The position numbers and the translations under genes are program-made. The notes under the pieces were generated by a model, which worked only from the letters and a program-made list of their open reading frames with translations, was not told the DNA's origin and did no database searches. A stretch of 64,000 nt of DNA from Owenia fusiformis (taxonomy: Eukaryota; Annelida; Polychaeta; Sabellida; Oweniidae): positions 4,593,730-4,657,729 of the forward strand of contig CAIIXF020000007.1 in assembly GCA_903813345.2 (NCBI GenBank). Reading direction: 5' to 3'. Numbering within the stretch: the first letter of the stretch is position 1; each line of letters starts with the position of its first letter. This document shows positions 1 to 64,000 of this stretch, piece after piece.

Positions 1-383
1 CATAGCAGTGCCTAAATGTATGCAAAAACATATTTGCTAAATCCTTTCTTGCCTTGCAGGTTTTGAGGATTCTATATTTATTTATTCTAAGTGGCTTCTC
101 CTTTAGGAGACTATGGGATATACTTGAAGTTGATTTAGCTCCTTAACTGTGACAACACATTACATCACCTAAACCAGTCAATATGAGTGATGCTATTATG
201 AAACCACATGTTAACCAGTGTATTGTAGATAACATCATAATTATTTTATTTATTTATTTATTTATTTTCGTCTCACAGCAGATTTATTTTACAGATACTA
301 GTAGTACTAAAATGTCATAAAAACTGCCCCAGCCAGTGCAGCTTATGCACCTATAATCCTTATATATAATGTCTTTGTTTCAG
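1..383. other. Non-coding sequence upstream of first recognised exon
   Basis: No open frame or exon is supported here. A TTTA-type simple repeat lies at about 241-268. The stretch ends in a good splice acceptor (pyrimidine run plus CAG at 381-383), so it is probably an intron, with a 5' exon outside the window. Confidence 0.5.
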
Positions 384-3035
384 GCGACAGTAAAAATGAC
401 GACTCTTGGGAAGAAGAAATCTGTACAACAACTCCCTGAGCAAACAATGGTGAGTCAAACACTGTCTGCTAAGCTTAAAGTGCCTGATAAACTATAAAAT
501 GCGCATGCGTCCAGGTGTTGATAAACTATAAATAGCGAAAACCCAGGGTTTGTCATCACAAGGTAAGCCAGGACGTGTTGAGCGAACATCTAGTGTTGAT
601 ATTGAATTTACATGTAGCCAGATAAGTTTCCTTATTGAAATTACATATAGTTATTAGCAATACTTTGTAGGTGATAATTAATAAAATATGAGTATATATG
701 AGAGAAATCGGCCATTTCGAACCTGTTGAAAGTTTGTGGCTCTCGGCTACACCGGGGAATTTACTTCCATGAGTACAGACACAAATGTGGTGCTCCCCAA
801 GAGGTACGCGAGAAGGTGACCTGGCATCAAATGTACGACTAAATGCTTCTATCGAGTAGATAAAAGAACGAAAACGACAATAAGTTATTGCAAACGACAA
901 TTCCGAGCATTCATCTCACTGAAGTATTTTGAAGTGAAGAAAATATGATTTTTGTTTTGAAACATGGATTCAGATGAACGTAACTTCATTCTGACAACTA
1001 ATCAAAACTGAACAAAATTGATTATACGTAACAGACGATTTATTGTTTTACAATGTTTTGATCGGCTAAACGAATGAAACCAAGAAATTATGACATGTAA
1101 AATGGCAATTTTGAAATGTAAAATTTAAAAGTGACAAACACAACCTCCCTATCCACTCTTTATGAGCCCTAATATGTACATGCAGCAGTGGAAGTGTACA
1201 GCTTATTATCACACTGCTGGGTTTTGTATTCTAAAGCTTGTTGTTTTTAATAACACTGTTCACTCGACGTAAATGTTTTGTGTGTGCGCAGTCAACGATA
1301 ATCATTGTTTTATCCTGGTTATATGACCTCGGCAATTATAACAAAACCGTACTAAACGAAAAAAACGCAAATAAGAGAAAGCTTTCACACACATATAAAA
1401 AATGAACTAGTCTAATCCGCCAGTATAAACTCTGTTATATACGTAGCCAGGTCGGGCGCACACTTTAAGACTCACTTGTAATCTGGGCCAAAAATATTAA
1501 TGTAATCAGGCCAAAAATAATAATGTATATACCTTATATTATTTTGAGGAGAAAATGTTAAATTTTTATTAAATCTCTGTATTTTCTTGAAAAAGGTATG
1601 ACGTTTTTTAGAAACTAGGCTTGAGAAGGAATGATATATACAACAAACAGATAAGGCAGTTTATAATGTTCTTCTCCATGTCAGATAGTACTCCAATGTG
1701 CAGATATAATCTCTTTACTGTATATAATTTTCGTTTTGGAAAAGGTGGCGCCAATGATCAAATGATCAAATCTACAAACCTGTTAAATATAGCTCAAACA
1801 TAAATTCATAAAGTTGTAATTCACAAATAACAAAATCACTATTGACAAAACGTTTTCAAAAATGATTGTAACGTTTTGTCAAAATAGCAGCTTAAGAAAC
1901 AGCATAAATGGTTAATTGTTATCCTTTCATTTGTATTGGTAACTGCACTGAGAAAACAACCTCTGTATAAAATGTCATTTGGGTCATGTTTTAAAACGCA
2001 AAATAGAGTGAAAACAAGTGGAATCGGCAAGGAATAAAGTAAACAGGCATAATGTCAATGCTCAAAATTGTATAGAAATGTATTAAAATGAGACCATTCT
2101 TTCAAGTTTATAGAGAAATGAATGGAGTAAATTTGACTAGCAAGACATTTTGAACAGACGGACCTTATTTTTAACCTTATGATCTCTCTCCTTGTAGTAG
2201 TACCTTTTGTGGATAGATTGGATTTGTATCATGTAAAAGGAGATAGACATTTCACTTTTGGTTAAAAACATATGAAATGAGTGATAAAATGTCAGTTTAT
2301 AGTGAAACTTTATCAGAAGGTCCGAAGGTGAGTTATTAAGGTACAGCTGGAAAATAACATTTTGGTAAAAAATTGCTATACCTGCACTTGTTATTTTCTG
2401 GTACAAAATAAAGTATGAAGGCATGTGTTAATTTCCTTGCTTTTTTAATTAAATTAGAAATATACATTAGAATACACCTACTCATTTTATTCCTTGCTGC
2501 AAAAGGTCATAAATCTCATTAATTTTTTCGAGGGTAAAAATAATTGTAAAATGTAATTTTTAAAACCAGATAAGTGATGATTAGAAGTTTATTCTAACAA
2601 AGGTTCAACATTTCTTATTCAATTTCCTGCTTTATGCCTGGATATTTTCCATGTACATTATTGTGTTGCTAATATTTGATTGTGCCTTTACTTGGCTAGA
2701 AGGTAGCCATTAATAAATGGGGCATTTTACAGTTTTTGCTATAATTAAAAAAGTACTGGAGCAATTTTGTTAATACTGTATCTTTATTATATGAATACAT
2801 GTACTTGTTATATGAATAGATGTACTTGCAAGAGGCACTTTCTAATATGACACATTGTGTTTTAAGGCGACAATTTTGAAAAATGCCATTTTAATAATTT
2901 ATATGTATTATTTTAAGTTTTTTGCTTTAATTGGAAAAGCAGTGGAGTGATTTTGTTCATGTTTTATATTTAAGGTCAGGTGGTGTTGCTGTAATTCAGG
3001 TTTTGATTGATCTGATTTATTACATCATGGTATGC

Positions 3036-3068
<33 letters not shown>

Positions 3069-6000
3069 TCAGACAAAAGCAGAGATAGCAGAATGTATAT
3101 TTGACAAAACAACTAAAGGATGGCGAGGGACAACTAATATGACAGCCACTGCTGTAACAAAGGTATCCATCTTTGAGAGTGATGGCCACGTGTGGTTTGG
3201 AACCCTTGGAGTGCAAAGGGATTCCCCTAATATTTTATTTTTAGGTGCTACTCACAGATGATACTTACTGTGTTAACTTCCATCCTCCAACTCTCTTTAC
3301 ACCCCATAATATTTGTTTACATTCTTTCTTGTGCTATAATCCCGGATGTTGAGCAGAAGATGCATTCATGAAATCATGTCAAAATTTCAAATGGTTTTAT
3401 TGTGAGGGATTGGGTGGGGGGTGCAGATGGTGCAAGAAGTTCTGTTGAAAGTTTGACATTATTTCAACTTAAGTCATCCTAGTTTTCAACATCTTTTCTT
3501 ATTTTACATTTCTGTCGATAATATTTCATGAATATTTGATTTAACCCTTATGTGTCTTTTATGTGTTTAACCCTAACAGAACCGATCGGAGTTAGATGAG
3601 TACAAATATGACAAGAAGATCAAAGGATGGAGGGGACCTGTCACAATGGCCAAGGCTGTCTCACAGGTAGCATGCTCTTTTTATTTTCATGATACATGTA
3701 CAAAGATACAATATAAAACATATAAGGCACCTTTATTAGGTATCTCATACATACATATCTTAAACGAATTATATTTTGAAATACTGGCATATTACTTAGT
3801 GTAACAGCACATTTAATATATTTGGGATGGCGACATCTGGAACTGTTTTCTTTTCATATGTAGCTAAAGTAATCTGTTTCAATCAATACAGCCAAAAATT
3901 TCAACTTGATTCCTTGATAAACATGAAAACAGGACAATTTGTATTAGCATTTATTGAACAACCCTTGTAATTTGTAAATATTTGAATCAACGCTCAGTAT
4001 CTAAGTTCACGATTCTACAACATTGATAAAAAGTGGTTCTTATTTGTCAAGAAAGCATGGAATAATATCAAAATCCTTCAAGCTGTATACAGAGCTATTA
4101 ATAACACTTGGCTAAAGAGTATCAACAATACATTTGAAAAGATTTCCAATTCTATCAACACTATGATATTTGTTCAGTGTTTTATGTCCCATTCCTCATT
4201 TTTGAAGCGTTTCTTTGGCATATGCCATTTTTATGCCATTTGTCTTTTGAATGAATAAACTTCTAGGTTCACTGGTACTTTGTAGATAATAATTACCTTG
4301 AATTTTGATAAATTCTTTCAAATTCTCTCTCTCATATTTAGAAAAAAACAAAGCTGAGTGTGATATTTTATTTATGGGCCTTCTTTACCTCCTAGTTAGG
4401 ATTGTGACCAAGAATTGTGACAATTTCTATAGGTAATAGGATCGTAGTTGGGCAAGATATATGAAACTGTTTACGTGTATTTGATTACGTGTAAGTCGGA
4501 TTCTATGATTTTTGTTGGATTATTTTGTAATTGCTTTGATTTATGTAAGGGTAAGTATTATGTACGATTTTTTTTCAGGATTTTTCGTCAAATGAATGCA
4601 AAATAATTTTAACCATTTGGACCAAAATTTGACAAAATATGCCTGCTATTTTCATGTTTTTTCTTATTGTCACATGGGTACAAATAGATTTTTTAGGTGG
4701 GTGCAAGCCACTGGCTTTAATGCTTGGGGAGATAAGTGAGTCATAGTATGTGTGTAAGTTTTAATGAAAATTAAAACATTATTTCTTCATTAATCTTTTC
4801 ATAAATCCCTTCATTAAATTTAAGTTTCAGGATGATTTACATGGGCAAAGCCAATTAAGTCAGGTACATTTATAATTATGTATACATTCCAGCACTACAT
4901 GTATATATATGGCATATGGTGAAGACATGTATAACCTGTTTAACATTTTGATTCCTTAATTTCAAATAATTCAATCATTTGATAGGCACTGTTTCACCAT
5001 CTCCCATGTTTTCTTTATATTTGCAGCTTAAGTTATTTTTGTTACCATTTCAAGACATGTTGACTTCATTGTACTTTTATATCTTTGTTTTTGTGCATGC
5101 GTTCACAAATTAAAATGCTTTACAGTAAAACCTGTATATATGACCTCTCTTATCCAAACACCTCTTGATGTGAACACTTTTTCTGTCACAATTTTTTATT
5201 ATCTCCCATTGACTCACATGTTAAGAAACTTTGAACACCTGCTAATTTGAACAGTTAATATGAACACTTTTGGCTGTCTGATTGGTCTCAATTCAACAGA
5301 TTTTGCTGTATTTCACTGAACTAGATACTTATAATTTTATGTTCCCACTAAAACAATTTTGTATGATATATGTTTAAAGGTCACAGGTCATCAATAATGT
5401 CACAGGTCATCAATAATGTCCTGAATTGTAATTAATTACATTTTTGCTAGACCCCCCTCCCTCCCTCATAGACCCCCCTCCCTCCCTCCCTCAAAAAATG
5501 TAATATCAAACATCGTCATGTTCCTCATACAACAAAATGTTACAGACTTTTGACTTTTATTGACTCACCCAAAAGCTATCACAATTCACAATGGAAGATT
5601 TGATTCGAAGTGTGTCGCTTACCTGCTTTAAGATCTCACACCATTGTAGGCTTATGCCTTATGGGTATAGGACCTCTGCTCGGGAAGAAACTTTCAATAT
5701 GGCCACTCAATTCAAAATGGCTGCCATTTTTCATAAAAATGTAATCTTTGATAACTCAAATATTAGTAGACAGATTTGGTTCAAATTTTATATGCTGATA
5801 CCTTGGGAGAAAGGAGCTTTGGTGAAGATGAGATTTTCAAGATGGCCAAAATATCCTAGATGCGAGTAGAAATAATCTTGATTTACGTCATTAAATTCAC
5901 AATTCAGTCAATCTGATGTCATATTTGGAATCTATATGTAAAATTACATCTAGAAATGTGGTTTTGAGTTTATCAACTTTGAAAATTTAATTTTCTTTGA

Positions 6001-9000
6001 AAATGTGACTTCTAGGTCGGGGAGATTCCCCATAGAGCCCATGTTGTAAAACCACAAAAAGTGAAATATCTTTTCTTGTGTTGGGCAGATAGTATTTTCT
6101 TTTACTGGACATATTTTAATTTGTATAACTATCACATACATGCGGGTAATATGAAAAGTGAACCACTAAAACTGATGAATATTCAAGTTTAAGGGAATTT
6201 TGTAATACCCTGCCATGTTATTTCCCCCGAATCAGCCTCCTGGTGGCGAAACTGGTAACTACCTACTCGCATCTGAGTAATTGCAGCCATTTAAAAAAAT
6301 GTTTTTGCCATTTGGTTCAAATTTTATATGGCGCTGATGCTTAGAGACAAAGGAGCTCTGGTCAAGAAGACATATTCAAGATGGCTACCAAATTTTAAAA
6401 TGGCCACCATTTTTTGTTATCTTTGATAAGTTATCTGAGTCAACTCAAATATCAATGGATGGATTTGGTTGAAATTTTATATGCTGATACCAAGGGAGCT
6501 CTGTTTAAGAAGAAATCTTTCGCTATTTATCAAGACATGTTTTATTCGGTACTCCTTGGAGTTGCTGTTTTCTAGTTTGCTTCATTGTCAACTGTTACAT
6601 TTTGGTTTAGTGGACAGAGCCAGAACGTCCGCAATCACATAAGTCCATAGCACAGTTATGGCATGGTCAGGGGAATGGTACAAAGAATCGAGAACCTCCG
6701 CCCAATGCTTTAAGACGGCACGCTTATTTTATGAAGGTAACTCAACAGCCTGAAACCAGGGGGCGCTTTGGGTGAATTTGAGCAGATTCACCTGCTTTAT
6801 GTTAACATTGAAGAACGTGTACATTGTGGCTTATTAGCAATAGATGGATGTTACAGGCTATATTTAGAGTTATTAAATGCTCATTTTTTCATGTGCTTAC
6901 TATATTAAAAAGATTATTTTAGCCTATACATGGATGCTTTTAGATATTTTCACAAGTTTTCACTATGCTTTTTTATTTCCAGGATTCACAAGTATACAAG
7001 TTATAGTCATATATAACAATGCACATTTATTTATATTAACATTATAAACATTTATATTGTTAGCATTTTATGCTACTTATAATTATTGTAAACATTTATA
7101 TTGTATGCATTTTGCTTTTACAGTTTCAAGTAGATTTTTAGCCTTTTCAGTAGTTTCATATTGAATATGTTTGCCTTGTAGTATACTAGTATCAGTAATA
7201 TTTAAATGTTATATTTTGTACTTACATTTTGTAATGGTTTTTATTAAAAACATTTATCATCAAGTCTTTTTTTGTTAAGTTAAGTAAGCAAACATTAGAT
7301 AAGTAGAAAGATTCTTATAAATACATTTTTCAGATTTTCTTGGAAATATTTTTTTTATATCTTAGATTATTATTCATCATGAGTCAATGGCTTTTTATAA
7401 AATAAATAAACAGTACATATATATAATATTTAGTACTTTATGTAAAAATGCAATATATCCACTATTCCGTCTATTAGAATCATATACATTTATGAACTGT
7501 ATCTAACCATATACAAACAACTGAAAAGATTTTAACAACATGTTTAGTAATAGAATTGAAAATTCGAAATTGAAGAATAGTTTCTTGCTATCATTACAGT
7601 TTTCCAAACTTCGTAAAAACAAGGAGAAACAGATGGCACAGCAAGACAAGGAGAAATCTCGATTTAAGATGAAACAGATTGACGATGATTATAATGTGGA
7701 TCTGGACAATGATGAAAATGATAGTGATGTCAGTGTATCTGAGGTTAGTCTAAACTGAAAACTGAGAAATGCATTGTTATATATGGAGTTATAAAATGAA
7801 GTGGAGTTTCGAATCAGCAAGGAATACAATACATTAACAAATTAGGTTGGCAATTTGAATATTGTAGATAAAGTAATAGAATAACTATGTTTTTGCTCAA
7901 TCTTTTGAATCTTGAGATAACAGGCATGATGAGGCATAGAATAACATTAACCAGAAAGAATCCATTATTATTGAAAACCATAGTCTTGCATCTAGGTGGG
8001 ATATTATAGGGAGGTTCAGAAGGGCTTTATATAGGACCATAGACAGTTCTTTGAAATCTGTTGCAGGATGTCGTCAATGAGGTACCAGTAGTGACTCGTC
8101 CATTCTCTGGAAATAAAAAAGATGTTGACGAAAGTGGATCCTTGAAGTACGCCTCCTGGAGGTGTCCTGGTGTCTATAAGCCTGAAAGGTATAATAGTTG
8201 ATACATTATTGAACTGTATTAAATGTAGAGCACGCCACAATAATTCAAACTAATGCACATTTACACTAAATAGGATCAATACATTGCACTTGGTAAATAA
8301 TCAACTCTCAAATAAATGTTGGTATATGTTAATTGTTTCTGAATGAAAGAATTTTAAAATTGCAAAATGATAATAAATGATTCCAGAGAATCCAAGTTCA
8401 AAGTAGAATCAGTATAAAGAATTTGTTGGTTTTAAAGAACTCAATCTATTTCAGGGTGAAAGATTTTGAGTTTGAAAAGCCTGAGCCTCAATTCTCCTCT
8501 GCCAGTTTCACATCCCCAGCTCAGCAGGTGCTTCGTCTTGGGAAAGTCATTGAACAGAAGGAGAAAGACATTGATTATCTCCGAGATGCTTTGTTTAAGT
8601 CGCAGAGAGAGAATTACAAGCTATGTAAACAGATTGAAGGGTATGTGAATTATGTTAAACTGGTAACAAATAAAATGTTGATTCAGAGCTAAAGTTTATT
8701 TTACATTTTACACCCGCTTCCTGTTCTAATTCCTTTGAGTCATCAACTTATATTTATTGCAACAATTTTACGCTCATTAATCTCTAATATTCATTGACAT
8801 TTTATACTTGCAACATTTTACGCTCATTTTTATTGTGATGCCTTAAGTCATCAACATTTTACACTCTATCCTTTCTATTTCATATCAGTCATCTACAAAC
8901 AATGAAAATTACCTTTTCTAAATATTTCAGGTACTCTGGCAAAGATTATGACAGCCTTAAGAAAGAGAACCTGATCTTGAAAGAACAACTAACCAGAGTC

Positions 9001-9294
9001 ATGCGCGAAAATGCCAGACTTCACGGAGAAAAATATAAGGACACAAATCACATATTCCATAAGTTAAAAATAGAGGAAAAACTTGAAGAACAGTATGGGG
9101 TTAAAAATAAAAATATCCCTAAACCAAAAATAGCAAAGACTTTATATGACGAAGACACTGTCAATCTAGAAAATACAAGAAATCTGAACTCTAGTAAAGA
9201 TGGCAGTAACAGTAGTATAGACAATCTGAATACCTCCCACAGGTCTAATACCTCACCAGGAAATCGATCAAAAAATATCAGTGGCTTAAAATAA
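384..9294 (+). CDS. Unrecognised coiled-coil protein with duplicated KGWRG exons (8 exons)
   Basis: Exons that join in one frame: 384-449 (first ATG 396), 3073-3162, 3580-3666, 6611-6736, 7600-7743, 8067-8188, 8455-8640 and 8931-9294 (TAA at 9292). Every junction has AG acceptor and GT donor and the phases agree. From ATG 396 (A at -3) the product is 390 residues; there is no stop between 384 and the ATG, so coding could begin further upstream. Residues 19-48 and 49-77 are two homologous units, each with F/Y-D-K followed by KGWRG and a conserved Met. Residues 120-167 run from basic (KLRKNKEKQ) to strongly acidic (DDDYNVDLDND). Residues about 233-269 and 276-305 look like coiled coil, then a Ser/Asn-rich tail. 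I do not recognise the family; a centrosomal or ciliary role would be a guess from the coiled coil alone. Exons 4-8 lie inside the tandem duplication that starts at 6500. Confidence 0.8.
500..510. promoter_or_regulatory. NRF1-like palindrome
   Basis: TGCGCATGCGT, close to the NRF1 consensus GCGCATGCGC. Similar sites recur in this window at 14037, 14088, 19907 and 41206. There is no proof of function; one of these copies sits inside a transposon. Confidence 0.3.
3036..3070 (+). repeat. (TGAT)n microsatellite at a splice acceptor
   Basis: About eight TGAT/GATT units run directly into the TTTCAG acceptor of exon 2 (3073). The array therefore occupies the expected branch-point and pyrimidine region. 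Confidence 0.85.
5123..5308. mobile_element. Tigger/pogo-like MITE
   Basis: The terminal inverted repeats CAGTAAAACCTGT and ACAGATTTTGCTG are related with two mismatches, and each end is flanked by TA, as expected for Tc1/mariner/pogo elements. The 186-bp body has no coding capacity. Assignment to pogo/Tigger rests on the terminus style only. Confidence 0.55.
5384..5425. repeat. Short tandem duplication containing AGGTCA
   Basis: Two adjacent copies of an approximately 20-bp unit, CACAGGTCATCAATAATGT. Each contains an AGGTCA half-site. Confidence 0.7.
5450..5495. repeat. Pyrimidine tract, duplicated CCCTCC unit
   Basis: Two adjacent units of GACCCCCCTCCCTCCCTC type. The minus strand is G-rich and could form a G-quadruplex. 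Confidence 0.6.
5590..6510. repeat. Degenerate repeat cluster at the left duplication breakpoint
   Basis: Three diverged copies of a unit containing GGTTCAAATTTTATATG.. followed by GCTGAT and GGAGCT, near 5776, 6313 and 6467, separated by AAGATGGCC-type stretches. The third copy runs across position 6500, the left edge of the duplicated segment. The open frame at 5591-5869 lies within this repeat and is not considered a gene. Confidence 0.55.
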
Positions 9295-9815
9295 ATGTGT
9301 ATGGCATTGTTATGGTTTCCATTTTTGTGACGGCGCTTGGTGATCGGGGGTTGGCAGTTGGTGGTTGGCTGTTTGTAGTTGGTGGTTGGCGATTGGTGTC
9401 TGTAACAATTTCTTACAACTTCCCATAACTTAACAAATACTGTTTAGACTGACTTCAATTTTTTTCAAAATCATCTTCAAGTTCTGAAAAGTTCAAATCT
9501 GACTATAGATTTTGAGATTTGACCTTCAATGACCATCTCAAGGTCAAAAAGATTCATAACATTGTGAGCACCGAGGTGGTGACATTTTGTCATATTAATG
9601 CCTTGTTGTGATTTAAGGTATTGGTGAATTTAACTGCTGGCTGATGGATTAAACTTTTATTTTATGACCAACTCATTTAAATATCGACTTATTGAATAGT
9701 ACCTACTACTATTCATATTTAATTTCAGTAATCCACCAACCAGCCGTTGAATTTGTGAATACTCTCAATATCCTTATACTGAATTGTTTTTCTTTGTTAA
9801 CAACTTTGAAATAAA
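9295..9815 (+). other. 3' UTR of the coiled-coil gene
   Basis: Follows the TAA at 9292. The first AATAAA in sense orientation is at 9810-9815. It includes a GT-rich tract with repeated TTGGTGGTTGGC at 9335-9402 and a fragment of the AGGTCA-rich repeat family. The same sequence follows the copy 2 exons, with AATAAA at 27693. Confidence 0.5.
9421..9560. repeat. Diverged fragment of the AGGTCA-rich repeat family
   Basis: Shares the order AAGTTCTGAAAAGTTCAAATCTGAC, TTTGACCTTCA, TGACC and AAGGTCAAAAAG with the spacer block of the elements at 17754 and 23409, but is clearly diverged. The copy 2 equivalent is at 27304-27443. Confidence 0.65.
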
Positions 9816-10022
9816 CAACTTATTATACAAATAATCTGCCTGTGCATGATAAATCAGAAGTTTTTGTTTCTGTTACATTGATAATTTATAAGCATGAAGT
9901 TTAATGCTTGAGGTATTTGTGAAGAAACACACAACCAAGAAAATCAGACCTTTGTTTTTAAGTTAGTGAAAAAATCTTATGACATCATGATTTCCATGGT
10001 TAAAAATTTGTTAAAGTTAAAA

Positions 10023-10682
10023 GAAGGAGGGAAAGTATCGCAACAGATTTCGTAACAGGTGCATATGTTAGGCCAATGCATTATCTCCAGGAAAAGCATG
10101 CATAGAGATGATAAAATAATTTTGACTTTGAGACAGGGAAGATGCAAACAATCCACCCACATGTTTTTTCTGAAATGTTGTCCTGATTTTCAACCCCTTC
10201 CACCTCTGCTTTTCCAATTTTTGTTGCATCAATATGTTGCGTTTTGACACACAATTAAACCCTTTAAAGGAATAAGTAATTCCTCCAGGGGTTTTAAAGA
10301 AATCCATAATGGGAGACCAAAATTAGCTGAAAGCAATGGATCGCATGAGTTCTCCCTATAGGAAAATAACATGGGGAGTATTGTTTTCCACTTTATTGAA
10401 GAGGAATCACTTATTCCTTTAAAAGGGGTTAATTAACTTTGTCTTAAAATGCAACATATTGATGCAAAAAAATTGAAAAAGCAGGGGTGGAAACGGTTGA
10501 AAATCAGGACGACATTTCAGAATAACATGTTTCAAAATCTAAATTATTTTATCATCTCTATGAGTGCTTTTCCTGGAGATAATGCATTGGCCTAACATAT
10601 GCACCTGTTTAAATGCTCAGAATATAGTCAAAATCCAAAACATGACTGTCCAAAATCTGTTGCGATATTTACCCTCCTCCTC
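10023..10682. mobile_element. Foldback element (long inverted repeats), copy 1
   Basis: The left arm (10023-10286) and right arm (10401-10682) are reverse complements along most of their length around a 114-bp loop. The outer ends read GGAGGG..TATCGCAACAGATTT and AAAATCTGTTGCGATA..CCCTCC. The left arm lacks about 50 bp that the right arm has. There is no coding capacity; open frames on both strands (10059-10307) are by-products of the palindrome. Superfamily unknown. Confidence 0.75.
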
Positions 10683-10777
10683 AAGAGTAAAAATGTTGGG
10701 AGCAATCTTTTAAAGGCACATGTCATGGTTTTCCTTTACAATAAAGATTTTATTCCCTGAGATATTAAAATTCAACT

Positions 10778-11188
10778 CAGGCCCGGCCCCTTAGCCAGGA
10801 TTTGCCAAATTTGGAAAATTCCAGGGGGTTTACTTTTGACAATTTTGGTCCAAATATGGCCAAAATCACTTAAAAAGTGCTCAGAATGGTGAAAAGCTGC
10901 ATGATTTTGACAGAATTTTTGGGCAGGGGGTTCGCTCTAAACTATCGAAACAACAAGGGGTTAGAGAAAAAAACTTCTGTGCTTGAGGGAAAAAAATTGT
11001 TGGCCACTAAAACCCAAAAGTGGGCCCAAATTTTGAAATTATGAGGCCCATTTTCTTCAAATTTTGGCCTGAAATTAAAAAATAAGGCCTTAAAAGGCCC
11101 AGTAATGATCAAATAGGCCCACTTTTTGGGGCCTTAAGGCTTTTTTTGGTCCACAAAGGGAGGGGGAGCAGGCCCCCCAGATCCGCTA
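10778..11188. mobile_element. CAGGCCCG..-type TIR element, copy 1
   Basis: It begins CAGGCCCGGCCCCTTAGCCAG and ends near CCCCCCAGATCCGC, with GGCCCA/GGCCTTAAGGCC-rich interior. The ends and the early interior (AAATATGGCCAAAATCACT) match the element at 59712-60026, which shows it is a dispersed family. No coding capacity. Confidence 0.55.
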
Positions 11189-12657
11189 GTACATACTGGA
11201 GCATAGTCTTGCTTCATGACCCTGGACCCCCCCCCCATATCTACCTCAACAACTTATTGTGGCGGAGTTGGTGGTTGTAATGGGGGAGGGTGATTACAAG
11301 GGCTTGTAGCTTGACTAACTGAAGCATTTCAAAAGCCTATGTGTTGAACAACAAATCCAACAAGATAATAAAATAGATGGCACAAGTGGTTTCAAATGGG
11401 GCACTACATACAACCAACATAGAATTTATAACCATACATTTCACAGCCTTGAGATAAATGTTGCAAAAAACTGGCCAAGTTCTGATTGCCCAAGTTGTTA
11501 TTTTTCTAGCAATATCAATAAATTTTGCAACCTATTATATGACATCATTAATCTTGCCAATAATATATAATAGCTTCTTTCATCTACCAAAAGGTGGCAG
11601 GGTTCATTAGATAGTGTTGCCTGATTGCAGAAGGGTCTATTGGAAGCTAAAATCAAATATTTTGTCAAAAGATCTCTGGTAATTTTTACTCTTATTCCAG
11701 CCCCTCAAAAGATGAATTTCATTTGGGGTTGTTTTTACTTTATAATTTAAAAAGTTTTTCAAAATTTGCCTTTGGTGCTATTATTTTGCATTCCTTTAAC
11801 ATGACCTACTTTAGCGGAGTAATATAAAATCTTAATTGATGTAAAATGACCCAATTAATGTATTCGTATATTCTCAACTTCACATTTATTTCACATGTTT
11901 TAATAAAGTAATATACTTATTTTTGTTGAAAAAACGAAAATATTAAAGAAAACAAATTCCCTTAAAAAATGACCATATAATTTATGTGAGGATTATATTT
12001 TGAGGCGGATGTGTCAGTGGCCTGATTAATTTGAAAGCCACGCCATCTTGGAATTCAAATTTGTTTCGTGAAGAGGGCAAAAGACTGCGTTTTCTCCAAC
12101 ATATATAACGATTGAAGTGACCAGATAACTAGTTTTGGATTGTAAAGGTCCTAGAGGTTAGGTGCGTATACCAAGTTTGCTAATAACCTCACCTTTAGTT
12201 ATGTTTTTCACTGTTCAAAAGTGTGGTGTTTCATTTGAAAAAAATTATTTCCGAAACGGACATCAAAATATTTTTGAAAAGTGTCGGTCAAGAACAGTCT
12301 AAATAAGCTACATATTATGAATATCTTGGCAGACTATTATATTTGTATGATATATGTTCATACCATGCTTTATATTTAGGGTAGTAAGAAAGTAGAATTA
12401 GCGGGAAAATATTTAGAATTTCTTTGTGTTTATTTTACTGAATGAGTCACATTCTCCTGTCCATTCCAGTTCATGTGCTTCCAGATTTTATTTTTTATTT
12501 ACTTCATGCATCCACTTTCACTGGTAGAATGTGAGTCTGTATCCTTGGAATCTTTGAAAATACAGCTCACAATAATCACTTAGAACTTTCTTTCATTTTT
12601 GAGTTGAGGTGATTGAGGCTTACTCGAGTCTGTGCTACACGCACCTAGAACTCATTT
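11189..12657. other. No gene seen
   Basis: AT-rich sequence with a C-run at about 11227-11236 whose length (10 versus 11) is one of the two differences found between the duplication copies. No exon, RNA gene or element boundary is recognised. The same holds for 29072-30541. Confidence 0.5.
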
Positions 12658-13484
12658 TTAATAAATTTTATAAATATTTTTAAGAATATTAATCATATTT
12701 AGGATGAAGCGTTGCTTGTCTGGATTTAGATATTTCAAAATTTCATTTCGGAGTTTGACACATGGTGAAATTTTCTCGCTGTAGCTAAAAATGGCTTCCG
12801 GTTCTGGACGTGAATAACATTTGAAATTATTCTCGCTTAAAGAAATCAAATATAACAATAGATTCAGTTGGGGATGTGAGCTGATGTTCTTCAAATCTAT
12901 ACATAAAGGTATATTTCATATTATTATGCCATATTTACTGTGCGTGTGACACAATGATTTACAATATTTATAATACTAAGGCAGCTCAATCTTCCTCCTC
13001 AAAGCCGGAATATAGAGAAGGCTTTGGACCGAAGTAAATTGAGGCAATGTTAGCCATTCTGTCCATCAGTTATTCGTCCAAATATTCTGTAGATAGGCAG
13101 GCAACACGTCCATGTAGGTAATTGTCGGACAAAGGAAGGCCTGCATTGAGTGTCGGACAATACCTACATGGATGACATTCCCTCAAATAAGAACATAGAA
13201 CATCGAAGAACAGCATACAACGATCGGATCTATATGACGTCCCTGAACTCTAGTACATGTATAAAATTGCCGTCCTCCCTGTAGTCTTGTAAGCGTAGAC
13301 ATATGAAGTAACTTCCATGTTCCAACATCACTCATATATCCTCAGATTGAAAGTCCTAGAGGCAATGAAAAGTAAATGTATGTCAATCAAAGCAGAACAT
13401 ATGATTTTTACAATTAGTACAACATGTCAGAAATGATGAAATGTTACCATGTGTCTACTTACCAGTTTGTTCTATGTCATCCAT
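12658..13484 (-). CDS. Candidate two-exon small gene, left partner of a head-to-head pair
   Basis: Tentative model. Minus-strand exon 13484-13463 begins ATG GAT GAC ATA GAA and ends at a GTAAGT donor in phase 1. Exon 12896-12658 follows a TATAG acceptor in the matching phase and stays open for 79 codons to TAA. The join gives 86 residues starting MDDIEQTDLKNI. No domain, signal peptide or clear membrane segment is seen, and I do not recognise it. Support: strong donor, compatible phase, and a near-identical ATG-plus-donor exon in the opposite arm of the inverted repeat. Against: an open frame of this size can arise by chance in AT-rich DNA, and the acceptor tract is weak. Confidence 0.25.
13109..13172. 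repeat. Short imperfect hairpin
   Basis: CATGTAGGTAATTGTCGGACA and TGTCGGACAATACCTACATG form a stem with one mismatch and one bulge around an 18-base loop. It sits in the intron of the candidate left gene. Copy 2 is at 30993-31056. Confidence 0.6.
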
Positions 13485-13579
13485 CCTGCTAGTTGGTTAC
13501 ATTGTGGAACGCAGCCAAACACGACAATGAAGGCAACAACATATCGATATTGATCTTAGCAGAATTTCTCACTTGACTG

Positions 13580-14545
13580 ATCATGTGACACGTGTCTGAT
13601 CACGTGACTAGTTACTGTATAGATCATGTGATTTAATGACGTGTCACCCAACCATGTCTTCAAGGAAAATGGTAGTAAATATTTTGGAAAATGTTTTGCG
13701 AGTTTTTGCTACTGATTATAGAATTATTGCATTCAAATAACAGTCAATATGGTACAACGAAAATGGGACTTCTGCGCATGTTAAAATTTTTCGTCAAAAC
13801 TCAACTTTTGTTCAAGTTGATACGATTGTCTTTCGAACTAGAGACTTACCTCATTCGAAAGATCATAAAAGACTTTATCTATACTGAAAATCTTAGATCC
13901 AAACATAGTAGAATACGCCATCAGTCCGCATTTGATTTTTTGAAGTGAGTTTCGTAGATCGTCAGATTTCTCCGACTGATATCGGGTTATCTCAAACTGG
14001 TTCGTTTATAAATACGAATTTGTTTACCGTTGTAAGGCGCATGCGCAAAATTGATTTATAAACCTTATTGGTTGATGGTTTTTCTCCTGCGCATGCGTGA
14101 AGTCTGATGAACACTTATGACGAAGACCGGAGCAAACATTACTAGCTCTTGAACGAAATTCCAAGATTCAGGTCATTTCGCCGTGTTTGCTAAGCGTGTA
14201 TACGTGAATGACAAGCTGTTTTGAGTAGATCGGGTACCTGTTTTAGACACAACATTGATTTAGCTTGACATTGATGTGCACATTGGCACTTTTGAGCATG
14301 TTAATACAAGTTTTTACACTCTTAGCACGAGACGGGTTTTCGAAAAATCTGTTATCTGATTCACTCGATTATCGTATGGATATGTATTTCTGCTGACATT
14401 TCAACACCACATCACATAGAATTACGATGCAGAATGATAATAAAACACAAAACAACTACTAAATTCCACTTGTTATTTCACAGGAGGTAAAAATGCAAAC
14501 TGCCTAGATTCTTTGTAAGGGTCGTCAGACATCGGATTGGCCGCC
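13580..14545. promoter_or_regulatory. Promoter-like region between the inverted arms
   Basis: E-box cluster at 13580-13608 (ACACGTGT and ATCACGTGAC), a perfect GCGCATGCGC at 14037-14046, TGCGCATGCGT at 14088-14098 with an inverted CCAAT box (ATTGGT) between them, and GATTGGCCGCCATATTTG near 14534 (CCAAT plus YY1-like). These are common in TATA-less bidirectional promoters. Activity is inferred. Copy 2 is at 31464-32429. Confidence 0.35.
13850..13921 (-). CDS. Candidate first coding exon (24 codons to a GTAAGT donor)
   Basis: On the minus strand an ATG at 13921 opens 24 codons (start MAYSTMFGSK) that end exactly at GAG|GTAAGT. It lies just downstream of the NRF1-like sites for a minus-strand transcript. 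Its phase-0 end does not fit the exons of the small gene proposed to its left, and no partner exon was found. A counterpart lies at 31734-31805. Confidence 0.2.
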
Positions 14546-14814
14546 ATATTTGAAATGAAAATATCACTAAATAGAGGTCTGCGCATGCCTCAACATTTCG
14601 ACTGATAAGACCGCCTCCTAAATGAAAATACTACACATAAAGTGGTGAAAAACAACGAACTTAAGTTGAAAGATCGCAACGTTCGCTACTTTGTTCAATT
14701 CCGGAAATCTCCAAGGGGCTGCAAATGGGAAATTTTTTAGATTAAGATTTTATAACCTCAGAATACTGCCTTCAGTGTCCTATTTGGCTGAGTTCTACAA
14801 TGTAATCTAGCAGG

Positions 14815-16970
14815 ATGGATGACATAAAACAAACTGGTAAGTAGACACATGGTAACATTTCATTATTTTAACCATATTAACTGGTCACCAGAATAAGCGT
14901 TTTGATTCTAGCCAGAAATTCCTTCAAAATCATGCAGTTTTTCATCATTCTGAGGACTTCTGGCATGATTTTTTAGCCAGAACTGTCAGAAATCTTCCCC
15001 CCTTGGTAAAACCACTTCCCTGAGAAAAATTATCAATATAAAAGTTCGGAGTTTTCTCAAATGTGAGACAATGGTGAATTGCCCAAGAGAAAAAGAATTG
15101 AATGTCAACATTTTCAAAGTCAGCCTTCAGAAGTCTAACTGAAAACTAGATTCATGAACTTACCGGGAAGATATGAAAGATTTGACAATCAACTTGTGTG
15201 AAAATGTGACATAAAAATCAAATTTTTTATATTTGATAAACAGTGTAGACATATTTCAATTGCCTTGGGCTGTAAAATGTAAAAATACCACAAACTTCTC
15301 AATATATTCATGCTACCTGTCTCAGTGCTTTTCATCTCAGGCTTTCATTTTTCATAATCAAAGATGATGAGTTATATTGTTACAATAAATCAGCAGGGGT
15401 CATCCAAGATTTTGAAACAGCTTACAGAAACAACTCTTATAAAGATCTATCATCTTATCCTATTCATTATTATATTGAATCTTTATTAAATTATACTTTT
15501 AAAATATACAGTATCGTCAATATTGATGAAACTACATGTCTTCATTGTATATTTTGCACCTACATCGCATTGGTATTTTTGTAAAGGCCTTGCTGGCACG
15601 CATGCTATTTGTAAACTGCATCATAAATTCTGCAAATGGACATATACCTCTCCTTGGCCTATATTCTGGCTTTATCTTCAAAAGGAAAAGTACTAAGCAA
15701 TAATAAGTTCATTCTTCTTTAATGTAATAGATCTTACAATAGTTTATTAATGTGATGAATTCATATTATACATTTAGTGCAGAGTCTGGTCTAATTATAT
15801 TCTTTCGACAAGGTAGAGTATATTTTAAAAGTTCAGTCAGTGTCATGAACCTGTACTATGCCAATTGATGTTCATTTCAGTGTATTGCACTTGTTATCAG
15901 AGGAATGTGCAATGGGCAACATTTGGTATTTTTTTCATGGAAACCACTATATCAAAACCAGTATGTACTGGATTTTAGCTTTGTTGGTGTTCTATCAGAA
16001 AATGGGCATACTGTAATCCCAGACTATTTCTTCATTCATATGAAATATCCAAATGGATTAAGATTAGGAAAGTGGTGTTTTCCCTATACCAGTTGATTAT
16101 TTGGATATAATAGTTCAATCCCATTTTGGGAATGTCTAATCATGTGGCATTGAAACTACATGTACAGTACTGTATGTAATGTCAGTTTCTGGAGTCTGAA
16201 AAAACTGTAGGTGAAAACGATGTAAAAAACAATGCCATAGCAAAATTCTTCTTCATATATTTTTTCTCTTCATAATAAAAAGCTTATTGATTTGCAATAA
16301 TATTCCTGAAGGCTATTCATTCCCTCTGTGAATATAATCAGGCCAATAATGGCTTCCACTTATGGTGACGTCTAGGACAATAATGAGGCTAATATCTCAG
16401 ACTCTTATCCTATTAATAATTGATTTCAAACAAATGCATTAGTATAGCTGGACTTTGCAAAACAGAAGTTGTGAATGAAATGATGTACATGTATATGATT
16501 TAAGGGTGTTCATACAAAAAAGTCTTATTATTCCAATCTATAGGATTTGAAGGTTGATTTTTGGTGGGTATCTATTATCTATTGTTGACAGTTGGCTAAT
16601 AGCTGATTTACATCACAATTATTTGTTTTGTGTATACTGGTACATTATTTGGGAATATCTTGTAATATGCTCATAGTGACTTGGACAAGTTATATAGACT
16701 TACATACAGAGACATGTGTATAAATGTTTTCCCATTATGTCTACCTTGAGTCAATATCTGCAAATATAATATGTTCATTTCCTCTTGAATGTATATCTGA
16801 CTTGCAGTCAGTTTCTAACTAGTCTTCATATTATATTTATAGACTTTGAGCCTCTGTTTTCTTTGTACTGGAGTTTGGCCTTCGGGATCGGGACATTTTC
16901 TCTTTTGAAGTGGACCACCTCATTAGCCACTCAGTTCAAACATCCTCGGCAGACTAGTTGTGTGTGTTAA
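14815..16970 (+). CDS. Candidate two-exon small membrane protein, right partner of the head-to-head pair
   Basis: Tentative model. Exon 14815-14836 begins ATG GAT GAC ATA AAA and ends at GTAAGT in phase 1. Exon 16843-16970 follows a TTTATAG acceptor in matching phase and ends in TAA. The product is 49 residues starting MDDIKQTDFEPL, with one hydrophobic segment (about residues 11-29) and a short tail with two cysteines. An alternative in-phase chain uses 15881-15960 (GTATGT donor) and 17203-17271, giving 56 residues with a different hydrophobic end. Having two equally plausible chains shows how weak the evidence is. Confidence 0.22.
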
Positions 16971-17753
16971 AGGTTGAGGCTTTCGAGTTTGAATAAAAAT
17001 GTGCTGTTTTTTAGCAATTGCTGAAATTATATGTTTATGTTATGAAGATCTGTTGTATTAGGCATTTTAACTCTAGAGTTTTATATTTGGTTAAGCTGTT
17101 TGTCAATGTTGGAATATTCAAAGTGTGAAGGAGCTTTAATTCTTTGTTCTTTGTTTTTACACACATATTTTCGAATTCAAATTGAATTACATATTATTGC
17201 AGGGTATTCTTGTCTGTTGGATAATTTTATTCCTCAGGGATGGACCAGCTGATTTATTTATATTTATATAGCAGCTGTTTTTAAGAGTCGGATTCACCTT
17301 TATCAGCTCTTATCTCATTACAGTCTAGCGCTTGGCCTTAAAAATGGCTCCAGAATGGATGAGCTAATGATCCTACTAGTCCAGGCAATCTTATTTATTT
17401 TACCCCTTTTGTGTCATTTTTCCCATGGACATATACATTAAAAGCTGTGTATATTGAACATTTTTTGTTGGTAGGTAGGTGCTCAATACAGAGAGAGTAA
17501 TTTATACAGAAGTCATATGTAGTGTGTGCGAAGAAAGGGTGTCTACTAGAGACATGGCCTGGGGTTCACTAAGACAAGATTTTGGTGTACATAGTTCTGA
17601 AATTGTCCTCTATATTAACAAACTGAGTGAGCACCTGGTTGCTTTACTTCGCTGTGGCTGTGTAACTCTATTATTTAGAGGTAAATGTATACACATGTTT
17701 AACATAACATTACAAAAGACCATACACCAAGGTTTCCTTGGGTTTGACATTTT
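14873..17753. other. AT-rich stretch with a few exon-like segments
   Basis: Apart from the candidate exons named in the small-gene model, 17479-17688 is open, less AT-rich than its surroundings and ends at AGAG|GTAAAT, so it could be an exon of an unidentified plus-strand transcript. Nothing else is recognised. The copy 2 equivalent is 32757-35637. Confidence 0.3.
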
Positions 17754-19172
17754 TATCGCACTTTGAAAAAGTGCTATATTGTCGTCGTCTTGTGCTGTTG
17801 GGCGGGCGTGTGGTTGTGCGGGCGTGCGGGCGGCACATAAACCAAATCTTGTCATCAAATTTCCAGGATAACTGCTTACCTGTTCAACTTGAAATTTTTA
17901 CAGATGCAAGAGCAGACTAGTACCAAGATCTGATTAGGTTAAGGGCATGCTGGGTAAACTACGTGGCGGCCATTTTGAATTTTTCAACAAATCTTGTCAT
18001 CAAAATTCCAGGAAAACCACTTATCCGTTCAACTTGAAATTTTTACAGATGCAAGAGCAGACTATTGTCAAGATCTGATTAGGTTTTGGGTATGCTGGCT
18101 GAATTACATGGTGGCCATTTTGAATTTTTCAACTTGCTCCAAATTGACCAAATTTTTTTTTTAAAAACATCTACAAGTTCTCAGAAGTTCAAATCTGACC
18201 TTAGATTTCAGATTTGACCTTTCATCCACCTTCAGTGACCTTGAAAAGGTCAAAAAAGTTGATTTTCTAAATTGATATTTTGGATTTAAATTTAGGTCAG
18301 CTTAATTACAAAACACCTACTGAGGTCTGAAAAAGTGAAATTTTCAAGGTCGAAGGTCAAGGTCATTAAACTAGGTCACAAATGATGTTATCCAAGTTTC
18401 TCAAAGTTTGAGACTACAAATCAATTCTTGTCATCAAAATTCCAAGAAAACCGCTAACCTGTTCAACTTGAAATTTTTACACATGCAATAGCAGACTAGT
18501 GCCAAGATCTGATTAGGTTTAGGGCATGCTGGGTAAACTACGTGGTGGCCATTTTGAATTTTTCAACAAATCTTGTCATCAAAATTCCAGGAAAACCACT
18601 TATCCGTTCAACTTGAAATTTTTACAGATGCAAGAGCAGACTATTGCCAAGATCTGATCAGGTTTTGGGTATGCTGGCTGAATAACATGGTGGCCATTTT
18701 GAATTTTTCAATTTGGCGGCCATTTTGAATTTTTCAACTTGCTCCAAGTTGACCAAATTTTTTTTTTAAAAACATCTACAAGTTCTCAGAAGTTCAAATC
18801 TGACCTTAGATTTCAGATTGGACCTTTCGTTGACCTTCAGTGACCTTTAAAAGGTCAAAAATTTGATTTTCTAAATTGATATTTTGGATTTAAATTTAGG
18901 TTAGCTTAATTACAAAACACCCACTGAGGTCTGAAAAAGTGAAATTTTCAAGGTCGAAGGTCATCAAATAAGGTCACAAACAATGTTATCTAAATTTTCC
19001 CAAAGTTCAAGACTACAAATAAATTCTTGTCATCAAAATTGCAGGAAAACCGCTAACCTTGTCAACTTGAAATATTTACAGATGCAAGAGCAGACTAGTG
19101 CCAAGGTCTGATTAGGTTTTTGCCATGCTGGGTAAATTGCATGGTGGCCAGTTTGCTCTTCAAAGTGCGATA
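17754..19172. mobile_element. AGGTCA-rich repeat-built TIR element, full, copy 1
   Basis: The 14-bp ends TATCGCACTTTGAA and TTCAAAGTGCGATA are perfect inverted repeats. After a GGGCGGGCG-rich stretch the interior is an A-A-B-A-A-B-A series. Block A (about 140 bp) starts TCTTGTCATCAAAATTCCAGG and ends GGCCATTTTGAATTTTTCAA. Block B (about 300 bp) carries TGACCTTGAAAAGGTCA and several AGGTCA copies. There is no coding capacity. The short open frames here lie within the repeat. Confidence 0.7.
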
Positions 19173-19605
19173 TTTATCACTGTGTGTCTTGTTGTTATTT
19201 TCCTGGGCTGTGCGTCATATTGAATTGTTGTTATTAATAATACAGACTAAAGTGCAAGACTTGACATTTTGATTAGGGGGTTTTGTATGGTTTCTTTTTG
19301 TGGTTCCAGTCTTTGCAGTATTGATGGAATTTAGGTCTTTGCATATCCTGGATTACTGTTATTGGAATGAGCCCTTACAAATAAACAATGAAAAAACACA
19401 TTGTTTCTATTCAGAGTATTGAATGTGAAAGTTTACTTCCCTATGTATTCTATTATAAAGCATTCTTATTTGTCTCACCTGTGACAGTTCTCATAGATTT
19501 CAGTTATATGGATCAGATTAGTGTACCTTGATCAATGATGGTATATCATCTTTATCATTGATATTATTGAAGAGTATTATGCTTTATCTGAAGGCTGGTG
19601 AATAT
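19173..19605. other. No gene seen
   Basis: Unique AT-rich sequence between two mobile elements. The open frame at 19528-19728 runs into the hAT-like terminus and is not supported. The copy 2 equivalent is 37057-37489. Confidence 0.5.
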
Positions 19606-20410
19606 GTATTAACTAGGGCTGTGCCGGAACCGGTTCGGACGGTTCGGAATCGGAACCGGAACTTGGTCTCACGGAATCGGAACTTTCGGAACCCCTTTTG
19701 GTTCACAAATGAAAATAATTATGTATGAGTGAGTTCGACGGCGATCATGACGATATCGTCGTCCAAGTTTGTCAGGTTAACACTTACCTTTCCTGTCAAG
19801 CAAGTTTGAATGTTTTTACGAAAGAAATAGACTCTAAAATCTGTAAAAAGAGAGAAAATTCGATCTTTTTTCTACTTGTTTTCACTTCCGGCTGCTCTGA
19901 CCATAATGCGCATGCGTAATTGAAAAAGTTTTGAAACGAAATCAACGAAATTGAAAAACTGTGAAACCCAAGGAGGATTGGGTCCCAGAATGCAACATCG
20001 ATGCTCTCTCGATGTTCTTGATGTCTTGATTACAAAATTTGAATTCAAACTGCTGGGAAGATAATTTCTTCTAAATCAATTAATCTGATATTGTAAGAGT
20101 TAAAATGTAATTAATTAACGCTGTTAGATTGTAAGACGTCATGGAAAAGTAAATTTATTCATTTATCTATGAGTATTTTCGCCCCGTCGATTCCTACTTC
20201 CAATGAAATCCGAAGGTCAAAGTTCGTAAAACAAAACTTGATTTCTGTTGATTTCTCCGCTATTTATTTTGTTTATGCGAGTAATACACATGCAAATTGG
20301 ATGTAGTTTGAAGGAAAACATCACTGGAGGAACAATGGTCACGGATATTAACGATTCAAAGCAAGTACTAAGGTAAGGGTCCGATATTGTTCCGAAACCC
20401 TTCGGAACAT

Positions 20411-22325
20411 CATCATCATCAGATACTCAATTCTGTCAGATTTGACAATTTTATTGAGGGTGGCAAGATAAAAAGATTTGTGTATGTACAATTTAAAAGC
20501 AGGTTAAAAACAGTTTAAAAACAGAGTGGGATCTTAGTTGGTCCTCTTCCTCAGGGCATCACGGTAGGCCTCGATGGTGGGTAGGCTTGTGACATCTCTG
20601 GGAAGGGCGTTCCAGTCCACAATTGTGCGGGGGAAGAAGGAGTATTTCAGGGAGTCTTTTCTGCAACTGTATAGCTGGTATGAATCTTGGTGGGCAGACC
20701 TGGTCAATCTAGTGGGTGGAGTAAGGTAGGTGGTGTGGCGAATGGCTACTAGGGCGTTGATGATCTTGTATAACATCACTAGTCGTTGGTAATGCCTTCT
20801 ATCCTGGAGTGACTGCCATTGTAGCTGGTGAAGTATGGCAGTCATAGATCCAGGGTCACGACTGTAGTTGCCAGTGACATATCGAGCAGCACGATGCTGG
20901 ACCATCTCAAGGGAGTGTATCTGTGTCTGTGTGTGAGGGTCCCATACGCAAGCACCATATTCCAATTTAGGCCTGACTATGGTGTAGTATGCCAAGGTCT
21001 TGATTCTTGTGGATGCTTTCCAGAGATGACGTTGGAGCATCCCAAGTGATTGGTGTGCCTTCTTCACTGAGCTCTGGACATGGATGTTCCACTTCAGGTC
21101 TTCTTGAATGGTAACACCCAGGTACTTGGCAGATGGAACATGCTCAAGTGGGTGATGGTGCATTTGGTAGGGAAATCGTATGGGGTCTCGCCTCTGGGTG
21201 ACGCTCAGGACATTACACTTGTCTGGATGGAATTTCATGAGCCAATCCTCTTCCCACCTCAGAGCAGCATCAAGGTCTTGTTGCAGGAGCTGGCAGTCTT
21301 CAGGTTTGCTGATTTCTCTGTAGATGATGGAATCGTCAGCGAAGAGGCGCAACTTGCTGTGCTGTAGGTACTCTGGGAGGTCATTGATGTAGATCAGGAA
21401 TAGGATCGGCCCAAGGACTGTGCCTTGAGGGACTCCGGAGGTAACAGGAGCACTTTCTGAGTGTTTACCCTCTAGGACAACCCTCTGAGTCCTGTCCTTT
21501 AGAAAGCCTTCTATCCATCTTAGGGTGTTTCCACGTATACCATACCTGTCCAGTTTGTGGAGAAGATGTCTGTGAGAGACTTTGTCAAAGGCTTTGGCAA
21601 AGTCCATAACCACAACGTCTGTCTGGATCCTCTTGTTGTCGTTTGAGGCCAGATCATGGAAGAATTCCACCAGTTGGGTTTCACACGACCTCTTCCCCCG
21701 AAATCCGTGTTGTAAGTCATACAGGATGTTGTTGTCTTCCAGGAATTGCATGATGGTACTTGCGATCACATGTTCCATGACTTTACAGCTGATGCAGGTC
21801 AAGGAGATGGGGCGATAATTAGATGGTTTATATCGCTCTCCTTTCTTGAACACAGGAGTGATGTTAGCTAGTCTCCAGTCACTGGGGACTACGCCTGTGT
21901 CAAGAGATGACTGCATCACACGGGTGAGGGCTGGTGCAATCTCAACTGCAAGGTCTTTCAAGACACGGGCTGGTATGGAGTCTGGCCCACATGCCTTGTT
22001 AGGGTTGAGTTGTTGTAGTTGCTTCATCAAGCCCTTGCAGGAGATGGTGATGGGGGGCATCTGTGGGTTTTGGTTGGTTTCACTCACAGGTATGGTGTTG
22101 CCTGGATCAACAGAAAAGACACTCTGGAATTGGTCATTGAGGATGTTCGCCTTTGTTGTGTCATCTGTGACAAGTTTCCCATTGATCTTCAGGGGAGCAA
22201 CACTGTCACCGCTCTTCCGTAAGCTCTTTAAGTACGAGAAGAAGCGTTTGGGCTTTGGTGGTCTAGCACCAGGTTCAGTGTTGCTCTGGGAAGGCACAGA
22301 TATTACATCTTCAATGTAATCCCAT
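20411..22325 (-). mobile_element. 5'-truncated non-LTR retrotransposon (LINE) in the hAT element
   Basis: Exactly the sequence missing from copy 2. It lies on the minus strand: the 5' edge is at 22325, there is a 122-bp 3' UTR after the stop, and the 3' end is a TGATGATGATG tail at 20411. The flanking match is only CAT (3 bp). A short repeat tail and 5' truncation are typical of CR1/L2/jockey-group elements. The endonuclease and upstream ORF are absent. Confidence 0.9.
20534..22324 (-). CDS. Reverse transcriptase, C-terminal part of a LINE ORF2
   Basis: An unbroken frame of 596 residues inside the element. RT landmarks in order: linker with KRFFSYLKSLRK, NYRPISLTCISCKVMEHV, QHGFRGKRSCETQL, a DFAKAFDKVSH block with the first catalytic Asp, GVPQGTVLGPILFLIYINDLP, and the FADD catalytic box; then the thumb and a C-terminal region ending WNALPRDV...AYRDALRKR. 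The endonuclease is missing because of 5' truncation, so the element is not autonomous. The frame continues another 30 codons into the flanking hAT DNA (to 22414), which is fortuitous: those residues are transposon terminus and no start codon of the element is present. An intact frame means the insertion is young. It looks jockey/CR1-like; the clade is not certain. Confidence 0.88.
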   Translation of the reverse strand, partial: WDYIEDVISVPSQSNTEPGARPPKPKRFFSYLKSLRKSGDSVAPLKINGKLVTDDTTKANILNDQFQSVFSVDPGNTIPVSETNQNPQMPPITISCKGLMKQLQQLNPNKACGPDSIPARVLKDLAVEIAPALTRVMQSSLDTGVVPSDWRLANITPVFKKGERYKPSNYRPISLTCISCKVMEHVIASTIMQFLEDNNILYDLQHGFRGKRSCETQLVEFFHDLASNDNKRIQTDVVVMDFAKAFDKVSHRHLLHKLDRYGIRGNTLRWIEGFLKDRTQRVVLEGKHSESAPVTSGVPQGTVLGPILFLIYINDLPEYLQHSKLRLFADDSIIYREISKPEDCQLLQQDLDAALRWEEDWLMKFHPDKCNVLSVTQRRDPIRFPYQMHHHPLEHVPSAKYLGVTIQEDLKWNIHVQSSVKKAHQSLGMLQRHLWKASTRIKTLAYYTIVRPKLEYGACVWDPHTQTQIHSLEMVQHRAARYVTGNYSRDPGSMTAILHQLQWQSLQDRRHYQRLVMLYKIINALVAIRHTTYLTPPTRLTRSAHQDSYQLYSCRKDSLKYSFFPRTIVDWNALPRDVTSLPTIEAYRDALRKRTN

Positions 22326-22411
22326 GATATTAAAATTCCGAATTCCGGTATTTTAACAAAAGTCCGCGGTTCGGACCGATTCCGGTCGAATGGCACGGCC
22401 CTAGTATTAAC

Positions 22412-23408
22412 CAAGTTTGTGCGCTACAAGGCTTCTCTTATAAATTAAGAGTTAATTCAGAAAATGTGAATAATTGAATTAGAGAAGCTTCTTAGCATAC
22501 ATATTCACACTACCCTACCACGTGACCACGTTTAAAAGGGAAACAGGGTACAGCTAAGTTGCAAATGGAGGACGTGGGTTTAATTCCATATTTCTGAACG
22601 TAAAATACATTTTACATTTATTTCTAGTATTCTACCAGACATAGAATTGATTCATCGAGCAGTTTGTAGAATATTGTTGGCAATAAACCACTATAGGCAA
22701 AGATAGATAATAGTGGGCGCAGGGAAGCAAAACTCAATGCAATACACGATACATTTCAGTAAATCTATCAACGTACAGGGAGCATGTAAGTTTCCCTTTG
22801 AAAATGTTACATTGATATGTAACAAAAAAAAAAGTTAACTGTTATTTAAACTGCGTGTCATCGTGTTATATGTGGATACGTTCTCCAGTATGTTATTCAA
22901 CTGTATTTTTGTGAATTAATTGTTTTTCTAAAATCTTAAGATGCAAAAAACGTCGTCCCAGAAATGTATCTTTACTTTGCCGTAAGGCATAACATATTGT
23001 GAAACATTTTTCCTCTTGTCACAAAGAGGATAATGTTTGTTTCGAAGTGTCTTGTGATGAGCGTTTCATGATTAAATGCAAAATCACTGGAGCAGATACC
23101 ATCCAAAAACATCTGACATCCAACACGTCATCTAAGACTACATCGATCTGGTATTAGTTTGTTTTACAATGATAGAGAAATACGATGTCATATCAGCGCT
23201 ACAGCAAATCGTGAAGAACAAAATGCTCTCAAGTCGTGGCATGATGGTATTTTGAACAAAATATTTTAAATGATCGGTTTTTGAGAACGGTAGTGAATTA
23301 GACCATTCAAGGGGTTATATAAATCTACAAAATAATGTTTACTTTATTTGGATTAAATAACAATTGATCACACCTCAAAGCATCAACAGGCGGCCTTTTT
23401 AGCATTAT
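22412..23408. other. No gene seen
   Basis: Unique sequence between the hAT-like and AGGTCA-rich elements. It contains CCACGTGACCACGT near 22518 (E-box-like). No exon is supported. The copy 2 equivalent is 38381-39377. Confidence 0.5.
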
Positions 23409-24382
23409 TATCGCACTTTGAAAAAGTGCTATATTGTTGTCGTCTTGTGCTGTTGGGCGTGCGGTCGTGCGGGCGGGCGTGCGGGCGGGCGGGACATAAA
23501 CCAAATCTTGTCATCAAATTTCCAGGATAACTGCTTACCTGTTCAACTTGAAATTTTTACAGATGCAAGAGCAGACTAGTACCAAGATCTGATTAGGTTA
23601 AGGGCATGCTGGGTAAACTATGTGGCGGCCATTTTGAATTTTTCAACAAATCTTGTCATCAAAATTCCAGGAAAACCACTTATCCGTTCAACTTGAAATT
23701 TTTACAGGTGCAAGAGCAGACTATTGCCAAGATCTGATTAGGTTTTGGGTATGCTGGCTGAATTACATGGTGGCCATTTTGAATTTTTCAATTTGGCGGC
23801 CATTTTGAATTTTTCAACTTGCTCCAAATTGACCAAATTTTTTTTTTAAAAACATCTACAAGTTCTCAGAAGTTCGAATCTGACCTTAGATTTTAGATTT
23901 GACCTTTCATTCACCTTCAGTGACCTTGAAAAGGTCAAAAAAGTTGATTTTCTAAATTGATATTTTGGATTTAAATTTAGGTCAGCTTAATTACAAAACA
24001 CCTACTGAGGTCTGAAAAAGTTAAATTTTCAAGGTCGAAGGTCAAGGTCATTAAACTAGGTCACAAATGATGTTATCCAAGTTTCTCAAAGTTTGAGACT
24101 ACAAATCAATTCTTGTCATCAAAATTCCAAGAAAACCGCTAACCTGTTCAACTTGAAGTTTTTACACATGCAATAGCAGACTAGTGCCAAGATCTGATTA
24201 GGTTTAGGGCATGCTGGGTAAACTACGTGGCGGCCATTTTGAATTTTTCAACAAATCTTGTCATCAAAATTCCAGGAAAGCCACTTATCCGTTCAACTTG
24301 AAATTTTTACAGATGCAAGAGCAGACTATTGCCAAGATCTGATTAGGTTTTGGGCATGCTGGCTGAATTACATGGTGGCCAT
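23409..24382. mobile_element. AGGTCA-rich TIR element, truncated at the duplication junction
   Basis: Same family as 17754-19172, starting TATCGCACTTTGAA. It ends within the fourth A block at 24382, where copy 2 of the segmental duplication begins, so the right terminus is missing. A run of five GGG tracts at 23471-23493 is a strong G-quadruplex candidate. Confidence 0.75.
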
Positions 24383-24493
24383 TCTGTTTAAGAAGAAATC
24401 TTTCGCTATTTATCAAGACATGTTTTATTCGGTACTCCTTGGAGTTGCTGTTTTCTAGTTTGCTTCATTGTCAACTGTTACATTTTGGTTTAG

Positions 24494-27177
24494 TGGACAG
24501 AGCCAGAACGTCCGCAATCACATAAGTCCATAGCACAGTTATGGCATGGTCAGGGGAATGGTACAAAGAATCGAGAACCTCCGCCCAATGCTTTAAGACG
24601 GCACGCTTATTTTATGAAGGTAACTCAACAGCCTGAAACCAGGGGGCGCTTTGGGTGAATTTGAGCAGATTCACCTGCTTTATGTTAACATTGAAGAACG
24701 TGTACATTGTGGCTTATTAGCAATAGATGGATGTTACAGGCTATATTTAGAGTTATTAAATGCTCATTTTTTCATGTGCTTACTATATTAAAAAGATTAT
24801 TTTAGCCTATACATGGATGCTTTTAGATATTTTCACAAGTTTTCACTATGCTTTTTTATTTCCAGGATTCACAAGTATACAAGTTATAGTCATATATAAC
24901 AATGCACATTTATTTATATTAACATTATAAACATTTATATTGTTAGCATTTTATGCTACTTATAATTATTGTAAACATTTATATTGTATGCATTTTGCTT
25001 TTACAGTTTCAAGTAGATTTTTAGCCTTTTCAGTAGTTTCATATTGAATATGTTTGCCTTGTAGTATACTAGTATCAGTAATATTTAAATGTTATATTTT
25101 GTACTTACATTTTGTAATGGTTTTTATTAAAAACATTTATCATCAAGTCTTTTTTTGTTAAGTTAAGTAAGCAAACATTAGATAAGTAGAAAGATTCTTA
25201 TAAATACATTTTTCAGATTTTCTTGGAAATATTTTTTTTATATCTTAGATTATTATTCATCATGAGTCAATGGCTTTTTATAAAATAAATAAACAGTACA
25301 TATATATAATATTTAGTACTTTATGTAAAAATGCAATATATCCACTATTCCGTCTATTAGAATCATATACATTTATGAACTGTATCTAACCATATACAAA
25401 CAACTGAAAAGATTTTAACAACATGTTTAGTAATAGAATTGAAAATTCGAAATTGAAGAATAGTTTCTTGCTATCATTACAGTTTTCCAAACTTCGTAAA
25501 AACAAGGAGAAACAGATGGCACAGCAAGACAAGGAGAAATCTCGATTTAAGATGAAACAGATTGACGATGATTATAATGTGGATCTGGACAATGATGAAA
25601 ATGATAGTGATGTCAGTGTATCTGAGGTTAGTCTAAACTGAAAACTGAGAAATGCATTGTTATATATGGAGTTATAAAATGAAGTGGAGTTTCGAATCAG
25701 CAAGGAATACAATACATTAACAAATTAGGTTGGCAATTTGAATATTGTAGATAAAGTAATAGAATAACTATGTTTTTGCTCAATCTTTTGAATCTTGAGA
25801 TAACAGGCATGATGAGGCATAGAATAACATTAACCAGAAAGAATCCATTATTATTGAAAACCATAGTCTTGCATCTAGGTGGGATATTATAGGGAGGTTC
25901 AGAAGGGCTTTATATAGGACCATAGACAGTTCTTTGAAATCTGTTGCAGGATGTCGTCAATGAGGTACCAGTAGTGACTCGTCCATTCTCTGGAAATAAA
26001 AAAGATGTTGACGAAAGTGGATCCTTGAAGTACGCCTCCTGGAGGTGTCCTGGTGTCTATAAGCCTGAAAGGTATAATAGTTGATACATTATTGAACTGT
26101 ATTAAATGTAGAGCACGCCACAATAATTCAAACTAATGCACATTTACACTAAATAGGATCAATACATTGCACTTGGTAAATAATCAACTCTCAAATAAAT
26201 GTTGGTATATGTTAATTGTTTCTGAATGAAAGAATTTTAAAATTGCAAAATGATAATAAATGATTCCAGAGAATCCAAGTTCAAAGTAGAATCAGTATAA
26301 AGAATTTGTTGGTTTTAAAGAACTCAATCTATTTCAGGGTGAAAGATTTTGAGTTTGAAAAGCCTGAGCCTCAATTCTCCTCTGCCAGTTTCACATCCCC
26401 AGCTCAGCAGGTGCTTCGTCTTGGGAAAGTCATTGAACAGAAGGAGAAAGACATTGATTATCTCCGAGATGCTTTGTTTAAGTCGCAGAGAGAGAATTAC
26501 AAGCTATGTAAACAGATTGAAGGGTATGTGAATTATGTTAAACTGGTAACAAATAAAATGTTGATTCAGAGCTAAAGTTTATTTTACATTTTACACCCGC
26601 TTCCTGTTCTAATTCCTTTGAGTCATCAACTTATATTTATTGCAACAATTTTACGCTCATTAATCTCTAATATTCATTGACATTTTATACTTGCAACATT
26701 TTACGCTCATTTTTATTGTGATGCCTTAAGTCATCAACATTTTACACTCTATCCTTTCTATTTCATATCAGTCATCTACAAACAATGAAAATTACCTTTT
26801 CTAAATATTTCAGGTACTCTGGCAAAGATTATGACAGCCTTAAGAAAGAGAACCTGATCTTGAAAGAACAACTAACCAGAGTCATGCGCGAAAATGCCAG
26901 ACTTCACGGAGAAAAATATAAGGACACAAATCACATATTCCATAAGTTAAAAATAGAGGAAAAACTTGAAGAACAGTATGGGGTTAAAAATAAAAATATC
27001 CCTAAACCAAAAATAGCAAAGACTTTATATGACGAAGACACTGTCAATCTAGAAAATACAAGAAATCTGAACTCTAGTAAAGATGGCAGTAACAGTAGTA
27101 TAGACAATCTGAATACCTCCCACAGGTCTAATACCTCACCAGGAAATCGATCAAAAAATATCAGTGGCTTAAAATAA
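24494..27177 (+). pseudogene. 5'-truncated duplicate of the coiled-coil gene (exons 4-8)
   Basis: Exons 24494-24619, 25483-25626, 25950-26071, 26338-26523 and 26814-27177 are identical to exons 4-8 of the gene at 384-9294, with intact frame, splice sites and stop. Exons 1-3, which carry the start and both KGWRG units, were not duplicated. On its own it has no start exon. Because it lies downstream on the same strand, exon 3 at 3666 could splice to either exon 4 copy and give the same 390-residue protein, so the duplication may be neutral. It shows no decay yet; the pseudogene label rests only on the missing 5' end. Confidence 0.8.
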
Positions 27178-27905
27178 ATGTGTATGGCATTGTTATGGTT
27201 TCCATTTTTGTGACGGCGCTTGGTGATCGGGGGTTGGCAGTTGGTGGTTGGCTGTTTGTAGTTGGTGGTTGGCGATTGGTGTCTGTAACAATTTCTTACA
27301 ACTTCCCATAACTTAACAAATACTGTTTAGACTGACTTCAATTTTTTTCAAAATCATCTTCAAGTTCTGAAAAGTTCAAATCTGACTATAGATTTTGAGA
27401 TTTGACCTTCAATGACCATCTCAAGGTCAAAAAGATTCATAACATTGTGAGCACCGAGGTGGTGACATTTTGTCATATTAATGCCTTGTTGTGATTTAAG
27501 GTATTGGTGAATTTAACTGCTGGCTGATGGATTAAACTTTTATTTTATGACCAACTCATTTAAATATCGACTTATTGAATAGTACCTACTACTATTCATA
27601 TTTAATTTCAGTAATCCACCAACCAGCCGTTGAATTTGTGAATACTCTCAATATCCTTATACTGAATTGTTTTTCTTTGTTAACAACTTTGAAATAAACA
27701 ACTTATTATACAAATAATCTGCCTGTGCATGATAAATCAGAAGTTTTTGTTTCTGTTACATTGATAATTTATAAGCATGAAGTTTAATGCTTGAGGTATT
27801 TGTGAAGAAACACACAACCAAGAAAATCAGACCTTTGTTTTTAAGTTAGTGAAAAAATCTTATGACATCATGATTTCCATGGTTAAAAATTTGTTAAAGT
27901 TAAAA

Positions 27906-28565
27906 GAAGGAGGGAAAGTATCGCAACAGATTTCGTAACAGGTGCATATGTTAGGCCAATGCATTATCTCCAGGAAAAGCATGCATAGAGATGATAAAAT
28001 AATTTTGACTTTGAGACAGGGAAGATGCAAACAATCCACCCACATGTTTTTTCTGAAATGTTGTCCTGATTTTCAACCCCTTCCACCTCTGCTTTTCCAA
28101 TTTTTGTTGCATCAATATGTTGCGTTTTGACACACAATTAAACCCTTTAAAGGAATAAGTAATTCCTCCAGGGGTTTTAAAGAAATCCATAATGGGAGAC
28201 CAAAATTAGCTGAAAGCAATGGATCGCATGAGTTCTCCCTATAGGAAAATAACATGGGGAGTATTGTTTTCCACTTTATTGAAGAGGAATCACTTATTCC
28301 TTTAAAAGGGGTTAATTAACTTTGTCTTAAAATGCAACATATTGATGCAAAAAAATTGAAAAAGCAGGGGTGGAAACGGTTGAAAATCAGGACGACATTT
28401 CAGAATAACATGTTTCAAAATCTAAATTATTTTATCATCTCTATGAGTGCTTTTCCTGGAGATAATGCATTGGCCTAACATATGCACCTGTTTAAATGCT
28501 CAGAATATAGTCAAAATCCAAAACATGACTGTCCAAAATCTGTTGCGATATTTACCCTCCTCCTC
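27906..28565. mobile_element. Foldback element, copy 2
   Basis: Identical counterpart of 10023-10682, carried by the segmental duplication. Confidence 0.75.
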
Positions 28566-28660
28566 AAGAGTAAAAATGTTGGGAGCAATCTTTTAAAGGC
28601 ACATGTCATGGTTTTCCTTTACAATAAAGATTTTATTCCCTGAGATATTAAAATTCAACT

Positions 28661-29071
28661 CAGGCCCGGCCCCTTAGCCAGGATTTGCCAAATTTGGAAA
28701 ATTCCAGGGGGTTTACTTTTGACAATTTTGGTCCAAATATGGCCAAAATCACTTAAAAAGTGCTCAGAATGGTGAAAAGCTGCATGATTTTGACAGAATT
28801 TTTGGGCAGGGGGTTCGCTCTAAACTATCGAAACAACAAGGGGTTAGAGAAAAAAACTTCTGTGCTTGAGGGAAAAAAATTGTTGGCCACTAAAACCCAA
28901 AAGTGGGCCCAAATTTTGAAATTATGAGGCCCATTTTCTTCAAATTTTGGCCTGAAATTAAAAAATAAGGCCTTAAAAGGCCCAGTAATGATCAAATAGG
29001 CCCACTTTTTGGGGCCTTAAGGCTTTTTTTGGTCCACAAAGGGAGGGGGAGCAGGCCCCCCAGATCCGCTA
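28661..29071. mobile_element. CAGGCCCG..-type TIR element, copy 2
   Basis: Identical counterpart of 10778-11188, carried by the segmental duplication. Confidence 0.55.
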
Positions 29072-30541
29072 GTACATACTGGAGCATAGTCTTGCTTCAT
29101 GACCCTGGACCCCCCCCCCCATATCTACCTCAACAACTTATTGTGGCGGAGTTGGTGGTTGTAATGGGGGAGGGTGATTACAAGGGCTTGTAGCTTGACT
29201 AACTGAAGCATTTCAAAAGCCTATGTGTTGAACAACAAATCCAACAAGATAATAAAATAGATGGCACAAGTGGTTTCAAATGGGGCACTACATACAACCA
29301 ACATAGAATTTATAACCATACATTTCACAGCCTTGAGATAAATGTTGCAAAAAACTGGCCAAGTTCTGATTGCCCAAGTTGTTATTTTTCTAGCAATATC
29401 AATAAATTTTGCAACCTATTATATGACATCATTAATCTTGCCAATAATATATAATAGCTTCTTTCATCTACCAAAAGGTGGCAGGGTTCATTAGATAGTG
29501 TTGCCTGATTGCAGAAGGGTCTATTGGAAGCTAAAATCAAATATTTTGTCAAAAGATCTCTGGTAATTTTTACTCTTATTCCAGCCCCTCAAAAGATGAA
29601 TTTCATTTGGGGTTGTTTTTACTTTATAATTTAAAAAGTTTTTCAAAATTTGCCTTTGGTGCTATTATTTTGCATTCCTTTAACATGACCTACTTTAGCG
29701 GAGTAATATAAAATCTTAATTGATGTAAAATGACCCAATTAATGTATTCGTATATTCTCAACTTCACATTTATTTCACATGTTTTAATAAAGTAATATAC
29801 TTATTTTTGTTGAAAAAACGAAAATATTAAAGAAAACAAATTCCCTTAAAAAATGACCATATAATTTATGTGAGGATTATATTTTGAGGCGGATGTGTCA
29901 GTGGCCTGATTAATTTGAAAGCCACGCCATCTTGGAATTCAAATTTGTTTCGTGAAGAGGGCAAAAGACTGCGTTTTCTCCAACATATATAACGATTGAA
30001 GTGACCAGATAACTAGTTTTGGATTGTAAAGGTCCTAGAGGTTAGGTGCGTATACCAAGTTTGCTAATAACCTCACCTTTAGTTATGTTTTTCACTGTTC
30101 AAAAGTGTGGTGTTTCATTTGAAAAAAATTATTTCCGAAACGGACATCAAAATATTTTTGAAAAGTGTCGGTCAAGAACAGTCTAAATAAGCTACATATT
30201 ATGAATATCTTGGCAGACTATTATATTTGTATGATATATGTTCATACCATGCTTTATATTTAGGGTAGTAAGAAAGTAGAATTAGCGGGAAAATATTTAG
30301 AATTTCTTTGTGTTTATTTTACTGAATGAGTCACATTCTCCTGTCCATTCCAGTTCATGTGCTTCCAGATTTTATTTTTTATTTACTTCATGCATCCACT
30401 TTCACTGGTAGAATGTGAGTCTGTATCCTTGGAATCTTTGAAAATACAGCTCACAATAATCACTTAGAACTTTCTTTCATTTTTGAGTTGAGGTGATTGA
30501 GGCTTACTCGAGTCTGTGCTACACGCACCTAGAACTCATTT

Positions 30542-31368
30542 TTAATAAATTTTATAAATATTTTTAAGAATATTAATCATATTTAGGATGAAGCGTTGCT
30601 TGTCTGGATTTAGATATTTCAAAATTTCATTTCGGAGTTTGACACATGGTGAAATTTTCTCGCTGTAGCTAAAAATGGCTTCCGGTTCTGGACGTGAATA
30701 ACATTTGAAATTATTCTCGCTTAAAGAAATCAAATATAACAATAGATTCAGTTGGGGATGTGAGCTGATGTTCTTCAAATCTATACATAAAGGTATATTT
30801 CATATTATTATGCCATATTTACTGTGCGTGTGACACAATGATTTACAATATTTATAATACTAAGGCAGCTCAATCTTCCTCCTCAAAGCCGGAATATAGA
30901 GAAGGCTTTGGACCGAAGTAAATTGAGGCAATGTTAGCCATTCTGTCCATCAGTTATTCGTCCAAATATTCTGTAGATAGGCAGGCAACACGTCCATGTA
31001 GGTAATTGTCGGACAAAGGAAGGCCTGCATTGAGTGTCGGACAATACCTACATGGATGACATTCCCTCAAATAAGAACATAGAACATCGAAGAACAGCAT
31101 ACAACGATCGGATCTATATGACGTCCCTGAACTCTAGTACATGTATAAAATTGCCGTCCTCCCTGTAGTCTTGTAAGCGTAGACATATGAAGTAACTTCC
31201 ATGTTCCAACATCACTCATATATCCTCAGATTGAAAGTCCTAGAGGCAATGAAAAGTAAATGTATGTCAATCAAAGCAGAACATATGATTTTTACAATTA
31301 GTACAACATGTCAGAAATGATGAAATGTTACCATGTGTCTACTTACCAGTTTGTTCTATGTCATCCAT
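30542..31368 (-). CDS. Candidate small gene, copy 2 of the left partner
   Basis: Identical to 12658-13484: exons 31368-31347 and 30780-30542 on the minus strand. The same reservations apply. Confidence 0.25.
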
Positions 31369-32756
31369 CCTGCTAGTTGGTTACATTGTGGAACGCAGCC
31401 AAACACGACAATGAAGGCAACAACATATCGATATTGATCTTAGCAGAATTTCTCACTTGACTGATCATGTGACACGTGTCTGATCACGTGACTAGTTACT
31501 GTATAGATCATGTGATTTAATGACGTGTCACCCAACCATGTCTTCAAGGAAAATGGTAGTAAATATTTTGGAAAATGTTTTGCGAGTTTTTGCTACTGAT
31601 TATAGAATTATTGCATTCAAATAACAGTCAATATGGTACAACGAAAATGGGACTTCTGCGCATGTTAAAATTTTTCGTCAAAACTCAACTTTTGTTCAAG
31701 TTGATACGATTGTCTTTCGAACTAGAGACTTACCTCATTCGAAAGATCATAAAAGACTTTATCTATACTGAAAATCTTAGATCCAAACATAGTAGAATAC
31801 GCCATCAGTCCGCATTTGATTTTTTGAAGTGAGTTTCGTAGATCGTCAGATTTCTCCGACTGATATCGGGTTATCTCAAACTGGTTCGTTTATAAATACG
31901 AATTTGTTTACCGTTGTAAGGCGCATGCGCAAAATTGATTTATAAACCTTATTGGTTGATGGTTTTTCTCCTGCGCATGCGTGAAGTCTGATGAACACTT
32001 ATGACGAAGACCGGAGCAAACATTACTAGCTCTTGAACGAAATTCCAAGATTCAGGTCATTTCGCCGTGTTTGCTAAGCGTGTATACGTGAATGACAAGC
32101 TGTTTTGAGTAGATCGGGTACCTGTTTTAGACACAACATTGATTTAGCTTGACATTGATGTGCACATTGGCACTTTTGAGCATGTTAATACAAGTTTTTA
32201 CACTCTTAGCACGAGACGGGTTTTCGAAAAATCTGTTATCTGATTCACTCGATTATCGTATGGATATGTATTTCTGCTGACATTTCAACACCACATCACA
32301 TAGAATTACGATGCAGAATGATAATAAAACACAAAACAACTACTAAATTCCACTTGTTATTTCACAGGAGGTAAAAATGCAAACTGCCTAGATTCTTTGT
32401 AAGGGTCGTCAGACATCGGATTGGCCGCCATATTTGAAATGAAAATATCACTAAATAGAGGTCTGCGCATGCCTCAACATTTCGACTGATAAGACCGCCT
32501 CCTAAATGAAAATACTACACATAAAGTGGTGAAAAACAACGAACTTAAGTTGAAAGATCGCAACGTTCGCTACTTTGTTCAATTCCGGAAATCTCCAAGG
32601 GGCTGCAAATGGGAAATTTTTTAGATTAAGATTTTATAACCTCAGAATACTGCCTTCAGTGTCCTATTTGGCTGAGTTCTACAATGTAATCTAGCAGGAT
32701 GGATGACATAAAACAAACTGGTAAGTAGACACATGGTAACATTTCATTATTTTAAC
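31315..32756. repeat. Inverted repeat pair with exon-like arms, copy 2
   Basis: Identical counterpart of 13431-14872, carried by the segmental duplication. Confidence 0.75.
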
Positions 32757-34854
32757 CATATTAACTGGTCACCAGAATAAGCGTTTTGATTCTAGCCAGA
32801 AATTCCTTCAAAATCATGCAGTTTTTCATCATTCTGAGGACTTCTGGCATGATTTTTTAGCCAGAACTGTCAGAAATCTTCCCCCCTTGGTAAAACCACT
32901 TCCCTGAGAAAAATTATCAATATAAAAGTTCGGAGTTTTCTCAAATGTGAGACAATGGTGAATTGCCCAAGAGAAAAAGAATTGAATGTCAACATTTTCA
33001 AAGTCAGCCTTCAGAAGTCTAACTGAAAACTAGATTCATGAACTTACCGGGAAGATATGAAAGATTTGACAATCAACTTGTGTGAAAATGTGACATAAAA
33101 ATCAAATTTTTTATATTTGATAAACAGTGTAGACATATTTCAATTGCCTTGGGCTGTAAAATGTAAAAATACCACAAACTTCTCAATATATTCATGCTAC
33201 CTGTCTCAGTGCTTTTCATCTCAGGCTTTCATTTTTCATAATCAAAGATGATGAGTTATATTGTTACAATAAATCAGCAGGGGTCATCCAAGATTTTGAA
33301 ACAGCTTACAGAAACAACTCTTATAAAGATCTATCATCTTATCCTATTCATTATTATATTGAATCTTTATTAAATTATACTTTTAAAATATACAGTATCG
33401 TCAATATTGATGAAACTACATGTCTTCATTGTATATTTTGCACCTACATCGCATTGGTATTTTTGTAAAGGCCTTGCTGGCACGCATGCTATTTGTAAAC
33501 TGCATCATAAATTCTGCAAATGGACATATACCTCTCCTTGGCCTATATTCTGGCTTTATCTTCAAAAGGAAAAGTACTAAGCAATAATAAGTTCATTCTT
33601 CTTTAATGTAATAGATCTTACAATAGTTTATTAATGTGATGAATTCATATTATACATTTAGTGCAGAGTCTGGTCTAATTATATTCTTTCGACAAGGTAG
33701 AGTATATTTTAAAAGTTCAGTCAGTGTCATGAACCTGTACTATGCCAATTGATGTTCATTTCAGTGTATTGCACTTGTTATCAGAGGAATGTGCAATGGG
33801 CAACATTTGGTATTTTTTTCATGGAAACCACTATATCAAAACCAGTATGTACTGGATTTTAGCTTTGTTGGTGTTCTATCAGAAAATGGGCATACTGTAA
33901 TCCCAGACTATTTCTTCATTCATATGAAATATCCAAATGGATTAAGATTAGGAAAGTGGTGTTTTCCCTATACCAGTTGATTATTTGGATATAATAGTTC
34001 AATCCCATTTTGGGAATGTCTAATCATGTGGCATTGAAACTACATGTACAGTACTGTATGTAATGTCAGTTTCTGGAGTCTGAAAAAACTGTAGGTGAAA
34101 ACGATGTAAAAAACAATGCCATAGCAAAATTCTTCTTCATATATTTTTTCTCTTCATAATAAAAAGCTTATTGATTTGCAATAATATTCCTGAAGGCTAT
34201 TCATTCCCTCTGTGAATATAATCAGGCCAATAATGGCTTCCACTTATGGTGACGTCTAGGACAATAATGAGGCTAATATCTCAGACTCTTATCCTATTAA
34301 TAATTGATTTCAAACAAATGCATTAGTATAGCTGGACTTTGCAAAACAGAAGTTGTGAATGAAATGATGTACATGTATATGATTTAAGGGTGTTCATACA
34401 AAAAAGTCTTATTATTCCAATCTATAGGATTTGAAGGTTGATTTTTGGTGGGTATCTATTATCTATTGTTGACAGTTGGCTAATAGCTGATTTACATCAC
34501 AATTATTTGTTTTGTGTATACTGGTACATTATTTGGGAATATCTTGTAATATGCTCATAGTGACTTGGACAAGTTATATAGACTTACATACAGAGACATG
34601 TGTATAAATGTTTTCCCATTATGTCTACCTTGAGTCAATATCTGCAAATATAATATGTTCATTTCCTCTTGAATGTATATCTGACTTGCAGTCAGTTTCT
34701 AACTAGTCTTCATATTATATTTATAGACTTTGAGCCTCTGTTTTCTTTGTACTGGAGTTTGGCCTTCGGGATCGGGACATTTTCTCTTTTGAAGTGGACC
34801 ACCTCATTAGCCACTCAGTTCAAACATCCTCGGCAGACTAGTTGTGTGTGTTAA
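32699..34854 (+). CDS. Candidate small membrane protein, copy 2 of the right partner
   Basis: Identical to 14815-16970: exons 32699-32720 and 34727-34854. The same reservations apply. Confidence 0.22.
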
Positions 34855-35637
34855 AGGTTGAGGCTTTCGAGTTTGAATAAAAATGTGCTGTTTTTTAGCA
34901 ATTGCTGAAATTATATGTTTATGTTATGAAGATCTGTTGTATTAGGCATTTTAACTCTAGAGTTTTATATTTGGTTAAGCTGTTTGTCAATGTTGGAATA
35001 TTCAAAGTGTGAAGGAGCTTTAATTCTTTGTTCTTTGTTTTTACACACATATTTTCGAATTCAAATTGAATTACATATTATTGCAGGGTATTCTTGTCTG
35101 TTGGATAATTTTATTCCTCAGGGATGGACCAGCTGATTTATTTATATTTATATAGCAGCTGTTTTTAAGAGTCGGATTCACCTTTATCAGCTCTTATCTC
35201 ATTACAGTCTAGCGCTTGGCCTTAAAAATGGCTCCAGAATGGATGAGCTAATGATCCTACTAGTCCAGGCAATCTTATTTATTTTACCCCTTTTGTGTCA
35301 TTTTTCCCATGGACATATACATTAAAAGCTGTGTATATTGAACATTTTTTGTTGGTAGGTAGGTGCTCAATACAGAGAGAGTAATTTATACAGAAGTCAT
35401 ATGTAGTGTGTGCGAAGAAAGGGTGTCTACTAGAGACATGGCCTGGGGTTCACTAAGACAAGATTTTGGTGTACATAGTTCTGAAATTGTCCTCTATATT
35501 AACAAACTGAGTGAGCACCTGGTTGCTTTACTTCGCTGTGGCTGTGTAACTCTATTATTTAGAGGTAAATGTATACACATGTTTAACATAACATTACAAA
35601 AGACCATACACCAAGGTTTCCTTGGGTTTGACATTTT

Positions 35638-37056
35638 TATCGCACTTTGAAAAAGTGCTATATTGTCGTCGTCTTGTGCTGTTGGGCGGGCGTGTGGTTG
35701 TGCGGGCGTGCGGGCGGCACATAAACCAAATCTTGTCATCAAATTTCCAGGATAACTGCTTACCTGTTCAACTTGAAATTTTTACAGATGCAAGAGCAGA
35801 CTAGTACCAAGATCTGATTAGGTTAAGGGCATGCTGGGTAAACTACGTGGCGGCCATTTTGAATTTTTCAACAAATCTTGTCATCAAAATTCCAGGAAAA
35901 CCACTTATCCGTTCAACTTGAAATTTTTACAGATGCAAGAGCAGACTATTGTCAAGATCTGATTAGGTTTTGGGTATGCTGGCTGAATTACATGGTGGCC
36001 ATTTTGAATTTTTCAACTTGCTCCAAATTGACCAAATTTTTTTTTTAAAAACATCTACAAGTTCTCAGAAGTTCAAATCTGACCTTAGATTTCAGATTTG
36101 ACCTTTCATCCACCTTCAGTGACCTTGAAAAGGTCAAAAAAGTTGATTTTCTAAATTGATATTTTGGATTTAAATTTAGGTCAGCTTAATTACAAAACAC
36201 CTACTGAGGTCTGAAAAAGTGAAATTTTCAAGGTCGAAGGTCAAGGTCATTAAACTAGGTCACAAATGATGTTATCCAAGTTTCTCAAAGTTTGAGACTA
36301 CAAATCAATTCTTGTCATCAAAATTCCAAGAAAACCGCTAACCTGTTCAACTTGAAATTTTTACACATGCAATAGCAGACTAGTGCCAAGATCTGATTAG
36401 GTTTAGGGCATGCTGGGTAAACTACGTGGTGGCCATTTTGAATTTTTCAACAAATCTTGTCATCAAAATTCCAGGAAAACCACTTATCCGTTCAACTTGA
36501 AATTTTTACAGATGCAAGAGCAGACTATTGCCAAGATCTGATCAGGTTTTGGGTATGCTGGCTGAATAACATGGTGGCCATTTTGAATTTTTCAATTTGG
36601 CGGCCATTTTGAATTTTTCAACTTGCTCCAAGTTGACCAAATTTTTTTTTTAAAAACATCTACAAGTTCTCAGAAGTTCAAATCTGACCTTAGATTTCAG
36701 ATTGGACCTTTCGTTGACCTTCAGTGACCTTTAAAAGGTCAAAAATTTGATTTTCTAAATTGATATTTTGGATTTAAATTTAGGTTAGCTTAATTACAAA
36801 ACACCCACTGAGGTCTGAAAAAGTGAAATTTTCAAGGTCGAAGGTCATCAAATAAGGTCACAAACAATGTTATCTAAATTTTCCCAAAGTTCAAGACTAC
36901 AAATAAATTCTTGTCATCAAAATTGCAGGAAAACCGCTAACCTTGTCAACTTGAAATATTTACAGATGCAAGAGCAGACTAGTGCCAAGGTCTGATTAGG
37001 TTTTTGCCATGCTGGGTAAATTGCATGGTGGCCAGTTTGCTCTTCAAAGTGCGATA
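35638..37056. mobile_element. AGGTCA-rich TIR element, full, copy 2 of the first one
   Basis: Identical counterpart of 17754-19172 at offset 17,884, with both 14-bp termini. Confidence 0.7.
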
Positions 37057-37497
37057 TTTATCACTGTGTGTCTTGTTGTTATTTTCCTGGGCTGTGCGTC
37101 ATATTGAATTGTTGTTATTAATAATACAGACTAAAGTGCAAGACTTGACATTTTGATTAGGGGGTTTTGTATGGTTTCTTTTTGTGGTTCCAGTCTTTGC
37201 AGTATTGATGGAATTTAGGTCTTTGCATATCCTGGATTACTGTTATTGGAATGAGCCCTTACAAATAAACAATGAAAAAACACATTGTTTCTATTCAGAG
37301 TATTGAATGTGAAAGTTTACTTCCCTATGTATTCTATTATAAAGCATTCTTATTTGTCTCACCTGTGACAGTTCTCATAGATTTCAGTTATATGGATCAG
37401 ATTAGTGTACCTTGATCAATGATGGTATATCATCTTTATCATTGATATTATTGAAGAGTATTATGCTTTATCTGAAGGCTGGTGAATATGTATTAAC

Positions 37498-38372
37498 TAG
37501 GGCTGTGCCGGAACCGGTTCGGACGGTTCGGAATCGGAACCGGAACTTGGTCTCACGGAATCGGAACTTTCGGAACCCCTTTTGGTTCACAAATGAAAAT
37601 AATTATGTATGAGTGAGTTCGACGGCGATCATGACGATATCGTCGTCCAAGTTTGTCAGGTTAACACTTACCTTTCCTGTCAAGCAAGTTTGAATGTTTT
37701 TACGAAAGAAATAGACTCTAAAATCTGTAAAAAGAGAGAAAATTCGATCTTTTTTCTACTTGTTTTCACTTCCGGCTGCTCTGACCATAATGCGCATGCG
37801 TAATTGAAAAAGTTTTGAAACGAAATCAACGAAATTGAAAAACTGTGAAACCCAAGGAGGATTGGGTCCCAGAATGCAACATCGATGCTCTCTCGATGTT
37901 CTTGATGTCTTGATTACAAAATTTGAATTCAAACTGCTGGGAAGATAATTTCTTCTAAATCAATTAATCTGATATTGTAAGAGTTAAAATGTAATTAATT
38001 AACGCTGTTAGATTGTAAGACGTCATGGAAAAGTAAATTTATTCATTTATCTATGAGTATTTTCGCCCCGTCGATTCCTACTTCCAATGAAATCCGAAGG
38101 TCAAAGTTCGTAAAACAAAACTTGATTTCTGTTGATTTCTCCGCTATTTATTTTGTTTATGCGAGTAATACACATGCAAATTGGATGTAGTTTGAAGGAA
38201 AACATCACTGGAGGAACAATGGTCACGGATATTAACGATTCAAAGCAAGTACTAAGGTAAGGGTCCGATATTGTTCCGAAACCCTTCGGAACATGATATT
38301 AAAATTCCGAATTCCGGTATTTTAACAAAAGTCCGCGGTTCGGACCGATTCCGGTCGAATGGCACGGCCCTA
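37498..38372. mobile_element. hAT-type non-autonomous element, uninterrupted (875 bp)
   Basis: Copy 2 counterpart with the same termini and the same GTATTAAC duplication (37490-37497 and 38373-38380). The site where copy 1 carries the LINE is empty here (CGGAACAT|GATATT at 38294/38295). Confidence 0.88.
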
Positions 38373-39377
38373 GTATTAACCAAGTTTGTGCGCTACAAGG
38401 CTTCTCTTATAAATTAAGAGTTAATTCAGAAAATGTGAATAATTGAATTAGAGAAGCTTCTTAGCATACATATTCACACTACCCTACCACGTGACCACGT
38501 TTAAAAGGGAAACAGGGTACAGCTAAGTTGCAAATGGAGGACGTGGGTTTAATTCCATATTTCTGAACGTAAAATACATTTTACATTTATTTCTAGTATT
38601 CTACCAGACATAGAATTGATTCATCGAGCAGTTTGTAGAATATTGTTGGCAATAAACCACTATAGGCAAAGATAGATAATAGTGGGCGCAGGGAAGCAAA
38701 ACTCAATGCAATACACGATACATTTCAGTAAATCTATCAACGTACAGGGAGCATGTAAGTTTCCCTTTGAAAATGTTACATTGATATGTAACAAAAAAAA
38801 AAGTTAACTGTTATTTAAACTGCGTGTCATCGTGTTATATGTGGATACGTTCTCCAGTATGTTATTCAACTGTATTTTTGTGAATTAATTGTTTTTCTAA
38901 AATCTTAAGATGCAAAAAACGTCGTCCCAGAAATGTATCTTTACTTTGCCGTAAGGCATAACATATTGTGAAACATTTTTCCTCTTGTCACAAAGAGGAT
39001 AATGTTTGTTTCGAAGTGTCTTGTGATGAGCGTTTCATGATTAAATGCAAAATCACTGGAGCAGATACCATCCAAAAACATCTGACATCCAACACGTCAT
39101 CTAAGACTACATCGATCTGGTATTAGTTTGTTTTACAATGATAGAGAAATACGATGTCATATCAGCGCTACAGCAAATCGTGAAGAACAAAATGCTCTCA
39201 AGTCGTGGCATGATGGTATTTTGAACAAAATATTTTAAATGATCGGTTTTTGAGAACGGTAGTGAATTAGACCATTCAAGGGGTTATATAAATCTACAAA
39301 ATAATGTTTACTTTATTTGGATTAAATAACAATTGATCACACCTCAAAGCATCAACAGGCGGCCTTTTTAGCATTAT

Positions 39378-40831
39378 TATCGCACTTTGAAAAAGTGCTA
39401 TATTGTTGTCGTCTTGTGCTGTTGGGCGTGCGGTCGTGCGGGCGGGCGTGCGGGCGGGCGGGACATAAACCAAATCTTGTCATCAAATTTCCAGGATAAC
39501 TGCTTACCTGTTCAACTTGAAATTTTTACAGATGCAAGAGCAGACTAGTACCAAGATCTGATTAGGTTAAGGGCATGCTGGGTAAACTATGTGGCGGCCA
39601 TTTTGAATTTTTCAACAAATCTTGTCATCAAAATTCCAGGAAAACCACTTATCCGTTCAACTTGAAATTTTTACAGGTGCAAGAGCAGACTATTGCCAAG
39701 ATCTGATTAGGTTTTGGGTATGCTGGCTGAATTACATGGTGGCCATTTTGAATTTTTCAATTTGGCGGCCATTTTGAATTTTTCAACTTGCTCCAAATTG
39801 ACCAAATTTTTTTTTTAAAAACATCTACAAGTTCTCAGAAGTTCGAATCTGACCTTAGATTTTAGATTTGACCTTTCATTCACCTTCAGTGACCTTGAAA
39901 AGGTCAAAAAAGTTGATTTTCTAAATTGATATTTTGGATTTAAATTTAGGTCAGCTTAATTACAAAACACCTACTGAGGTCTGAAAAAGTTAAATTTTCA
40001 AGGTCGAAGGTCAAGGTCATTAAACTAGGTCACAAATGATGTTATCCAAGTTTCTCAAAGTTTGAGACTACAAATCAATTCTTGTCATCAAAATTCCAAG
40101 AAAACCGCTAACCTGTTCAACTTGAAGTTTTTACACATGCAATAGCAGACTAGTGCCAAGATCTGATTAGGTTTAGGGCATGCTGGGTAAACTACGTGGC
40201 GGCCATTTTGAATTTTTCAACAAATCTTGTCATCAAAATTCCAGGAAAGCCACTTATCCGTTCAACTTGAAATTTTTACAGATGCAAGAGCAGACTATTG
40301 CCAAGATCTGATTAGGTTTTGGGCATGCTGGCTGAATTACATGGTGGCCATTTTGAATTTTTCAATTTGGCGGCCATTTTGAATTTTTCAACTTGCTCCA
40401 AATTGACCAATTTTTTTTTTTAAAAACATCTACAAGTTCTCAGAAGTTCAAATCTGACCTTAGATTTCAGATTTGACCTTTCGTTGACCTTCAGTGACCT
40501 TGAAAATGTCAAAAATTTGATTTTCTAAATTGATATTTTGGATTTAAATTTAGGTCAGCTTAATTACAAAACACCTACTGAGGTCTGAAAAAGTGAAATT
40601 TTCAAGGTCGAAGGTGAAGGTCATTAAACTAGGTCACAAATGATGTTATCCAAGTTTCTCAAAGTTTGAGACTACAAATCAATTCTTGTCATCAAAATTC
40701 CAAGAAAACCGCTAACCTGTTCAACTTGAAATTTTTACACATGCAATAGCAGACTAGTGCCAAGATCTGATTAGGTTTAGGGCATGCTGGGTAAATTGCA
40801 TGGTGGCCAGTTTGCTCTTCAAAGTGCGATA
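39378..40831. mobile_element. AGGTCA-rich TIR element, full version of the truncated one
   Basis: The left 974 bp match 23409-24382. It then continues with the rest of the A-A-B-A-A-B-A series to the right terminus TTCAAAGTGCGATA at 40818-40831. It spans the right edge of the segmental duplication, which shows that the breakpoint fell inside this element. The quintuple GGG stretch is at 39440-39462. Confidence 0.75.
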
Positions 40832-41205
40832 TTTATCACTGTGTGTCTTGTTTTCACTGTTTGCAACGTAAATGTACATGAGATCGGGACATAGTATGTC
40901 TGTATAATCAGCTTACTTTCTCGCTCCCTGTACTATTGAGCAATTTACATTCCTTGTACCCTGTATTGATCAACTTTTGCAACTGTGTACCGTGTACTAT
41001 GACGTATCAAATATTTTAAAATTTAAAACGATATTATTTACATTCTTTCTTCAACTATCATATAACTTGGAACATGGACTTCACTATTGCACCACTGAAG
41101 TTCAGCGAATAGCAATATTGACTCACTCCGAGCACCAAACGTATTAACCTTTTGACCAAGCAGTCGAAATACTCAAAAGCGACGTGGTTGAAAGCCAAAA
41201 AATTC

Positions 41206-41215
41206 GCGCATGCGC
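41206..41215. promoter_or_regulatory. Perfect NRF1 palindrome
   Basis: GCGCATGCGC, outside the duplication and about 8 kb upstream of the beta-catenin ATG. It might mark a promoter, but no other core signal is clear. Confidence 0.3.
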
Positions 41216-44200
41216 TATCGAGGTAGGGTAGTGTGATATTGTGGTCTTAACCAAATAAATGCAACCATAATTTTTTACATGGAAAACTCTCGAGTTACAT
41301 ATCTCATATGATTTAGATTTGATACTGTCACTCTCCAGAGGTGATGTCAGATTCTGATGTGTCATTTCCTAATGCCAAACATGATATAGTGATACTCTAG
41401 CAAATACATCCTTGATAAATACAAACTTAACATATCAATAACATTCATGGCATGTTATTGGTTCCTTTTTTCTGTCACTTGAGGTTTGAACTTTGTAGAG
41501 TCCTCACAAACAAACGGTTTCTTAACTTTAGTAGGCATTTTATATTAGATTAGTTTATGAAATGTTATAATTGTAATTTCGGATTATTCCATTAATTATA
41601 AAATATAACAGAAAACATACATACAGTATTATATTTCTAACACAGTATAAAGTAAAAAAGATATTTCACTTAAATGCTTTCAAATGGATATACTCAGACT
41701 GTATACTGAATGATTGGATTATGTTTTGATGGTGACATAACAGATATGATCTGATGTACCTAATATGTCATCGCGTTAAGCTAGTTAAGTTGTCAGTTGA
41801 GGCACTTGGCCAATTGCGCCAAAAAGCTAAAATAGATTGCAATATAAAAATATTGTAATACATATCTATATGATATGATCCTGTTCACAGTTGATAGCCT
41901 CTTCTAGCCTTTTTATTACTTTGATTTATAACTTATGTTTTTGGAAAGTATGAATCAAATGTCAGGATTGGGTCATGTCATATTACCAGTTGAGATGTTA
42001 GTAAAAGAATTTTAATTGTACCTAAGGATATCTTTACTTCCGTATGAGTAGAGGTCATTTGCCATTGCTTGGTACCTGAACTGTTCTCCAAGGTGTCACA
42101 TCTAGGTCAGAGAGTTGATGAAAGAGTATATGGGTCATACCTAGGTAAAGAGAAAAGGGGGAGACTATTATAGAGGTTGGGTCCTTCGGGGCAACTATGG
42201 TATGATTTGATGTTATTACTTTAAATGTTGCATCTTGAGACTTTACTAAATAATAAACAACTAACAAGGGTTTCAAATCAGACACTGTATTCCAAATGTT
42301 TCTACTAGACACAAAATTCACTGTTCCATGTTCCTAGGTATAAACTGATAAAACCGCCTCTATCTACGTCACCTGCTTTGTTGAGGTGAGGTATATAGGA
42401 GGGGGGGTAACTTATAAGGGAGGAGGGTCACAAGGTCTCAGAGCAAGATAAGATATTTACAGATAAGCCCTAACTGTCTATCAGTTTGTTATCTCCTGAA
42501 AAAGTGCAAGTCAATGCTAAATTTGCCAAGTAGAATGATCTCAGTTTATAATTAGAAAACACATTTAGATAAACCAGAGATGGGTGTCTACTAACCATAT
42601 ACCAGTCAAAATCATGATCAGAATCCTTCCTAGAATTTTTTAGTCTCAAATGAATGATATTTCATCCACTGTATAATATAAGATTGGACATAAACAAGCT
42701 GGTTTTATATTTTGAGGAATGGCAAGAAATGACTACCTACCATTAGACTATCATACTATGTATAGTGTTTAGATTGGAGGTGGACTCATGAAGTGGTAGT
42801 GCAAGGTTGGTCTTTGTGTCAGTTGGGTCTAATCTGATAACATGCCAGTACTGAAATGTATGCCCTAAAAATAAAAGAGCATGATTGTCTTGTATATGAA
42901 TCTTAAAGTTTATAAGAGTTACAATTAAAATTAGCCTTTGTAGAATATGCATAAAGGTAACAATAATCGAGCAGTGCCAGGTAATCAGATATTCTATAAA
43001 AATACAAGAGTGATATGAGTGGAATAAACATTTTCTGGGAGAAATGTTAAGCACAAGGATGTTACCCTTCCTGTAGATCATTCTTATCTGACCAACATTT
43101 TGCCATCCTTTGGACTTGGTTTCAGCAAGATTTAAAAAATATTTCAGTATGACTCTAGAAATGTGTTTAGATTTGGCTATGGCATGATTTCTTGGATTTG
43201 TAACATTTTTCTTGATGAGGCTTCGGTTTGTATGATATTCTATGAAAGGGATGTGTATATTTGCCAGGAGATATGTGAGTGGTAGAAAAACATGCTTCTA
43301 ATTCTGATATGCTGAAAGTGAAAAATGCTGAGTGTCAGGGTGGAATATTAGACCTAAACTTCCTAAAGATTTCTATCTGGATCTTAACTTAAGCAATCCT
43401 GTAAAACTCTGTGTTAACCTCTTCCTTCCATGTTGTTCATTATTGTCATAAAGAAAGCGCTATTATCCCTATTGTCTTTCTCATTAATTTTCTGGATTTC
43501 AACATAAGGATGCAAGTGGCTGAAGGATACAACTATGATTCTAACCAAATATGCTATGGTATGATAGAACGAAAAGTGAAAGAAAGTATGAAATTGACCA
43601 CATGGTATTATGAAAGTCACTGAAGGATAACATTTAAAAATAATATTTTGTATGAACTTTTGGTTGCTTTTAACCTGTTCCTTAATACTTACTTAAGACT
43701 ACTGTACTTTAAGCGAGGTGAAGGATACTACTCTTACTTCAAAAAGCATACAGCCTTAGCATTTCCTTTTCTCCCACCTTTTTGCACCCAAACTGATGGA
43801 TTAGTTGTTTTGGTCAAAGTATAACATATGAGAAATAGCACTGTCTTCATTCTAGACCTAGTGCAGAATAACAACTTCTGCCTGAAATAGTTCACCTAAT
43901 ATATCTGCAATAATCTTGGTAGCTTTTAGGTTCAGAGAACTACATGCAGAATAAAATACAGTATACTAAAGACACCTCACTTTATTCCCATCACCTTAAC
44001 AACTGACATTTTTGATGTGTAATACTTTTAGTAAATAGTAGGTTTACCCCTGTACTAAAAAAGTGAACTTAGTAGTATGAAAGTCTTATTTGACTAAGAA
44101 TATAACATATTAAAAAAAATATTTTTTTTGAAAATTCTTCAGGGTGCCATTTTGAAAAAGTCTGCTTTACTGCTTTACTAATGCATTCTGATACTCATAG

Positions 44201-46040
44201 CATCTTTCTGTTTCACCTGGGCTGAGAAGAAATGAGATGTCATGGTTTATCATGATGGTACTAATGTAGAACTATTGTTTCTGTGATTTGTTGAGTGTAT
44301 TTAAATTAGTGAAATAAAGAAATGGACATTTGGTCTTTGTATTTCTGTGAGATATGCCAATATGTCACTTTATGTCCGCAGGGCATGTCTTCATTCAAAA
44401 TGTCACATTAGTAATTACTTCCTCCAAATGTTCCTCAGAATGCATAGATATGAAAACAAAGATCTTATTAATATCTATATCATCTTTTTCATTTTTTCCA
44501 TTTTATATTGAGAATCTTGACATCTATCTAAGAGAGTATGCTTAAACAACATTAGAAATACAAAGGGATTGAAATATTAACCAATATATGGATAATTGAA
44601 GAAAATTATGAATCAAATATTTTGTTTAGGTATTTATAGTTTCTTTTTGTTTGAGTTCCATGTTTCTATTGTGAGCAGTGTATTCTATAGCTGTCAGTGC
44701 TCACTCTATCATAAAGGTCTCCTGACCCCAAGCCTCAATGAAATACTTTCCCTGTTATGGCTAGCTGGGTTTGCCTGTTTATATTATTCTTTAGTCTGGA
44801 ATCTTGTACTTAATCAGATAACTTCATTTTCATATACTCAGTCTGAAGTTTTTGTTCAGCAGAAAGATTAACACATATAATTGTAGACTAAAAGGTATTT
44901 ATTTAATTTATTATTTTAAGAGAATTTTTTATATTTTCTTTATTTTGCCATGTGATGCAACAGTAATGGAGCCACATCGACCATATCCCATTGTCTCCCG
45001 AAAGAGAAGACTTGTAGCTCGATGTTGTCACTAATCTAGTATCCCCTGTTACATAACCTTGGTATGCCCCCATCTTCCTTCCTTTAACTCTATTATGTAA
45101 ATATATTCTATTCAGTGATTTTATGCCACCTTCCTTGCCAAACATTCTGTTAATGCTACATGATATTGACATATCAGGTACACAATGTAATGTCAATACA
45201 AACCATGTCTATACAATATATTAATGAATACAATATCAATATCTATACAATATCATATGTGTTTTTGACCAGATTGCTCATTCTCAAAGCCTTAATGCAG
45301 AAACTCTCATTTTCAATTTCAATAAGATTTAGAATTTAAGGTTTCAATTACAAAAGCTATAGGTTATTTAAACAATAGAAAAACAATAATTTTTTGCTTT
45401 AGAGGAAATATTCTAATGGTTCCTTATATTCTGTAAGGGTTTGTTCTCCTGACACTATAACTTCTAGTGGCATCTGTCAGTCATACATTGAATAGTCAAC
45501 AAACTGAGTTGAAACCCAAACATCAATAACCAAAGTTAAGCTTTATAAACGTTTGCACGATTTGATTGATTCATACAAAGTGAAATTCATGCTATAAGTA
45601 ATTTATATACAAATTGGTGGTAATGTTAACCTACATAGACATATTAATATGTTAATTTGTGTTTTATGTTTTGATCTGAAGTGGATGGGTATAAGTTTAG
45701 GCATTTCTTGAATATTTCTGTGGTCATACTGAGTCATAGGGTGATAACCAAAAGTAGTTTGAAAGTATGAACTGTTTGTGGTTTCTGCTGTTTGCCAGTG
45801 ATTGGCCAGCTTAGTGTGATTTCCTAACTGAGTTGAGTTTGTATAGAAAGTGGGTGTTGATTTGGGGGCTACTTAATCTTATTTGGTAGTTCACTGATAC
45901 TTGTGGTACATACAGTTGAAACAGACAGACTGGCAGAAACCAAACATGTAGTACATAGCGAGATTCAGATAGAGATGGGCATTGGATTTTTCAAACCCTA
46001 ACATTACACATAGTATAATGGATAACGACTTGGATTTTTG

Positions 46041-46127
46041 ACCAAAAAAGTTGAAGGCTATACTCCTATATAGTGCGCTTCGAACCAAAAAAGTTGGAAG
46101 TTTTTAGTCCTATACAGTACGCTTTGA
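46041..46127. repeat. Two-copy tandem repeat (43/44 bp)
   Basis: Adjacent units start ACCAAAAAAGTTG and end CTTCGA or CTTTGA, with moderate divergence. Confidence 0.7.
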
Positions 46128-48786
46128 ATCTTTCCTATATGTTAGTTTGATCAAGGAAGAAGTGCAGATTTGATTAGTGGCAGATCGTGCAACAGTTATC
46201 TCAACAGTGATCCATCTTCACAGTTAACATGTAGGAAGTGGGCCAGATAGGCAAGCTAAGAGATATATGGGTTTAACCTTTCTTACATCAGAAGCTTGTA
46301 GCTATAAATCCATCGTGTGAAGTATAGCTTGGATTAATAAACAGGTACGGCACCTTTGCATTACAATAAATAATCAATGTCAATCATTTTATCTGGATAC
46401 TAGTAAATGATGATGATGCCATCGTTTGTATGAGATTTGATATGTGGAACAAATGATGCATTTAAATAATTGTCGAGTATGCTTATTATGTTGGAGAGAA
46501 GTAATTCATTCCAGTTTGGAAATCTTTTGGAAGAATTTGTACCAAGTTTCTGCTTATGATTTGGTGCATTTTTTAGTTTCTTTACTTCAAGGTGAGATTG
46601 GTCATAGAAAATGTCTGATGTTCTAGTACATATGTAACATTCCTTCCTTGCACATATTGGTAATGGAAATCACAGAATGTATTCAGGCAGTCAAGTTTCA
46701 ATTTAGCTTGAGAATTGCAATTATGAATCGTTAATTAGCCGTAATTTGTTCATCGGTCGTTATTTTGATGCATATAACCATTCTGAATTACTCATATCTT
46801 TTCACTAAAATCATCCCATGGTTGAAGAGAAATGAAATGTCATGGTTTATCAGATTTTAACATTCTCTGATTTCCCATCTATTCAACTGTTTACAATAAT
46901 ATTTGAATGACTGTCTAAATTTCTGACATTTGTTTATATGATTTAGAATGTTGACTTTATTCCTTGCCTATTCCACTTTTGTTTGCTCTGTTTTGCTTTT
47001 CAATGCATCAGTCATATATTTTTTCAAGGGTTGACATTCAGTCAATACTTCTATATTGATTCAACTTCTTTTTAGACCATCATTATACTTTATTGATCTA
47101 TAAAGACCTCGCTGTTGGACTCTAGAACTACATTTTTCATATCAGCTGTAAATTGAGTATATTAATACAAACCTTAGGCTTTATAATACCCAATTGCTTC
47201 TCTTTAGGTAGGAATTAAATGTAATTCATTCATTATTTTTTTCGTGTGAAAATTACAAGTAGATGCCAATAGTTTTTATGTGACATTCCTTTTATAGACA
47301 CATCATTGTCTAATTGTTATGCATATTTTTTATGGTATTTGCAACCGTGACTATTTTATGTGACATGTCGTAATTGAGAAATTTAATACAAATAGTACAT
47401 ATTATTGGATTTCACTAAGAGGTAAATTATGTCAATGTTTAAAATTTCTCTCAGGTCATTGAAATTTTACTTCTTTTCTCTAAATCAGCTGAAGAATTTT
47501 CTTTTACATTTTAATATCATTTAGAATATTGATTTCAGGTTACTCTGTTCCTCTGTTCATTGTTGTTTCACTCTTTTCAAATCTATAATGCATTTCAAAG
47601 TATGACCACCGTTAGATTTTAGTGATAGGTATGCATGAACATAAAATGTGGCAGTTGATGTATATTTTTCATTGTGTTGAAACCATTATGATGTCACTTT
47701 TTGTGATGCGATGTGATCCATTGTTTTAAAGCTGACATGTGTTTGTTGGCTTCAACTTCAGCATTGCCGGCTAATACTAGGAAATGTCACTTTTAGATGA
47801 CAATAACATATAATATTAATGATCTTATTTGGGAGTTGTCACCATGTCATGTTTTCTTCAGGGAATTAATTAATAATTAACATAACGTTTAATTGTATTG
47901 AAGGCATTAACTTCCCTTGTTAAGGTGTCACAGTCTGCTACTTCTAATATCATTGAAAACAATGCAACATAAGATCTATTATATATGATAAGTGATTCCT
48001 ATTGATACTGAATAATAAAAACACTTAGTTTATATTTATAAGTAAATTTTAAATCATTAACAAGTTTTAGACGATAATGATAAATAATTTGAATTGTTTT
48101 TGCTGAAAAGGGAAATCTCCATTTTCCGAGTGTGCACCTGCTTAGATTAGAACAAAACTGACTGTTGAGCTGTTCAAATCCTGTTGGCACTTTACAGTAT
48201 TCATCAGCGATTCATATGATAATTTAAACCAAGCAACAAGTGAAAGATGCCAGTTAAGCGATGAAGTAGTCACTGACACAAAGCTGGCAGTTAGGGTTAA
48301 TAATTAATGTTTGTAATCAGGGTGTCACTTCATTGTATCCCATGTCAACTTTCGATAATCCAATATTTTAGATTTCAGATTAGCGATTGTGGTCTCATCT
48401 TGCGTTTGTTTTATAGGAATTTGAATTTACACAAATTGTAACTTTGGCCAGGTCAGAATGTTGCTGGTAGGTCTCGTTAACTGAGAATTTGGATTTTGTG
48501 TTTATATTCACGATTTAGTTAAGTTGGGAGGTTTCAGTGTTACTTCAACCTATTAAAGGTTAGGTGTGGTGAATTTACTTCTGATTTATATGGCAAGTTA
48601 TCGTACAAGTAGAGAATATTCACAATGTTTATGAAACATTAATGAACTTTAGAACTGAAATCATAAGTATAAGTTATCTAGATTTTCAGCTGTTTTATAC
48701 TGCATATCGGTTGACAAAATAATTTCACACAGGAATTTGAAAAAGTATTAGATTACTACACCAGAAAACCTACACATTTTGCACTT

Positions 48787-48927
48787 GATAGTTTTGGAAT
48801 AGAAATTTTTAAATATGTAGACTGGCCATTAGATATTATACTTATAACATGATGTCATGATAGTTTTGAAACAATTTTTTTAAAATGTAGACTGGCCACT
48901 AGATATATACTTATAACATGATGTTAT
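48787..48927. repeat. Two-copy tandem repeat (72/69 bp)
   Basis: Units begin GATAGTTTTG and share ATGTAGACTGGCCA and ATACTTATAACATGATGT. It lies just upstream of the beta-catenin start exon. Confidence 0.8.
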
Positions 48928-49023
48928 GATCACAGGAGAGATGTATGTTTCAAATAAAATTTATGATTTATTTTTCAGGATATGGTGGCCTGTAGAGTAC
49001 TGTGAATGTGTATTGTGATATCA

Positions 49024-49218
49024 TGCTGTATATTTCATTGTGATGTCATATTTCATTGTGGTGTAATATAATCTTGATTTCTTATGTGTTACAAGGTCGC
49101 CTGTAGAGTGTGCTGTATATTTCATTGTGATGTCATATTTCATTGTGGTGTAATACTTATATCTTGATTTCTTATGTGTTACAGGGCCGGCTGTAGAGTG
49201 TGCTGTATATTTCATTGA
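49024..49218 (+). repeat. Tandem repeat duplicating the acceptor region of the beta-catenin start exon
   Basis: Units 49024-49110 (87 bp), 49111-49200 (90 bp) and partial 49201-49218 begin TGCTGTATATTTCATTG. Each complete unit contains TTATGTGTTACA followed by AAGGTCGCC or GGGCCGGC and CTGTAGAGTG, so the putative acceptor (ACAG at 49181-49184) and the first bases of the exon are repeated. A third relative with its own TTTTTCAG acceptor starts at about 48979. Confidence 0.8.
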
Positions 49219-49247
49219 CGTAGGAATACACAGGACAAACAACAACC

Positions 49248-55114
<5,867 letters not shown>

Positions 55115-56959
55115 ATGATTGGTCGCTATAGTGACCATATCAAAGACATGTCAGTGCTCTCCCTAGTAAGATCGTGGCTGGACTCATCAAGGAGACATTA
55201 ATATGAAACTAAAATACATTTTGTGAAATTGAGTTTTAAGTTGAAAATCATTACTAGAGATATCACTGCATGTTGTTTGATATGGCCTCTTTAGAGGAAT
55301 GCAGCCCGTTAGGTGCACAGCTCACAGGGGCCAAACACCCAAACATTGGAGTATAAATAGATATAGTGTTGCTGTGTGCTCTGACGGGAGATTTTATACT
55401 GAGGCAATGCAACAGATGGCTAGATAAAAGTCCTGCATTATAAAATGTTTGTAACATAACACTGTACAGAGACTATTTCTAACCCTGCGTGGTTGGTGGT
55501 GGTTGCTTTACCCCTCGCTAGGATTGTACCCATCTGGGTGCCCAAGACAACCCTCCCTGGGGGTAGGGCATCCACCCACTAATGTTATAACCGTTAGAAA
55601 AATGGTCGTAAAAACATACATACAAGTTTTGTACATAATTAATGCATGCTTTTGCACATTTGGATTGTAGAATTTGAACTGTTAAATTAAAAACTTGCAA
55701 TATCGTGACTTTTGATTGGAGTTTTGAACAATGAATATAAAAAGCTGGGAGCACTGAACCACAAACATTGTGTAATGCAAGATATATGATTTGATTAATA
55801 GCTGGGCTAAATTGGACAGTGTTTCGAAAATCTCGGGGTTGGAATCTAATGTGTACTTAATTTATGCCCCTCACTACATTATAGCCCAGAGATGGGAGTA
55901 ACACTTCAAAGGAGAATTCCATATTATCAGAGCTATGTATTTTAGACATGTATTTTATACTTTAACTGTATGAGCATTGAGCACTCTCGACTTCGTACTG
56001 AGACTTTCAGTGATTCCTTTGGACACATTGTACAGGATATGATATAACCAAAAATGTATTCATGTTTGTGTTCATAATGGTGTTACTTATATACCCTTCC
56101 AACTCATGATGGGCAGACATTCTTTTTTTTAAAAATACTAGGGTTTTGTATATTAAAAGGTGCAGTCCTGTTCTTAAAAATTAACAATGAGTTCAGAAAT
56201 AAAGTACATGAATGGGACTGTATCTTTGATCACAAAATCCTAATTAATTAAGTAGGTTGAATATCATTATTAATTTCTAATTATTAATTTATCTATTAAA
56301 CTTATCTTGAATGTATGCCCATCATGATACACAGTTATATATATATAGGGTATCAGAAATTTCTCTAACTTAGAAATCAAGGTGTAGATGGTTGGTCATT
56401 TAAGTATGGTAACACATTTTGTAGCTTTTATAGACCTATGCATTATATTTTAGCTGTAGTGTATATTAGAATCGTATTACCTAACCGTCATTGTGACATC
56501 ATAATATTACCATTTTTATATGGAACGCTTTTATTTCATTATGTGTGCGCATTGTCTTCATGTATGTTAAGATGAATCTCTCTTGCCTTAAATCATGGCC
56601 TATTTCCAGATTCCCCAATAAATGACCTTCAAGTCCTGTTCACATAAGATACAAATATATTATACAGACACATACAGGCTTGCGCACAATTCAAGAAAAT
56701 GCTATAAACAAACAGAATTGGATCATTCTAAGCCATTTTCCTGAGCTATGTAATGGACTGTCTATTATGTGGTTCTTGGCATTTGAAAACCAATCAGCTT
56801 ATCCAGCTTTTTAGATTATTTTAGTCATTATAAACCATTTTACTGTCAGACCCTAATATGTGTATTTGTATGTGATTACTATATCTAAATTATGTGTATT
56901 TTATTTACAATACTAGGTGAGAACACAATGTAATTAATTGGTCAACATAATGAAATAAA
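55115..56959 (+). other. ctnnb1: 3' UTR of beta-catenin
   Basis: AT-rich non-coding sequence after the TAG at 55112. AATAAA at 56954-56959 is the best sense-strand polyadenylation signal; a second AATAAA follows near 56974. The segment 55490-55580 is unusually GC-rich (CCCTCCCTGGGGGTAGGG). Open frames here are on the minus strand and unsupported. Confidence 0.55.
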
Positions 56960-56989
56960 GTCAATTTCTATAAAATAAAATGTTGTTTT

Positions 56990-59377
56990 TGTCAAGTAAT
57001 TTGAAAAATCATAAGATGGGTAATAGATAAGGAACATGTTCAATCCATGGCCATTGGGCAACTTATAAGCCAGGACTTGTATAGATGGCGGAGCATTTAG
57101 CTATCAACCCATAAAGCGAGACCTACCCTCATGAACCCTGGAGTCGATCCATCTGGTTCGTTCAGTAGGCTATACAGTCATATGCTGCATTATAAAGATC
57201 AATGAAATATCATCTCCATTCACAAGGTTTCAGTTGCTCCAACTTCAGTGTTATAACCATATTGGAATTCGAAGATGTGTAATGCATGTATCTTATGGTG
57301 TAGGCCCAGGGAAAAGTATTGGTAAGCTAAAATCTAAAAGAAACAGACTTGATTATACAGTTTCAATATCTTTGTTGTAGGGTAGTGGGCCCACTGTTAA
57401 CTGGGGAATGAGCATAACAAAGTGAACAAAAATGTTTTCCAGATGTCCTACACAGCTGGATTTTGTCACTGTTCTACTCCGAATACTTGTTTGCCATGTT
57501 TTATTTAATAAATTTGATATAATGATAAGTTTTGATATTATTTTGATGATCAACATTATTTTAGTTGTAAATTCCTGTTTGCGTCGGGTTGTTCAATAAG
57601 TTCATTTATAGGAATTATTCCGGATTAATTATAGATATAGGTTAGGGTACCCCTTACATTCGTTCGACTTTCGTTTCTTAAAAGAAAGCTTCGTCTCATA
57701 ACTAGACTCTGCGCGCAGGGTAAGGTTAGGGGTTCATTGTCTTGATTGAAATAATTCACTCCCCACTAACTGCAGCAAACTTTCTTTACCTGATAAAATG
57801 ATAATTTTGACAAGCTATAAACTTCATAAATATACGGCTTTTAAAGATCCAAGTAAGTGTAAAATTATTTCAATGGTTATTAATGATCATAAACAAGCTT
57901 GCAAAAAATGTTTTTGAAATTGAATACTAAAAACTGGTGGGTTTTACACTCCAAACGTTTGACAATCTCACCTTCCCCCATTGGCCATTACCCATATGTT
58001 AAGCGTCTTAATGTTTGGCAAATTTTAAGATTCAGCAGTCATGAATAAGAAGGACCTAATTGCAATAATAAGGGGAAAACCAAGATCAAGCACAAATTGC
58101 CACGCGCCATCTACTAGTATTGGGGGAGGGGGGATATCAAACTTTTGGAGGGGAGTGCACTTCTCTTTTGAATATCGTGCACAACTTATTACTATGGCAT
58201 TACTGCGTCCCTCATTTGGATCTAATCTCTCGTAAAATTAGGGTCTTAGGTCAAAGTCATACATATAAAGAGCTCAACTACAACCCTTCTCTAGAAGTCG
58301 ACTTTGTCTACTCTACAGACATTTTGATCTAACCGATTTCTGTGCCCTAATCAGATAATCTCAAAACTACATTTTTACATATAATGCCAAGAAGTCCCGA
58401 CAAAATAAACCAGGTAATAAATACGCCATAAAAAGACCCGGTATAAATTAAGCCACTTTTCGAGATTCCATCAAGATTTTATCTATCTGAGCAGCCATTA
58501 ACATTAAAATCATTCGGAGTAGGGTGTCTCCTAGGACATTGGTGTCAGAAGGGGGAGGGCGTTGGGGGCGACCGCCCCCCCCCCCCTTTCCCTGATTTTT
58601 TTAGATTTCGAACCTAGCCTAGAATTGAAAGCTCTAGAGTTAAATAAAGTCAACGTGTAATAATGACAGAAATGATTCTATGTCAGTATATAGGCTACAT
58701 CAAGCAGATTTCTCATATTATATTTAATTACCATTTATAGTTTCTCAGGAACCCGTAAATACTTTGAAGAATAAGTGCAAAATGTTATATTTAAAGGGTT
58801 CCGATTAGCATCCCGTATAAAAACAATATGGCGGCTCCAGGCGAATCAACTGGATCAGTCCATTTATAAGAAATAAGAGGAGTTCTGTAAAATCCAGTTT
58901 ATTGAAATTGTCTTTGAGATAAAGTAATCCGTTTATAATGATTTTGAAAACGTTATCCAAAGAGTGATTGCGTTCAAAGAATACATGTACAACAGCCAAT
59001 ATAAATCCTTGTATTAGAAACCGGTTTGTCTTGCTTTGTTTCATTTGTAGGATATTTCATATGCCAAGCTGTGTGCTATTACGTTATGGGGAAATTTAGA
59101 TGCCAATTTTTCCTTATTATACACAAATAGAAGATCCTGAAACTTCACCCATAAATGAAGAATTGATTTGTCAAAATAAAAATCACCCTTTTATAAATGT
59201 GTGACGATCTATTATAGACTTATGCTATATAACAGTTAGAGGTGTTGACACAACGACCTCGAACCTGTGAACCCTTGAGTATTATTCCGGGATCGGGCCT
59301 TTTATACTAAACGGTGAGCAACACCAGAAACGAGCGTTCGATTTGTTAAACGATATGCGTCACCCTTTAAGTCAAAG
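56990..59377. other. Intergenic, no supported gene
   Basis: Only short frames. A minus-strand frame at 58805-59044 (79 codons, good ATG context, hydrophobic) is noted without support. GGGGGCGACCGCCCCC with a long C-run at about 58562-58588 resembles ends of the GC-rich MITE families nearby. A 22-bp stretch with AGCCAGGACTTGTATAGATGG near 57069 recurs with one change near 61518. Confidence 0.45.
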
Positions 59378-59565
59378 TCAAGTTAAATTTTCTTGGAAAT
59401 ATTGTGCTGGGATATGTTCAGAATGAACCAGAGAGGGTCTAATTTCTGGGAGCACGCCCTCCGACCCCCTAGATTGCGCTCCGCGTGCGGTGAGCTTCAC
59501 GCATGACCCATCCATACCCAAAAGTCGCCCCCTCCCTTGGCAAATCCTTCTGACGCCCCTGTTTA
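59378..59565 (-). mobile_element. Fragment of a CAGGGGCGTC-type MITE
   Basis: On the minus strand it starts CAGGGGCGTCAGAAGGATTTG and continues GGGAGGGGGCGACTTTTGG. The start is like the termini of the GC-rich element at 59712. The other end is not found, so this is a fragment and the family is uncertain. Confidence 0.35.
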
Positions 59566-59711
59566 AGGATGAAGTAAAGGATGCATGTCTCACCACCAAC
59601 TCTCTTTTCCTGACTAGACCAATGCCATACCACAAGTGACCATTCTCCTACCAGAAAGTGGACAAATCCGACCTTTGCCATACCTCAAATGTCATAATTG
59701 TAGGGACATTC

Positions 59712-60026
59712 CAGGCCCGTAGCCAGAATTTTCCAAGGGGGGGTTCGTTTTTTTCTAAAAAATTCTAGGGGGGGTTCACTTTGGCAAATATGGCCAAAAA
59801 TCACTCAAAAATTAGTTCGTCCGAACCCCCCGAACCCAATGTCACACCTCGGATCCTAAAATGTGGGCCAGGATTCAACCTGGGGGGAGCGGATCAATGC
59901 TTTTGCTGGGGCCTAAATTTTCAAAATTTGGGCCCACTTGTTGGCAAAATGGCCCAATTTTTTTTTTCGCTGCAAGCTTTTTTCATACTTCAAATATGCC
60001 CCCCGGAGTTCCTGGATCCGCCCCTG
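59712..60026. mobile_element. CAGGCCCGTAGCCAG/CTGGATCCGCCCCTG TIR element
   Basis: 315 bp with imperfect 15-bp inverted ends and G-run and GGCCCA-rich interior. Same family as 10778-11188. No target duplication is evident. Open frames on the plus strand lie within the repeat. Confidence 0.6.
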
Positions 60027-60162
60027 ATAAATGCCAGGGATGCTGGTTTTTCAGGCGGTTTTGTCAGCGCGTGTTAGGCTGCGGTTCCATGTAAGCAGTC
60101 ACGAGCTAAAATGTCACGGCACTTAGCCATTTCTAACCATGCAACATGTATACTGTACATTG

Positions 60163-60960
60163 CTACACATTGCTACACTGTGTCAAGCACCTATACATAG
60201 GCTGGAAAGCGGGGTAAACGGGGTACATATCCTTACCTGTATACTCTACATTGCTACACTGTGAGGCAGCTTCTACACATACCATGGAGGTGGGGTAAGC
60301 GGGGTAAGCGGGGTGCATACCTTTACATGTATACTCTACATTGCTACACATTGCTACACTGTGTCAAGCACCTATACATAGGCTGGAAAGCGGGGTAAGC
60401 GGGGTACATACCTTTACATGTATTCTCTACATTGCTACACTGTGAGGCAGCTTCTACACATACCATGGAGGTGGGGTAAGCGGGGTAAGCGGGGTGCATA
60501 CCTTTACATGTATACTCTACATTGCTACACTGTGTCCAGCACCTATACATAGGCTGGAAAGCGGGGTAAGCGGGGTACATACCTTTACATTTATTCTCTA
60601 CATTGCTACACTGTGAGGCAGCTTCTACACATACCATGGAGGTGGGGTAAGCGGGGTAAGCGGGGTGCATACCTTTACATGTATACTCTACATTGCTACA
60701 CTGTGTCAAGCACCTATACATAGGCTGGAAAGCGGGGTAAACGGGGTACATACCTTTACATGTATTCTCTACATTGCTACACTGTGAGACAGCTCCTATA
60801 CATACCATGGGGTAAGCGGGGTACATACCTTTACATGTTACATAGAATATATTAGTTACTACATTGTTTCAAGCTCCTACATGTATACATAAACACTGTA
60901 CATTGCTACACTGTGTCAGGCACCTATACATAACCTGGGAAGCGGGATTAACGGGGTACA
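60163..60960. repeat. Alternating 81/90-bp minisatellite (171-bp higher-order unit)
   Basis: The anchor ATTGCTACACTGTG recurs at 60431, 60521, 60602, 60692 and 60773, i.e. spacings 90, 81, 90, 81. The 81-bp unit has CACCTATACATAGGCTGGAA; the 90-bp unit has CTTCTACACATACCATGGAGG. Both contain GCGGGGTAAGCGGGGT and CATACCTTTACAT. One unit near 60350 carries an extra 10 bp (ATTGCTACAC). After about 60830 the array decays. Confidence 0.9.
60344..60826 (-). CDS. Open frame across the minisatellite, Cys/Tyr/Pro repeat (doubtful gene)
   Basis: 160 codons stay open on the minus strand because the 171-bp period is a multiple of three. The frame alternates a 27-residue and a 30-residue unit that both contain QCSNVE, TCKGM and PAYPA. 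No signal peptide, splice signal or flanking coding sequence was found, and the 10-bp insertion near 60350 breaks the frame (related units continue out of frame to 60163). It could be a repetitive secreted protein exon, but chance openness of a simple array is more likely. Confidence 0.2.
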   Translation of the reverse strand: MYPAYPMVCIGAVSQCSNVENTCKGMYPVYPAFQPMYRCLTQCSNVEYTCKGMHPAYPAYPTSMVCVEAASQCSNVENKCKGMYPAYPAFQPMYRCWTQCSNVEYTCKGMHPAYPAYPTSMVCVEAASQCSNVENTCKGMYPAYPAFQPMYRCLTQCSNV

Positions 60961-61780
60961 TATCCTTATGTATATCTTATCCATATTAAATGATTTGTTT
61001 ACACAATGTTGCATTAGTTGTGTGGATGTACACTAAAAAACTTACATTTTTTGGTTTTGGTTTGACTCCCAAATAACTATATAAAGTATGGACATTTATT
61101 TAATTGGTTTTTAATAAATAATCCTGTCTGGTTGTGATATAGTCATTTCACAGATACATCTACATGTACATAAAGCCTTGCCTGTGTATTTGTAATAATA
61201 ACTAGTAAAAAACATTTCTTGAATATTGGGTACTTACTAAAGTGAATGAAGCTTATGTGTAACTATGTTTATTAAGAATGGTAATAAATTTAATTGTTAT
61301 GAAGAATGTTGATATTATTCTTATAAAATGCACCTTTTACCAATGTATTCCTAGTAACCTTGCGTTGTGCGCCGTGCGTTAACATTTCATTGATTAAAAG
61401 TGCAGTTCATTTCCATTTTTTATTTTTACCAGAATGACGTTAAAAACTGACACATCTTGAATATTATTTATTAAATTTTGTTGGTGAGGACGTATTTATT
61501 GTTATGTTCATAATGGGAGCCAGGACTCGTATAGATGGCAGTTAACTACTAGGTTGTTCTCTACAACTAGCCCATTGGTTAATGTGTAAATATTGCTGTT
61601 TTGAAACTTCAAATTCTCTGCATATATCAAATAAATATCATATTTTCCTTCATCATTATTTTAATTTACAAACATGATTTAAGATTCACAATTACAAGTT
61701 TTGGATATTTTCAATAAAATTTATCTGTGTCAATATATATCTATCTACCTGTTATTTAATTCGTAAATACTTTAAAACAC
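60961..61780. other. Intergenic, no gene seen
   Basis: AT-rich, with no open frame of note and no recognised element. Confidence 0.5.
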
Positions 61781-61782
61781 TA

Positions 61783-62628
61783 GAGAGATTTCGCACATAA
61801 GTGAAAGTACAACTTATACGTATACGTATACTTTAAAGGGTCATGTCGAACTATTATATTTACTAAAATCAATTTCAAATTGTACTTAATGGAACATAAC
61901 TATTCCCGATATAGAAAAGCTCCATCAACTAGAAACTGTGAATGCACGTGTAGATTATGCACATTATACTTAAATGCTTACTTCCGTGTCCTAGTAGTTG
62001 TAGTGTATTATAAACACGATCTTTTAAAGTGAGTCATAATCCTTTAAAGCGTGTCATGACATAAACAAGTTGATTATTTCAAAGTTTTCATGATCAGTAT
62101 AAGTTCAATGAACTTACAAAACGGTATATATACGAGATGATCAACGTATACAGTTGGATCTCCGTATAAAGCTTTACCTGCATGTGTGTGGAACAATTGA
62201 CCGCAAGCATTTTTTAAAAACAATTGGCTGAGTAGGAACAGTATCCAATCAAATAATTAAACCATCAATTTGAAACACCAATCAAACTAGTAGGTTCTAG
62301 CAATTCCTGGAAACGACCCATTCAGTAGCTCAACAAATGACATACAGGGTGTTTCAAAACGAGCATCTCAAAAAGTCAATTTGATAAGAGATAGGTCTAT
62401 AACATACGTACTATATATGAGCCTATTTTATTCTAGACAAACACATTTGGATCAACTAAACATGCTACAATTCAAGAAAGAACAAATGGCATCCCTTTGA
62501 CCTTTATTTATTACAGTCCGAGAAGATCTTTCCTGACGAAATGCCCACATAATGAAACACCTTGTACGTTTGGTTATAAGTATAAGTATACGTTATAAGT
62601 TGTACTTTCACGCCGTGCGAAATCTCTC
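61783..62628. mobile_element. TA-flanked MITE with ~48-bp inverted ends
   Basis: The left end GAGAGATTTCGCACATAAGT and its continuation AAAGTACAACTTATACGTATA are matched in reverse at 62581-62628. TA flanks both ends (61781-61782 and 62629-62630), consistent with a Tc1/mariner-type target. No coding capacity. It carries a second element inside. Confidence 0.7.
62345..62564. mobile_element. Nested TA-flanked MITE (220 bp)
   Basis: Ends CAGGGTGTTTCA and TGAAACACCTTG are inverted repeats with one mismatch, with TA on both sides (62343-62344 and 62565-62566). It is inserted inside the element at 61783-62628. Confidence 0.6.
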
Positions 62629-62630
62629 TA

Positions 62631-63390
62631 CTAATGTAAAGTTCAAACGTATAATGTAAGTTAATCATCCACTCAAAATCTAAATTAATGAGTAGAGCAA
62701 TATTACAGTAGCGACTGAACCTATTTTCAGCGTGGCGTTTTACATAATGTTACACAATATTTCCAAATGTTAATTTCGACTAATTATGTGCTCTGTCATG
62801 GGACTAAACTGTTGAATGTTTCTGTAGAAGACATCGTAGTTCAAATATCAGTAGATCATTCGCACATTCGTGTATCTGGAGAGTGCAACTTGTCAAGTGG
62901 TCATTATGTACAGAGCAGATGTATGTAATCGAGGGACCATAAAAGTATGTCATTAAATCATTGAATGAAAATAGTGTAATAACTGAGACCACCGTTACCC
63001 AACAATTATAGTGATCAGTCGCCTATTAGTAGCATTAAGCTATTATTAAAAATGCGTATATGCTTATATCTACGCCTAATGTAAAAGAAAGTGATCCTCG
63101 TGTTATAACAAGTGATCATGATATTAAATTTTCCCAATACACATTTCGAACATGTACTAACTTAAGATGGTATTTTGAAATTTGCAAAGTATGGATAATT
63201 TATATTTTGAAAACAAAATTCAATATGTTAAAGTTCATCCTCCTATCTCAGCTGCACATCTTCTTTGCTAACTTTATACATCACGGGGCGATGCGCGCCA
63301 TATGTCTAGTGTAAACCATCGTCCACGAGGCAATAATAGTGAAAATGGCAAAGTCTACCACAATATCAAACGTTTAAAGGCAATTGTATT
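62631..63390. other. Intergenic, no gene seen
   Basis: Short frames at 62804-62992 (minus) and 63060-63314 (plus) have no supporting signal. Confidence 0.45.
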
Positions 63391-64000
63391 TTAAGAATTT
63401 CGTTTACACACTTTGGAATATAGTATAAATTCATTTTTGTCTATATTTGTGACAACACGTTTTACTTGTTTTATGTTCATTTTCGCAATCGAATCATTTG
63501 CCATTCTTCTTTTATTAATTGCGTCGATGCACTTACAGTATATATCATAAACCCTATTCACGTCTACCGTTTCTTTACCCTTTCTCTTTATTAGCAATCT
63601 GTATATCACGGCAATAAGATAAAATTGGAATTTATCCGATGGCCCAGTATTAATTTCTTGCAAATTGTTCGACAAATATTCGAAAGATGTTACATGTTTC
63701 TTGCTGGCTTTTGTTAGTCTCCTTCTAGTTTTTTCACATTTAATTCCTTTTTTGGTTTACCATTGTTACAATTTTTTGAAGGGCAAGCACACGATTGTTG
63801 ACATTTAGCATTTTTTGAAGAACATGGGCATCTTCTACCTACACAGCATTAGATTTCTTTTCCACTTCTTATTCGGTTGACACCACACCTACAACCTTTT
63901 TTACTACCTCGATCTTTCTTAGTTACAGAGCGTGCCAAAGAATTTGCGTTTCTTTGAATCAAACTGTCATAATGACCTGCTGAGCCCGCATTACTTAAAG
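63391..64000 (-). pseudogene. Broken 3' part of a CXC (tesmin-like) cysteine-rich protein gene
   Basis: The minus-strand reading enters from beyond 64000 and is open through SLARSVTKKDRGSKKGCRCG, then meets an in-frame TAA (63849-63851). It continues in the same frame with CCVGRRCPC..KC..SCAC..NCNN. It then needs a one-base shift, best placed at the T6 run 63748-63753, to join a frame that stays open to the stop at 63391. The C-x-C, C-P-C-x6-C-x3-C-x-C-x4-C spacing resembles the CXC/CRC DNA-binding motif of tesmin/TSO1-type proteins and some transposon-borne relatives. The downstream 100 residues are K/N/I-rich and unrecognised. The two breaks suggest a decayed gene or element remnant; the shift lies in a homopolymer and could be a sequence error. 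Confidence 0.45.

Follow-up and report, generated by a model that had tools for sequence, protein, structure and literature searches.

A probable, very recent tandem duplication of a 16-kb segment in Owenia fusiformis

Two substitution-free copies in direct tandem

The window that we analysed, a 64,000-nucleotide stretch of the Owenia fusiformis genome, carries a segment of about 16 kb twice, with the copies directly adjoining head to tail, and the explanation that fits best, and that we consider probable, is that a single-copy segment really was duplicated in direct tandem, and very recently (Table 1). By exact string comparison, every letter is the same in three blocks: 6500-11236 and 24383-29119 (4,737 bp), 11237-20410 and 29121-38294 (9,174 bp), and 22323-24382 and 38292-40351 (2,060 bp). 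The last two blocks have three bases in common (38292-38294), which leaves 15,968 aligned bases of copy 2, and there are 0 substitutions among them. All that distinguishes the copies is the length of one C run and a 1,912-bp insert, a LINE, in copy 1, and copy-specific k-mers arise only at the C run and at the edges of the LINE. BLAST aligns the copies in two pieces, one of 13,912 bp (99.993%) and one of 2,061 bp (100%), far beyond chance. The original prediction had given the copies and a junction with one common base, right to the base as it turns out, and string comparison also bears out its two further claims, that substitutions are absent and that the copies differ only in a C-run length and one retrotransposon.

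Within the 498-Mb assembly, a 3-kb internal probe (10500-13500) has two full-length places, both on contig C7 and both in the window (best 40 of 7,941 candidates). Each outer flank probe finds a single full-length place, its remaining matches being copy 2 or parts of dispersed repeats (best 40 candidates). The locus thus has two of the defining features of a recent tandem segmental duplication, namely two direct, adjoining copies of high identity and, as judged from these probes among the best 40 candidates, single-copy outer flanks around a unit that is not dispersed. As to the species, of two published O. fusiformis forward primers the one for syt1 matches exactly and the one for elav1 does not, perhaps owing to an intron or a polymorphism; neither the presumed gene part of the reverse syt1 primer, in the 17.6 kb covered, nor COX1, in the assembly, was found.

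Table 1. Features of the duplicated locus, in positions of the window
Feature	Position	Strand	Details
Copy 1 of the duplicated unit	6500-24382	+	17,883 bp, LINE included
Copy 2 of the duplicated unit	24383-40351	+	15,969 bp, without the LINE
Junction between the copies	24382/24383		1 bp (T) in common with right flank; no N
Left breakpoint region, diverged repeat	6310-6519	+	spans breakpoint 6499/6500
Right breakpoint region	39372-41236	+	breakpoint 40351/40352
Right repeat stretch, cut off where copy 1 ends	23403-24382	+
C run, copy 1	11227-11236	+	10 C
C run, copy 2	29110-29120	+	11 C
5′-truncated LINE, copy 1 only	20411-22322	-	1,912 bp; ORF with reverse transcriptase; 3′ tail TGATGATG
Empty LINE target site, copy 2	38292-38294		CAT
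Predicted coding exon, coiled-coil type by eye	8455-8640 (copy 1); 26338-26523 (copy 2)	+	open frame, splice signals
Predicted last coding exon of the same gene	8931-9294 (copy 1); 26814-27177 (copy 2)	+
Young dispersed element, in both copies	12635-13037 (copy 1); 30519-30921 (copy 2)	+	about 403 bp

The junction and the repeats at the breakpoints

At the junction, the T at 24383 is the only base that goes on matching the right flank (40352), and a 200-bp sequence taken across the junction has one full-length place in the genome. No N (gap) occurs in the window plus 30 kb on each side, 124 kb in total, nor in the 264,309 assembly bases checked. Since only one base is common to its two sides, the junction would offer an assembler no sequence overlap on which to join.

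Both breakpoints fall inside repeats. On the left, 6310-6385 resembles 5774-5846, 6351-6498 resembles 5669-5809, and 6463-6519 resembles 6310-6376, with a dispersed repeat upstream of this region at 6000-6283. On the right, the repeat stretch 39372-40852 contains 145-bp tandem units (39471-39760 and 40076-40365); after it, 40853-41236 is highly dispersed sequence over 384 bp or more, and the two presumably form one element. NAHR between the breakpoint repeats was considered and rejected: the direct-strand score is 20 against a random mean of 20.8 and is reached by 199 of 300 order-1 random sequences, and the two breakpoints do not have in-register homologous direct repeats, the junction having 1 bp in common. 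A weak inverted match, 6363-6410 against 40341-40395, scores 41, which 0 of 300 random sequences reach, and includes a motif of 26 bp that is repeated in tandem at 40342-40395 within the right repeat.

A young LINE in copy 1

The polarity of the LINE difference is clear: the site in copy 2 is empty, and the insert in copy 1 is truncated at its 5′ end and carries the tail of its family. Its ORF matches RVT_1 (E 6.5e-35), its relatives have longer 5′ ends and a tail of the same kind, and its ends are ambiguous by 3 bp (CAT), with a target duplication of at most 3 bp. It therefore has the marks of a LINE insertion, a reverse transcriptase ORF, 5′ truncation, a defined 3′ tail and an empty site. 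The 5′ truncation, the 3′ tail of short tandem units and the little or no target duplication are also those of CR1/L2-type LINE insertions, whereas the family match of this LINE is to RVT_1 only; the CR1/L2 label, which we take from the type of tail, is presumptive. Over 1,889 aligned columns the LINE has a single private change, and seven other family copies longer than 900 bp have 5, 6, 15, 20, 9, 3 and 5. One private change against 3-20 in relatives is a second clock that also gives a young age.

Direct repeats elsewhere in the assembly

Contig C10 carries a second direct repeat, of 22,161 bp, with 0 substitutions and one homopolymer change. It is not in tandem, with 67.9 kb between its copies, and it may be a product of a common artefact or of a second recent event. 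Given that its signature is the same, the assembly contains more than one zero-difference repeat as long as a long read. In the survey of repeats, family searches gave 144 matches for Pkinase, at least 152 for 7tm_1 and 106 for p450, several of which are exons of one gene, and pairs alike in contig, strand, score and profile range were chosen by eye. This yielded four pairs (Pkinase 1, p450 3 and, among the matches listed, 7tm_1 0), a rough count and not a genome-wide rate, and all four were compared; one of them is the C10 repeat. The three other pairs have mismatches, in pieces longer than 1,500 bp, of 0.45% and 0.84% on C6, 0.80% on C3 and 2.4% on C4, and divergence is often higher in their shorter pieces (30/898 on C6, for instance). 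From these three direct repeats at 0.45-2.4%, we conclude that duplications of various ages occur in the genome. The assembly searches made did not find a usable chromosome/haplotig pair as a yardstick of haplotype divergence; the unplaced pair C67/C489 differs at 11/7,422 and 2/1,747 bases.

Origin of the two copies

If the duplication is real, position 40351 would have been connected to 6500 through a microhomology of 1 bp, with repeat-rich DNA at both ends, most likely by end-joining repair of a break or by a replication template switch. After the duplication, a recently active, low-copy LINE would have entered copy 1 by target-primed reverse transcription, with truncation of its 5′ end. 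We infer both this repair route and this order, duplication and then LINE, and the junction would be present in the animal's own DNA. Assuming rates per site of 1e-8 to 1e-9, the duplication should be younger than about 9,000-94,000 generations. Direct, adjoining, near-identical copies in one place, junction homology of 0 to a few bp and breakpoints in repeats are shared with recent tandem segmental duplications and microhomology-junction CNVs, from which nothing essential differs here; the duplication is of an ordinary, known kind, and its zero substitutions and LINE difference mark it as notably young. If the assembly is the published Owenia one, the read N50 is 25.75-30.75 kb (PMC9977687), longer than the unit. 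The very recent duplication originally predicted is still the best reading in view of the zero substitutions, the young LINE and the N-free 1-bp junction, but it is not proven, and the C10 repeat has the same signature.

The strongest alternative, to which we give a substantial but lesser weight, is a false duplication made in assembly, a caveat that the original prediction had entered. Residual haplotigs are a known risk for assemblies of this type. The length of the unit is that of one long read, the sole small difference is in a homopolymer, which is typical consensus noise, the L-U-U-R layout is also expected from two overlapping contigs left unmerged, and C10 has its own zero-substitution direct repeat. 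As described in PMC9516828, false pairs are mostly separated by gaps and sometimes gapless through wrong gap filling, and they are recognized by a gap within the pair, half or lower read depth, and discordant linked reads; here there are 0 N between the copies. The false duplications of heterozygous genomes treated there resemble this locus in their read-length adjoining copies and in the haplotype-like presence or absence of a LINE, whereas this locus has neither a gap nor substitutions between its copies.

Such an error could take two forms, each of which, taken singly, we regard as unlikely. In the heterotype form, one animal's two haplotypes, LINE-plus and LINE-minus, were laid end to end in a haploid assembly, and the single LINE presence/absence difference does resemble a polymorphic insertion. 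However, the junction has no gap, no bases are specific to one copy except in the C run and at the edges of the LINE, and 0 substitutions in 15,968 bp would have a Poisson chance of 1e-7 at 0.1% heterozygosity, unless the stretch is identical by descent. The argument that allelic copies would differ by many SNPs, made in the original prediction, holds in that zero substitutions are unlike allelic copies, but the 0.1% on which the Poisson figure depends is an assumed value. In the homotype form, an assembler, consensus builder or gap filler entered one haplotype a second time because a heterozygous or mosaic state of the LINE kept the overlap from aligning; a consensus builder can append an overlap left unaligned. 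This agrees with the zero substitutions, the read-scale length, the homopolymer-only small difference and the substitution-free C10 repeat with its one homopolymer change, yet it requires LINE-plus and LINE-minus molecules that are otherwise identical across 16 kb, N is absent at the junction, and because the C10 copies are not adjacent, the C10 repeat would not be accounted for by such a stitching error.

Far less probable is an older tandem duplication whose copies were kept identical through gene conversion. Direct tandem copies convert readily and zero substitutions would be expected in this case as well, but conversion must span all 16 kb and yet spare the LINE difference, the LINE itself is young, and the three other direct repeats carry mismatches in their pieces longer than 1,500 bp. 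We reject as hardly credible the reading of the unit as a large mobile element, a Helitron or giant DNA transposon, that went in twice in tandem, because no place beyond the two in the window matches the 3-kb internal piece at full length (best 40 of 7,941 candidates) and the ends do not fit: the unit begins with TC, and head-to-tail copies of rolling-circle elements are known, but the CTRR end and the insertion site between A and T that are features of Helitrons are absent, no target duplication is seen in the immediate flanks, and dispersed repeats sit inside the unit.

If the recent duplication is real, a transposon insertion preceded point mutation as the first clear difference between the copies, and the locus offers a means of dating when this LINE family was active. 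If it is an artefact, it is a warning of substitution-free direct repeats of long-read length in the assembly, and gene counts could be inflated. It is doubtful, though conceivable, that copy number at this locus, upstream of beta-catenin exons, is a polymorphism that still segregates among the worms of the population. LINE-bearing and LINE-free copies of the unit would then lie together on one chromosome, so that the succession of duplication, retrotransposition and first substitution could be observed as it happens, and a key developmental gene, beta-catenin, would have extra distal sequence of variable dosage.

Exons and dispersed elements in and near the unit

The splice phase of the predicted last exon agrees with that of the exon before it, which is identical in sequence in the two copies, and a protein search of the genome with the last exon gives two matches, both in the duplicated unit. 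Neither exon has a Pfam match above cut-off; the best match below it is ADH_Fe_C (3.2e-5, 24.2 bits where the cut-off is 27), and the two exons joined give CCDC138_cc at 0.037, also below cut-off. Against PDB there are two weak matches (E 0.01 and 0.2). An open frame at 7600-7743 was considered as an upstream exon and rejected by eye on its splice phase, and an upstream frame of 439 residues (L007) is without a Pfam match. The beta-catenin exons follow about 10 kb downstream of the locus. The young dispersed element has at least 38 other places at 99-100% among the matches listed, and since both copies carry it, it is presumably older than the duplication.

Structure of the duplicated unit

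The two copies are letter-identical in three blocks of 4,737, 9,174 and 2,060 bp, with no substitution over the 15,968 aligned bases of copy 2 (blocks 2 and 3 overlap by 3 bases), and they differ in a C run that is one base longer in copy 2 (11 against 10) and in a 1,912-bp LINE insert in copy 1. At the left outer end the match breaks off immediately (6499 differs from 24382), and at the right outer end a single T is common (24383 = 40352) before the right flank diverges. The original prediction of two direct copies abutting at 24382/24383 with one base in common, free of substitutions and distinguished just by a C-run length and a retrotransposon, is borne out by these comparisons. When a 3-kb internal probe of the unit was searched against the assembly (498,259,871 bp in 525 contigs), it was found at full length at two places, both in the window (C7:4593730-4657729), among the best 40 of 7,941 candidates; the other matches in these 40 were small fragments and a ~403-bp dispersed element within the probe. 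This element (12635-13037 and 30519-30921) occurs at 99-100% identity at at least 38 other places and is a short element that has multiplied in a very recent burst.

Coordinates of the features (window positions unless a contig is named)
Feature	Position	Size or strand	Remarks
Copy 1	6500-24382	17,883 bp	letter-by-letter comparison
Copy 2	24383-40351	15,969 bp	letter-by-letter comparison
LINE insert	20411-22322	minus strand	ORF with reverse-transcriptase domain (RVT_1, 6.5e-35)
Diverged repeat, left breakpoint	6310-6519		parts resemble 5669-5846 and one another
Dispersed repeat adjoining it	6000-6283
Tandem units, right breakpoint	39471-39760 and 40076-40365	145-bp units
Dispersed segment right of breakpoint	40853-41236	at least 384 bp	39 other places among best 40 candidates
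Putative coding exon	8455-8640		splice phase agrees with 8931-9294
Putative last coding exon	8931-9294		splice phase agrees with 8455-8640
Beta-catenin-like exons	50380-55111	from ~50.4 kb	Arm repeats
Second zero-substitution direct repeat	C10:36710298-36732458 and 36800355-36822514		fetched pieces L017/L018, L024-L029

The LINE insert

The insertion site is uninterrupted in copy 2, and the target duplication is at most 3 bp (CAT), which may be part of the tail. The insert has 42 matches in the genome: nine of at least 349 bp at 98-100% identity, the window copy counted in, 27 at 64-67% identity, and six pieces of <100 bp. Because relatives on contigs C2 and C5 have a longer 5′ extension and end in a tail of the same TGATGATG type, and the relative at C1:4593537 is truncated at a different point, the window insert is, judged by sequence, a 5′-truncated LINE; from the tail type, it may be of the CR1/L2 type. 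In an alignment of the nine copies, the window LINE has a single private change over the 1,889 columns that four or more sequences cover (gaps counted as well), the seven other copies of >900 bp have 5, 6, 15, 20, 9, 3 and 5, and the 349-bp copy has none. This clock agrees with the zero substitutions of the duplicated flanks and is independent of them.

Real duplication or assembly artefact

The best reading is a real tandem duplication, which we consider probable; it would be very recent, and the LINE would have inserted into copy 1 afterwards. The alternative is a false duplication, in which the assembly contains both haplotypes one after the other (heterotype) or a single haplotype twice (homotype). 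Against it, there is no N at the junction, in the 124 kb around it or in all 264,309 fetched bases, and the 1-bp overlap at the junction is too little for an assembler to exploit. The lack of substitutions also argues against it, since the Poisson chance of none between allelic copies is 1e-7 at an assumed heterozygosity of 0.1%. On the other side, the unit is as long as one long read, the sole small difference between the copies is a homopolymer, and the C10 direct repeat carries a matching signature. Taking both forms jointly, we regard a false duplication as possible rather than probable; the claim that a very recent tandem duplication fits best is kept, with a real share of doubt attached.

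According to passages of PMC9516828, a false duplication may be recognised by read depth reduced to half, a gap separating the pair, discordant linked reads or one-copy k-mers, and false pairs are sometimes joined gaplessly through wrong gap filling; the present copies have neither a gap nor substitutions. Excerpts of PMC9977687 describe an Owenia fusiformis assembly of 12 chromosome-scale scaffolds (505.8 Mb) from the sperm of one male, built from PacBio reads (N50 25.75-30.75 kb) with CANU, Arrow, Racon, Bionano and purge_haplotigs; the assembly searched here differs in size and may be another version. A published O. fusiformis syt1 primer (PMC8111721) has one match in it, an exact one, within an open frame that looks like a transmembrane segment and has C2-type frames downstream, synaptotagmin-like by eye; the elav1 primer finds no match. 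The species is very probably O. fusiformis. In a literature search on Owenia with segmental or tandem duplication, none of the 5 papers listed (of 3,977) names Owenia, which implies no claim on what is in print. A 16-kb tandem duplication is an ordinary kind of event, with little new in it.

Breakpoints and age

The right breakpoint falls within repeats, the left one within a diverged repeat. Direct homology between the left and right breakpoint regions is at random level, with a weak match in inverted orientation. A duplication made by end joining, or by a template switch during replication, would fit this; NAHR would not. A dispersed repeat that contains tandem units of 145 bp lies at 39372-41236 and 17748-19193 and has many near-identical places genome-wide; in the first of these two stretches, the units are followed by 384 bp or more of conserved sequence.

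The 95% upper bound on divergence between the copies is 1.9e-4 per site (zero in 15,968 sites). If real, the duplication would be younger than ~94,000, 31,000 or 9,400 generations at assumed rates of 1e-9, 3e-9 or 1e-8. Some true differences may have been lost in polishing, and gene conversion would give the event a falsely young look.

Other direct repeats

The C10 repeat has no substitution in 22,161 aligned bp and one homopolymer change; its copies lie 67.9 kb apart, and the fetched parts contain no N. Three protein-family searches (144, at least 152 and 106 matches) gave four pairs whose two members have equal scores and share a contig. The C10 repeat is one of these pairs, and the other three show 0.45-2.4% mismatches in aligned pieces of >1,500 bp. 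Because the C10 repeat shows the signature of the window duplication, zero-divergence repeats recur, and they are either the most recent among real duplications or else a common error. The C10 repeat holds a 450-aa ORF with a protein-kinase domain and an RFX-type DNA-binding match barely above the cut-off.

P450 segments at C3:7450000 and 7539857 (fetched pieces L032/L033), 89,857 bp apart, show 0.5-0.8% mismatches, and one copy has an additional ~960-bp segment. The unplaced contigs C67 and C489 (L019/L020) share 99.8% identity over ~9 kb, with a kinase match and a 658-codon frame that by eye appears reverse-transcriptase-like; they are exactly 37,000 and 61,000 bases long, and these round lengths suggest scaffolder fragments.

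Gene content and neighbourhood

Both putative exons are the same in copy 1 and copy 2, and the last has exactly two matches genome-wide; a family search with the two assigned no family. About 10 kb past the unit begin the exons of what is presumably beta-catenin, named by eye, with a degron-like N-terminal motif, DSGIQSG. Further on, a tandem array at 60144-60813 has a period of 90/171 bp and is spanned by a 160-codon open frame.
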